This document shows, piece by piece, positions 1-64,000 of a DNA stretch of 64,000 nt. Position numbers and translations under genes: made by a program. Position 1 is the stretch's first letter. Each line of letters starts with the position of its first letter. The notes beneath the pieces were generated by a model. It saw nothing but the letters and a program-made list of their open reading frames with translations. It made no database searches and was not told the DNA's origin. The stretch comes from Siphonodentalium dalli (lineage: Eukaryota; Mollusca; Scaphopoda; Gadilida; Siphonodentaliidae), in contig CP136063.1 of the NCBI GenBank assembly GCA_032622095.1, forward strand, positions 87,893,980 to 87,957,979, in the 5' to 3' direction.

Positions 1-434
1 CGAATTAACACTCGCAAATTAATATTTCCTTGGCTTCGGGGGTAAAAAATATTTTATTCGAGTCGAGGAACCCACCCATCAAAGCTACATGTAGGAGTGA
101 TCAGATATCGATGTTTGAAATCTATTATTTTAATTTCAAGTGGCCCAGTAAACTGTCGACAAGAAGAACTTATCTGACCAGATAGCGGATGAAGATCGAT
201 AACTCTAAAATCCAGTGGCTTTTTTGTGTCAGATATTTGACAACTGGCAAATTTCGTTGAACAAAACGTTGATAAATAACAGGTTTTGGGCAATTGTATA
301 CTATAGCTGACTGTGGTTAGCTTTATTTTTGGGCAATTAATCGATTCTGATAACAGAAGTGGCATTTAAAAAAAATTTGTTGTTGTTGGAATCTGATGAT
401 ATGGGAACCGTCGAATCGGATTGAGTACCTTTAA
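1..434 (-). repeat. TTAA-ended dispersed repeat, family B, copy 1 (cut by window edge)
   Basis: The window opens inside a roughly 450 bp dispersed repeat that recurs at 4090, 7445, 9715, 18768, 22602, 44367, 56138 and 63115. Full copies begin TTAAAGATGCAT.ATCCGAATT and end ATCCGATT..GTACCTTTAA, so the termini are imperfect inverted repeats beginning TTAAAG with an apparent TTAA target. The 103-codon minus-strand frame at 54-365 recurs as broken frames in other copies and is taken as a shadow. I infer a non-autonomous, piggyBac-like or other TTAA-targeting element; no transposase is present. Confidence 0.75.
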
Positions 435-969
435 TATAGGAATAGCAGTTGGAAAAGCTACATCGGCACACTCACTTCAACACCATTAATCTGAGCTAAT
501 TCTATCAAATGACATCATTCTAAATCTATTACACGGAGAAACCTAAAAGGTTACACCATTATTTTCTGTATCATGACTAGATCTCTTGAAAGGGACAGAT
601 TAAAATATCCATATTATATGTATGAATGAATATTATTAACAGCAAAAGAGAGGGTCAAAGTGAAACATGAAAATAGATAGCTTTCCCAACTGTTCAACTA
701 AATGAAGAGGTTTAAAGCCTGAAATGAGGATTAAAACCTTGACCGAGGTTCTTTAAGGATCAGTTAGTTACCAGACATGGCAGGACCCCCCCCCCCCATT
801 TATAGTGTAACATGTGTTACTCTGCAATATTAGCATTGATGTTGCCCTTGTTTGTTGATTAGTGTTAAGAGTATTTACCAAAATGTCACGATCTTGAAGA
901 ACTTCAATCAAGGTTTTAATCATCGATTCAGTTTTTAGACCTCTTTTTTGGTTTTCCTTGACCTGTTGT
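435..969. other. Non-coding stretch with a C12 run
   Basis: No gene is recognised. There is a 12-base C run at 786-797. A 72-codon minus-strand frame (768-986) has a polar, helix-like stretch rich in Q, K and E but matches no family I know and abuts the LINE relic, so it is not called. Confidence 0.4.
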
Positions 970-1740
970 ATGCTGTCAGTGTACAACTGCTCTGAATGTT
1001 CACTGACAGATGGATGTCTTCATACATTCCATTGGAGTCAGGTGTTCCCCAGGGCTTTGTGTTAGGACCCCTCCTGTTCCTTGTACATGCTAATCACCTA
1101 CCAAACTGCATCAAATCCCAAATACGACTCTTCGCAGATGACTGTCTCATTTACCATAACATATCACAAAGCAGGAAGACCACATGATCCTTCAAAATGA
1201 CCAAATTCGCTCGAATAATGGGCAAGTACATGGGGATTGCATTTTAATGCTTCAAAAAGCTAAATCAGGAGCATTCGGAACAAATCATTGCACAAGTACC
1301 AACTGAACTACGACATCCTTCATAATGATACCCAATATCTCGCACTATAACCGTCACCGACAATTTATCATGGTCAGAAAGAAAATAATAAAAACAGCTA
1401 CATATAACTGCACTCTGGGGCTCCTTCGCAGGAATATTCGACACATGCCGCAGATGTGCCAGAAAATAGCCTTACATCACCCAAGTCGGACAGATACTAG
1501 AATAGTGAGCTGTAGTTTCGGACCCACATGAACAGAAAAACATAATGATAACAGAATAGAAAAAGTACAACAACCGGAAACCAGATTCATCAAAAACAAC
1601 TACAAGCTTTTCTGCAACAGACATGATAAATGAACTGAAATTACCATCGCTCCAAGAATGACGTCAAGAGATAAAGCTGACCCTATAAGATAGTGAAGGT
1701 CCGTGAGAGACCGATCAGGCTATTATAGATTAACCGGTGG
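970..1740 (+). mobile_element. Decayed non-LTR retrotransposon (LINE) ORF2 fragment, reverse transcriptase to C-terminal part
   Basis: At 996-1187 the translation contains the reverse-transcriptase block SGVPQG.VLGPLLFL followed by a leucine/proline linker and RLFADDCLIY, which carries the catalytic FADD box (the usual YADD/FADD of LINE polymerases). At 1325-1531 a second frame has TLGLLRRNIRHMPQMCQKIA, and shortly after comes a DPHEQKN segment. These are the standard post-RT 'thumb' motifs of Jockey/CR1-like LINEs (family knowledge). The pieces sit in different frames with many stops, and the 5' two thirds (endonuclease and RT blocks 1-4) are missing, so this is a 5'-truncated, dead copy. 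The exact clade is not resolved. Confidence 0.85.
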
Positions 1741-1856
1741 GTTCACCCAGACCTGATATATATCTAGTTATTTATCCACTCTCAATGTGTGATGACCATT
1801 GAATGGAACAAAGTTAATGACTGTTGTGTGCATCAATGATCCAGAGGAATTCAGTC

Positions 1857-1920
1857 TTAACTCATTGAGTGCCAGGTCTCCAGAGGGAACCGATATCTGT
1901 GCGCCAGGTCTCCTGGGAAT
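1857..1920 (+). repeat. Left end of TTAA element, family G (relic)
   Basis: Begins TTAACTCATTGAGTGCC and continues for about 60 bases like the complete copy at 3154-3277, then diverges. The right end is missing, so it is a truncated copy. Confidence 0.6.
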
Positions 1921-2898
1921 AAAGAACAGTATTCACACTAACTATATATTTAGTTTGACTATTCAATATTGGACAGAATCGAATTGACAGCAGACATTGC
2001 TAGTATAGGCCCTATCCATGACCTGCTTTTAAACTCCATGTCCGGTACTCGGGGTCATCATATGTCGGTGTGACTAAACAAATTTTCTGAATGGGATGAC
2101 GTTTACAATGAACACTCTCCGAGAAAAGCAGATTATTAAATTGAAAACTATTTGGAATTGTATTGTTTCGTTCTTTTTGACCTATAATAGTCGCACTTTC
2201 CGCGGTGGGACGTACTTCCAGTTCGTACTGTATCTAGGTGACAATGCCACATATTGGTACATCGGATTAACCCGGTGACGATTATATCCGATTCAGCGCA
2301 TCGACCCCCCATACCAAATTTCAGTTCGATATCGTAAACAATGTAAGAGCAATATACTGACAATTTTTTTCTATAGTAAATTCTCATTGTAATTTGGTGA
2401 ACCCCTTAAGGTACAGAGTTTGATTGACATATTGTGTACGTTGTTGACATCAGCGTTCCTGTGTCGTTTGGTGTCAAACCAAGTTTACGATGGATCAGGG
2501 CATGCCCCACTTGATAGGAATCAACCTTTACGCAATTAAAATCGGTTTCCAATTAACAGATATGTACGCTGTATGCGTTGACCTCTTAGAGAGTTTGAAC
2601 TCTGCAAGTCTTAGTCACACCCACAGATCACATCAATTTTCACCACCTGTTTCATACGACTGTATCTCCTAAACGCCTCGACATGCGGAGCTGCCTGATG
2701 TGTCATTTGAACGGTGACATGCTGGGCTATACCATGATGTACAAGTTGAATCTGCGCATGCGCGTATATACAGACCCTCCCCTTGAAAATTAAACAAACG
2801 CTTCTCCCAAAATGTGACTTGTTGTATGCAGGGTTCTAATCATGTGCAAACAGATTGAAATTGTGAGATTAGATCAGAAGGCAGAATGTTACAAACGG
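1921..2898. other. No recognisable gene or repeat
   Basis: AT-rich sequence with only short frames (up to 79 codons, none with a known motif). I see no RNA gene, tandem array or inverted repeat of note. Confidence 0.4.
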
Positions 2899-2990
2899 TG
2901 TGTGTTGGGCGACGAGTTATCTCGTCGCCGGCGCTCAGATGGTGTCTTTCAGGCAACGAGATATCTCGTCGCTGGCACTCAATGAGTTAA
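2899..2990 (+). repeat. Family G element, right half (relic)
   Basis: Matches the inner and right parts of the complete copy at 3154-3277, including the GGCGACGAG/CTCGTCGCC palindrome, and ends GGCACTCAATGAGTTAA. The left inverted repeat is absent. Confidence 0.65.
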
Positions 2991-3149
2991 GGAGGCATTT
3001 TCTATGAAAAATTCAAATTAAGGTATATGCTGTGAAATTAGTGTCAACTTGAAGAGCACAGCAAATATATAAGATATCTGTTTACAGAATTGACAATTTC
3101 CAACTCAGCCCGGAGTTGTGCCCGATTGAATACCCCAAAACTGTAAGCC

Positions 3150-3281
3150 TTAACTCATTGAGTGCCAGGTCTCCAGAGGGACGGATATCTGTGTGTTGGG
3201 CGACGAGTTATCTCGTCGCCGGCGCTCAGATGGTGTCTTTCGTGCGACGAGATATCTCATCGCCGGCACTCAATGAGTTAA
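3150..3281 (+). mobile_element. Complete short TTAA-flanked MITE (family G)
   Basis: Body 3154-3277 (124 bp) is flanked by TTAA on both sides (3150-3153, 3278-3281). Terminal inverted repeats read CTCATTGAGTGCC and GGCACTCAATGAG. Inside are two further near-palindromes built on GCGACGAG..ATCTCGTCGC. TTAA duplication is the hallmark of piggyBac-type transposition (established); assignment to that superfamily is inferred from the target site only. The 108-codon frame across it (3116-3442) is probably fortuitous. Confidence 0.75.
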
Positions 3282-3969
3282 GAGCACACCGCAAGATCGC
3301 TGTTCCTGGAGAAATTCATCCGTCGCAGCCTCCAGGAATAACAATCACATTCACAGACACCCTCAACCCAGTGTGCCTAACTTGCCCAAAGGCTAGCATT
3401 GGCCTCCGCACAGAGACATTTAACATTTATGACGCCCTCTAACCCATTTCCATAACATTAGGCCACACTACATCACCTGACTACAAATACAATTTACATC
3501 CCTTGTCTGTCACTCTGTGCGATCTGAAATTTTAGTATTATTGAAATTTATTGTAAAAATTAGACGCTACATATTAATAGCTTACAATATAATATATAAA
3601 TAGAAATATAATACTCACAAATTATACATGTAGAATCAACGTCGATGGCAATGGATCATAAATCATCATAAATAATCAATATTAAATTACAGGTGTTGTC
3701 GATAAGTCTTGTTGTTTCGGTCTGAGCTGCGGGACTTCGATCGGCCTATTTATGTATAGGTATAGCACTATTTTTTCAATTTCAATAAGTTTTATTCACA
3801 ATGCTATATACTAACCAAACACTGTTTCTTTCAAAACGGTAATCGTTGGATTGTCGAGATCTTCATTTGCATCTTGATTGTCAATTTGATATGCAGCCAT
3901 TGCTGGTTGCTTATTAGACAGCTAAATACATGGATATTTCGCGACTTCAATTTCTTTTTACACCCCGGA
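3282..3969. other. No recognisable gene
   Basis: AT-rich, with several runs of alternating A/T. No frame of interest, no repeat noticed. Confidence 0.35.
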
Positions 3970-4345
3970 TATTCAACTTCTACTCTGAAATCGAAAGTAG
4001 TCTAGTGGAAGTAAAAAGGCTAAGACTGGGAAGTATGATTTTTTTTTATCGGACACTGAACGTATCCGTAATAAGTTGTCTGTGACCGTTTAAAGGTACT
4101 CAATCCGATTCGATGGTCCCCATATAATCAGATTACAACAACAAACAAATTTTAAAATACCGATTCAGCTGTCAGAATCGATTAATTGCACAAAAATAAT
4201 GTTAACATTAGGTCAATGTACAGGATACATACAATTCCATTATTTCTAACCATTTCCCGATTAATCTGTCAACAAGCCCATTATCTAGCATTATGCCTTA
4301 ACAATTTAGTTAGTCTACTGGAGCAACCTCTGTTATAATAAATGA
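3970..4345 (+). repeat. Dispersed repeat with partial family B copy
   Basis: 3970-4220 matches 9598-9860 closely, starting CTTCTACTCTGAAA and running into a family B left end (TTTAAAGGTAC) at 4090. From about 4204 to 4345 the sequence is related in inverted orientation to 6845-6985 (shared GTCTACTGGAGCAAC), so the LINE relic between them lies inside an inverted pair. Truncated, non-coding. Confidence 0.55.
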
Positions 4346-5000
4346 CAAACAGTCACTGTGCCAGACTTGGATATTTTAGGTGTTGTGAGAGTAACAGATC
4401 ATATGAGTTGATAGACATGTAAATATTTCACTGATTGGCTTGATGCACTGATGAACAGTGTGATGACAGTTATATTCTAGCCATTGGTAGTCCCATTAAT
4501 GTTTGAGACAGTTGCTCGCTCTTTTTCCTTGCACGCAATGATCTTGGCTTTAGTTATATCAAGGCAAATTTATTTATTTCAGTTTTCATTTCTCGAATCT
4601 ACTTTCCGAAGGGTGTCGAGAAGGATTTTTTTTCAATCCACCGCCCCATATGCAACATAGCCCAATGTCATCTCTACTAAGGTCCATATGAGGTCCCAGT
4701 AACATACATATGGTGTTTTTGCAGTTATAAATTCTTATACTATGTTTTAAACTGTTACAAATGTCATATAAGGGCACAAAAGGTCTTTAGTAACAAATTT
4801 GCATGAGGGTGTAAAAAACGTGCCCCCCCCCCTCAGGCCACCCACCACCCCGGCATACATTCCTGCAAATTTGTTACTACCCCCTGTCCGGAATGTACTA
4901 TAAAGGCTATTATTCTCCATGGAAGTGGAATTCAATCTTTAAAAAAAATATATTAAAACAATATATATATCAAAATGTTTCAATGACCAAATGTGTTTGA
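4346..5000. other. Non-coding; contains dispersed repeat T at about 4785-4905
   Basis: The segment around 4790-4890 (GGGTGTAAAAA, a C-rich patch, then GGCATACATTCCTGC and ACCCCCTGTCCGGA) recurs in the same orientation at about 7135-7275. Otherwise nothing is recognised; the minus-strand frames of 62-63 codons here follow the low-complexity patch. Confidence 0.45.
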
Positions 5001-5049
5001 TGCGCACAAAGGGGCCGCCGCTAAATGAAGGCTCTGTCTCAGATCAAAA

Positions 5050-6826
5050 TGTTTGCTAAGTCCCACAAAGGGGGCCACAGGTATCTCCGATGCTGAACTC
5101 AATACTTCTAATCACATGCCCGTGACGTGCTTCATCGCAATACCTGTTTGTCAAATAACGTCTCCGACATTTGATAAACTGTCATTTAACTGGGATAAAA
5201 TAGACATTAACGCTTACCAATCTGCACTAGAATAATACTTGTCATGTAACACACTATGTCCAGTTGTAAGCAAAACTCAACTGCAAAACATGTATGTGGA
5301 TATCGTTGATGCTGTTACCTATGCTGCTTTCGCTTCTTCTCCTATAGGATGTCAAATCACAAATCTAGAAAATCATTCTGGAACGACGAACTACGGATAC
5401 TCCATGGCTGTCTGAAAGTCAAACGGTCCGAATGGATAGCTGATGGTAAACCACACGCGTGTGAGGTGGCTTCCTATATATGTCGATTATAAAGACGCAA
5501 AACGTAAATTCAGCGAACCGTATCAGAGATCAGGAAAAGCATGAAAAACTTTAGTTTTACTCAAACAACGATCGCACTAGTTTTTGGAAAACGCTGAAAT
5601 CAAATTCCACTTCGCACACGTGTGTGGTCTCAGTATATAATGTGATGGAGTTCAATGGCGAAACCCTCCGAGACCCAGATGATATTGTTCCAAAATGACC
5701 AAAATGACCAGCGTATATGAGGAAATCTTATTTCTCTATTTCTGGCAGGGACATTGTTAAACAATGCACACCAACGACGATGGCTTCCCTTTTAAAATCT
5801 ATCGTCCTTCCAAAAAGCCTATTTGGATGTGAGATTATGCCTCTCTCTTCAGGCTCGAATACATATCACATGGAAAAGGCTTATCGCACATGCTTAAAAC
5901 ACATCCAAGGACTTCCGACGCGTACGCCTACGAACATTGCTATGAGTTTACTGGGACTCATGCCACTCGAAAGAGAAATTCAAATTAAGAAACTCGTCTT
6001 CCTATAGCTGATCTCATACATCTTCCACAAAATCACCAGGTGCCACTCAGGATATTCATCTTTAAATTTTATCAATGTACAATCTTTAGTCACCATATCA
6101 GCGGTTATGTTGCAGGTGTCACCGGCTCCACCAGTATGACCTCTACAATTTCTTGGAATCATTCATGGAGACCGGTGAATTTCCATCAAAGCATACTTGG
6201 AAAGAACTTTGTAACTCAACCATACAGCGTCACTATATATCAGAATGGGATCGCAAAGTTACTTCCGACTCATCACTGGAAATATTCCGTTTAACACACC
6301 GCCAACCACTCTCAGTCTGGAGCATCCCGGACACTAAAGTCCCTCTCCTTACTTCTGAACAGAACGACGTTTGACAACAATCGCACATGTTGTGCTTGTA
6401 CTAACTCATTTAGTAACGAATTACTGCACGCCATGCGACACTGCACAGACGACCGTTTGCTTGCGATCAGGAATGCCTATTTGGAGCATATAGCTAACCG
6501 ATTCGGTGTGGCTACATTTCTGCACTTGGACTCGAGTGATGAATGTTCACTACTCGCCTTCCTCCTTGGAAGCGACTGATTGAATCCACCCGACGTCATA
6601 ACAAAGAACCTAGACCAAATCATCCTGGATTCTGCCTGTTTTATCTTTGTTATGTGCCAACTGATCGATCGTGTACATACTTAGACATCAACACCAAGGA
6701 AGAAAATCTGTATTATTCCACATCACCACTTTGTACGAAACCATTATTCGTATTGTATTATGTATATAATATCTTCTTCAGCAATGGGGGTATTAAATAA
6801 ATATATATAGGCTCCCAAAGGGAGCC
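5050..6826 (+). mobile_element. Second decayed LINE: endonuclease tail, internal deletion, and C-terminal domain
   Basis: Frames in order: 5053-5235 contains SNHMPVTC, the SDH-type end motif of an apurinic-like endonuclease; 5370-5460 reads as the post-endonuclease linker; 5717-6007 has ..SLLKSIVLPKSLFGCE.. and ..LKHIQGLPTRTP.., the C-terminal region after the polymerase; about 6153-6580 ends with a CCAC..H....C zinc-knuckle-like motif and a stop. The polymerase core (FADD box) is missing between about 5600 and 5717, and there are several frameshifts. The 3' end is AT-rich and closes with a small hairpin, GGCTCCC/GGGAGCC, at 6810-6826. It is a dead, internally deleted copy. The motif order is that of ORF2 in CR1/Jockey-like elements; the clade is uncertain. 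Confidence 0.75.
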
Positions 6827-7127
6827 TGTTTCAGCTAGTTTAGTATAATAGAAGTAAGTTGCTCCAGTAGACTAATATAAGTGGTATGGAATATGTTAGA
6901 TAATGGGCTGGTTAACAGACTAATCAGGAAATAGTTAGAAATTATGAAATGTTGTGTATTCTGCACAATGACCTAGGTTTACAGATGATCAGCAATTTAT
7001 AAAACTTGTTTTTTAATTAAAACAGCTTCTGAAACAGGTTAAACTGTTATTTGAACTAACTGAAATAAATCCCACGAGTCACATGAGTGATATCAGTAGA
7101 GTTTTATGCGATTTTAGACCAATTTTA
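6827..7127. other. Inverted partner of 4204-4345, otherwise empty
   Basis: About 6845-6985 carries GTTGCTCCAGTAGAC and flanking bases that read as the reverse complement of 4204-4345. No gene is seen. Confidence 0.4.
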
Positions 7128-7460
7128 GTGAAATTAGGGGGGTGGGTGTAAAAAAAATTGGGACTAAAATTTTTTTTTGCAGGTTTGGGGGGATGGTGGG
7201 TCCCCGAAAATTCCAGATACAAAAAAACGGCATACCTTCCTGCAAATTATTTACTACTCCCCCCTGGTCCGGATCAAAATTAAATACAGGACACACATTG
7301 GTACCTCGACAAAAACAACATGTTCCCAGTTTATTCGACCGGATCAGTTAATAATACAATGTTTTGGAGCTTCCTCTTTCAAATGGTATATACCATGGAA
7401 AATGTTGTATATAATGTGATCTGGTGATTCGAAAATTAAGTGGGCCTTTAAAGCTCTGAG
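7128..7460 (-). repeat. Repeat T copy 2 followed by partial family C copy
   Basis: 7135-7275 matches 4790-4890. From about 7325 to 7460 the minus strand reads as the start of family C: TTTAAAGGCCCACTTAATTTTCG, with ACCATTTGAAAGAGGAAGC further in, as in the full copy at 19311-19787. Short frames here (60-80 codons) lie entirely in the repeats and are not genes. Confidence 0.6.
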
Positions 7461-7745
7461 TGATCAGATATCGATTTTGTTTTATTTCTCGAGATGTGTA
7501 ATAATATGTGGCCCAGAACACGTGGTCAAACGGAGGGTCTCGGACAAAATTGCGGATGAAGATGGATAACTCTAAAATCAAGTGGTAATACGGTCAAATT
7601 TAGTGATAATTTACTGATAATACGGCCATATTGTGTTGAACAAAATGTTGATAAATTACAAGTTTTGGAAAATTTTATACCACAGTTGGTTATCATTATT
7701 TTGTTGCAATAAATCGATTCTGATAACTAAAGCGTAATTTGAATA
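7445..7745 (-). repeat. Partial family B copy 3, fused to family C
   Basis: Shares GATCAGATATCGAT, GCGGATGAAGATGGATAAC and AATCGATTCTGATAAC in the same order as copies 1, 5, 6 and 8. The left terminus is replaced by family C, joined at a shared CTTTAAAG. The right terminus is lost. Confidence 0.65.
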
Positions 7746-8595
7746 AATGTTGATATCCCAATAATGATATCCCAAGAACTATATTAAATTGCTAATATAA
7801 AACATAACACCTAAGTCTAAGCATGAAAGTATATAGGGCTGAGAAATCGTCAACTTTGGAGAACGCATCTTATCCAATAAAAGCGTCATTTCACGCACAG
7901 AAGTGACGTCGCGGTGCTAAATTTAGAGGGGATTTGGTACCCTATATATATAAACCTATACCGATTTTCCATACGAGCAATTATATATCAACGAAAACGT
8001 ATTTAAATCATATATTATATAGGACATGACTGAAAGCAATTGAGCCGCATTAATACTTAATTCCATCGGAATTTTTTCAATAATAGTTAGTTATATTCGG
8101 TGAATGCCCAATTTTCAAGTGCTTTTCCTGAAAGTGGGACTGTGTGGAGTTCCAACGTGCCCCAAATTGGATAGAGGTCTTTTATAGTATACGATCTTGG
8201 AAATGCACTATTGGTTATTCTTCAAACTCATATATGCCCCAAACGAATGGGTCCATTGGCATAAGTTAGTCCTTCTACGACCTATGTTTTCATCATGAAC
8301 CTTTTTGTAACCTGAAAATCGCCAAACAATGCGCTTTTATTCATTGAATTTCTACTACACCATTCACAAATTATTAAGAAATTTTGGTGTTGTTGGTAAA
8401 CCCAAAAGTGATTTCTATAAATAATTGGAAAATGAACGTGCTGATTTATTTTTTAACAAGATAGATTGGGTGTTCCAATATGCCCCGCTCTCCCTATTAT
8501 ATAAGTAGACTATAATAGCTAATACAGACCCCAGATCTGCCCAGATTGAAAGTTTCAGTGGAAAAGTTTGTATCTCTGACCATTGATAACTCTGA
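7746..8595. other. No recognisable gene
   Basis: AT-rich. The only sites noticed are a CRE-like GTGACGTC near 7907 and some alternating AT. Frames are short and overlap on both strands. Confidence 0.35.
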
Positions 8596-8599
8596 ATAC

Positions 8600-8710
8600 A
8601 TGAATTGTTTTTGCATCGCATCGCACCCTCCCAAATACGATGCATTGCATCGTGAACTTTAAAACGCGATGCATCGTAATCGCGATGAATCGTTGCAGCC
8701 CTATATATAA
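8600..8710. repeat. hAT-like transposon end (possible)
   Basis: The stretch is dense in CGATGCAT / GCATCG half-palindromes and ends CGTTGCAGCCCTA. Read from the right this is TAGGGCTGCAACG, which resembles the terminal repeat of several metazoan hAT elements. No partner terminus or 8 bp duplication was found nearby, so only a solo end can be claimed. Confidence 0.35.
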
Positions 8711-8879
8711 ATGCGCAAATTCAAAGTGCGCGAATTTAAAACTGAGCGAAAAGTTGTACTGCACGAATTTAAATACGAGTAAGTATAGTTCGCTTTTGAT
8801 AGCTTCCAGTCGCCGGAGCCGAAGTAACTCCGACGGAAAGTCAATTATCCCTTTCAAGACGGGAGCTGCGCTGGTGCAG

Positions 8880-9052
8880 CGTTAACGATCCTGCGCCAGT
8901 GCATTCTTTTATATATGCGAGTCTCCCATCGCACATATAAGAGAACGCGCCAGTTGGCTTACAAGGTCAAGTAAATACTGTTAGGCCAATGTATTCTCTT
9001 ATATATACGAGGCTCCCTATGGGAGACTCGCATACATTTAAGAGAATGGGGG
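8880..9052. repeat. Two degenerate copies of a 69 bp palindrome (family D relics)
   Basis: About 8890-8958 and 8980-9045 each read CCA.TG.ATTCTCTTATATA, then a C/G-rich centre (CTCCCATCG, CTCCCTATGGGAG), then the reverse complement. They match the two perfect 69 bp palindromes inside the TTAA element at 50958-51350 but have accumulated mismatches. An older copy of that element probably stood here. Confidence 0.65.
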
Positions 9053-9479
9053 ACCGTCGGAAAAAGCGGACGTTCGAAATAATGGGCCTTCGAAATAGCA
9101 GGGATTCGGAATAACGGACATTCGGAATAGCGAACTGTACTCCGTATATGTTCGAGTCACAGGCCCCTGAGGAAAATGACTTAAATACCAATATAGACTG
9201 CATTGTATATAGTCAATATTGTTATTTTAGTAAATTTCCCTAGAGGCCTATGCATATTTCTATAAATATCTACTATATATCTAGAACCATCAATTGATAC
9301 GGTATCTTAAAATAGATTTATTCCGTGCTATATATATATAACGGCCTAGCCGCCCTCGGCTATATATAATTATACAAACGACTTCTATGAGTCTCCTACA
9401 TTCTCTTATTATCATGATTATATAGACTCTTACAACTTTCTGGTTTTGTATCTTGTCTCATTTTCTAACGAAAAGACCA
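9053..9479. other. No recognisable gene
   Basis: Contains a few CGGAATA/CGAAATA repeats near 9070-9130 and AT-rich palindromic patches. Nothing coding is seen. Confidence 0.35.
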
Positions 9480-9960
9480 TCTTAAAGACCAACTTAATTT
9501 TCGAAATATATGCCATATTATATACCATTTGAAAGAGGAAGCTCCAAACATTGTATTATCAACTTATCGGGTGTAATAAACTGTGAACTTATGTTTCACC
9601 TTCTACTCTGAAAACGAAAGTAGTCTAGTAGAAATAAAAAGGCTATAAGACTAGGAAGTGGGATTTTTTTTATCGGAGACTGAACGTATCCGTAATAAAT
9701 CTGTCTGTGACTGTTTAAAGGTACCGATACTCAATCCGATTCGATGGTCCCTTATAATCAGATTCCAACAACAACAATTTTTTTTGAAATGCCGCTTCAG
9801 TTATCAGAATTCGATAAATTGCCCAAAACTAATGCTAACCACAGTCAACTATAGTATAAAATTGCCCAAAACCTGTTATTTATCAACATTTTGTTCAACG
9901 AAATTTTGCTGGTTTGTCAAATAGGCCTATCTGACAAACATAAAAACCCACTTGTTTGTT
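9480..9960 (+). repeat. Family C left end and family B copy 4
   Basis: 9480-9600 has TTAAAGACCAACTTAATTTTCG and ATTTGAAAGAGGAAGC (family C). 9598-9714 matches 3970-4089, and from TTTAAAGGTAC at 9714 a family B copy runs to about 9950, truncated. The 88-codon frame 9658-9924 lies entirely in this repeat and is not a gene. Confidence 0.65.
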
Positions 9961-10080
9961 TGTCAGATAAATATTGTGCAGTTAATTCTGACATGACTCT
10001 AACCATTTTCCCAAAAAGTCCACCCTATGAGAAACTCCAGACCAGCTTAATCTCTGATGTGGGTATTTCTTATAGTTTAA

Positions 10081-10350
10081 TGGCACTTAAGTGCAAATGA
10101 GTTGTACTTAAGTGCAAATACCACATAATTGTGAATTCGGCGAGGAATTGGACTTTAGTGCAAATAGACGAAAATATAAGTATTTGTACTTTTAAAAGTG
10201 TAATTCATTTGCACATAAGTACAATTCCTCGCCGAATTCACAATTATGTGGTAGGCATATTTGCACTTAAGTACAAATAATTGTAGGCCTACTTTTAAAG
10301 TGCAAATATTTGCACTTAAGTTCAAATAAATCGAAAATGTGAAAACGGCT
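10081..10350. repeat. CACTTAAGTG palindrome cluster with a 32 bp perfect inverted repeat
   Basis: Five or more copies of GCACTTAAGTGCAAAT or close variants lie between 10083 and 10325. Arms 10119-10150 and 10222-10253 are 32 bp exact reverse complements (TACCACATAATTGTG...), with a 71 bp spacer. A related CGCTTAAGCG cluster lies at 55390-55510. No target duplication was recognised; this may be a foldback element or a small palindromic satellite. Confidence 0.75.
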
Positions 10351-10402
10351 TCCATAGTTCACAACCGAACAAAAAAACATAAGTACGGTAATTATTTCGG
10401 AG

Positions 10403-10955
10403 TGGCTAAAGAGCGGTATACCGCTCTTTAGCACTGATGGCTAAAGAACGGTATACCGCTCTTTAGCGATGAGGGCTAAAGAGCGGTATAATACGCTCTT
10501 TATTGCCGGACACTAAATATCGAGCAGTATACGGATGACAATTAGACCGTTCTTTATCGCACCAGGACCATGTATAGCTAAATAGCGGTATATATATACC
10601 GGTGTACACCACTCTTGAGTGTATATATGGCAGGTAAACCGTTCTTTGGCGTTTGTCACTAAATAGCAGTATACCGTTCTTTAGCGCCAACGCTGAAGAG
10701 CGGTATACCGTTCCTTAGCACAAACCGCTAAAGAGCGCATACCGTTCTTTAGCGTATCAGGCCCATATAGCTAAAGAGTGGTATAGGCCTACCACTCTTT
10801 AGCGTTTGGTACTAAATGGCGGTATACCGCTCTTTAGCACCAAACGCTAAAGAGCGGGATATCGTTCTTTAGCGTGTCAGGTCCATATAGCTAAAGAGCG
10901 GTATACCGCTCTTTAGCGTTTGGTACTAAAGAGGTGTATTTTACCGCTATTTAGC
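10403..10955. repeat. Array of about 13 self-palindromic 26-28 bp units
   Basis: The unit is GCTAAAGAGCGGTA followed directly by its own reverse complement. Perfect or near-perfect copies start at 10405, 10440, 10691, 10727, 10811, 10839 and 10888, with degenerate copies between. Spacers are short; a higher-order unit marked by CAGG.CCATATAGCTAAAG recurs at about 10760 and 10878 (118 bp apart). Each unit could form a hairpin in single-stranded DNA or RNA. It is not a CRISPR array: spacers are not unique or of constant length. Confidence 0.85.
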
Positions 10956-12608
10956 CACGGCCTAATTATTTACTAGTGATATAGACTCCTGTTGACTCGT
11001 TTCTCTAACCCAATAATTAGTTTACCCCCCCCCCCCTACAATATATAAAGAAAGTTCAGGAAGAGCAATCTTTGAAATAATACATAAACTTACATTGTGA
11101 TGAAGTCGCGTTTCAAAAAGGTGTCGTGCATTGCGCACTCGGTTAAATATGACGTCATAACCAAACGTGATTGTGATGTAACGTTAACGTATAACATTGT
11201 CTGAAGAGTCATTGCACACTTCAGTCTTGCACTTTTTCGCGGCGATACAATCAATATTGAGACTTGAGCTAAGTAAAACCATGGCTATATAATGTGCAAG
11301 AATGAAGATGTTACCAACAATTTGATATCAACATGTAGGCCTATGTATGCACAGTGACAGTCTGCATGGATCCTCGATTCCTGACCAGTTCAATTGGGCA
11401 AAGTACAGCTACTGAGCTAGGTATGTTTTAACATGTTATCGTACATAATTATGTTCACCTAATTAAAGACTGACAGTATATTCAGAGTATATATTGAACA
11501 ACTTCCAGTACAATAACAGTAATATAGAAAAACTCATTAAAATAAGCCTTTTGGCCGTTTCCAATGTGTTGGCTTGGGCCAAGTTGGGGAGGTTTGGGTT
11601 CGTTCTTTAAAATCAGTACTTCGGGAAAACGCTCTTTAAAATCACTTCTTTGGGGTGGGGGACAATTTTTAACAATAAAAACAAACTCTTTGAAAATTAT
11701 AACAATGTTAGTTGCGGAGATCGGACCACGAGCTATACACATCATATATGGTTAGCGTTGCCAGTGCCTAACATTTTTAACAGGTTTGGGGCGGTATGTT
11801 TACACACAAGACTCATACAATTGGGATCTTCAGACTTGTTATACTATATAGGCCTATGCCTACCAGAATTGCATTTTTTTAACATAATATAAATATGCAC
11901 TGGTAACAGGAGTGACATTTTGGTAACACGAATGTCCCTCCTGGTTTTCACAATGTGGCCATAAAAGTTTTTTTGGTACACAATAATGTTATGTCGCGCA
12001 AGATGTAAGATAACAAACGACACATATAAAACATTAATTCATTTTTTTCAAATGAATTATATTGAATTTCCTTCTTGAGATGAAAAGTGATGACTACTGA
12101 CTATAGTGGTCATCTTCATTGACACGAACCAGTTGGTTAACCAAGGCAAAGGGTTGTTGGTAATAAATGTTTATTGCACATATATGTTGCAACTGTTATG
12201 TCACCCAGTTACCAAAAAAGTATGGCAGTTTATGAAAATTTCTAAAATTTTGTCCTTCACACTGTTTCAGTCCAACCGGATATAATTATCAGATCAAATA
12301 ACGAAATACAGCTGATACGAATCCTGCAGATTTTGACTTCAAAACAATGAAATTCCAATCCCAAAAACTCTGTGAATATTTCCTCCACATATCACAGTTA
12401 TCTTGCGATGAAATTTTCTTGATTTAGATATTTAATCAATTTTTTGTTCCAAATTTTCTAGAGCACATATTTTGTGCTGTTTCCGTTACCGTTGGCTGAC
12501 GTGACGTGACGTCATTCTTTTTGAATTGTGAATGCGGTTTGCTAGCTATTCGACTCGTGCAGCATGGATAATTATTACTGTAGCAGGCCTAACCCCCAAT
12601 AAGCGAGA
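10956..12608. other. Long non-coding flank with C-run and CRE-like sites
   Basis: Contains a C run near 11025 and a tandem TGACGTGACGTGACGTCA at about 12498-12515, which includes the consensus cAMP-response element TGACGTCA. Frames at 11482-11892 overlap on both strands without motifs. Nothing coding is supported. Confidence 0.4.
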
Positions 12609-12698
12609 CCACTGAGTGGCTATCATATTCGATCGATCCAGCCACCATTCCGCAGTTTAAATGCTACAGGTCAAAGTTCTGAAGTAGCATTCCATATA
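12609..12698. repeat. Half copy of foldback family A
   Basis: CCACTGAGTGGC, GATCCAGCCA, GCTACAGGTCAAAGTTCTG and AGTAGCATTCCATATAT follow in the same order as the left arm of the element at 48649-48871. The right arm is absent. Confidence 0.65.
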
Positions 12699-13092
12699 TA
12701 CTTGGTGTCGGTTTATGTTCGTATACTATGTCGGAATGTGGTTTGATGGTTTGGAAGCGTGTTCACGACCAAATCTTATACCACGCTCATGAAATCGAAT
12801 TTCTGCCTCGACTAAACTATTTGCTCATTATGATATCATTGCCGAGTTGAGGTTATGGGGTGTTAATAAATAGCCAAGAATTTAGCGAAAATTTCATCAA
12901 AACAGCAATTTGATCTAGCATAAAATTCCAGAAAAATAAATTTTCCATTTATGGACACCATTTTGATAGCCATCATAGGTTTGAATAGGCAAATTGTCTA
13001 TCCTTAGTAAAATGCCTGTATTATATGAAGTAATTGTTTATCACTTTTTTGGTGGAGCCTGTAGGCTATTCTGAACGCGATCGTCCGCAGGG
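12699..13092. other. No recognisable gene
   Basis: AT-rich sequence with no frame, repeat or motif that I can place. Confidence 0.3.
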
Positions 13093-13475
13093 TTAAAATT
13101 ATACCATTTGAAAGAGGAATCTCCAAAACATTGTATTATCAACTTATTTGGTGTAATAAACCGAGAACGTGTTGTTTTTTGTTGAGATATCGAGTTCTGT
13201 GTTATTTGCTAAAGTTCCGTTATGTCAATGGAGGGGATAACTCTATATATAGTGTTATTCCCCTTCCATTGAAAATACATTTTTAGTTTGAATTATGTTG
13301 CCTTCTGGGAGCCATAACGGGGGAAAACATAGATTATTTCAGCTGTTTTCTATTTCTCTATAGGCATCTTCTGAGACACAGACGCTTCAAATGGTGATGA
13401 ATTATAGTATTTTAATCATATTTTATGGCATATATTGTTTAGCTATAATTTAAGCGCTTTAACGGCTGTTCTATA
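13093..13475 (+). repeat. Family C copy 3
   Basis: Runs from ACCATTTGAAAGAGGAA through an inner inverted repeat (CAATGGAGGGGATAAC ... TTATTCCCCTTCCATTG), GCCATAACGGGGG, CATCTTCTGAGACACAG and TTTTATGGCATA, in the same order as the full copy at 19311-19787. The terminal repeats are lost. Confidence 0.75.
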
Positions 13476-13979
13476 TTCCGTGGCTGAAATATTGTCGGAA
13501 TTATTTTTTGGAAAATCATGTAGCTGGATATACGATCTATTATATATAGCACATTAAACAATATGGTGTGGTCGTCTCTCAGAGCTTGTTGAGTTCATAG
13601 ATCATGTCAATGCCTATAGTTGTTTAGTCCGAACCCCAAAACAAACATGCCACATTATAAAGGTACATGTTTGATATATGTTTTCCATTTTTCTTGGTTA
13701 TTGAAAATTCTCGCAACAATATAACCTTCATAAAATATGAGATTCAGTTTTCCCAATACAATGATGAATCTCAGAGTGTTTTGTAAATGTTTGAAATGGT
13801 TTAGAAATTATATCACACATTTTATATATCGTAATCCATACACAGAATCCACACTGATCCACAACGATAATTATATTTCAGTCCTACACTGCAGCACAAT
13901 CTAGAACAATATACTGGATGCCACATTACCGATACCTCTAAAAAGTGTATATCTATTAACTGTTGATCAGAAGCTGATT
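13476..13979 (+). promoter_or_regulatory. 5' flank of the zinc-finger gene; possible acceptor of a 5'UTR intron
   Basis: The sequence ATTATATTTCAG ending at about 13881 is a fair splice acceptor, so the coding exon may start there with about 98 bases of 5'UTR. An in-frame TAG at 13902-13904 and no in-frame ATG between it and 13980 fix the start codon. No TATA box is evident; promoter location is unknown. Confidence 0.35.
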
Positions 13980-15191
13980 ATGACGAGCGAAATAGGAAGC
14001 GTGCCCATTACGAATGAGTTCATCTGCGGGATATGTTCGGCAACATTCGGAAGATGTAAGTCCCTTTTGAAGCACATGCTAATACACAGCGGACTTCCTG
14101 GTGATTATTACATACCGGGCGAAGACTTTGACCTCAAATCCAGATTTGAAGAGTATCCACTGACATATATGTCTATTCCTGCGGTGACACCAGCGAGCGG
14201 TGTGAAGAGTTCGCCGGAATTGACTGGGATTAATTATATCCCTCGCATGGCCACCAAGAAGTCGGAGGGATCCGTAAACAATTATGTGCCAATGTCTCCA
14301 ACGAATTGTATGATGAACAATCAACCACCACGGCTTAATGATCTAGCCGCTTCGCGAAACATTGTAAACCTCCACACACATCATCAGTCTTGTGAAGCAA
14401 TGTGTGAAAACTCACGCACCGTAGAATCACCAACTTCAAGAGAAAAGCTGTCAAACGATAACGAAAAACATAAAAATACAATTTTCGACGTACATGGTAT
14501 AGACACGAGTTACAGAGCCTTCAGTCGAAATTGTATAGTCAGGAGTCAAGAGAAATTTAAAATGAAGAAAGAATTTTATGTCTGTGATATATGCGATAAG
14601 GTGTTTACTCATTTGTATTCGCTGAAGTCCCACATCGAGTTGCACGCAGGAGAGTCCGAACACACATGTCCCACGTGCAGCAAGAGAGTGTCATCAGCGC
14701 GGGCTTTAATTCGCCATATAGCCACACACGAGGGGCAGGATATACAAGACAAGCCATACGCTTGTGACATATGTGAAGGCACGTTTAGCACTTCAAGCAA
14801 CCGCAACAGGCATCGGAAACTCCACACAGGAGAAAAACCTCACGTTTGTGGAATATGTGGATTGGCTTTCGCCGATTCAGGGAATCTAACGCGTCATATG
14901 ATTATCCATACGGGGTTGACTCCTCACGTATGCGATATATGCGGAAAGAAGTTTCAACAATCTAGTGACCTGACTACTCACATGAATATTCATACGGGGG
15001 AGCGCCCGTGTAAATGCGACATGTGTCCTAATACGTACTGTCGTCAATCGGAGCTCAATCTCCACAAGAAGAGACATTACGGATTCCGCCCATACGCTTG
15101 TGATATATGCCAAAAGTCTTACACAAGACCTCATGAACTAAACACCCACAGGCGGAATAAGCATTATTTATACGGCGTTTCTAATTTATAA
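13980..15191 (+). CDS. C2H2 zinc-finger protein with 1 + 7 fingers, intact, single exon
   Basis: An uninterrupted 403-residue frame from ATG to TAA. Finger 1 is isolated (C16, C19, H32, H36). Residues 37-198 form a low-complexity, Ser/Asn/Pro-containing linker. Fingers 2-8 follow in tandem with Cys/His at 202/205/218/222, 230/233/246/250, 262/265/278/282, 290/293/306/310, 318/321/334/338, 346/349/362/366 and 374/377/390/395. Several linkers are Krueppel type (TGEKP 283-287, TGLTP, TGERP). Finger 8 has the wider H-x4-H spacing. The tandem fingers predict sequence-specific DNA binding in the nucleus (family knowledge). No KRAB, SCAN, BTB or ZAD domain is visible, and I cannot name an orthologue. 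Absence of introns and of stop codons suggests either a young single-exon gene or a fixed retrocopy. Codons are clean and antisense frames across it are shadows. Confidence 0.93.
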   Translation: MTSEIGSVPITNEFICGICSATFGRCKSLLKHMLIHSGLPGDYYIPGEDFDLKSRFEEYPLTYMSIPAVTPASGVKSSPELTGINYIPRMATKKSEGSVNNYVPMSPTNCMMNNQPPRLNDLAASRNIVNLHTHHQSCEAMCENSRTVESPTSREKLSNDNEKHKNTIFDVHGIDTSYRAFSRNCIVRSQEKFKMKKEFYVCDICDKVFTHLYSLKSHIELHAGESEHTCPTCSKRVSSARALIRHIATHEGQDIQDKPYACDICEGTFSTSSNRNRHRKLHTGEKPHVCGICGLAFADSGNLTRHMIIHTGLTPHVCDICGKKFQQSSDLTTHMNIHTGERPCKCDMCPNTYCRQSELNLHKKRHYGFRPYACDICQKSYTRPHELNTHRRNKHYLYGVSNL

Positions 15192-15223
15192 CAGAGCATT
15201 CGAGCAATCATTCAAATCGCAAT

Positions 15224-15350
15224 CGTTGGTTAAGACTAAATAATATGTCATGCTTTCATAAATTATATACGTTGTTGAATATTAATTGTTGGTTAAGACT
15301 AAAGATATGTACTGTTTGCATAAATTATACATTGTTGATAATGATTGCAT
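15224..15350 (+). repeat. Two-copy tandem repeat in the 3' flank of the zinc-finger gene
   Basis: A unit of about 65 bp beginning TTGGTTAAGACTAAA and containing CATAAATTATA and TTGTTGA occurs at about 15227 and 15290. It lies just after the stop codon and could be in the 3'UTR. No canonical AATAAA signal was seen close by. Confidence 0.6.
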
Positions 15351-16178
15351 GAGTTTTTTGTTGTTTCTGTTCAGTGGCAATAGCCCAATCAATCATAAGT
15401 CCCAATGGACGTCGATAGGGCCGCAATTAATACAATCTTTGTTTGCCTGGTGCCTACCTATAATGTAAACAATGTGGGTAGGTAGTATATTTTTTCTTCT
15501 TCATATTCGACAAGACCCACAACATTGGCTGAAATCGAGATCTATTTTCAAGCTTGGTTTGAGTTGAGGAAGATCTCTATGTGCCAATCCGATCAATACT
15601 TAGCCATTTCATTTTGATAAGGAGAATTTGTTCACGCACATCGAATAACAATGAACACTTATACGGAGCCCGTGCCCGAGGCCACCCATTCTTATATACA
15701 CCCATGAATAATATTTTATACATATTTTTATTTTGCAACTCAATTTATAAAAGTAATTATACATTTCTTGATAAAATTTACATCAATTTCGTGAAATATA
15801 GGTAGTTTTTATCTTTGGCTGGGCAATATTATAAAAATAATTTATTTTCTCTGTGAGGCTGATAAATTTGTTCTAGTAGGGGTCTTTTTATAGGTAGATA
15901 GGGAGTGGTCAAACGAACACAATTTTAATCACGGCCTAGAGGGATTTTATATTCGGGTGTCCAACTTATAACTCCCAAATGTAACCCCTGGGATCAGACG
16001 AACGTTACGAACTTGGATAAATTTCACTGCATGCACCGCCTTGGGTTGAAGTTTTTCAACCAACGGGTTCTTCAAGAATGGCCAAATTGGGAAAATGTGA
16101 ATATCACCGGCAATGGGTTAGATGTTCATGATCGACGAAATAGCTAACCCTTTATTTACGACATACTCAATGAGGTTA
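15351..16178. other. No recognisable gene
   Basis: AT-rich downstream flank of the zinc-finger gene. Frames of 60-74 codons show no motif. Confidence 0.3.
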
Positions 16179-16239
16179 GGAAATGTTCATATAATAAGTT
16201 CATATATAATGCCGTTGAACTTATTATCTGAACGTTTCC
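16179..16239. repeat. Short foldback repeat, family N, copy 1
   Basis: GGAAATGTTCATATAATAAG and CTTATTATCTGAACGTTTCC form an inverted pair around a small loop. The flanks TACTCAATGAGG and CCTCAATTTGAGTA extend it. Other copies lie at 41854-41926 and 54241-54287 (right arm degraded). Confidence 0.75.
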
Positions 16240-18119
16240 CCTCAATTTGAGTAGGAACCTTACACCACTTGTATTGTATATATGTTTGTATGTTCATACA
16301 TTTCCTAAATATTCATCCAAATGAATAGATCATACTCATGTATACTTATATAACCGAATGGGACTCGTGAATGATATTCAAAGCGTTAATTCATATATAT
16401 AGGGTACCCACGATCTTCAAAACGTCAATTAGATAAGGCAAAAAACAAACCCACCTGTGTTTAGGGTTTCCCTATGTACCTATCCTAGACAAAGTTTCCT
16501 ACCCAAAACTTTTTATTGGATTGTAGACACAGATAATTGTTTTTTTTCTGTTCAGTGGGAAGGGCATCGAAAGGTATCTTACCCATTTTCAAACATCTCG
16601 TATAAAAATGTTTAGAAGTTTTATAAGTCTATATATATATAGTGTTCTGACTAATTCAAGATAACAATATTTAATATTGAACCTTTCAATTAATCTGAAT
16701 TGTGAAGTTTTCTAGATTGAATTGTCAATGACCCAATGGAATTCAGAATAAACAAATCTTAAACAAAATTCCCTACCCACCTTAATTATTTTAGACCATG
16801 GAATCCTAAACACATGTATTTTTTTTGTTTTGGCCTAAGGTATACCACGACCTCGTGTGCCGGAGCACATAATCACACACATTCACACAATTAGCGCCCG
16901 TAAGAATCAGTACAAATTACGATACGGTTTACAGGAATGTTTCCGATGTTTATCAGGCAATAACTGAAGGTAGTCACTTGAAGCCGATCATGTGCACGCG
17001 CTCACTGCGTGTTTTTATTGGGAGACTATATATGTTGGAATTTGAACAATAAGTTGTTTACAATTTACTTACAATTGTTTTGGTAGTTTTAAAAAGCTGT
17101 ACATGTTATTAATGTTGTACTGAAATGTACCGATATATGATTATAAGGAATTACTGGAATATCGATTGGGGTCATTGGTTTTGATTGGCAGAGTATAATT
17201 ACATAAAGTTCGGGATTCACACACTTTGTTTAATTGTTCTGCCTGTCAAAATCCATTGACCTCAATCGACCTTACAGTCATTTCTTAAAATAATTCATTT
17301 TCAGACCTGAAAGTATTTAATAATTTTTGTTCATTATTCTCAATTGAACCAGATTAGAATGGCTCCTGGTCTCAAGCTCAGTTGGGCAGTTCCAGACTAT
17401 AGATCGGAAGTCGATGGGTTATATTCACCCAAATGTATCACCGATTCGATTATACCCCTTTTAATCTGCAGAAACAAACAAATTTGAAGTATTTGTGTTT
17501 TATTTGGAGAATGTTCTCAAAATCTGTCAATCGTTTCGAATCAATTAGCCATTGGGTCGGTATCCAATTCTCACGAATCACAGTGAGATGTGGTTTATAG
17601 AGTAAACAGGACTTGGGAGCCCAATCGGCCAACAGACAGCCATCAAAACACGCACAGCCTTTGATATGGGTGGCTAATGCTTGAATTGGATCCCCCAAGC
17701 TCGTCTTCATTTGATTCGAAAATAAGATTCTCCCGAATTTCTGTTTGATGTTCCGATGTTTTGTTTGATAGATCGTTGTCACGTGCACTGTACGCGTTTA
17801 ACTAATTTCCGTCATATTATAGTTTTGAATATGCGCTCGGTCTTTCCTAAATCTGAGACTCCACTCGATCGGTAATGAATTGTTATCAAATCGAGTAGTT
17901 ATATCCATTGTGACCTGCCAGAGAGTGCCAGTTGGTGCTCATGCATATGGCAAAATGTCTCGGCCAGCTAATATAGAAAGGTCGTGGTTACAAACTTGAT
18001 GTGCGTTTAGCTATATGATCTCCATCATATATTCGGTCTGAATGTATCGTTCTTTCCTAAAGTAAACCTGAGACACCGTTCAACAATACATTGTTAAATT
18101 TGACAGTACTCTTACAGTC
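16240..18119. other. Mostly empty; a 112-codon minus-strand frame at 17450-17788
   Basis: The minus-strand frame starts with a conventional ATG and reads a mixed, protein-like composition with cysteines (..HIKGCACFDGCLLADW..), but has no family I recognise, no clear splice context and no repeat copies here. It is left as an unconfirmed open frame. The rest of the stretch is AT-rich with no feature. Confidence 0.3.
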
Positions 18120-18560
18120 TTACTTCCTATCCCACGCCATTTGCAACATGTGGGGTGGGGCTCCTGTCGCATACGCAGGGACGTGGCGATAGGGGTTGGG
18201 TATTTGGGGTTTCACCCCCAGCGTTGGTCAATTTTTTCAACAATTGGACATTTTATGCCTGGCAAAACATTAGTTGGCAATTTCACAGCACACGTGGGGT
18301 TCAAATAGTTCAGATTACTTGATATCCCAACCAGTAATTAGTGGGGAATTTATTGTTTTTAGACCAACAGTATAGCAAATGTTTTCTACTTTTGTAAATA
18401 TTTTGGTCTGATATGGTCATCAATTGGACAATTCCAACAGTTGGAAAGCTTGAGGTACCAGTTGGAATTATTTTTCAGTCAGAGATGACAGTTTTCGGGA
18501 AATTCCTTGAATTCGGGGTTACAAATACTTTTATAATATATTTCGCTTTTTAAGAAAAAT
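18120..18560 (+). repeat. Dispersed repeat S (GGGACGTGGCGA...TTGGAAATT)
   Basis: CAGGGACGTGGCGATAGGGG, a stretch rich in ATTCCAAC/GTTGGAA, and GGTACCAGTTGGAA recur in related form at 27950-28055, 34430-34600, 44840-45110, 47500-47760, 58840-59100 and 62100-62200. Copies are diverged and non-coding; element class unknown. Confidence 0.55.
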
Positions 18561-18767
18561 AATTGTCAATTGTAGAAATAAATTGTGTGTGCAAGTGATG
18601 GTACAAATTCAGAGAAAAATACACGTAGCAGGTGCATTCTTAATTTCTCAGAACCTAAATATTGATCACGTGACGACATTAGACGTGGATTTTCTCAAGT
18701 CAATTCCATGGATTTTGTATTGGGTTACTTTCATCGGTGTTTTCCATTGATATGCATTCCCAAATGT

Positions 18768-19221
18768 TTAAAGATGCATCATTCGAATTAACGCTCGCAA
18801 ATTTCTTTGGCTTCGGAGGTAAAACAATATTTGATTCGAGTTGAGGAACCCACCCATCAAAACTCAGAGTGATCAGATATCGATGTTTGAAATCTATTAT
18901 TTTTCACCACTGATAATGTTAGGTGGCCCAGTAAACAGTCGACGAGAACACGGTCTCGGACCAAATTGCGGATGAAGATGGATAACTCTAAAATCAATTG
19001 TTTTTTTTTTTTGCCAGATATTTGACAAACCGGAAGAATTTTGTTGAAGAAAATGTTGATAAATAATAGCTTTTGGGCAATTATATACTATACTTGACTG
19101 TGGTTAGCATTATTTTTGGGTAATTACTCGATTCTGATAACTGAAGCGGCATTTAAAAAATTGTTGTTGTTGTTGGAATCTGATGATATGGGGACCATTG
19201 AATCGGATTGAGTACCTTTAA
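18768..19221 (-). mobile_element. Full-length family B element (454 bp, TTAA ends)
   Basis: Runs from TTAAAGATGCATCATTCG to GTACCTTTAA, with TTAA at both outer ends (18768-18771, 19218-19221). It contains the shared internal blocks GCGGATGAAGATGGATAAC, GTTGATAAATAA and AATCTGATGATATGG. The best copy for defining the family; no coding capacity. Confidence 0.75.
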
Positions 19222-19310
19222 TACTTTCTATACTAAATGAATTCTCCCTCATTTATACAAGTATAGATTAATAGTTTATTATTTTCCATTTGGAGTGGCG
19301 TATATAATAA

Positions 19311-19787
19311 TTAAAGGACCAGTTAATTTTCGAACCTTCATATTACATTATATAAAATATATGCCATATTATATACCATTTGAAAGAGGAAGCTCCAAAA
19401 CATTGTATTATCAACTTATCCGGTGTAATAAACTGTGGACATGTTGTTTTTATTGAGGTGCCAACGCGTTTTGTCATCAAGATTGAAGTAAAAATCAGTA
19501 TTATTTTCAATGCAGGGGAATAACGCAATATATTAAAGATAGAGTTCTCCCCCTTCCATTGAAAAAGTTTGACTTCTGTTGCATTCTGGGTGCCAGAGGG
19601 GGGGAGTCATTCTAGGATTTCAACAGTTTTCTATTTCCCTGTGGGCATCTTCTGAGACACAGGAGTTTCAAATAGTGATGAATTATAGTATTTTAATCAT
19701 ATTTTATGGCATAGATTGTTATTAAAACCGTATATCAAGTCACTATAAAAAAAATAATCGCGACTCGAAAATTAAGTGGGCTTTTAA
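19311..19787 (+). mobile_element. Full-length family C element (477 bp, TTAA ends)
   Basis: Left end TTAAAGGACCAGTTAATTTT and right end AAAATTAAGTGGGCTTTTAA are inverted repeats with TTAA at the outer limits. Inside is a second inverted repeat (AATGCAGGGGAATAAC / CCCCCTTCCATT). It sits 90 bp from a family B copy, and both share TTAAAGG-type termini, suggesting the same transposase. No transposase is encoded. Confidence 0.8.
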
Positions 19788-20566
19788 AAGCATACGACAG
19801 ACAGAAAAACAGATAATGCAAGAGCAGAATTATTCATATTCATCGGATGTAATATATATATACAACCTATATATGTTGTTTTGTTTTTTTTTAACTTATT
19901 ATTTAAATATTTCCTAAGGGATCTACAGGTCAATGAGTATTTAGTAAATAAAGGGCTAAGTTGAAAACAGTCTATATGTGCACCTTTAATTTGCCTCACC
20001 AATAGTAAGTACGCATGCATATATGAACCATATATGCAATAAGATATTTCTCCAAATGAAATGACTATAGGAATAGCGTGCATATTATATGACCCGTATT
20101 ATGTAAATCATATCTGCCTCTGAGGTGAACCACAGTACATGTTATATCGCATGTAAGAACCAGATCATCTTCGGTTCAAATGTTATAAAATTCAATCTCA
20201 CACAGCGGTAACCTGATAAAAAACGAATGCCAAAAACTCGTAAGTTTCTAATTTATTTGTGGTCAGCGTCGTATTTCTGTCAAACTTCCTCACAAATGCC
20301 AATCATTCGGCCTGCCTAACACGTATATCAATTCATAATGTCACAGAACGTGTTAAGTGTATCTCTGCTTCGCCCGCAGGGCTTATGTTGCCAATAAAGC
20401 TTAGCTACAAACTAGTGTATCTTGTCGACTTTTTACGCAGTTTTGAAATGCACGAAACAGTCGCACGATTAAAGTTAACCTTGACAAGTTGCAACATAAA
20501 TCACGTTTCGGGCTGTATTCTGCACCGTTTCAGACCTTCGGTTTCAACATGAAACGGAAGCAGTAC
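19788..20566. other. No recognisable gene
   Basis: Frames of 97-99 codons (19784-20083 minus, 20259-20552 plus) carry no known motif. I see nothing else. Confidence 0.3.
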
Positions 20567-20665
20567 TTAACCATCATCATCATAATCATAATTGGGCATC
20601 ATCATCAACATCATCAACAACAATAATAACATCAATATAGCAACAGCAACAATAACAGCAACAGT
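20567..20665. repeat. CAT/CAA/CAR trinucleotide microsatellite
   Basis: Imperfect runs of ATC, AAC and CAACAG triplets. Non-coding. Confidence 0.75.
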
Positions 20666-20867
20666 ATGCATATTTTACCCCAACAAATCTAATTTTACAT
20701 AGAAATGGCTGTGTCTCTTTTAAAACTGTGTGCTAGTTATAAAACTAAATGCACACGATCTATAAAGTATGTTGATTAAAGCCTATTAGACTGCGTAATA
20801 TTAATTATATTATATTCTTTATTTCGGACTAATGTGTCCATATATGGATTAGATAGAAAATTTCAAA

Positions 20868-21143
20868 TTAATATAGAATGTGGTTCCACATAGTAAATAG
20901 TTCTGAGTTATATTGAATATCTGAATTGCAAATGGCAGGCATCAGAGAATTTGAGCTTGTTTGCATTCTCTCACGGAAGCTGTAAATACTTTTTCTTCGT
21001 AACATCAGCAAGGTTGGCACCCGCCTCGAGACAAACATCTCACTTGCGCTGCATGAACGTTCATATCCCATTAAGAGTCTGAATGAATTGTTATAGCAAA
21101 CGTTGGACTGGGAAAACGTAGTCCACAGATGTGAACAGTACAT
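20868..21143 (-). mobile_element. LINE ORF2 C-terminus (5'-truncated relic)
   Basis: The 91-codon minus-strand frame contains YNNSFRLLMGYERSCSASEM, then RRVPTLLMLRRKSIYSFRER and TSSNSLM. This order (YN..FR.LM..PR..SAS.MF, VPTF...RK..Y.FR.RL) is the usual end of ORF2 in LINEs of the CR1/Rex/RTE-like groups (family knowledge). The frame is unbroken for 91 codons, so the insertion may be fairly recent. Everything upstream of it is missing, as expected for 5' truncation during target-primed reverse transcription. Confidence 0.85.
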
Positions 21144-21230
21144 TGGAGCGACATATTAATGCTGTAATATCTCTTTGTAAACATGTATTATATAGTTACC
21201 GGGATATAAAATATTAGATCTGAATCGAAG

Positions 21231-21617
21231 ACTCCTGTCCGGAAATGCTTCTATCGATTAATATTAATTTTATTTCGAATATTTTCTGGTCTAAAAAGGT
21301 GTGGTTGTTTAGCTAACGAACAATAGTGGTTACTGTTAACAGAGACCAGAAATGTTGTTGTGAAATTTTGTCACAAATAAACGTTAATTATACTCATTAT
21401 CGCTTATAACTATGGAATAAAACAATACAACCAATCAAACTGGGACATTTGGCGTTCGGTACGTAGCCATAGGAACAGCCTAATGCGCTATATCGCTACA
21501 TGGTATCACCCGAATGGTCTGTTCTAAAAATAGACAAATAAACGGTCCCAATAAAATATTTGAAATAAAATCAATATTAATTGATAGAAGCCTTTCCGGA
21601 CAGGGGTCTTCAGTTCA
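21231..21617. mobile_element. Inverted-repeat element with 57 bp arms (family M)
   Basis: The left arm TGAATCGAAGACTCCTGTCC... (21231-21287) and right arm ending ...GGACAGGGGTCTTCAGTTCA are reverse complements at most positions. The interior, about 270 bp, holds TATAAC/AACAATAG-type AT-rich sequence and no frame. A partial copy is at 31884-31945. No clear target duplication. Confidence 0.7.
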
Positions 21618-22601
21618 TATTTATTATTTTATACACACGCAACTATTTCAAATTTGTTATTTAAAGAGATAATCCATCTTTAATTTGATGCATTTAATTT
21701 TAAGAGTCGGCAAATAATTATCTCACAACCATATTAGATGCATGTATTTGACTTCTCTTGCATGAACAAAAAATGCTTTTCATATCTTATTTATTTATTT
21801 CTTGGCCATTAACTGCTAACCAAAGATAGCCTAACTTCGACTGTTTGTGTGCTTATTTCTGCTAAGGTTACCATTCAAGACATCAGTGTGGAAATAAAAA
21901 ATGTTTAATACAATAGAAACAAAACATAATTTCTACAGTTTCTACAATCACTGTCCCCAATCACTGCATGGCTGGTCGTTATATGTCCGAAGGCGAAGCT
22001 TAACGGGACATCACTCCACCGGGCAAATGAAACCGAGAACGAGCTTCTATTTCCTCGATCACGTGACCAATAAAGGCGCAATTACTCAGAAACGAAAGTC
22101 GTCTCAAAATGGAATGTGCCGATTTAGATTTTAATCTCAGATTAACTGTGTACGGATATGTTTACCTTCGTTTGTGATATGTTTCGCTTATGAACGGTTT
22201 ATCGATATTAGATGTGCGCTCCCTATGGGGAAAACAATACTATTCAATTAGAAACAACAATTACTTCGCGTGCAACATTTGATGTGAGAGTTTGGCAATG
22301 TCCGATCTCCTTAAAGATAGACCAGACGGAGGGTCCACATTGCCAAATGAATTTAACTCTGCGTGATCTGGCTGCTACGGCAACAAACTGGAGCATCCAT
22401 GTGCGATTGTGCTCCTTTTTGCTATTCGAAGTATGTCAAGTATATGTTATATATCCTAAATAATTTTTGGATATCTTGACCACTGAGCCAATCTTGTTTT
22501 TTTTTTATCGTTTCAGCAACGACACTGTATAGAATTCTGAACGTGAATCCACAAATATGTAAAAAAAAAAAATAATAATAAAAAATAAAACAAAAAGACA
22601 A
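21618..22601. other. Non-coding; E-box plus CCAAT site at 22059-22071
   Basis: TCACGTGACCAAT at 22059-22071 combines a palindromic E-box (CACGTG) with a CCAAT core, a combination seen in promoters of E-box regulated genes. No transcription unit is recognised next to it. Frames 21901-22134 and 22212-22463 have no known motif. Confidence 0.3.
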
Positions 22602-22976
22602 TTAAAGATGCATTGTCCGAATTCTCCAAAATTACGATTTCTTTGGCTTCGGGAGGTAAAAAATATTTGATTCGAGTCGATGAACACACCCATCAAAGCT
22701 CAGAGTGATCAGATATCGATTTTTGAAGTGCGTTATTTCTCGAGATGTGCAATTATTTATGGACCAGAAAAAAGTCGCCAAACGGACGGTCTCGGACAAA
22801 ATTGCGGATGAAGATGGATAACTCTAAAATCAAGTGGTGATACCATAGTTGATAGTGGTTAGCATTATTTTGTTGCAATTAATCGATTCTGATAACTAAA
22901 GCGAATTTTCTAGAAAATTTGTTGTTGTTGTACCTTGATGATATGGGGACCGTCTGATCGGATTGCGTACCTTTAA
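22602..22976 (-). mobile_element. Family B element, copy 6 (internally shortened, TTAA ends)
   Basis: TTAAAGATGCATTGTCCGAA at the left and GCGTACCTTTAA at the right; about 80 bp of the interior present in 18768-19221 is missing (junction near 22846). Confidence 0.75.
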
Positions 22977-23612
22977 TATATAAAGCTGTACATATAAGCT
23001 ATATTATTTTTTAGCATTTTATAGGCGTCCATTTTTGGGCGGGAGGTCAAACCCAAAATAATGCCCCGACGTACAGGTGTACTACGGAATATAATGGGTA
23101 TTATAACAGTGCATGCGGCAGCCCAGGTCTTGTTTGACAAGATTTTCTAACAGGAGCCAAAAACCCCCCAAATAACCACCACGTGTGTCAGATATGATCA
23201 CTTAACATAGTTTCATGGAGTTAATATGACTACCAATAACCCGGCGCAATGTCCGACGTCATTATCAACCTTCTGGCCGATCCATCAAACTAAGCCGCGA
23301 TTCTATACGAGGCCAAGTTTCCATATCGCGCGATGTGAGTCTGAAAGTCTGAGTTAAATATGACAGGTTATTAGGCAATCCCCGACAGACCCGTCTCTGA
23401 CTTCTCACCCGTCAATGTGGCGTTGGGATAGCTTGCGTATTATCCAGAACCTAAACTGTTCCATGGTACTGACAGGGTATACATACAATGTATACTGATT
23501 TGATTCTCAGCTCAGTAGAAACCCCATGCATGCATGAGGGGCGTTGATTCGACTCACTCTTGTGCGACATAGAACTTTTGTCTATTTTTGTCTATTTTAA
23601 TCGTTAACTGCC
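22977..23612. other. No recognisable gene
   Basis: Somewhat less AT-rich than its surroundings; no frame, repeat or signal identified. Confidence 0.3.
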
Positions 23613-24130
23613 GTTAGCGCGATAACTCAAACAAACTTTGATAAATTTCAACGCTATTCAGTATGTGTCTATATATGATCATCTTTAGATGGGAACTATC
23701 GAATTTGAACGATTTTCGCCGAAAAACATGGCCACCAGCAGCCATCTTAGATTTTACTCTTTGCCGATCACTAAATAACATGCAGAGCATATCCCTCATC
23801 CGATCATCACCAAACGGCATATGGATCATCCGGGTGACCTCTAGATGGGTGCTTACCATTTTTCCGAATTGTATTAAAAACATGGCTGCCATGCAGCGAC
23901 CATCTTGGATTCCACTGTTTGTATGACTAAATCCTTTAGCACACCTTACAGGTCACATTTCTCATCCAATTGTCACCAAGCTGCATATGGGTATGCGGGG
24001 TGACCTTTACATGGGAGCCTCCCTTTCCCCTAAATTCGTTTTAAAAGACATGGCAGCCATCAACCATCTTGGATTTCAAATGTGAATCCGCCAGAACACC
24101 CTGCAGCCCACATTTATTGGAAAAGCGTTT
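23613..24130 (+). repeat. GGCCATCTTGG tandem repeat block, copy 1
   Basis: About three units of roughly 150-190 bp, each with AAACATGGC.GCCA, a loop, then GCCATCTTGGATTT, followed by GACTAAATCCTTTRGCACA and GTGACCTCTAGATGGG. Similar blocks are at 54380-55075 and 62290-62680. The core AAGATGGCNGC (reverse strand) resembles the YY1 recognition sequence. The 78-92-codon frames on both strands are translations of the repeat. Confidence 0.75.
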
Positions 24131-25190
24131 TTGAAACTTTACATGCTTGTTTAGGATCACCTCTATCGGTGAATTGTCTTCTATTAACTGAGTATATAGA
24201 GTATATAGAGGGCAAGTCAGTCATGCTAACAACTACAGGTATGCGAATGCATAATCTTAGTCAGGAATCTGAATAGTCATCCATATATATATACTGATGC
24301 TATAGTTATTCCTTCTGGCCAAACTTTAGAAATTGCCAGTAATTATCACATAATTGCCGTGACGTAATAAAAATATACATGTATAGCATCAGTTCCATTC
24401 CATTCACGCAGGAAGAAAAACAAATCAGTTATGGGGAATCCTTTCTTTCAACAAGACAACCTTCGCCGATAAGAAATTTTAACTGAGAATAAATTCTCAC
24501 GCCTCGAATTCGACAAACCCTTGAAGTCAAAAGATCCGGTGGTGACAAGAATATGAAGAACTATTCTGACTGTAAGACATACAAGCCGGAGATTATAGCA
24601 TTCCAATTCGTTGACTACGATAACCCCATTAACATTATAGGGGATCGGCCAACGATTTCAGGCGGTTTCTTGTTTTCTTATTTTGACCTCGATTTATCTA
24701 AATGATATTCCGGCGACGGAAGTTATATTACAGTATTTTTAATGTCTGACATCCAAACAAAATAACGCAGGAACATATAAGATGTGTCAACACATCGTAC
24801 TCTAAGAAACACAAGCTAGCCAAGGAAGTAATAATTCATAAATTCTTTCATTAATTTGTGAATTATTTTCCCGCCAAATATCAATATATACTTCTACGGG
24901 GCAAGTACACGCCAAAATCTAAGTTGTTCTATTCGAGGCGTTGATTAATACATCCATACACGTATTAGAGACGCAAATCTTTCAGGAAGTTCGACAGAGA
25001 GGAATGCTCCATAGAATATGAAAGAAAAAAATGTTTATAAACTGCATTTAAACACCTTATATAACCAGCAATAAATTATCTCTGCAATTACACAAACGTT
25101 GATAGAAATGACATTATCCAGAAACTTAGCCTTCAAAAATATATGACAAATATAAATCATAGAATCATTTCATATAGCTCTATACCGAGA
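24131..25190. other. No recognisable gene
   Basis: AT-rich sequence without a usable frame; nothing found on either strand. Confidence 0.3.
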
Positions 25191-25330
25191 TTAGTCAAAA
25201 GTTTGTCACCAAGATGACTAACTTTAGTTAGTCATAATGACTAAGGTAGAATATTAGTCATAATGACTAGGGCGATGTTATATATAACGACTATGGTTAG
25301 TCAAAACTACCAATTGAGTAATTAGACTAG
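25191..25330. repeat. TTAGTCATAATGACTAA palindrome cluster, part 1
   Basis: Five to six TTAGTCA or TGACTAA half sites, two of them joined as full palindromes (around 25233 and 25256). A second cluster lies at 26740-26960. Confidence 0.65.
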
Positions 25331-25345
25331 AATTGTGTTATGACC

Positions 25346-25450
25346 AGGGGTCAATACTATGAACAATTTTATACCTGTAAATACAAATTGTATTTATTAA
25401 TTTGTAATTACAAATTTGTGTTAACGATCACAGAGGTTTCATAGTACAGG
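25346..25450. repeat. Small foldback with GGTCAATACTATGAA ends
   Basis: GGGGTCAATACTATGAAC at the left is answered by GTTTCATAGTAC at the right, around an A/T-rich core with ACAAATT/AATTTGT palindromes. A related pair lies at 28190-28285 (GGTTCATAGTATTG ... CATAGTATTGACCCC). Probably copies of one small element. Confidence 0.5.
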
Positions 25451-26210
25451 GAAAATTTAGCCGTATCATTGTAATACCTTAGACTGGGCGAGAGGTGAAA
25501 CCCCTAAAAGGCAGCTGTAAAACTTAGAAAAAACTATCTCCCCACTCTGCTCCCATGCACATGTTATCAGTGTTATCTGAATACCAGTTCAAATTAGACG
25601 GACATGTATATAGAGCTAAAATAACTGACAACAATTTATATGGGGAAGTTACAATGCGTGCTATCATATTGTGATTAGTGAGAACGCCGGTACTATGAAA
25701 CGATGAGCTAACAAAATCTCGCAAATTTCACAAAGATCTACTGTTGATTATTGTAGATTGCTTACGGACAAGCCTTTGCCTGTGAGTGATTAACACTATA
25801 TTGAATCACGGCGGGCCAAAGTTACAAAAGAAATAACCAATCATAAGTTGAGAGGTGAACGCTTATCAGAGCTATCCAATCGGTTCACGGATTGCTAAGT
25901 TGATGACCACTTGTCTGCGCAAGTTAACAATTAAACGGTTCGTTTGTAGTGTGTGTATGTAAGTACAAGTCAGTGTAATACCGAGTACTACAAACATTTT
26001 GGTATCATTGTTTTTACAAATTACAAATTTACAACCATTCAGTTTGTGAAAATAAAATATTATTTTGATGGTATAGCATTATATATATTGTGACCATCCT
26101 ATTATTTCAAACTGATCCGCTACTCTTATCATAACACATCGAGGCAGTAACGTGGCTCCATTTTATCGGGAGGGGTGTATCGAAGCAGGGACGTGTTAAT
26201 GGTTTCGGTT
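25451..26210. other. No recognisable gene
   Basis: No motif-bearing frame. It ends at the SINE target duplication. Confidence 0.3.
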
Positions 26211-26517
26211 ATAGGAGTGGTGCGGTAGAGTGCCAGTCGGTAGAATGACAGGTGCACTACACCGTTACATGCCGTCCAGTGCTGACGAAGCTGGTTCTAA
26301 CCCCGTCATATGGAGGGTGACCGGAATCGTGTATCTGGGCAAGTTTGTCAGTTGCTTTCCGGGGGTCGGTGGTTTCTACACGCAGTGGGACGATTTCTCG
26401 GTGAAATCGAGCCTCTGCGTGGTCTTTCCTCCATCCGTAAAATTGACAACGTCGTGTGTGGCATAGCGGCTAGAACGTCGATAAACCCTAATAAACCAAA
26501 CCAAACCAATAGGAGTG
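26211..26517 (+). mobile_element. Complete tRNA-type SINE with 9 bp target-site duplication
   Basis: The body 26220-26508 (289 bp) is flanked by the direct repeat ATAGGAGTG at 26211-26219 and 26509-26517. The 5' part has an A-box-like GTAGAGTGCCAGTCGG and a B-box-like GGTTCTAACCCC about 60 bp later, the internal pol III promoter layout of tRNA-derived SINEs. The middle holds GGGGGTCGGTGGTTTC and GTGGTCTTTCCTCC, similar to the conserved central 'Meta-domain' of some invertebrate SINEs (by recall, not by search). The 3' tail is CGATAAACCCTAATAAACC followed by AAACC repeats. The two 72-78-codon frames across it are spurious. Confidence 0.82.
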
Positions 26518-26739
26518 TCATTTTATAATTTCAAACTGCTCCGATATCTTATAATATATCTAGATAGGGACGTGGCTATATGGGCTCAGTTTGGCGACGG
26601 GGTGTCCATCCTATAATTTCCATATGCACCCTTTGAACAAAAAAATGCCTATAAATTCCACATAACGATGGAATCGTATATCAAGAGGAAAGTATTTTAA
26701 TTTTTCTACGTTGATAACAAAACAAAACCTCAGGATGAC

Positions 26740-26960
26740 TGACTTAGTTCAGCCAACATGACTGAGGCATAACATTAATCAAAATTACTAGGGTGATGTT
26801 AGTCATATATAACGACTAAGAAATGGGGACTTTTCTTAGTCAATTGGAAGGCGTAAATTAAAGTTGCTGAATTATGTGCAAATAATTCCAATAATTGACC
26901 AAAGTTACTCAAAACGTTTGTGACTAACACTAAGTTAGTCATATTTAGTCAATATGTCCA
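26740..26960. repeat. TTAGTCA palindrome cluster, part 2
   Basis: Repeated TTAGTCA/TGACTAA half sites with ATGTTAGTCATATATAACGA matching the first cluster at 25270-25300. The two clusters may be the ends of one older element disrupted by the SINE, but this is not proven. Confidence 0.55.
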
Positions 26961-28369
26961 ATCCAAGGGGCGGGGGTGCACAACTTACTGTTACAGCTTG
27001 AAAATCAGAAGCCAACCGGGGTAAACAATTTTATAATTGTTTATAATTGAGGGGTTGGATATCGACGTTTCGAAAAAAAAAAGAGCATCTTGCCACGTCA
27101 CTGCATTTATGCTCTAGTCATTTATGAAAACTGTGCTTGCATCTTCGTATTCGTGTCCTTTACCGTGATCAAATGCATTCGCGTCGACGATTGAAACTCA
27201 AAGGATAATCCGCAATGCATTCTTGAGCGAAAACTCATACTCACATTGGGAACACGCGTAATTTTTATCCATTCTTGGATATATCATTGATTATGGTAAG
27301 TACATGTTACATGCTAATGTTGGCTATAATCCGCAAGTATCACTCACTATTTGTATTAATCACTAACTTTTGTCAGAGATGTTGTGACTCATACGATTTG
27401 GCGGCTACTCGCCCCATCCTATTCTGAACAGCTGTAATGTGCCAGGCATCGTGTTCCCAAGACCACTATCTCCATGTCCCTGTTTATGAGATTTCCATTG
27501 ATAACACATTTTCATAAGGGGGCTACATCCCTGCGAATCAGATGGTTATATGCTCTGGTTTAAGGATGTGAAAATCGACAATTTATGTTTGACACCCTAT
27601 ATAGACATTCTAGACAAGTTCTTAACGTTGTAACTTTCAATAAATTGGGTAATTTCAGTAGTTACAAGGAACACATACTGCTACATCACACCCAAGCTGA
27701 CACACCATAAGGTTTGACAATTTCTAAATATAGGCCATTTCAATCCAAACTTTTTACCAAAGGTGGTAAATATGCAAATGTTGGTCTAAAACAAAACATA
27801 CCCCCTAATAAATTGTTGGAAAAAACAAAATAACAGAACAAGTTCAACCTATTGTTGTTGTAAAATTTCCAATTCATGTTGTTTCAGGTATCAAATTTCC
27901 AGCTGTTGAACGTGTTGATAAAATGTTTGGAGCGAGAAACATAACCCAACCCCCTTGTCGCGACGTCCCTGTGGGTTGTACTTGAAATTTCCAGCTGACA
28001 AAATATTTTCCCGAGGGGGTGAATCGACCCCTTGTCGCCACGTCCCTGCGTATCATAGATATATATATTATCCGTGTTAAGGGTGCGAAAACTGAAAAAT
28101 TATGTTTCATAGTACTCGAACATTCTTTGTGATTGGAGATATTTGTAAATACAAAGAACACGTACTATTTGTGATTTATGTTTGTAATCGTAGGTTCATA
28201 GTATTGGCGGAATGATAAATTGTTATTTCTTACAAACAATTGTAGATTCTTACAAAGAAAAAGTTTCATAGTATTGACCCCAGGATTGAGTCACAATTAC
28301 TAACTTTTCTTAGTCACCGAGAAGGTTAAAATGTAATTTGGCGCCGTTCTTCTATGGATTACCTATATA
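26961..28369. other. Non-coding; repeat S copy at about 27950-28055
   Basis: CGACGTCCCTG and CGCCACGTCCCTGCG (repeat S, reverse orientation) bracket 27958-28050, with TTTCCAGCTG repeated at 27896 and 27989. The GGTTCATAGTATTG pair lies at 28190-28285. No coding region. Confidence 0.4.
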
Positions 28370-29420
28370 GTGATATCAATATATATTTTTTAATATGATA
28401 TCACAAAATCGAATATATGATATCATTAAATATTTTATGATATCACAAAACGGTTTTGAGATATCACTAATTCCAATTTGTGATATCATATATTCATTTT
28501 GTGATATAGATTCTTTTTCTGATATAAAATGAACCTGTGATACAATAAATATAATATGGCATAGTTGGACCACTATTCCTTCAACGTTTTATGATATCAC
28601 TAAATAATTTTATGAAATCATAAATCGAGTTATTGATATCACTAACTATTGTGATATAATATATTCGATTTTGTGATATCTCAAAATTAATGTATGATAT
28701 CACTAACTCCTTTTTTGATATCTTAAAATAATTTTATGATATCACAAAATTGAATTATTGATATCATTAAACGGTTAGACTTTTTGCAGGATGTATGTAT
28801 TCGCAGATGAATCTTCGCTTTGTTGAAGTGTGTAACTTTTATGACCGCGTTAATTACTTTCGGTATTTTGGTGTGAACAATGATGTCATAAAATGATTTA
28901 GTGATATCACAAAATATATTCATTTAGTGATATCATAAAATGAATTATTGATATCACTAAATATTTAATAACTAGAAGAACGGCGTCCCGTGAATCCGTG
29001 AATTAATAATATCATAAAATCGATTATGTGATATAATAAATTAACTAGCATTTACTGATATACCAAAATGAATATATGATATCACTAACTCGAATTATAG
29101 TGAATTATAGTGATATCATAAAATGAATTTAAGATATCATAATATCGAATGTATGATATCACAAATTGAAAGCATTTAGTGATATCAATAATTTTAGTTT
29201 GTGATATCATAAATTAATTTTAAGATATCAATAAATAGTTTATGATATCACTAAATCTTTTCATCTGAATTATTGATATCACAAAATGAATATATGATAT
29301 CACAAATTCGAATATATGATATCACTAAATGCTTACAATTTTATGATATCATATATTTGATTTTGTGACATCATATATTCATTTTGTGATATCACAACAT
29401 TAATTATTGATATAACAAAC
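28370..29420. repeat. 1 kb array of TGATATCA palindromes
   Basis: Roughly 45 copies of TGATATCA or one-base variants, spaced about 20-30 bp, separated by short AT-rich linkers such as CTAAAT, CAAAAT and TAAATTA. Copies occur in both orientations by nature of the palindrome. Two non-repeat islands interrupt it (28765-28885 and around 28970). No frame. Confidence 0.85.
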
Positions 29421-30137
29421 TAGGTAATAAATAGAAAAAACGCGCCCCACATAAATCACAGATTCCAGAAGTATAACAATAGTTTGTGCTTTTTTTCTAG
29501 ATAGTTCGTAATTCGGTGTTGCAAGGCTCGGGCTTTCCGAAAGGGCCGATATGCCCTTTTCTTTCGCCCTTAATATTGTGCTTTTATTTTTCATGAAAAT
29601 TTTACAATTTCCCGTCAATGCTATAATGATATATATTGAGTTTTTCAATTATATAAACGTACACAGATCCAACATCACGCCATTTTTTGTGCTATTTTAA
29701 CCTCGAAATAATATTTTCAGATCATAGCTCTAATCACATAAACAACAAACGAAGGTAAATCCTAGGTTATTTAGAAGTGTATCACTCACACTGAGCAATA
29801 TGTAGAGGTGTGTGAACGACCAAAACACGTTTTCGGCAGGCTTCACGGTTTCAAAATCTGTTTTCACTCTGTAGTCATTTATAAACTCGCTTTGATCAAT
29901 ATCTTGTCAGGGAAGCATTTTTTGTCTGTTTTTGTGTGGTACCCCGGCGGATGTTATAACGGCTTTAGTTTTTTCAAAATTGTGATTTAAAAAAAAAAAA
30001 AATATTTAAAAACAGGAAGTGTTATTTTTTTAATTGAGCAAGAGTTAAATCTAAAAAAAAAAAAAAAAATTAATTTTGTTTTTATTCAAAATGTTTAAAA
30101 GATCAAAATGCCCCGAATAATTATTCATTTAGAACAA
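29421..30137. other. No recognisable gene; A- and T-rich homopolymers
   Basis: Poly-A-like runs at 29988-30004 and 30053-30070. An 82-codon minus frame at 29400-29648 has no motif. Confidence 0.3.
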
Positions 30138-30229
30138 AATGACATCTAGACGCCACAACCGTCCGATCTCGCTACTCTCATCTCGATGAGAGTAGCGAGA
30201 TCGGACGGTTGTGGCGTCTAAATGACATC
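30138..30229. mobile_element. Perfect 74 bp hairpin element with 9 bp target duplication
   Basis: Element 30147-30220: a 35 bp arm (TAGACGCCACAACCGTCC...) and its exact reverse complement separated by only CTCG. It is flanked by the exact direct repeat AATGACATC at 30138-30146 and 30221-30229. A 9 bp duplication is typical of Mutator-like transposition (established); the assignment is inferred. There is room for nothing but the two ends. Confidence 0.88.
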
Positions 30230-30546
30230 CACATTGGCACTCACTGTACCGGTCTGAGTTTCAGATGATGCCTCAATTAGGGGTTCTGCTGGCTAATACC
30301 AAATATTTAAGTTTGTGTTCAACGCGACAGTTCTGGCCGGCGCGAAGAGTGATAGTAAATGAACGATTGTGATGATCTGTTATCCACGCACAAAATTGCC
30401 ACCATACCCAGCCATACCAATAAGTTGTGAGTATTCTTGTAACGCAGTGTTGTTAAAAACTAGACATGTAGCATATGTATCACTGAGACCGTGTTTCATT
30501 TCAAATTCAATCAACTTTGGTAGTTGAAAGTAATGAGATGGAGCCA

Positions 30547-30702
30547 AGGAGCTTGGAACTTTATCAATAACTTCCTTAATTAATTAATAAGCCATGTACC
30601 GTATACATAGAAGCTTCTATGTGGGGCTGGGCCAAATAATTATTAACAATTAATTAATTACTAGTAATTAAGGAAGTTATATTCATCAAGTCCCAAGCTC
30701 CT
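30547..30702. mobile_element. Foldback element with about 35 bp arms (family K)
   Basis: AGGAGCTTGGAACTTTATCA and TAACTTCCTTAATTA at the left are mirrored by TAATTAAGGAAGTTA and CAAGTCCCAAGCTCCT at the right. The inner AATTAATTAATTA strings also pair. No target duplication recognised. Confidence 0.7.
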
Positions 30703-31076
30703 GTGATTTATTAGACTGCTTGTAACGGAGCTTGTGTTGTGTGTATTTCACTGAAAGGTAAAATATCAGGGTCAAAACTGCTCCAGTGTACGTTTTTTGG
30801 TGCATTTTTGCATCTCAAATCTGGTGATGATTCATTGATGAGAGAGAGTCATCTTTTGATTTCGATGTCGTGCTTATTCGATGTCTGGTAGTCTTCAGGC
30901 CGTTTGTGTGTGATATATGCTCGCTATATTATTGGTATGTATTGTACATCATATATCACATGTCACATGTGTGTGGTATTCACCCAGAAGTACTTATGAT
31001 TTTCTGACTGGCGTTGGGAAACTAAGGTCTTATCTGTTTATTGAATTTCTGTAACGTCTTGTAAGATGGATTGCTG
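30703..31076. other. No recognisable gene
   Basis: Short spacer between two inverted-repeat elements; nothing found. Confidence 0.3.
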
Positions 31077-31403
31077 GTTATTCCTTAGATCATGCCATGA
31101 ATCTCGACTCTGGCTAATGCCCGTAGAGATCATATTCCACCAGTAATTCAACGTTTTTTGCCATATCGGCTTACAAAAATCACATAAAAACATGCAATTT
31201 GGAGTTGGGACATTCACCTATACAGTGAAGTTCATTATTAAGGAAACGATGATAAGTAAGACACATGTTCCCCGCGTTATTTTTTCGACTTTATAAGGTT
31301 CCCTGTCAAAACTTCAAAAAGTTCCAATGTTTTGTACTGGTGGAATATGATCTCTACGGGCGTTAGCCAGAGTAGAGATTCATGGCATGATCTAGTTATT
31401 CCT
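31077..31403. mobile_element. Inverted-repeat element with exact 9 bp target duplication (family E, copy 1)
   Basis: Body 31086-31394 (309 bp). The ends TAGATCATGCCATGAATCTC and GAGATTCATGGCATGATCTA extend into 59 bp arms containing GGCTAA.GCCCGTAGAGATC and ATATTCCACCAGTA. GTTATTCCT is duplicated exactly at 31077-31085 and 31395-31403. The duplication length suggests a Mutator-like transposase; no coding capacity. A longer copy is at 51661-52184. Confidence 0.87.
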
Positions 31404-32009
31404 TGACTTGATATTTTCGTAAGAGTTGTTTATCCATGCATTCGATTGTGATTTTGCGCAGTTTTAAAGTTTAATTGTTCATCTCTTTTCCGGACCACAA
31501 TTACATTAACAGCATGATTTTTATATAATCCAAATTCAAGACTACAAATACCTTTTTTATGTGAATAAAACACAGACAAAACTGAAGATCGGGTATATTA
31601 TTGGTCTATAAAGGCATAATAATTTAGTCCAAATTTCCTTGACGTAAACCAGCTAGCGAAATCTGTTGGGATTAATACTCGTTTAGCTCGAAGAAATTTT
31701 GGACTAAATAAGTTTATTCCTGCAAAATAGCTGAAGCGAAATGGCATTTTGCCTTGATGCGGAGTACTAAAAAAATTAGAGTACGTTCTCCCTCTTGCTA
31801 CGCTCCGAATGTGCCTGAAATTTCTGTTCTAAATATGGACCGTACATCTGTCTCGAATGGCTGTTTGTATTATACCAGAAACATCGAAATAAAATCAATA
31901 TTAATTGATAGAAGCGTTTCCAGACAGGGGTCTTCGATTCATAGTTAATATTTTAACCTCTGAAACTATATATATACCGTAAAACTTGTTATAGGAAGAG
32001 ATGAAGTCT
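31404..32009. other. Non-coding; family M fragment at 31884-31945
   Basis: ATTAATTGATAGAAGCGTTTC and CAGACAGGGGTCTTCGATTC match the right arm of 21231-21617. No gene. Confidence 0.45.
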
Positions 32010-32095
32010 GCAAATAGTGTGTCTGTCATTTGAAGAATGAGGTCCCCAAATTGTGAATTTTGTGATGCTTTCCCCTCATTCTGCTTATGTCTCAT
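32010..32095. repeat. Fragment of nested-palindrome element (family F)
   Basis: AAATAGTGTGTCTGTCATTT, AGAATGAGGTCCCC, GTGAATTTTGTGATGCT and CTCATTCTGC occur in order as in 60154-60407, but only one shortened hairpin is present. Confidence 0.65.
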
Positions 32096-33236
32096 ATTCT
32101 TGTTAGGGAGAGGTAGACCATCTTTTAGACATAAACGTCCGCATGAGTATACTCCAATCTCTATACCATGCAGAGCGCACCAGTCATATACTTCCCTTTT
32201 TATTCATCAAGAAAGTTAAATCCTGCATGTAGTTTGGGGTGACTCAGTAAGTGACACCGCGGATTAAGTTGAAGAGCCACTAACCTTCGAGGTATAGATT
32301 TCTCTGAGTGATTGGAGAATACATCGAATGAAGTGTGTATATCAACATGTCATTCCAACGGGGTAAACATTTAGTACTTTTCAGTGTCAAAACTCCGCGT
32401 GCTACTGCCATATTTGTTCATGACAGTAACACACCTGTTTGAGGGCGCATTTATGCGAAATAAAACATTTATATAGCAAAATCATCAACAAGTCGTTGAT
32501 TACACTATATATTTGCAGCATTTGTTGGGAGAGAATTATTAGTGTCGAAAAATTCTACAACAATGGACCATCATACATTTTTTTCCTGGAAAATGGTGCC
32601 GAAATGCTCTGTCTGTAATTTTCTCTAAATGTCTTACCCAAGTTTGCGCTCAAAGTATATGTTCGGTTTGCCGGAGAGCAGGTGATTCCTAACAGTGTAT
32701 ATATTATCCCTTCATATATAGTACAACTTCACACACAAGGGTGCAGATGTCGACGCACATGTATATCACAACCTGTTCCTAAAAAAATTAACACCAAATA
32801 TTTAGTGGAATTTTGAACCGATCATTCGGGTGACTATACATGGCGAGACGTTGGTTGACGCACATTCACTTCTTCGCCGTTAAATTCGATGCTTCCAATG
32901 ATTTGGCGGTCGGTAATATCCACCGACAACACAAAAGTATTGGTTTCACGCCGAATTAGTTCGACACTAAAAAGCACGCTCGGTATCGTTATAAAAATAT
33001 TTGTTTTTCATCTCACTCTATCAAGTTGCCATTCAAATAGTGTTTTAAACTCCAGGGGCAGAGACGCCGTACAAATAACTCTTATATCACGTTCACTACG
33101 CCGTCTAGAGACATTTGGACAAGACATTCCATGCGGTATATTCTACATACCATTCTTAAGAAGGAATCGAAGAGTGTATATATGTATAATTTATTCTTCC
33201 ACCATTATAGAAATGGTATATAAACAATGACAACAG
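32096..33236 (-). other. Non-coding, with a weak coding-like fragment on the minus strand (32842-33133)
   Basis: Reading down from 33133 the minus strand is open for about 98 codons apart from a single TGA, giving ..CPNVSRRRSERDIRVICTAS.. before it and ..TFVLSVDITDRQIIGSIEFN.. after it. The second part looks like a beta-rich protein segment, but I recognise no family. It may be a decayed exon or chance; the plus-strand frame 32889-33230 overlaps it and is probably a shadow. Confidence 0.2.
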
Positions 33237-33380
<144 letters not shown>

Positions 33381-33548
33381 CTAAATATATTTCCAAACCT
33401 CATACTCTCCACGCTTCTCGACATCAATATATCATACAATTTCAATACACCGGCGAGCACATAGTCAATCAGCCACTGTATACACACCGAATATGTAGCA
33501 ACAACCATGCAAGATCGATCTTGGTCCCATGCATGCTGTCTTATAGTG

Positions 33549-33840
33549 AGGCTGAAGGGGTCACTCTCACCAAAAAAATGCTGAAGTGTACACATGTTTT
33601 GAAATATCGTTCTAAATGACGTTTAGTGTACGTGTCTGCCATTATTTATATTAGAGAATAATTGTTTGCGTTCCAATGAAAATTAAAATGAACTGAAAAC
33701 AAACTGTTGATGTGCGCCAGACATATATGAACACAGTAACTGCGTTAGAGCCGATCACAAACCCTGTGTACCCTTCAGCACATTTTCAAAACCCGTGTAC
33801 CCTTCAGCACTTTTTTTGGTGAGAGTGACTCCTTCAGCCT
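33549..33840. mobile_element. Inverted-repeat element with 56 bp arms
   Basis: AGGCTGAAGGGGTCACTCTC ... at 33549-33604 is mirrored at 33784-33840 (...GAGAGTGACTCCTTCAGCCT) with few mismatches. Interior about 180 bp, non-coding. No clear target duplication. Confidence 0.75.
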
Positions 33841-35160
33841 TAGTGAGGTCTTCGTGAGACGGCATGATACCGAACTCGTGAACATGTTACCACGAATCTT
33901 AAGAATATTGGGTATCATCTTCCTGGGTGGGCGAAACGGCCATACAAGCTGATATCGTACAGTCGTCTCCGCTTCCAACTGATATAACATGCCGCCAAAT
34001 CTCCGATAAGATATAGCAGCAATTTTATGTCAACTATACTCTGTCTCAATATTCAATGTTTTATATGTACGTTTATGTATTGTTTTTATGTGGGAATAAA
34101 GTATGTTAACCCTGAATTCAGTGAATTACATACATGCAATGGTTTATATATATAGCTATTGAACGAAACCCCGCAAATTAATTAGATCTCGACAATCTGC
34201 AAGGCAGAGTTCAGTCCCTTGCTACGCTGTACTGAACACTGTCATCGTGTATATGTGATACTCATGTTTGTATTTAAGACATTCTGCATAATTCCGAGAA
34301 ACCGAAGTGTCCATATTCATTTGACAATTGGCTAGATCAAGCCAGAATAAATTGTAACTGACAAAACACTTAAACAAAAAATGTTTAGATTTAATTACGA
34401 AAATATACATCATGCCTGATTGTGAAGTCAAGGACGTGGCGAGAGAATTGGCTTGGGTGGGGTCTAATTTCCAACCGTACTCCTAAAATATCATGCAACA
34501 TCCGGGAACTTCCATTTGCACGACCCCTTGTCGTGAGTTGTAATTTTCAAACTGGTACCACATGATCAAAAATTTGAACGAAATTTGGAAAATATTTCAA
34601 CTATTTGATATAAAAAAACAACCAATTTCAAACTAAATATCGGTTAACTTTGAAAACCGTACTATACCAGAACACTTTCAACGTATTATTGGTCTGAAAT
34701 TTATAAGTGACGTTGAGAAGACTTCTCTGTATTTCAAATATCTATAAATTATGTTGCATGATCTCATTTTGATTGTATATCTTTCCTTATATATTTGAAT
34801 TTTCGAACGCTTGGATTGTATATGAACACTGAACTTAAAATAAGGGGGTCGTTTCATCGTACTCCATGCATGGTGCTCACCTGCGACACATTCTGAGCCG
34901 CCAGTTCCCACGTTTGTGACCAAAAACATAATTATGAGAAATTTGATTTGCTATTGTTAAAAGCGTACATAACACCGTCGCCCTTTACTGCTGTCCATTT
35001 CTACGTGAGCAATTAAACTATCTTCATCGTTATTATACTTCATCGAAGGTCTCCGATTTAAATGTTCAGTTATTTCCTAATGTGTGTGATTGCTCTTTGA
35101 GATTGTTGAAACTCAATGCCAGAAAAACCAACAAAACACCCGGAGGGAGAAATGGAGAAG
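33841..35160. other. Upstream flank of the Wnt gene; repeat S copy at 34430-34600
   Basis: AAGGACGTGGCGAGAG at 34430 begins a repeat S copy. Frames of 69-83 codons have no motif. Nothing else is identified. Confidence 0.4.
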
Positions 35161-35728
35161 TTTGCTCCATAACATAATCCTTGCGGCAATTGGCCAATCA
35201 ACGCGCAGCTCTGGTCACCTTACGTCTGTTCTCGGTTCTGATTGGCGAGCAAGCAGTATAGCCTTTGTCGTTCCCCAACAGAAAGTAATCGCACCGCAGT
35301 GCTTTCATGACTCTCGGCTACCGAACGAAGTATTAGAGAAGTTACACTTTGAAAATCTAAACATCGTGGAATAAACCTGAAGAAATGTCTTAACACTTAT
35401 ATCTCACACCGCTGAAATCTCGTTTCAAGACGAGGAAAAACTCCGTTATGATAATTAAAGCTGTCATTCAGGATATGTAGTTCGTGAAATACTTATGGAT
35501 TTTACAGAAAAGTGAAATACTCAGCATGGAATATGACAGCCACACGTGCGGAATATTAGTTATTTTCTATGGAATAACTGCCCGACAGAGATAGGAAATT
35601 AATTTTGGATATGACGTTTGGTCTGGTGTGAATAGTACCACAGTTGTGAACAAATTCCCATTGATTCAATCAGTCAACGACAGGTGTTTTATAAATTTCG
35701 ACAGATGAGTTTGTGAAACCAACTGACC
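35161..35728 (+). promoter_or_regulatory. Likely Wnt promoter / 5'UTR with three CCAAT-box cores
   Basis: ATTGGCCAAT at 35189-35198 carries CCAAT cores on both strands and a further ATTGG lies at 35241-35245, 480-540 bp before the start codon. GC content rises locally. CCAAT pairs are common in metazoan promoters (NF-Y sites, established); the transcription start itself is not located. The 94-codon frame 35090-35374 covers this stretch and has no motif. Confidence 0.4.
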
Positions 35729-35802
35729 ATGGATATAAAACCGGCTCATTTGAGTTTAGTTTTAGTGTCGATATTTCTACAGAATGTCCATGCATCATGG
35801 TG
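35729..35802 (+). CDS. Wnt: Wnt gene, exon 1 (signal peptide)
   Basis: A 74-base exon too short to appear as a long open frame. ATG at 35729 has an excellent context (GACCATGG) and an in-frame TGA at 35714 closes the frame upstream. It encodes 24 residues plus two bases: a Lys/His n-region, the hydrophobic core LSLVLVSIFLQ, then NVHA (probable cleavage site), S, W and the first two bases of another Trp codon. The donor TG|GTAAGT at 35803 is a consensus match. The SW-W ending at a phase-2 junction is how exon 1 of many Wnt genes ends (family knowledge). The phase exactly fits the exon at 58436, giving ..HASWWYLGMSS... The link between the two exons, 22.6 kb apart, is inferred from phase and peptide continuity. 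The product is a secreted, lipid-modified signalling ligand for Frizzled receptors. Confidence 0.82.
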
Positions 35803-38696
35803 GTAAGTTCGAAGTTTATTAACCCTTCTGATTTCTGATATTTTAAATACGATCATATTTTAAGGGTAATTCTGAGTGTAATACAGATAAAGGTCGCAAG
35901 GACGATGTAAAGCCCATGCAATACAAAAGTAACAAGTTCAATTTCTGCTGGCTATATATATAAGCATCAGAGACTCCCTAATTTCTCAGTTTTGTTCGTA
36001 TTTAATTCATTTGGACCATGAAGGACCGATTTTTAGCGATGTATAGGCAGCCAGGCGTGATGAACGTGAGAGCGATAAATAACTTGCATACCTGTCATAA
36101 TTAAGGGGAAGATCCGGTTTAAAGGTTTGGTATTGATGATATTGATCAATATGACCATACGCTATAAGTGTAATTAACGACACCGGCTAAACCACATGAA
36201 ATGGCTGTCAGTTGGAAATGTTCTGACCACTGCATCGGAGAGTTGGGTTGGAATTTTCCGACCAGTTGTAAACTTTGGGGTAATAGTATACATACCTTCA
36301 TTAAAGGGACAGACCCTGTTTATAGCTTGTATGATATTAGTTAAAATTAGTATTACACATCAATGGGAAACTATATATTTTCGAAATATATTTCACATGA
36401 CAAGGATATTATGTTTCTAGACGATTGGTTTCAATGCGAAAAGATCATTTGTTTATATATATTGATATTTTAATAATAAATATATATCATCGTTTTCCGC
36501 CAAAATCGACTGCAACGATTTAGGTTTCGTTGTATAATCGGCGATATTCTGTCGGGAGAATATCTTATCACTATTTGATTATCTATATGTATGCCCAGTC
36601 ATCGACCACGTATATATATCGTGTATTTATATAAACTGCGCAAATGCCATAATGTCTAACCGGGTCCGTTGAAGAAAATCATGAATGAATTGATCAAAAA
36701 TATTTATCATAGTACAAACAATCAAGCCAGATAGTTGTTCATAATTATGGAAGCCATTGCCAATAACGTTTCCAGTCGTCGTCAGTGCGAACTTTGAGAA
36801 GTTTTGCCACTCAAACCGGGCCCATGCCGCCCGTCCTTTTCATGCAAATATATATATAGGAGTACTGTATGGGGCCTCTGCGCTCAATGAAATACATATT
36901 TCGTTTGTTTATATATAGTGACATACAGTACAGGAACATCGGCAGGTAAATTACATTGAACAATCAATGAATTTAATAGATCTCGGAGTATAGGGAATGT
37001 ATTTTGAACCTTCATCGTACTTCACGATGCGAGCTTGAATTCTATACAAGGATCTATATTCATTATGGCGTGATCGATTTGTGTATATATATTCAGGATG
37101 TGCCTCAGTCGTCAGCTATATAGTCCTCGTATTTTTAAAGGTGTTTAAAATCGTCGAACCTTTAACACTCTCAATTCATTTACCAACCAAAATGTACAAT
37201 AACATATATAAGCTTTGATAATAAAGCAAGGGTATCCCACCAAAATAAAGAATTTTTGTACTAATTACACAACATTCCTGATTCCATTAAATTCTATCAA
37301 CGCACTCAGTGCGCGTTTATTCGCGATTGATTTATAAAAGCAACTTAGTTGTGAATTTTAGAATTTCGAGAGATGTAGCCATGAAATATTCGATCCATGT
37401 CTATACTTATTTCCACAACTTTGTATATATATATATCAATTTTTTTTACTGCAATTGTCGCGAAAATGATATTCACAATTATTGATATATTTATATGTTG
37501 AAAAACACATGCGGGTTACATACTGTGCTTCTCGTCATTATGGAGGTGATATTTCGAGTTCATATCTCGATTCAGAACCATGGAAATTACGACCGTAAGA
37601 TATGTTATTCTTTATGTAAACAAGGTGCAATTATAATTAATACTTAAACGTATCCAAATTACCGACTTTTGGTCCTTTTTAATCTCAGCGGTCGTTACGG
37701 GGTGATATTTCGATTCATATTAGATCTGGATTAACCATGAAAAGTAAGATCATGAGATAAATTAATCCTTGTATAAACAAAGTGTATAATTAATACTTAA
37801 AACGTGTCCAAATACCGACTTTTGGTCTTATTTTTTATCCCAGTGGTGGTACAGGTGTGTATACAGTGTCATGTGGTGCAAAATAGTAAATCCCATTAAA
37901 ATAGCTACTATTGTTTGATTGCAAATAATTCAATCAAAGACTTAGTTGATTGTAAATAGGTAAATCACACAGGTAAACACGGCGGCCGCTTCATACTTTG
38001 ATTAATTAGATTACCTGTGTTACGTAACCGCTGGCTCAAGCCGACCACAAGAGGTACATTTTCTTAAGTTCCGCAATAAAAAGTACTTAATTGTATAGCA
38101 CCACATGGTGAGAAAACTACAATTAAAACTCTGAAATCACAAAAGTTAAATGCGTGCTTTCTCAGCTGTATACGACCTTTTATTTTGAGGTTATTCGGTA
38201 CATAAAAGAACAAAGAATGACTTGGTTTTCCCTTTCATTAAATAAATGGACAGAAACGCGAAATGCGTGTTTAACAGTTAAAGGCTTCAGCGGTTAATAT
38301 CCCATATATATGTCACAGAAAAGGCCCATTGTGAGTGAGTGCACATGTAAACTGACTTCCCCTTTATATGTATGATTGGCAAAGAATATAGCTATAGACT
38401 TCAACTTTTTATTCAGACTTTTAACATGTGTACATTTATAAGACTGTATATAGTAATAACATATTTACAATGATAAATAAGTCACGTGATATAGGACAAA
38501 TCTGTCCTAATTTGGAAACACCTTCCCAGAAAGCCACCGAGGGCACAAACCCGGTCCGCCAACGGTAATGTTCAGGAACAGTGCATGTGCCCTCGTGTAT
38601 ATATATAGGCCTAATAATTAATTACGGGTTAAAATCTCAACCAACTATTTTTGCAAAGATACGTCTGTCGAACCCATATTGTATGGCTGATGGTTT
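35803..38696 (+). other. Wnt intron 1, first part; tandem duplication at 37540-37850
   Basis: No repeat element of the families above until 38.7 kb. A segment of about 155 bp (GGTGATATTTCGA ... TTAATACTTAAA, CCGACTTTTGGTC) occurs twice in tandem at about 37543-37695 and 37699-37850, with about 80% agreement by eye. Frames are short. Confidence 0.5.
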
Positions 38697-38716
38697 GGGG
38701 GGGGGGGGGGGGGGGG
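38697..38716 (+). repeat. G20 homopolymer
   Basis: Twenty G residues in a row, able to form a G-quadruplex in single strands. A second run of 12 G lies at 39375-39386. Both are inside Wnt intron 1. Assembly length of such runs is often unreliable. Confidence 0.9.
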
Positions 38717-39677
38717 TTGTGGCACAACAAGAGAGATATGTTTGGTGGATGTTCAGACATAGAACAACATTTGGAAAATATATATAGGTATATAGAGATT
38801 GTTCTGGCATTATAATTTCTCCAACCCCTTTCGTTTTTAGAACCAAGATTATTGTGTTCAGAGCAACAGCTGAACATGTTCATATATATATATAATTGTA
38901 CTTCGAGTCAAATTAGTCACAATCCCCTCCACGTTTGTAAATTTCTTAACAGCGTTTATTGTTAACCTCCATCAAATTAGGAGACCTTGTGTACAAATGT
39001 CAAATATATACATGATTATTAATATGTTGCAAATATTTATTCTATATAATTACAACATTAACCTTATTGTGGCGACGCCATCTCACACGCATACGACCAT
39101 GCATGCATGGCTAATTATATTTTCAAGTTTCAATGTCAGAGAATTTGGAGGTTAACCAGTAAGCTATATGGACGGGTATACAGAGAAGCCTCGGAATATC
39201 AGTTGCCCTTTATGCAGTGGGAAAATCAAAGTATGATACCACCGAATGGTGACAATCTATATATAGTCACACGAATTCATTTCGACAAATTCATGAAATC
39301 TCATTAACGTTTTCAACCACAGGTGACCTGTTGCAGGAATATGGCATGAACATACTTCTATATGAGGGCAACGTGGGGGGGGGGGGCAAAACACGTTGAT
39401 CTTAAAGATGCATGCATATGGAATTTACATATTTAAATAAGCATCATATGCATAGTAGCGAGACAGCCTGGCAACTGTTCCTTTTGTCCTTTACCGTGCA
39501 GGATGTGGTATTAATTTCCCGGTATGCTTCATTAAACGCCACCAAGAAACAAAAAACAGCCAATATGTCACCGAAAGAACTGTAAAAGTGTTATATTGTC
39601 ACGAAAACAAATGTATAGCAAGTTCATGCACTCTTTGGTCGATAGTTTAAACTTGCGCCAACGTTCGACATACAGTG
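38717..39677. other. Intronic, nothing recognised
   Basis: AT-rich with short frames and the 12-base G run at 39375. Confidence 0.3.
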
Positions 39678-40092
39678 AGGGTCGCCACTATAACTGCGAC
39701 CAAGTTTTCCAACTCCATTAATTCCAAATCGTTTTAATTCCATCGCGTGTATCATGATTTCTTTCGTTTGCATAATAATAAAGACACCGTCAGTCTACTA
39801 TATAGTACGTTGCCATAATTCCCCATAGTTAAATTGACATACGATACTATCTTTCCTCATTGTTTCTACCACTGGCGTGCATGGTGGCAGCGGTTAACGC
39901 TACGTCGTTTATCCACGTCAGACCACGTGTCGGAACATATTAAAGACATAATTATATTATGTCAATTTAACTGGAGAGACCAGGAGATGATATCTTTGTT
40001 ATGCAAACGAACGAAATCATACAACACACGGTTGAATTAAAACGATTCAAAATGAGTTAGAAACATGATGGTCGCAGTTAGCGACGACCCGC
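39678..40092. mobile_element. Inverted-repeat element with about 100 bp degenerate arms (family J)
   Basis: GGGTCGCCACTATAACTGCG and TTTTAATTCC ... TTTCGTTTGCATAA at the left are mirrored by TTATGCAAACGAACGAAAT, GAATTAAAACGATTC and CGCAGTTAGCGACGACCC at the right. The interior, about 220 bp, is non-coding. No target duplication recognised. Confidence 0.7.
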
Positions 40093-41627
40093 ACTGGGTG
40101 TCGAGCCATCACAGCACCCAGTGGTGTTGATACATGTACCTGCACGCAATGCCTGATTTAGTTCAACAAGTTTGTCTCTTTTTATGACGTTTATTCTTTG
40201 CCTCTGATTATAAAGTTAAATTGTGCCCCATTGATCCTCATTTCGAACAGTACCTATATATATATACATGTATATATATATTTGGTCATGCAAAGTGGAC
40301 CAGCGCCCGATAATGGCTACCAAATCGCCAACATTTTCTTCTGCTGCACTCGTTTGCTTCAGGAAAATAAATAATGTCACCCTATGTTGCGGGTATCTAA
40401 CACACAGATGTTTGTTTTTAAGGAATGGAAATTGTTATTTCAGCCTTATCGGCGGCTGAAACAGACGAAGTGTTCTCGGAATCTATACAGTCAAAACAGT
40501 GATGTTGAATTTGTCTTGAATTATGAATTATATTTATCTTTTAACATGTGTTTCCCGCGTTTCATGCTCTGATTTATTGGATATGCGCAGTTTCTCAAAT
40601 AAATCGCTTGAAGTATCAGATACTGAAGAATTTTATAGGTTTTATGTGTCATGGTTGCAATCACGTTTTGCAATGGGAATGTGCACTGTTCCCCTAATGT
40701 TATCGCACACCGCGTACGTCATGTCACCACGATTTTTCAATGAAGGGTTGTTGGCAGCTTATTCTATATGCAATATACTTTACTTTAATTTAAATTCACA
40801 TGTAGACCAGTGTATATATATAGACAATGTCTATGGGGCTTTTGTGCTAAAGTTATCTGAACTGCTCGCTGGGGCACCACCCTCCACATTTCCATTCTGA
40901 GAACGATAAAAATCCTGTCCGTCAAGTATAACATAACACACCAAGGGGAGGGTGGTTAACATAGTGTTTGCACAAGTCTGCTAGTTGATTACCACAGGAA
41001 ACCTCGATGGTACGGCCATGGGACAACATTGTCTGTTTCCCTATACCTTGGGGGTATGATCAGATTTCTTGTTTCCTCGTATCATTGACAATTTCAACCA
41101 AATTTGGCAGCCATAACAAATAGCTCTTATTCGGAAAATATACAATGTATGCAACTCGATCTCTATAACTATGACATTAGAAGTTAATTATGACGAGACA
41201 ATTCCAAAGTCGTTGCATGTTCCATCTTATATTACGAGAAAGTTAGAATACGTTGTCGCTACCAGTTACAACAGCTGACAAGAACCCCTCTTTTTATAAT
41301 GAATTACAATATTTTCAATAAGATGGCAGAAAATTGCTATGAGATTGTGAGAAGTGTTTGTGATGGCCAGGTTACCTGTTGGGTTTTGTCAACCGTCTAT
41401 CTTGGGTATATCATATTAATGATAACGGGACCAACATTTTCTTATGAATTAAGATGACCACACAAGTTTATAATGAAACCAACATATAATTTCTAAACTG
41501 AAAATGAGGTCCCCGTTATCGACGACCCTAAAAGGGCGTTGTGAGAAAACAAGATATACGAATATTAAAACAATTGAACTAAAGTTCAGAATCCATCAAT
41601 ATATATTCAAGGCAAATATATCATAAT
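40093..41627. other. Intronic; 125-codon plus-strand frame at 40523-40900 unassigned
   Basis: The frame 40523-40900 has several hydrophobic stretches but no repeat-family copy, motif or convincing splice sites. A short segment at 41505-41545 (CGACGACCCTAAAAGGGCG) resembles the repeat at 53340-53380. Nothing else. Confidence 0.3.
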
Positions 41628-41723
41628 ATTATGAACACAGGTATTTGGCACAATAGACCCCAACACCCCATATATGTCTTTAGGGTAGTGGGGTCTATTG
41701 TTCCAAATACCTGTGATTATGAA
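41628..41723. mobile_element. 80 bp hAT-like MITE with exact 8 bp target duplication
   Basis: Body 41636-41715: CACAGGTATTTGGCACAATA and its near-perfect reverse complement around a short loop. ATTATGAA is duplicated exactly at 41628-41635 and 41716-41723. Ends CA...TG with an 8 bp duplication fit the hAT superfamily (inference). Confidence 0.85.
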
Positions 41724-41853
41724 CTGTTGACTGGTCATGCAATCCCAAACATGAACGTTTGAATTATTACTGATGCGGTGGGGAAAATTTACGAAAATGC
41801 TCATCGTTAATCCTTTCTTTACTAAATATACTCATTGATGAGTAGTTCCCTTA

Positions 41854-41926
41854 GGAAATGTTCAGATAATAAGTTCAACAGCCGACCTATATGTCGTTTA
41901 TTGAACTTATTTTCTGAACATTTACC
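41854..41926. repeat. Family N foldback, copy 2
   Basis: GGAAATGTTCAGATAATAAG with the mirrored TTGAACTTATTTTCTGAACA about 30 bp later. The best-preserved copy of the family. Confidence 0.8.
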
Positions 41927-43014
41927 ACCATGCAATAAATAGGAATTATTCTGCAACTGCACGCATGATATGCTCGACTGTCTGCCGTCTTCTGAGATTT
42001 CCTGAACAACCCTTTCATATAAATAATATACCATTTCAGTATATACGTTATAACTGGATGGGAGAGTCCATTCAGTATATAAAGGGTTAACTCTGACCTT
42101 TGACGTCACTCGCCATATTAAACAATGAAGGACTTCCACTTGATGAATTGGCTTATTTTTACTCGACCGAAGAGAATAAGCGCATATGAAATATAGTTGT
42201 TAGTATAAGTAAAATAATGTGTTTGGGTTGGCAGACCAGCATGAGCTAGTCAATAGGAGGAACATTTAAAACACCGCCGGAAAACAAATCAATCATTATT
42301 TATGTATACGCAACACGAATCTGTAAAAGTCTTGATATAAATATGCCTACTTATCATTAAATGATAAAACCTATATGGCGGGCCTCACCTGTATTGATTG
42401 CATAGTTTATAGAGTTGCAGACTCCTAGCTTTTATTACAAAATTCTAACTGCGAATGAATTCGGCTAACATCGTCAATCTTCGTAACGTACACGTAAACT
42501 GCAAAGTTGAGTTCAGTGCCCTGCTACGCTGGCCTGACCACTGCCATCACGTACATATATACGTAATTAAATATAACAGTGTTTATTTAAGAGTTTTGTC
42601 GGTTACGATTCAGTTTGATTTGAGCTAGCCAATTTCCACATGAATATGGACAGTTCGGTTTCGCGGAATAATTCCGAAAAGAAATGAAAATAATATTTTA
42701 AACCTCTCAAATGTATTATAATCCATTGTTTTTGTCGTCTCTTAATAATTGCTCAGATTATACATACAATAAAGATGATGATTTGTTAAATTCAATTTTT
42801 TTGCCAGATAGATCCAGAGAAATTCTTTGTTGAAAATCTCTTGCCATTTTTGGTTGGATGTATGTAAAACGTGCGTCTCCCCCTTAATAACGAGAGGGGA
42901 ACTTTCAAAAAGAATAACAAGATAATTATACTAGAACTTTAAAAAAATAATAACTACGCTTTACGATTTAAAATTTTGATTTGAGATACTAACACTATAT
43001 ATTTAGTACATCGT
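41927..43014. other. Intronic, nothing recognised
   Basis: Frames and motifs absent; AT-rich. The stretch 42500-42660 resembles 34200-34330 (GTTCAGT.CC.TGCTACGCTG; GTCCATATTCAT in opposite orientation), so one more diverged dispersed repeat may be present. Confidence 0.3.
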
Positions 43015-43330
43015 TCTTATATTCTGCCTTAGAAAAAAAATCTTGGAACAAGAAATATATCTTTCATTTGAGAAACCATGTTCTTAATAAGAAAATGGTT
43101 TCTCAAATGAAATATTTATTTCTTAACAATTTCTTGTTTCAAGATTAAATCTCATATTTGAGAAACCTATCTCTTGTCTTTTGGGATTTTCTTATGTTCT
43201 TTATTTTGCAGACTTAAGGGGTACATTTTCTCCAAATAAGATTTATTTTCTTAATAGTTCTTGTTTCAAGTAACTGTTTTCTTGTTTCAAGTAATTGGCT
43301 TCTTATTAAGAACTTATTTTTAGAAGTGTA
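43015..43330. repeat. Foldback repeat rich in CTTGTTTCAAG
   Basis: ATCTTTCATTTGAGAAACCA and TGGTTTCTCAAATGAAATAT form an inverted pair around TGTTCTTAATAAGAAAA at about 43060-43115. TCTTGTTTCAAG recurs four times to 43320, alternating with TTATTAAGAAC. Looks like a MITE interior plus ends; target duplication unclear. Confidence 0.65.
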
Positions 43331-43780
43331 TATTAAGTACATCGTTCACAATGATCTTATATTCTATTCGGCCAATTGATTGATGATAGTAGGTTTCATA
43401 TAGACATGGTGGCTGTATGATACAACAAACATATAGTTGACTGAGTGTCTCTATATTTGAAAAAACAGTTTTGGTACAAATCGAAAAATTTAAGCCCTAT
43501 CCGTTTGGCGGTTAGGGTTTCACGGTTACAGTTTAGAATGTGAGCATAACTTGGTGATATAGTACCCTAACTGTAATCGTAGATGCTAACCGCGAGTTTG
43601 GGAAACCTCTCGAACAAATCTTCAACTATATACGGTGGACAAAATACAGAGGGCGTTCTATGTTATTCTTTCCATGTACTTGACTACATAAGTAGTCGAC
43701 AGCTTATTGTTGCATTTAATGGCATCCATAGAAGTAACTTTATTATCAGATTTTTTTTATATTGCCGTTGTTTCTTGCAG

Positions 43781-43995
43781 TGTCAATCAATCTATACCGC
43801 AATATTGTCTCAATCTGCCAATTTTGTTTGCGCCACAGGCGAGTCGCGTCATTTGAACAACGTGTTGCACCCTCAAGAAGATCGAGTATTGACTTTTCAT
43901 ATCTCTGGTTGTTATGAAGCCTTGCAGGTATCATGCTGCCCTCGCCTCGACCCACATGTGTGTTATGTCTGTATTCACGACCATATGGTTAGATT
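43781..43995 (+). CDS. Candidate internal exon of an unidentified gene, inside Wnt intron 1
   Basis: A strong acceptor (pyrimidine-rich TTGCCGTTGTTTCTTGCAG ending 43780) and a strong donor (ATT|GTAAGT at 43996) bound 215 bases with one open frame that ends in a stop just past the donor. The peptide has seven cysteines (..ANFVCATGES..TFHISGCYEALQVSCC..HVCYVCIHDH..), suggesting an extracellular disulphide-rich domain. The GCYEAL stretch faintly recalls the Methyltransf_FA (farnesoic acid O-methyltransferase-like) domain, but I would not assign it. The open frame continues upstream to 43583, possibly by chance. No partner exon was found. It could be a nested gene, a transposed exon or coincidence. 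Confidence 0.35.
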
Positions 43996-44366
43996 GTAAG
44001 TTTAATTATCTCCATGTTTAAACTGAACCTACCTGACATCGCTGTTGGCTAGCGTGTATTATTCTTACACGAAACACCTGTAATTACCGAGTAAATTAAT
44101 TTGGAGAATTTCGCGGCGCTTCGTTTTTACAATATTGTCTATTTACCAGACTAATTGGTGATTTATAAGGTCATGTCATCATCATACATTCCTCGGATAT
44201 AAACGTTAAAATCCATCGCAGTCTTTCACCAACAAACCGTGCTCATAATGTCGAAACGTACATATCTGTCGAACTTAAAAACTGTATTTATAGATATAGG
44301 TTCCAGGCTATATTTTACGAAACACATTTTGATTTTGATTTATAGACTCTAAGACTTGTGTATAAA
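43996..44366. other. Intronic, nothing recognised
   Basis: Short AT-rich spacer before the family B copy. Confidence 0.3.
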
Positions 44367-44414
44367 TCTAAAGGTACAACATCCGATGCGATGGTTCCCA
44401 TATCATCAGATTCC

Positions 44415-44445
<31 letters not shown>

Positions 44446-44785
44446 TTTCTTGAAATGCCACTTCAGTTATCAGGATCGATTCATTGCCAAACAAAATAAT
44501 GCTAACCACTGTCAATTATAGTATAGCATTTCCCCCCAAAAAGTTTAATATATTAACACTTTGTTCAACGCAATTTTGTATCGAGAGTATGTTGGTCGGC
44601 ATTCGCCGAATATTTTCCAGGCCGCCAAATATTCCAGGTTGAGAAAAATAGCAGATTTAAAAAATCGATATCTGATAACTCTTGAGCTTTGATATGTAGG
44701 TTCCTCGACTCGAATCAAATATTTTTTACTCCGAAGCCACAGAAATGATAATTTAGGAGCGTTAATTCGGATTATGCATCTTTAA
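44367..44785 (+). mobile_element. Family B element, copy 7, with AAC microsatellite
   Basis: Left end CTAAAGGTACAACATCCGA, right end CGGATTATGCATCTTTAA. An (AAC)11 run at about 44414-44446 expands the ACAACAAC tract seen in other copies. Opposite orientation to copies at 18768 and 22602. Confidence 0.75.
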
Positions 44786-45110
44786 ATAAGACGTTTTAGC
44801 CTTAGTAGATTATCTGGTTGAATATAGATATTTTACCCATAATTTGTTGTTTTTAGAGCAAATGTCGAATATTTTTCCTACTTTTTGACAAGTTTTTGGA
44901 CTGAAATGATCATCAGTGTGGAAAATTTTCTGACAATAAGAAGTCAGGTTGGAAATTTCCAACCGTCGAAAAGCTGGTGGTACCAGTTGGAAATGTCCAA
45001 CCCAATGGAGTGTGCGACTGTGCGTGGAAGTTCCCGAACTAGAACGTGTGTGTGTCTAACAATGTAAATATATAATAATTGACGGGTTTAGATTGAACAC
45101 TTCCAACTTG
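44786..45110 (+). repeat. Repeat S copy
   Basis: GAAATGATCATCAGTGTGGA, GGTTGGAAATTTCCAACCG and GGTACCAGTTGGAAATGTCC match 18400-18475 and 58880-58980. Confidence 0.5.
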
Positions 45111-45541
45111 GCATCAAGCAGCATTAACAGACTATATAATACTCCATGGTGTGTGGCGAGAGATCACGTCCAATGGTAGTTGAACTATAATTTATTTATA
45201 AACTCCTGCATAACATCAAGTATGTATTGTTATGAACTAGTAGCATCCTAATTTATTACTGGCTATAATATGGTATCTTTCGCGTCCCAGTGAAGAACTA
45301 TGGAGGTAGGACTAAGGACACCCAGCAGCAGTGTATTTGGGCTACATTAAAGAAACGGTAAACGTTGGCGGTGGGTATTGCTGTTAAAATAGTCACATTC
45401 GTTAAAACCGCCATAAATAGAAAGAATATTATATTATAGCCAAACCTTGCTCCTATCCCAATCATAAATATCGCGTAAATTGCATGTTATTGCCGTATTT
45501 CTATTCTGTGTTATGTAAGCAATCAGTACGTAAAGTGTATG
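45111..45541. other. Intronic, nothing recognised
   Basis: No frame or repeat of note. Confidence 0.3.
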
Positions 45542-45731
45542 CGATAAGCAAAACACTCAACTCCGGGGAGACCCCACTACATACGAGAACTTTGGTTAGA
45601 ATGGGCTACCAAACATACCGGTATAGCGCTCGTTAATCCTCGCCACTCAACAATCCGTTGTTGAATGGGTCACTTTGAATCACTCTCCTAAGAAGAAAAA
45701 ATAGCCACGGTGTTGAGTGTTTTGCTTATCG
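45542..45731. mobile_element. 190 bp inverted-repeat element (family O)
   Basis: CGATAAGCAAAACACTCAAC at the left and GTTGAGTGTTTTGCTTATCG at the right are exact 20 bp inverted repeats. The interior contains ACTCAACAATCCGTTGTTGA, another palindrome. No target duplication could be read. Confidence 0.8.
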
Positions 45732-46722
45732 ATCACTATTTAAGTGCTGTATATAAACAACAAACACTCGGCTCACACAAAGTGCGTTTTGTGGATAATA
45801 TCATTATACTATACTATAAGTATATTCTTGAGGAAATTTTCATAATTTGGTAACTGTTATTTCTAAATTAAGACCTACAACGAAGGCCATCCGTGCCTTT
45901 AAAAGATGGGGTGCAGTTGGAAATACTAAGTTGGACGTCCCTGCTCTTTGTGCTGTTCCAACTACAATACAGGCTCCTGAAGTTTGAATGTTAACAATAA
46001 TACAGGCTCCTGAAGTTTGAATGTTAACCCATAAGACAAATCGTGAATAGCACAATAATTACTGAGAGGTGTCAGTGTCAGTCAGTAGTTTTCAGAAGAT
46101 AATGTAATCATACGTTTGTTGAACACACGCCAAAGTTATCGTCTGGCATTATCTTTATTGTTTGGATTTATTAACCTTCCCTCAACTTCGTTTGTTGAAG
46201 TCTGGGTCGACAAGAACGATTGCTGTTCAACTTACTTTCGACACCGCTCACTTTTACGTACTTAAAGTAATGCTTGGCATCCACGTATGTACAACAATTA
46301 TACTGCCATGGCTTTCATTACTCTTAAAATGAACCTTCGATCGCGACATGATGCCAGTGGCCGACCAGTTTCCAACCAGTTTCCAAAACTGGTTGGATAG
46401 ACAATAACACAACAACAACAACATCATCATCATCAACAATAACAACCCGATAATGATTCACGTCCAAATTCATGAACCGACTGAATTCATCATAAAACTA
46501 GTATTAGGGTTGCATGATGATGTAGGTCTCGCCAATTTCCATGTGTCACCTTTGACAATTATAGCTTCGACTAAATGGCAGGTGGATTAAAAGAATATTG
46601 CAATTGGTGGCACGACAGAAACGCTGTGCCCATACACGGAAAGAGCTTCTTAAAAGCCTTTTTTTGCATCAATGGCATGGTAACTGAATGTAACATCATA
46701 ACATAATGTTATACTTGAGAGT
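45732..46722. other. Intronic; short tandem duplication at 45962-46028
   Basis: ATACAGGCTCCTGAAGTTTG followed by AATGTTAAC occurs twice in a row. AAC/ATC microsatellite at about 46408-46445. No gene. Confidence 0.4.
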
Positions 46723-47440
46723 TATATATATATATATATATATATATATACTAGCAGGTGATCCGACTTCGTCCGGGCTTTGACCTTGAATTGACCATTT
46801 TGAAGGTCAAAGTCAGGTTGGGGCCACGATTCAACCCGTCCAAAACACTCCCCGGACAAAGGTGACCCTAGGTATAAAATTTCGTCGAAATCCGTCAGTT
46901 TACCCGATTTGACCTTGAATTGACAATTTTGAAGGTCAAGGTCAGGTCGGGGTCACAATTTGACTGGTACATGAGACTTCCCGGACAAAAGTTCCCCTAG
47001 GTAACAAGTTTGCACTCAATCGGTATAACGGACACACACATACATATATATCATTTGTGGGTACCCGTTTCAAGGTGAAGGTCACCTCGGGCGGAAAAAC
47101 TGACCCGATGAAAATCTCCCCCATTCCTAGGAACCCCTAAGTACGAACACAGACATAAGGATCACACAACACGCTCATGTCTGGACACAGACACAACACG
47201 CTCATGTCTGGACACAGATACGCTCTTTATCAACGACACTGCGGATACGAACGCTCTTTAACTATCACGCGATTAATCCCACAATTCCAAGACGGCGGCA
47301 GTGGGAATGGAGAATGAGTGCTCGGAGCTTCTCAAAAGCAAGGCGACGGCACTTCATCTGGGTTTTTACCCTTAGATAGGAAGTTTGGTCGAAATCCGTC
47401 CGGCAGTTTTCCCGGCCATAGCTAACAGACAAACAGAAGT
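46723..47440 (+). repeat. (TA)14 followed by a tandem repeat with nuclear-receptor-like half sites
   Basis: (TA)14 at 46723-46750. Then units of about 128 bp at 46772 and 46902, with degenerate units near 47070 and 47320. Each good unit has TGACCTTGAATTGAC followed by TTTTGAAGGTCA; the second contains TCAAGGTCA, the consensus extended half site bound by ERR/SF-1-type receptors (established). ATTTCGTCGAAATCCGTC recurs in the unit and near 47388, a phrase also common in 3' regions of invertebrate retroelements. A 27 bp duplication (CACGCTCATGTCTGGACACA) lies at 47167-47222. Confidence 0.65.
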
Positions 47441-47760
47441 CCCAAAATATATATTAGAAGATAGCGCTGGTTATACTGATTCACATAAAATATCAACAGG
47501 GACGTGGCTAGAAGTTATCATTTGGGGAACACACTGCGCCTCCTTGAACTAGACCGAAATTCGCAAGGCCAGGAAAAGCCATTTGCGTCACTGTGTGAAA
47601 CACCCCCAAACCACATCCCCTATCGCCACCTTCCTGAGTATCACGAGTGTCCTTTGCTAAGCTGGCCCATCTGCATTGTGTGAAGCACCCTCAAACCACA
47701 TCCCTGTCGCCATGCTCCTGGGTATCACGAGTGTCCATGCTAAACTGGTCCATATATATG
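47441..47760 (+). repeat. Repeat S relative containing a two-copy tandem of about 90 bp
   Basis: CAGGGACGTGGCTAGAAG opens it at 47500. AAACCACATCCC, TCGCCA.C.TCCTG and GTATCACGAGTGTCC recur at 47610-47650 and 47693-47730. Confidence 0.5.
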
Positions 47761-48648
47761 CATTTGTTTTCCCAAAATCCACAACTGAAAGGGTTATAGG
47801 CACATGACAGACAGCATTGTTGTGACAACACCCGACATTTGCAATAATACACGATTATCGCGCTTGAAAGCAGAACTCAATAGATGGAGATTACCAATAC
47901 AAAACCGATCCCAAACCCAAGCAATTGGACAGTCTTATTTCATTAGTGTCGCTGTCCTCCATGAAATCTAATTAGTTAAATAAACTAATGCAAGGCGTGC
48001 TTGCCCTTACATACCCCCACGGCTGTTTATATTGCTAAACTGACCACAAAGGGACGTAAGTGGCACAAAGTTGGGGTTCTTGTCAGCATTGTCTAGTTGA
48101 GTGACCGTTCGGTTTAGTTCATGTTGGCCTTCATATTTGACCATTGTGCATGTCGTTGTTGTATGCTCCAACAATTGCAACAATGCCTTTGAAAACCGTG
48201 GCTATTGTTAACAAACTCTTGCCTAATCCCAATTGTGACTAACACTACGTATATAGCAACAGGCTTATAAATACATTCCACCGATGATTAATATACTGTA
48301 CAAACTGCATGGTGGCAAACGTACTTCAGATCTGAATGCCAGTGTTATATAATCATGGCAATTCTTGATTAAGCGATACTAAAATTAGGTCAACATCTGT
48401 TCAGATGCACTGTAAAAAATAAATGTTTAATTCTTGTATTGGAAGTCATGCATGTCAAATGGTGCATATTCATCTGAAGTAGCGTCGAATTTGTGGAATG
48501 GTTGCCATAAAATATTGGTTAGTATGTGTCAATTTTGTGTCCATTGGTTTCAGTCTGTATATTCTCCAATACCGCTGGATATATTGACAGTGACACAACC
48601 AAGTAGCAACCGCAACTGCATGAACGTGAAACAGAGTTTTGAATAATA
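47761..48648. other. Intronic, nothing recognised
   Basis: No frame or repeat identified; 48434-48646 is open for 70 codons without a motif. Confidence 0.3.
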
Positions 48649-48871
48649 CGCCTTGTCAGTGAGTCGCGACCATATTGGATCCATCCAGCCCTGTTCCGTT
48701 TTTTGTAGTGCTACATGTCAAAGTTCTGGAGTAGCATTCCAAAAAATAGAGCTTTGGAATATTCATAAATTCCATATATGGAATGCTACTCCAGAACTTT
48801 GACCCGTAGCACTAAAACAAAACGGAACAAGGCTGGGGGATTCAATATGGCCGCGACTCAGTGACAAGGCG
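48649..48871. mobile_element. 223 bp foldback MITE (family A, copy 1)
   Basis: CGCCTTGTCAGTGAGTCGCG at the left and CGCGACTCAGTGACAAGGCG at the right are inverted; the complementarity continues through CATATTGGATCC, AAACGGAAC, GTGCTACATGTCAAAGTTC and AGTAGCATTCC, so nearly the whole element is one hairpin. Another copy is at 58116-58367 and a half copy at 12609-12698. Confidence 0.85.
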
Positions 48872-48893
48872 ATTGTGACATAAAAAGCAAATG

Positions 48894-49045
48894 CGTAATA
48901 TATATGTGTTACTCCGGCCGTAATATATATGTGGTACTCCGTCCGTAATATATATGTGGTACTCCGGCCGTAATATATATATGTGGTACTCCGGCCGTAA
49001 TATATATGTGTTACTCCGGCCGTAATATAGATGTGGTACTCCGGC
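48894..49045. repeat. 25 bp tandem repeat, six units
   Basis: CGTAATATATATGTGGTACT followed by CCGGC, repeated six times with a two-base insertion in unit 4 and G/T variation. Starts 23 bp after the family A element. The 125-codon minus frame here is a translation of it. Confidence 0.9.
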
Positions 49046-50953
49046 CGTTCAGACTGAACTTGAAACACTGCACAATTGCATTCAAAAATATGGCCACTAG
49101 CACTATCCACTTCAACTAGAGGGCTTGACCCTGGAAACACATTTCGCGTCAGTATTAGGTTCTGGATTACGCTATAAAATCTTAGAGTGGTTGATGTACG
49201 AGAAGATTTATAGCGCTGATACTAAGTGGTTATCATACTAAACAGCGAATAAAAAGGCCGTTAAATGCATACAAGTATAGCAATCATTCAGACGATATTG
49301 CCACTGTTATCGGTGTCTTCGCCGACCTTGTCTGTCAGGAAGGAGTGAAATGCGGCGCTGATCTGCGCACTTCCTGTCGTATTAAAGTCATACGGTACTT
49401 AATGGTGTATTCGGGGTTCCAGACAATTTTTACTATTTATGCTTTGCTTTTTATTCACATACTGGTGCATAAAATAACACGGGTTTGAACAAGAATTGCA
49501 TGCTACCTGCGTGAGTGACACTTTTATGATATTTATTTTATTCAATTATAGCATATAGTTTTTGACGTTTTAGAGGAGCAAACATAATTATTTTGTGAAG
49601 TTTCCAATAACCAAATTACTTTTCTTTTCTATTTACAAGTCTGGTGCTCTGATTTATTTGTCGAATTGGTTTTTCATCATTTTTCCCCCAATGAGATAAC
49701 TCGATAAGTGATGTTAAATTAGACCTTTATGTGTTGTTGTAACTGGAGGTCTGGAACCATGGTGTGTGGCAACTAGCGTTCATTTAAAGTTATGGACACA
49801 ACAATGTTGAGCATTTTTTTTAATGGAAAAACTCCCTTTCAAAGAGTCTATTATCGGATGTGCACATGGAGAGAGCTATATATAGGGGATAGAGTTGTCG
49901 ATTTGGAAGATTCCACATTGCTGTCTTGTCAACAATCAACACGTGTGTTTCTGACAATTGCATCGGGAGAGTGGCACACACGTTTTAAGCCCCTTTGATA
50001 CGTCCACGTCCGAATTAATAATTGCCCCCTTAGAGAAGTTCCGTGTGCACACCTCCCCTTGACCTGAAACTTTTCGACATGAAGAAAATCACTAATATTG
50101 CATTTTATTCTACCGAAATGTAATTATTCCACCAAACTTCTAGTATCTCCTAGCAAATTTCCAACTTTCGTTGGTTATATACGCGAATCCTCACAAAATT
50201 AGGTCACCATTTGACCATTATGAACGAATGAAGCACCGACTAAAATATATACACATATACACGTCACTGTTTCTTCAACAATATAGAGTGCGTCTGTGCT
50301 TTCGACATTTGCCGACCTGTCGATTGTAAAAGTGTTGGAAGCAATTACCTGCGGGCAATCCTGAAACAAATATTTCTGAATTCTTTATTGAGTCTGCGCA
50401 TCGGAGCGAGTGGTCAGAAATACAATTACATTAGGAAGCCGACGGCCTGCACGGCCGATTGAGCGCGACCACAGACAAATGAGTTCGGTTTGATTAATCC
50501 CGTCGTCGGCATCTGTCAGTCAGAATGGCAGGATAATAGAGTTACCTATGGAGGAACTTGTGGAATGAGTATCACGAACTAAGGCAATTTATCATCGATG
50601 TAATAGACCAGGACAAACACCTTGCCAGTACTGATTATTTCTGGCCAGTAAATATAGACAAAAAGTATTTTTGTGTAGGCGAGGAAAATGGGTTATGTAT
50701 TGTGGTACATTAATCCCGAGGAGAACATAGTTATATGACAAATAAATCAACAAGATACATAATAACTAAATAATAACCAAGAATGCAAGCAAGCAAACAA
50801 ACAAACAATGCGAAAAAGAACTAAAATTTAAATGTAATGTACAAGGAACCATTTCAAGCAGACTGTATTAGGCTGATATTAACTTTGGGTTGACATTTTC
50901 AACAGTAAACTCAGGACACACATGCAGTCGAGGCGATTGTAATTGGATCAGCT
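49046..50953. other. Intronic, nothing recognised
   Basis: About 1.9 kb without a recognised repeat or coding signal. The 68-codon frame at 49792-49998 has no motif. Confidence 0.3.
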
Positions 50954-51354
50954 TTAACCCTTTACCCAACAGAACGGCCCTGTGCCAATGCATTCTCTTA
51001 TATATGCGAGTCGACCATAGGTCGCCTCGCATATATAAGAGAATGCATTGGCTTAACACATTAAAAATTATAAAATTGTTAAAGAATGTAAGAAAAAATG
51101 GTAAAAAGTGTTAAAAAAAGATTTTTGTTTAGGCCAATGCATTCTCTTATATATGCGAGGCGACCTATGGTCGACTCGCATATATAAGAGAATGCATTGG
51201 CACATGGCATAACTGTAACTATCACAATGTGGTCAAGGAGCCGGTTCCAATGATACCCATATTTGTATGGTTCTATTGAGAAAGACCGAAGATATTTTAG
51301 GCTGTTGAAGCTTTATTTGGCCGGTTTTGGCCGGTTTGTTGGGTAAAGGGTTAA
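50954..51354. mobile_element. 393 bp TTAA MITE with two inverted 69 bp palindromes (family D)
   Basis: Body 50958-51350, flanked by TTAA at 50954-50957 and 51351-51354. Terminal repeats CCCTTTACCCAACA and TGTTTGTTGGGTAAAGGG (reverse orientation) fit piggyBac-type ends starting CCC (established for the superfamily). Inside, 50984-51052 is a 69 bp near-perfect palindrome beginning GCCAATGCATTCTCTTATAT, and 51133-51201 is its exact reverse complement, so the palindrome occurs in both orientations 80 bp apart. The right third has GGCCGGTTTTGGCCGG. No coding. Confidence 0.88.
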
Positions 51355-51651
51355 ATGCATGGGTCGGAAATGTCATCAACACCGTGTTCAAACCCTTGTT
51401 TCAACGATCAATAGGAATAAACAACAGTTTAAAAGTTGAGACCGGAAATAGAGTGAGTGTTTCTTGTTTTCAACAAGTGTTTGGTGAAATATAATTATGT
51501 AGTTTGTAGAAAAAAAATTGAATATTTTCCTTTTATTAAAAATAAAAATAAAAAGCACAAATGTCCATCAGTGAACGCTCAGACGCCCACGTTTCAATCG
51601 AAAGTGGAAAGTTTTCCGTCGTGGGTAGTAACCGGTAGTTGGACTACGCAT

Positions 51652-52193
51652 GTTCACGGCTAGATCATGTCACGAATCTCTACTCTGGCTAACGCCCGTG
51701 GAGATCATATTCCACCAGTACAAAACCTGGGAACTTTTTGGAAGTTTTGACAGGGAACCTTATAAAGTCGAAAAAATGATGTGGGGAATATATATCTTAG
51801 TTATTATCTGTTCCTTAATAATGTAATTCACTGTAGGTGAAGGTCCCAACTCGAAATTGCATGCTTTACTGTAACTTTTGGGAGCCGATACCGCAACAAA
51901 CATTCAATTAATTACTCAGTAGAAATTCCATAATTGTAAGAAACCCAAAGCAAAATCACTCACAAAGTCACTTAAATCATGAAATTTCGAGTTGGGACCT
52001 TCACCTACCGTGAAGTAGATTATTAAGAAACAGATAACAACAAAGTACTACATTCTCTGTGTTATTTGTTTCGATTGTATAAGGTTCCCTGTCAAAACTT
52101 CAAAAAGTTCGAAGGTGTTGTATTGGTGTAATATGATCCCTACGGGCGTTAGCCATGCATAGTAGAGATTCGTGACATGATCTAGTTCACGAC
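51652..52193. mobile_element. Family E element, copy 2 (524 bp), 9 bp target duplication with one mismatch
   Basis: Body 51661-52184 starts TAGATCATGTCACGAATCTC and ends GAGATTCGTGACATGATCTA. Flanks GTTCACGGC (51652-51660) and GTTCACGAC (52185-52193) differ at one of nine positions. Further inverted blocks: GGGAACTTTTTGGAAG, AAGGTCCCAACTCGAAATT and its mirror at about 51983-52010. This copy has about 215 bp more interior than 31086-31394. Confidence 0.85.
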
Positions 52194-52466
52194 AAGAGCG
52201 TGAGTATAAAATGAATATTAAGCACTGTTTGGTTTCAGCTGCGAAATCGTGGTGTATCCTTAGTTGCCCACACTTGCGACGTAAAAATCGTAGATGGAAA
52301 GCTAAGGTAGTCAATCACGTGGTTAACCATGACTCACGAAAAAAAAAACCCACGATATCCTCGATTCCTCATATGAGACGACGTCGCAATCGTGTGGACA
52401 GACTATCCACGATTTTGTCGGGCACGATTCCTCCACTTACGAATAGTTACGATTGAATATATAGTG

Positions 52467-53380
52467 TCAAACTCCATGAAGCATCCTCTCCGTTATCACT
52501 ACGATAGATCACTGCCACACAAGGATGGTACTTTGCGGACCGATACATGTATTTTTACGTATCATCGGAACTATATGTAGTCAACTATTATCTTATTTTG
52601 ACCACCACTGGTTTGCAATAATGCTAATTCTTTCGGCATTGATAAGAACAATATGAACTGTGCCAGACATAGACAATTTTAATCCTAAAACATAAGAACT
52701 AAGATCATGTAAGAAATCCTTACCAAATGTCCTTGTGGCAGTGGTATCTCAGCGGAGCGATGGGAGATAACTCTGCCTGGAGTTTGCGTTAGTGTGTTAG
52801 ATTGGAATGTTCAGTTGCAGTGTTTGAGGTGCATGTTGGGAAATTCCAAACTGAAGGGGTTGCAAACGATGTTCATTCAGGCGAACTTATATTTTGTAAC
52901 TAAAACTAAAGTAGGTTTCATTTACCGACGACCATAACGTGATGTTGTAAATTGTAATAAGACACAGTTTATAATAAAAGTCCCAAATTCCATGCAGCGC
53001 CCTCTACGTTATCACCGCGATATAGCACCGCCACAATGATGGCAGTTTGCGGACCGATACATCTATTATTACATATCGTCGGAACTATATTTAGTCACCT
53101 ATTATCTTATTTTGACCACCAAAAGTTTGTAAGAAATGTAATTCTTTCGGTATTGATAAGAACAACATGAACTGAGCCAGACATAGACAATTTTAATCCA
53201 AAAACATAAGAACTAAGAACACGTAAGAAATCCTTACCAAATGTCCTTATGACAGTGGTATCTCAGCGGAGCGATGAGAGATAATTCTGCCAGGAGTTTG
53301 TAAAAGTCCATCATTAAAACTAAAAAAGTAGGTCTCAATTACCGACGACCCTAACAGGGCGTTATACTAAAACACATGCA
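52467..53380 (+). repeat. Segment of about 320 bp present twice in direct orientation
   Basis: 52467-52790 and 52977-53303 share TCACTAC/CACCGCGATA, TTTGCGGACCGATACAT, ATTATCTTATTTTGACCACC, TAAGAACAA.ATGAACTG and GGTATCTCAGCGGAGCGATG at equal spacing (offset about 510). The sequence after each copy (GTAGGT.TCA.TTACCGACGA) is also shared, so the true tandem unit is about 420 bp. No frame; GGTATCTC ... GAGATAA can form a hairpin. Confidence 0.8.
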
Positions 53381-54240
53381 TGCAGTTTATAATCGAAGTC
53401 CAATAAAAACAAAATTACCCAGAGTTTGGAATTTTAGTCTTCAAAGTGAGTGCAGTTGGAAATTATAAGGTGAACACTCCCAAGAACGCTAGACCCTCCA
53501 ACCGCGTGGACCATGCATCATCTCTAGCCACATCTCCACGCTATAGAATGTAGAAAAAGTTAATAAAAAAAAGTATACAGTCAAACCACCTTGAAACTTA
53601 CGAAGCTCTATTATAAGAGGTTAGGATACGAGTTTTCGTGCTGGTGACCGAAAACCAATCATTCTTTTGGACACTTTACAAGATAACACCCGCCGACTTA
53701 CGCTTCTACGCCTCCAATTATTCGCGTATGTGAAATCAAAGGGAGAATTCGTCAAAATTTGATAATATATTTGTTGATAAGAATTTATGTATTTTTCCTC
53801 CAGTAAACCAACAGGCCAACTGCACCAGTGTTTGGTTTTGTTGAATTACATGCAGGGTTTAGACTGTCGGCAGCTGTTATCAAGCTTATACATTAAACTA
53901 TATGATTTGCACCTCCTGTTTATCAAATCTATAGTTTCCACGCTATAGTAATTTATTTGTTCACCTTAAGTGTCCACATGCGTAGATAACTAGTCAAGTC
54001 AACTGGATATTATTTTGACCCCGATAAATTAAAGGGACGGCCTTGCATGATTTGTTTTAACCCTTTCTTTGCTGAATGGATTCTCCCATCAATTATATAT
54101 AAAATTAAACACTGGAATAGTCTACATGTATATTGTCTATCTGGAGGGTTCTTCAGAAATATAGGGCCTAAGCATGGTAGACAGACGAACATATAATATA
54201 TATAAGTGCTCGAATGCACAATGATTCTTATTCATTTTTG
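53381..54240. other. Intronic, nothing recognised
   Basis: Contains a TTGGAAATTATAAGG segment reminiscent of repeat S near 53455. No gene. Confidence 0.3.
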
Positions 54241-54287
54241 GGAAATGTTCAGATAATAAGTTCATACCAACGGCCTAACTTATTATG
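54241..54287. repeat. Family N foldback, copy 3 (degraded right arm)
   Basis: GGAAATGTTCAGATAATAAG, then ACTTATTATGGG 30 bp later in place of the full mirrored arm. Confidence 0.6.
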
Positions 54288-54346
54288 GGAGACCAAATTC
54301 ACATTTATTAATTAATTGCGCTTAAGCATAAATAATGACGCTTATT

Positions 54347-55165
54347 AGCTCAACTTATTTTGTAAGTTTGAGCTATTGCCATGGTTTGGCGTCCGTCGTC
54401 CGTGTGTCCGTCAACAATTTCCTTTGGCGCGGGCTACAGGTCGTACCTTTGGTCTGACCTTTATGAAATTTGTCACGAATGTTGACATTGACATGTAGAT
54501 GGGAACGAGTCATTTTGGGTCATTTGGCCAAAAAACATGGCCGTTGGCGGCCATCTTGGATTTCAAAATTCAATCCATTGTCGCGGGCTACAGGTCGTAC
54601 TGTTCATCTGGGATCGTTCGGCCAAAAAACATGGCCGCCATCAGCCATCTTGGATTTTACTCTTTGCATGACTAAATCCTTTGGCGCGGGCTACAGGTTG
54701 TAGCTTTGGTCAGAACTTCATGAAATTTGTCATGGATGTTAACATTGACATGTAGATGGGAACGAGTGATTTTGGGGTCGTTCAGCCGAAAAACATGGCC
54801 ACCAGCAGTCATATTGGATTTTACTCTTTGCATGACTAAATCCTTTTGCACAGGCTTCAGGTCGTACCTTTGATCAGATCATTATGAAATTTGTAAAGGC
54901 TGTAGATGGGAACAGGTCATTTTGGGGTAATTCGGAAAAAAACATGGCTGCCGGTGGCCATTTTAGAATTTACTTTTTGCATCACTAAATCCTTTGGCAT
55001 AATCACGACATCCGTGATCCGATCATTATGAACCCTGTCATGAATGTTGATATTGACATGTACATCTAGTCTTACTTAGACATTTCAATTAGCACCTTTC
55101 CTACTCCTCCATTTACTGTCAACGATTAAATTATTCCCCTACCTAAGTTGAGCTACAGTGTCATT
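54347..55165 (+). mobile_element. Composite repeat with AGCTCAACTTA ends and a GGCCATCTTGG tandem core
   Basis: TAGCTCAACTTATTTTG at 54347 and CTAAGTTGAGCTAC at about 55143 are inverted termini. The core has about five units (starting near 54424, 54581, 54682, 54843, 54991) of GCGGGCTACAGGTCGTAC, TTATGAAATTTGTCA, TGTAGATGGGAAC and AAACATGGCCGCC...GCCATCTTGG. Unit length about 150-160 bp. Related blocks at 23613 and 62290. Confidence 0.75.
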
Positions 55166-56137
55166 GACACTTTCATTTATCATTGCGATAAAGCGCAATT
55201 GTAGTGATGCTGATAATATATAATTAGGGATTATCATTTTGTACACATACTCACAGTTGACTGTTGAGTACTCACTGCTACTCAGGCTAATTAAAACAGG
55301 TTAAAATTAGCCCAATGCTCCTCTTGTGTTGCTAGGTGATACACCAGGTCATGCCAATAGTTTATGGGTAGGTTAGATAGTAGTTACACTTATGCTTAAT
55401 TCATTTCGCTTAAGCGTAAATGTCCCATTTGTGCGAAAGCACAATGTGTGGTATTTGCACTTAAGCGCTATTATTTGCTATTATTTGCGCTTAAGAGCAA
55501 TTCATTAGTAAATGTCAATTTGGCCTGCCAGCATAACTTATTACCTGCAGCATTGCATAAGAGATCTACTCGTAATGATTATTTAGTAAGTATCTGCAAT
55601 GTAAATTGCTAAGTGGTAAGTATATCACTGAGCGGAAATATCATTCAAGAATTGACTCAATTCTTGTCAGAACTCCCTGTGAAGAACGATAACGCCTGGC
55701 AACAGATGTACTTACAGATTGGTGAAATGTTCAATCCAATGGTTCAAGATGATGCGTATCCATCTTTTTGTGCTATAGATATTTTTCAAGGATAAAATCA
55801 TCCATCTCTGGGGTCCAGCTGACTGTCCTCAGATACGACTAAGTATGCTGCATAGTTTTATAGGACGCTAATACTGATACAATACGGTATACAGTATCCA
55901 GAGTTCAAGCACCAGAGGCTTCTCCCCAGGTAACAAAACACAATTTCCAGAAATTTTGACCAACCTGGGAGGGGGTACTGTACTTCAACTCTATGCTGAG
56001 CCATTATCGTTTGCATAGGTCCCACCAAACATGTTTTATTTTCAACAGAAATGTTAGGTGTAATCAATTGTCTGTACTTTAGCCTCTTCGTACAATTTTT
56101 AAAGAGTTATGCCCCTTGGTTTGCACACACAAAACGC
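55166..56137. other. Non-coding with CGCTTAAG cluster (55385-55505); short coding-like frame at 55613-55795
   Basis: CGCTTAAGCG, CACTTAAGCGC and GCGCTTAAGAGC form a loose palindrome cluster related to 10081-10350. The frame 55613-55795 (..QELTQFLSELPVKNDNAWQQ..) looks protein-like but begins with GTG, has no homologue I recognise and no clear acceptor; it may be an exon fragment. Confidence 0.3.
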
Positions 56138-56571
56138 TTAAAGATGCATAATCCGAATTAACGCTCCCAAATTACTATTTCTTTGGCTTTGGGGGTAAAA
56201 AAATATTTGATTCTAGTCCAGGATTCCACCCACAAAAGCTCAGAGTGATCAGATATCGATTCTTGAATTTGTATTTTTTTTCACCACCGGTACATTTCGG
56301 CGGCCTGGTAAAAAGTTGACGAGCCGACGGTCTCGGGCCAAATTGCGGATGAAGAAGGATAACTCTAAAATCAAGTGACTTTGTGTTAGATATTTGACAA
56401 ACCGGCCAAATTTCGTTGAACAAAATGTTGATAAATAACAGGTTTTGGGAAATTTTATACTATAGTTGGCTGTGGTTAGCATTATTTTTGGGCATTTAAT
56501 CGATTCTGATAAGCGGCATTTCCAAAAAAAATTGTTGTTGTTGTTGTTGTTGGAATCTGATGATATGATTT
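56138..56571 (-). repeat. Family B element, copy 8 (right end lost)
   Basis: TTAAAGATGCATAATCCGAA to AATCTGATGATATGAT, with an expanded TTG run at about 56532-56551. The GTACCTTTAA terminus is replaced by unrelated sequence. Both minus-strand frames (82 and 113 codons) are translations of the repeat. Confidence 0.75.
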
Positions 56572-58115
56572 CAACACAAAAACAGACCATGACAGAGCGA
56601 ATGTCAATAAATAAGCTTCTTCCACCTGATAGAGCTATGTTAGATCTGAGAAATATTTTAAACAGAAAAGTTATCGTAGTTTCCTATAACTAAACACACA
56701 GAGTTGGCCTGCACTGAATACGAAAATCATGTTACGTATCCAAATTTTTCACTTTTTGTGAACTTTCCCAGTTTTGTAAATAATTAAATTTTCAAACCAG
56801 TAATGTCACATTTAACACAGCAGTAATGTCACATTTAACACAGGCTACACTGGCTGTTATGCCCCCAGATACATATTTGTCTATTGTGGCGACAGAATCA
56901 ATCAAACAAACATTAAATTTGAGATTTTCATTTAAAAAAAATCTTCAAAATTTCAGTGTAGATTTGAAATAACAGCGCAGCGCAGCCATTTTTGACAATA
57001 TCAACAGTTAACCACCCATGTTGGAAGATTTAATGAAATCAGACAATTATTGTGTTTGCTGACATAAGAAGTCATTGATTCAATTTCGCTTACTCAAATA
57101 TGATCACAGAATGAGTGGACCATATATGGAAATATGATTTTCTATAATCAAAAGCATTTGACTACTTTTTTCTCTTTAGATTTTGCAATGTTAAAGATTT
57201 TCATTGCCCGGGTATTAGCTATAAACGAAGATCTGGTTTAAAAGCCGTATTTCCCATGGCAATTTATGTGTTTCCATACCCTTGCCATGTAAATGGTGAT
57301 GTTTGAAAAATTGCCAATTTCCTGTCAATTTCCGAATATTTACATCGTGCCCAATTGCGTTCAAATTAGAAATCACCCAGACACTGCTCAGATGGAAGTT
57401 TAGCTAGCCGATTAGAGAGAGAGAAAAGATAAAGATAAGAAACGAATCGTGATTATTTTATAAAAAATATCCATCATTACAATGAATGAGACCTATATAT
57501 ATATATAGTCGTTTATTATTTAATGATTTATAGGGGTCCTTTTTATGACATTTTCTCGTTATTTGATCCTATGTTTGTGGACCATACACTAAATCACCTA
57601 AACATATTGATGAAGTAATAGTTGTTGTTTTATGTGTGTTTTTTTAGTTTTCATTAGCCAGATTCAGCCACACATACGTGTAACTGGTAACGTGTACGTG
57701 TAACTATGGTACATGCATTGCTGTCGAGATGCATTGTTGGTGGTAAAAGTCGCATGATTTTACGGCGCCAAACCCACCAAACTGTCTTCGGTGCGCGACT
57801 ACCGATATGGCAAATGCTTTATATTCTCCCATTGCATGTAGCGTTGATCGCTCATTCGGTCATTAGACTATTGGATAATTCCTCTTTGCTACGATTTCAG
57901 TATGCTACACGATGGACACAACACGCCTAACCGGCATGACCGTGTATACGTGTAGGCGAAATGGTCACCAAGATCATGTGACTTTCGTTGGGAATGACAA
58001 CACACGTTACAAGTTACACGCACGTCTGAACCTGGCTATTGTTGTAACACGAGCTTCTGGTGACATGGGGTACATGCATCTGCATTCTGCGAGTGAAAAC
58101 ATGTCGGTTCTAATA
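56572..58115. other. Intronic, nothing securely recognised
   Basis: The first 125 bases are open (..TERMSINKLLPPDRAMLDLR.. up to a stop at about 56695), coding-like but unassigned. ACGTGTAAC repeats at 57675-57700. Frames 57706-57930 and 57912-58145 overlap and have no motif. Confidence 0.3.
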
Positions 58116-58367
58116 CGCCATGTCACTAACTCGCGGCCATATTAGATCCACCAGGTCCGGTTCCCTGGTTTTAGTGCTACATGTCAAAGTTTTGGAGTAG
58201 CATTCCATATATGGAAGTCATGAATAATTAAAAAGCTCCATATATGGTAATGCTACTCCAAAACTTTGACCAGTAGCACTAAAACCAAGGAGCCGGGGCT
58301 GAAAGAATCTCTGAAACCATGGAACGGAGCTGGATGAATCCAACATGGCCGCGACCCAGTGATATCG
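58116..58367. mobile_element. Foldback MITE (family A, copy 2) next to Wnt exon 2
   Basis: CGCCATGTCACTAACTCGCG and CGCGACCCAGTGATATCG at the ends; internal mirrored blocks GTGCTACATGTCAAAGTTTT, GAGTAGCATTCCATATATGG as in 48649-48871. It ends 68 bp before the Wnt exon 2 acceptor, so it lies close to the branch-point region. Confidence 0.82.
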
Positions 58368-58435
58368 CTTATTGGTTGCATGGGGTTGGTCTTGATTGCA
58401 AGCCATATGTTGCATGTGTTATTTCATAATTCCAG

Positions 58436-58716
58436 GTACCTCGGGATGTCAAGCACATACCAACACATACCAGCTGAGATGGAGTACCAGAGAGACGCAC
58501 CGATTGACCCGATCAAAGAAAGAGTAGACTGTTCTAGTACCGAATTTCTTGCTCCCAAACAGAGGGAGATTTGTCGGAAAGAGGAGAAATTAGTGGACGT
58601 TATAAAAAATGGCGCAGCGCTGGCCATCAGAGAATGCCAACACCAGTTTCTACTTCGTCGTTGGAATTGTTCTACATATAACACATCAAATGTTTTCGGG
58701 AAACTTCTCGAGAAAG
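58436..58716 (+). CDS. Wnt: Wnt gene, exon 2
   Basis: Acceptor TTTCATAATTCCAG ends at 58435; donor AAAG|GTCAGT at 58717. The 281 bases complete the Trp codon of exon 1 and encode residues 26-118 of the joined protein. Wnt hallmarks: cysteines at about 57, 71, 92 and 103; the spaced motif FLAPKQREICRK; GAALAIRECQHQF; RRWNCST with an N-glycosylation site; a second site NTS; and VFGKLLEKG, which in Wnts is followed by TRE..F in the next exon. Entry phase 2 and exit phase 1 match vertebrate Wnt exon 2. By eye it is nearest the group with FGK/FGR after RRWNCS (Wnt4/5/7/WntA), with YLG..SS recalling Wnt4; the subfamily is not decided. Later exons (palmitoylated Ser region, C-terminal cysteines) were not found in the remaining 5.3 kb and should lie beyond the window. 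Acts as a secreted ligand in Wnt signalling. Confidence 0.95.
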
Positions 58717-60145
58717 GTCAGTATATATATTACATGTTTATGTTAATATTACAAGGCCATTCGACAGTATATAGGTCGATGACTTATAAATAACTGCATA
58801 TGTCTGGTGCTATATTTACCAGGGTCGATAAAACTAATTTCAACCATGCATATCCGTAATTTTTTCATTTAAAATTTTAGACTGTAATGACCATCAATCG
58901 GATTTGGTTCACTCACATGGGGTGTTAGTTTGGAGATGTCCAACCAAATAGAAAGTGTGAGTTATCAGTTGGAAAATTCTGATTCCAGCTGACTCCAGGG
59001 GGACGGGATGCCAATGAAGAGTTAGGATGTTTTGGTTTACAATGGGGGTGGGGGCAATTGGAAATTCTAAGTTGACAACCACAACCAAGACCCTCTATTC
59101 ATGTCCCTGTTAGTTACCAACGATAATATGACTCGTACGTGACACGTAGTGGAGCAACCACACATGATGTGCCTCAAATTTGCCTTTTTTCGGCGACATA
59201 ACGCTAAGAATAATTTATGTAACAGCATGTAGTGGTCACGACGGAGACGACATGCCAACTTGACAAGACATGTCGTGGATTGTAAAATCTTGTTTGGATT
59301 CTCGTCATGACTTCTTCATTTTTCGTTTTCATTAAGCGAACCAACGAAATTGGTCTAAATTAAATTAATAGACCTAAATCACATGTGAATTCTTCGTGAA
59401 GAAGTTACTTTGATTTTTATCGCGATGCTTCATTTCCAATTCCGCGTTTTTTTGTTTTGCAATCTCCACACGGTTGCTAACCGGAAGTCACGTGACAATT
59501 TCTCCAAAATCTATACCCGCGATCTTGAAAAATCACTGATGGATATATAGAAAAAAATATATGACGTCATTCACCTGCCTTATATAGGTATAAGCACCAT
59601 TGGTGGTTGCTATAACTTGATTCATGTATATCTACAGGTCTTCTTGTATATTGATAAAACAATCGACTTCTACTGCACACACAGCTTCATTCGTATCGTA
59701 AATGAAAAACAGTCTGATGATGCATTGCATGCCAGAATCAGCAGACCGTATATCATACATTTTAATAGCGACTGAGGCTTGAAAGTATAGTAGGCCTACT
59801 GTATCTAAATTCTCCCTTACCACAGGGCTGTCACCAATCATATCGCGGACATCACAGTCATGTTTGCGAACCTTTTCAGATCACCCGGCATCCATGAAGT
59901 TCGTTCATGTCGTCACCTACTGTGTGCATCGCAATCGTTTCGTTGTGGCCCTGGTTGATTGTTGTTACGTTATTCTCGGGTACTCATTTGCAAATATGTC
60001 TCAATGACATAAGCTCATGTAAAATTGTGCCTTTAGCAACTGAGACGCATGCTTAGGAATGGGATTTCTTTGTTAAATGTTTGTTACATAATGGACTGCA
60101 TGAAATAATTATAGCTTACATTTATATTGGCGTGCAGAATTTTTT
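58717..60145 (+). other. Wnt intron 2, first part; repeat S copy at 58840-59100
   Basis: GGTCGATAAAACTAATTTCA..GACCATCAATCGG and CAGTTGGAAAATTCTG match repeat S. No TREAAF-type Wnt exon was found on reading the + strand. A TCACGTGAC E-box lies near 59488. Confidence 0.45.
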
Positions 60146-60415
60146 GGGGTAGACAAGCCTTGAAATAGGGTGTCTGTCATTTGCAGAATGAGGTTCCCAG
60201 AGGTTGAATTTAGTGATGCTACCCCGCATAGCGGGCTAGCATCACCAAATTCACCCTCTTTGAACCTCATTCTGCTGAGGTGTAAGCAGAATGAGGTCCC
60301 CAGAGGGTGAATTTGGTGATGCTAGCCCGCTATGCGGGGTAGCATCACTAAATTCACCCTCTGGGGACCTCATTCTGCAAATGACAGGCACACTATTTCA
60401 AGGCTTGGGGGTAGA
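60146..60415. mobile_element. 254 bp nested-palindrome element with exact 8 bp target duplication (family F)
   Basis: Body 60154-60407; GGGGTAGA is duplicated at 60146-60153 and 60408-60415. Ends CAAGCCTTGAAATAG and CTATTTCAAGGCTTG. Two 93 bp hairpins, 60183-60275 and 60286-60378, are each self-complementary (GCAGAATGAGGT ... ACCTCATTCTGC, with GCTACCCCGC/GCGGGCTAGC at the tip) and are reverse complements of each other, joined by a 10 bp linker. Eight-base duplication and CA..TG ends suggest hAT-type transposition (inference). The frame 60291-60599 starts in the repeat and is not a gene. Fragment copy at 32010-32095. Confidence 0.88.
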
Positions 60416-62095
60416 TTCTTTCTGGACACTCTGCATCACGAGTGCTTGCCTGTTGATGTTATACTATAGCACTTCTGATGTATATTACATAGAACGTATA
60501 TCAACGCAAACAAAAGAAGATAAGTTCCCACGGACTCGTGCCCATGAAGATAAAGTTCGATTATCTATACATAATGGTGGATATTTTCTACCAGTTTAAC
60601 TTTTCATGACACCAGCTCTCGTACCTGTACTCTGATATTGGCAGTTGACAATACTTGACATTGACACCAAAATACTGATATCAGATCCAGATTTGCACAA
60701 TGTGTGAAATTGAGTTTAAATAACCTTTCGACATTTTAATATCTCAAACAAACACATACTCGTCTTACCACAGTCCACAGTTTATTCCACCCGAGGGAGT
60801 TTTAATACGGGTGTTTGTTTCTTTGTTGGGAGCTGTTTATTTTACCTTCATTGACAGGCAGGGCACACATGAGCATAGCTGGGCTAAACACAGATTACAA
60901 TTGTTCAGAACTTGTGACAGCAGTTTCGAACGAACCATCAGCAACGTCCGATAACTTCCCACCTGTCCTGCCACAAAAGGTCGCTTGTTTGGCACACTCG
61001 GGACCCCTGAGGCAATATCACATCCTGGATTCACAGTGGGGCAAGATCCGCCCATCAGTGGCCTACATTCATTAATTGGTTTGAGGGGTGGGTACATCCA
61101 TGAGAGAAAATAGCAACTTACCCATCAGCCCTATGTATACGTATAGTATTGGGGCGCATATTTACGTGTATGTTATTTATTGTCCCCCGAACTTTGAAAA
61201 GACTATATAGAACTGATATTCGTCCGTCTGTTCGTCCTTCCGTCCGTCCTGATTTGGGTACCTTAACTGTGAAATCAACTCACCCTACAGTTCGTATCAT
61301 ATTTACTTAACACTTCAGGATATTTTTACAGTCACATGATAACATACGGACACTGGTACTGGCGTATCTATCAGAGATATGAAGGCACGGACTCAGTACC
61401 AGCGTGCATTGCTTCAAATGCACTTGCTTCAGTGAGCTTGAACAAATTCTCATTATTTCTTATCGAAATGATCATGTACTAATCGGAATGGCACATTGAG
61501 ATGTCCCGGATCATTCATGTCCGACAATGTTCTAGTCAGTGTGTTCATAAGCATATGAACCAACCTTTCGACATTTTAAGCATATGAACCACATTGATCA
61601 ATGTGTTCAGAGACTTATGAACACATTGACACAGGGCGTGTGTTTATCGTAACGCTATGGGAAAAGCGGAAGCAATATGAAGTGTATATGTAAATATGTG
61701 AAGTTAGTTGCAAGCAAGTACATGTGTTCAAAATCTTACCTGCACCGAACAGCTGTATACATATTTATGTTGAATATCTTGAGTTTGCAACATGGGTAGA
61801 TGTTTATCGATGTATGTTTTCCACGGGAGACTACTCTTCCGGAACACTTGTTGATGTGGGGTGAGGTATTCCGCCGATTCCATTTATCACAAGATCATAA
61901 TAAACAATTAGAGAAGAAATGTTTTTCGTTTTACTTTTGGCCAGCGTTTGTCAGAGCTTGTCAAATGCTTCGGATTATCGCAGCCGAGTAACATACTCAA
62001 TATATCGCTTTGTTTATTAAAACATCCCACGACAGGTGCGCGGTCTGACGCCCGTGCCAGTTTATGCGAGCCATCGGTTACACGCATACGTCTGT
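60416..62095. other. Intronic; small inverted repeat at 61536-61625
   Basis: GTGTTCATAAGCATATGAACC recurs in direct and inverted form (TGTGTTCAGAGACTTATGAA) at 61539-61620. CGTCCGTC microsatellite at about 61220-61250. Frames 60815-61075 and 61800-61991 have protein-like composition but no recognised motif. Confidence 0.35.
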
Positions 62096-62680
62096 ATCCC
62101 AGACAGAGACGTGGCTAGAGGGTCATTGGGGTGCCAGCTTGGAATTTTCAACTCACTTTACAGCTCGCCCACCAGACCGACATTTCCTCGAAATTGCATT
62201 TCCAGCCCCACCCTTTGGGTTTAAATTTTCAATTGATGACCATTTATTTCCAACATAAATAACAGAAATTAGGACAATATTCGGATTCTGGTTGTCCTCT
62301 AGATGAGAGCTATGATTTTTTTTCCGAATTTCATTTAAAAACATGGCCGTCAGCGCCAATATTGGATTTCAGATTTGAAACCATCGTCACACCCTGCAGC
62401 CCACCTTTATTGGCGATGTTTCGAAAATTTACAGGCACGTTTAGAATCACCTCTACATGGGAGCTATCGAATTTGAACGATTTTCGATGAAAAACATGGC
62501 CACCGGCAGCCATCTTGGATTTTATTCTTTGTGTGACTATATCTTTCGGCACACCCTATAACCAACATTTTCCACCAGATTGATCGTAGACTTCATACGG
62601 ATCTTCGGGTTGACCTCTAATTGGGAGCTGTATTTTTTTTTTAATATGACCGTCAGCGGCCATCTTGGATTTTACACTTC
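62096..62680 (+). repeat. Repeat S fragment and GGCCATCTTGG block, copy 3
   Basis: CAGAGACGTGGCTAGAGGG at 62101 begins a repeat S fragment. From 62290 three units carry AAACATGGCC..CAGCG/GGC, CATCTTGGATTT and GTGACTATATCTTTCGGCACA, as at 23613 and 54347. Minus-strand frames here are translations of the repeat. Confidence 0.7.
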
Positions 62681-63279
62681 AAGGCCCACTTAATTTTTGA
62701 ACCCCCAGATCACATATATAAAATATATGCCATATTATATACCATTTGAAAGAGGAAGCTGCAAAAACATTGTATTATCAACTTATCAAGTGTAATAAAC
62801 TGTGAAATGTTTTTGTTGAGTTACGGGCGTGTTTTTGTGCTTAAGTTCCATCTGAACTTGTTATGCAAAGTGTATTTTTTCAATGGAGGGACGAATAACT
62901 CTATATTTTGAAAATAGAGTTATTCCCCTTCCATTGAAAATACATTTTTAGTTTGAATCATGTTGCATTCTGGGAGCCATAACGGGGGGATATCTTTATG
63001 ATTTCAGCTGTTTTCTACTTCTCTATGGGCATCTTCTGAGACACATATGTTTCAAATGGTGATGAATTACAGTATTTTAATCATTTTTTATGGCATAGAT
63101 TATTATTAAAAATGTTGATAAATAACACGTTTGGGAAATGTGATACCATAGTTGACAGTGATTAGCATTATTTTGTGGCAATTAATCGATTCTGATAACT
63201 AATGCGTATTTTAAACAAATTCGGTTGTTGTTGTATCCTGATGATATGGGAACCGTCTGATCGGAATGAGTACCTTTAA
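62676..63279 (+). repeat. Family C copy fused to the right half of a family B copy
   Basis: 62676-63110 runs from AAGGCCCACTTAATTTTTG through the inner inverted repeat (CAATGGAGGGACGAATAAC / TTATTCCCCTTCCATTG) to TTTTATGGCATAGATTATTA. At about 63112 it changes into the family B interior (AATGTTGATAAATAACACG) and ends at GTACCTTTAA (63276-63279 TTAA). A chimera of the two, like that at 7325-7745. Confidence 0.7.
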
Positions 63280-64000
63280 ATATTTAGACTGTTCACAATA
63301 AAATTATAGTATACTGAGTCGTGTGAACACTTTAGCCAAACTTAGACCAAATAAACTTGGCGTGGATGCTTAGCGGGGGTATTATATATTACTCATTAGG
63401 TGCGGGCATGTTAGTCTTGCAGGATATGCCTCCTTCATATTCGAGTCTTGAACTCATGGACGAAACTTGGCAAGCGAGATAAGGCAAATTGTATAATCGT
63501 CTAGACACAATTTATCAGAATATTGAGTAATTATATTGATTGACATATTGTTGTGGGAAACATTATTTTGTAGGAAATATTGACAGAAATATCTGTGGAC
63601 ACGTGGTGCTGCCATGTTACCGTCAGATCGCCCACCTGTGGCCGAGATATCACCAACTCTTGTGAAAACATCGGCTCCGTGATTCAGGGAAACGATTATC
63701 TTGGCCATATTTCAACAAAGTGGTTGTTGCTACAGGAAGATATTGTCATACAGCTGAAGATTTAACCCTTGGTTAGATGCGGAAGCAATTTTCAGTTATA
63801 AGAGTATGATGTTATTGGTTTAATCCTGATTTGCATTAATGCTCAAATCATAAGCAGACGGCAGACAGAGAAGTCCCTTTATATTCAACTGTAGGAATGT
63901 ACAAATAATTTCGACAGAACGCTGTTAATATTTAACACTTTAATCCGTTATATAAAATTATTATGTTAGCCAGATTCACCATATATAGTAAAACCATAAT
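63280..64000. other. No recognisable gene (Wnt intron 2 continues)
   Basis: Overlapping short frames on both strands at 63454-63765 carry no motif. Nothing else is seen to the right edge. Confidence 0.3.

Follow-up and report, generated by a model that had tools for sequence, protein, structure and literature searches.

The window analysed here, a stretch of 64,000 nucleotides from the scaphopod mollusc Siphonodentalium dalli (contig CP136063.1), very probably carries on its plus strand the beginning of a Wnt gene of the ordinary animal kind, in which a first coding exon at 35729-35802 would be spliced over 22.6 kb to a second exon at 58436-58716. In this gene model, which we read from the DNA sequence, transcription would start somewhere upstream of 35729, and the 74-base first coding exon would provide a signal peptide with probable cleavage at NVHA|SWW. 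Splicing would then remove intron 1, a phase-2 intron within a Trp codon, and join the leader to exon 2, whose codons specify the N-terminal region of the Wnt domain including the RECQHQF..RRWNC core. The other exons would lie beyond 64000, and from what is known of the family the encoded protein would be secreted, carry a lipid and act as a Wnt ligand via Frizzled receptors. What results is a probable model for the 5' part of one Wnt ligand gene; it illustrates how phase, splice strength and the residues that a junction completes can lead to a short leader exon lying far upstream, while existing knowledge of Wnt genes is left unchanged.

The Wnt exon, its proposed first exon and their surroundings

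Exon 2 begins with the junction base G at 58436, directly after TTCCAG, and continues through 93 whole codons (YLGMSSTYQ and onwards) and one 3' base to 58716, where the phase-1 boundary AAAG|GTCAGT is found. When exon 2 alone was compared with the Pfam wnt family (PF00110), it matched profile positions 3-59 of 305 with an E-value of 1.3e-15 and 58.2 bits, the cut-off being 20.3. A phmmer search against the PDB returned Wnt-3a, Wnt-3, Wnt-7a and Wnt-5a at E-values from 3.4e-11 to 3.6e-10, with Wnt-3a as the top match (E 3.4e-11), and the matches to Wnt-8 were weak (E 0.33-0.82). Judged by the protein it encodes, exon 2 belongs to the Wnt family, and the Pfam and PDB matches bear out the first-pass annotation, which had called it unmistakably Wnt. 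The exon contains four cysteines; Wnt proteins have 22-24 conserved cysteines and carry their lipid on a serine in the motif CHGVSGSC. Donors, acceptors and hydrophobicity were scored with approximate weights rather than by SignalP or a trained splice model; on this scale the donor at 58716 ranked 17th of 3678 GT sites and the acceptor at 58436 ranked 68th of 3053 AG sites, so that the latter is decent rather than outstanding.

The proposed first coding exon (35729-35802, plus strand) consists of 24 codons (MDIKPAHLSLVLVSIFLQNVHASW) and the two bases TG, followed by GTAAGT. It runs from the start codon through the predicted signal peptide to SW and two bases of a second Trp codon, and its 3' end reads TGGTG|GTAAGT, a phase-2 donor that ranked 5th of the 3678 GT sites on the plus strand. 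The leader has a hydrophobic core by our simple score, and the NVHA|S cleavage site was picked by eye. The start codon lies in the context GACCATGG, with A at -3 and G at +4, in keeping with the earlier description of this context as near-ideal. A TGA at 35714 is in frame with the start, and no ATG lies between them. The three-codon upstream open reading frame ATG AGT TTG TGA (35705-35716, plus strand) is located 12 bases before the Wnt start and in frame with it, and would be relevant if the 5' UTR extends so far. The coordinates that had been assigned to both exons were confirmed exactly on the sequence, and they leave a proposed intron 1 of 22,633 bases (35803-58435, plus strand; GTAAGT...TTCCAG) with interspersed repeats inside. 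Ten open reading frames were scanned, and the four located in intron 1 matched no Pfam family above its cut-off, so that no nested gene was identified in these frames.

The gene probably continues past the end of the window, with an intron 2 of at least about 5.3 kb. When seven loose Wnt motifs were sought in all six frames of the window, six hits were obtained outside exon 2, and all were judged by eye to be due to chance: two of W.GC on the plus strand (48494; 63358, stop-flanked) and four of [SA]G[SA]C on the minus strand. The first-pass annotation had proposed to look beyond 64000 for a phase-1 exon starting with a TRE..F-type motif; the search covered the sequence up to 64000, and such an exon was not found there. 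From 58717 to 64000 the pattern [TS][RK][ED] plus an aromatic residue or Leu occurred at two places, neither of them after a phase-1 acceptor, and three open stretches of at least 30 residues behind phase-1 acceptors before 64000 contained no Wnt motif by eye. In non-animal collections, 3 viral-contig and 32 genome-contig pattern matches to exon 2 were obtained, none of which encodes a relative, and the string SWWYLG gave no match in a paper search.

The GC content of the window is 32-40% in 4-kb steps, many interspersed repeats are present, and neither a tRNA (ARAGORN) nor an Rfam match at the gathering score was found in it. A 428-residue open frame (13905-15188, plus strand), which lies some 20.5 kb upstream of the proposed Wnt leader exon, encodes C2H2 zinc fingers (Pfam zf-C2H2, seven stretches, E 1e-36). 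A palindromic unit, GGCTAAAGAGCGGTATACCGCTCTTTAGC, is repeated at 10384-10940, and an array of degenerate 20-22 base repeats on TGATATCA occupies 28393-29434. One interspersed repeat family occurs at 112-436, 18801-19223, 22637-22978, 56177-56595 and 63095-63281, one of these copies lying within intron 1, and a weak FLYWCH hint below the cut-off was seen at 56252-56683 on the minus strand. Another family, marked by ACATGGCCGCCA...CCATCTTGGATTT, is found at 23721-24104, 54420-54998 and 62337-62604, with several copies clustered within intron 1 at about 54.4-55.0 kb. A foldback-like 123-base inverted repeat with 94% complementarity and an 8-base gap is located at 60154-60407, in the presumed intron 2.

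The proposed exon junction and a possible start at 58380

As the first-pass annotation had stated, the acceptor of exon 2 needs two codon bases from upstream. The TG of the proposed first exon and the G of exon 2 restore TGG (Trp) and produce an SWW-YLG junction that matches SWW-x-LGM of Wnt-5a. When the joined protein was searched against the PDB, the Wnt-5a match reached query residue 23 with this segment aligned free of gaps (SWWYLGM against SWWSLGM), and its score rose from 43.3 to 46.7 bits, replacing Wnt-3a as the best hit. The gain of 3.4 bits is small, which counts against the model. Joining also lowered the scores of Wnt-3a (46.5 to 46.1 and 46.3 to 45.7 bits), Wnt-3 (45.9 to 45.0) and Wnt-7a (43.3 to 42.5), with falls of 0.4 to 0.9 bits overall in the PDB. 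The protein search with the joined N-terminus, which had been put forward earlier as a check, is thus in agreement for Wnt-5a, while the matches to Wnt-3, Wnt-3a and Wnt-7a were not improved. We also compared the protein with 11 Wnt segments, of which ten were provisional sequences, and scored exon 2 as its own 93 residues. In this comparison the first exon added 21 for Wnt-5a, 7 for Wnt-3a and 3 for Wnt-2, and added nothing for 8 of the 11 segments, Wnt4 included.

Translation could also begin at an ATG at 58380. The segment 58380-58435 (plus strand), with the leader MGLVLIASHMLHVLFHNS, is in frame and continuous with exon 2, its residues are hydrophobic, and no stop codon interrupts the frame between 58338 and the end of exon 2. 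The gene might then have two N-termini, an SWW form from a distal promoter (35729) and a form lacking SWW from a proximal one (58380), which would parallel human WNT5A with its long and its short isoform; we regard such a pair as highly improbable. It is very unlikely that translation starts from 58380 only and runs straight into exon 2 as an unspliced first coding exon, even though the excerpted text of PMC3832467 describes a form of human WNT5A whose alternative exon, 1beta, lies within intron 1 and whose start codons are in exon 2. Against this reading, the read-through leader gained nothing with any of the 11 Wnt segments, and the PDB matches were not extended and scored slightly fewer bits than with exon 2 alone. 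In addition, on our reading of the sequence, the T-rich run that precedes the acceptor would translate into hydrophobic residues in any case, and 58436 is the top-scoring AG between 58250 and 58500.

Candidate first exons and chance expectation

To the proposed first exon we compared all phase-2 stretches of at most 240 bases that run from an ATG to a donor scoring at least 5 upstream of exon 2, 31 candidates in total. A hydrophobic core was present in two of them, and one, 35729-35802, ended in Trp-Trp. Any gain against the Wnt-5a piece was seen in 8 of the 31; the gain was 21 for 35729-35802 and 7 for the runner-up. By these scores, 35729-35802 fits exon 2 better as a first exon than any other of the 31 candidates in the window. 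When the donor threshold was removed, 94 ATG stretches ended in TG before GT or GC, and the three with a Trp end had donor scores of 9.8 (35729-35802), 1.7 and -0.3.

Chance expectation was derived from 100 first-order and 100 second-order Markov sequences built on window positions 1-58435, and values are given below in this order per simulated sequence. Phase-2 candidates ending in WW occurred at a mean of 0.01 and 0.06 (about 58 kb per sequence), strong leaders with strong donors at 0.08 and 0.03, and the combination of a hydrophobic core of at least 2.8, a donor of at least 9 and a Trp junction at 0.04 and 0. Hydrophobic leaders as such were expected 3.03 and 3.53 times, and two were observed. 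We rejected a hydrophobic leader alone as proof of an exon: the reverse strand also held two among its 37 phase-2 candidates, and phases 0 and 1 of the plus strand held three each (3 of 31 and 3 of 36). Because such leaders are common in the simulations whereas Trp-Trp ends and strong donors are rare, the evidence lies in the junction and the donor, and the leader by itself provides none.

The frequency of chance leaders, and a candidate scan limited to the window with the further-upstream sequence outside it, speak for the possibility that exon 2 is spliced to another first exon, in the window or upstream, and that 35729-35802 is a signal-peptide exon that is foreign or arose by chance, but we give this very little credence since this one candidate combines the phase, the WW junction, a strong donor and a leader, a coincidence as rare in the simulations as given above. 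The model with 35729-35802 as first coding exon does not need a first exon outside the window.

Comparison with known Wnt genes

The predicted protein resembles Wnt5, as represented by human WNT5A, in SWW-x-LGM at the mature N-terminus and in the ECQ.QF..RRWNCST core, and it differs from Wnt-5a by about ten extra residues between LGM and the first Cys, seen as two 5-residue gaps in the alignment. When exon 2 alone was scored, the provisional human Wnt4 piece came first with 157, and the Wnt-5a piece reached 134; with the joined protein the values were 157 and 155, level in practice, these being mostly provisional segments too short for a tree. The Wnt4 segment gained nothing from the first exon, and its N-terminus reads NWLYLA, not SWWYLG. 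The provisional Wnt3a segment has WWSL and gained on joining, whereas the PDB matches of Wnt3 and Wnt3a did not. We do not file the gene as Wnt5 or under another subfamily. In human WNT2, WNT4 and WNT7A, the first coding exon ends close to the corresponding Trp, a point that we did not use as evidence.

Mature human WNT5A-L starts at Asn44 by N-terminal sequencing, and the antibody peptide NSWWSLGMNNPVQMSEVY was raised to that form, according to the excerpted part of PMC3832467; the predicted leader of the present protein ends in NVHA before SWW, at about the same place. The same excerpt reports that exon 1 of human WNT5A codes for two residues only (MK) and that intron 1 follows the second codon, whereas here 24 complete codons and part of a further one would precede the first intron. 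On this account, an intron position common to the present gene and human WNT5A was rejected. Intron positions are described as conserved among metazoan Wnt genes in the excerpts of PMC2959043 and PMC8220140, in which residue positions are not given. Among the literature matches listed, as far as their excerpts extend, human WNT5A was the one Wnt gene for which we found the first intron placed at residue level, and we found no published first intron at exactly the same place as here.

The gene start proposed here would be an ordinary one. One paper (PMC2518113) states in its title that longer first introns are general to the gene structure of eukaryotes. The excerpt of PMC8752766 gives lengths of 3,084 to 64,231 nt for cattle Wnt genes, mainly through intron variation, and that of PMC3832467 gives 6,061 nt for intron 1 of human WNT5A; because of these lengths, we think that a long first intron such as the one proposed here is not unusual for a Wnt gene.
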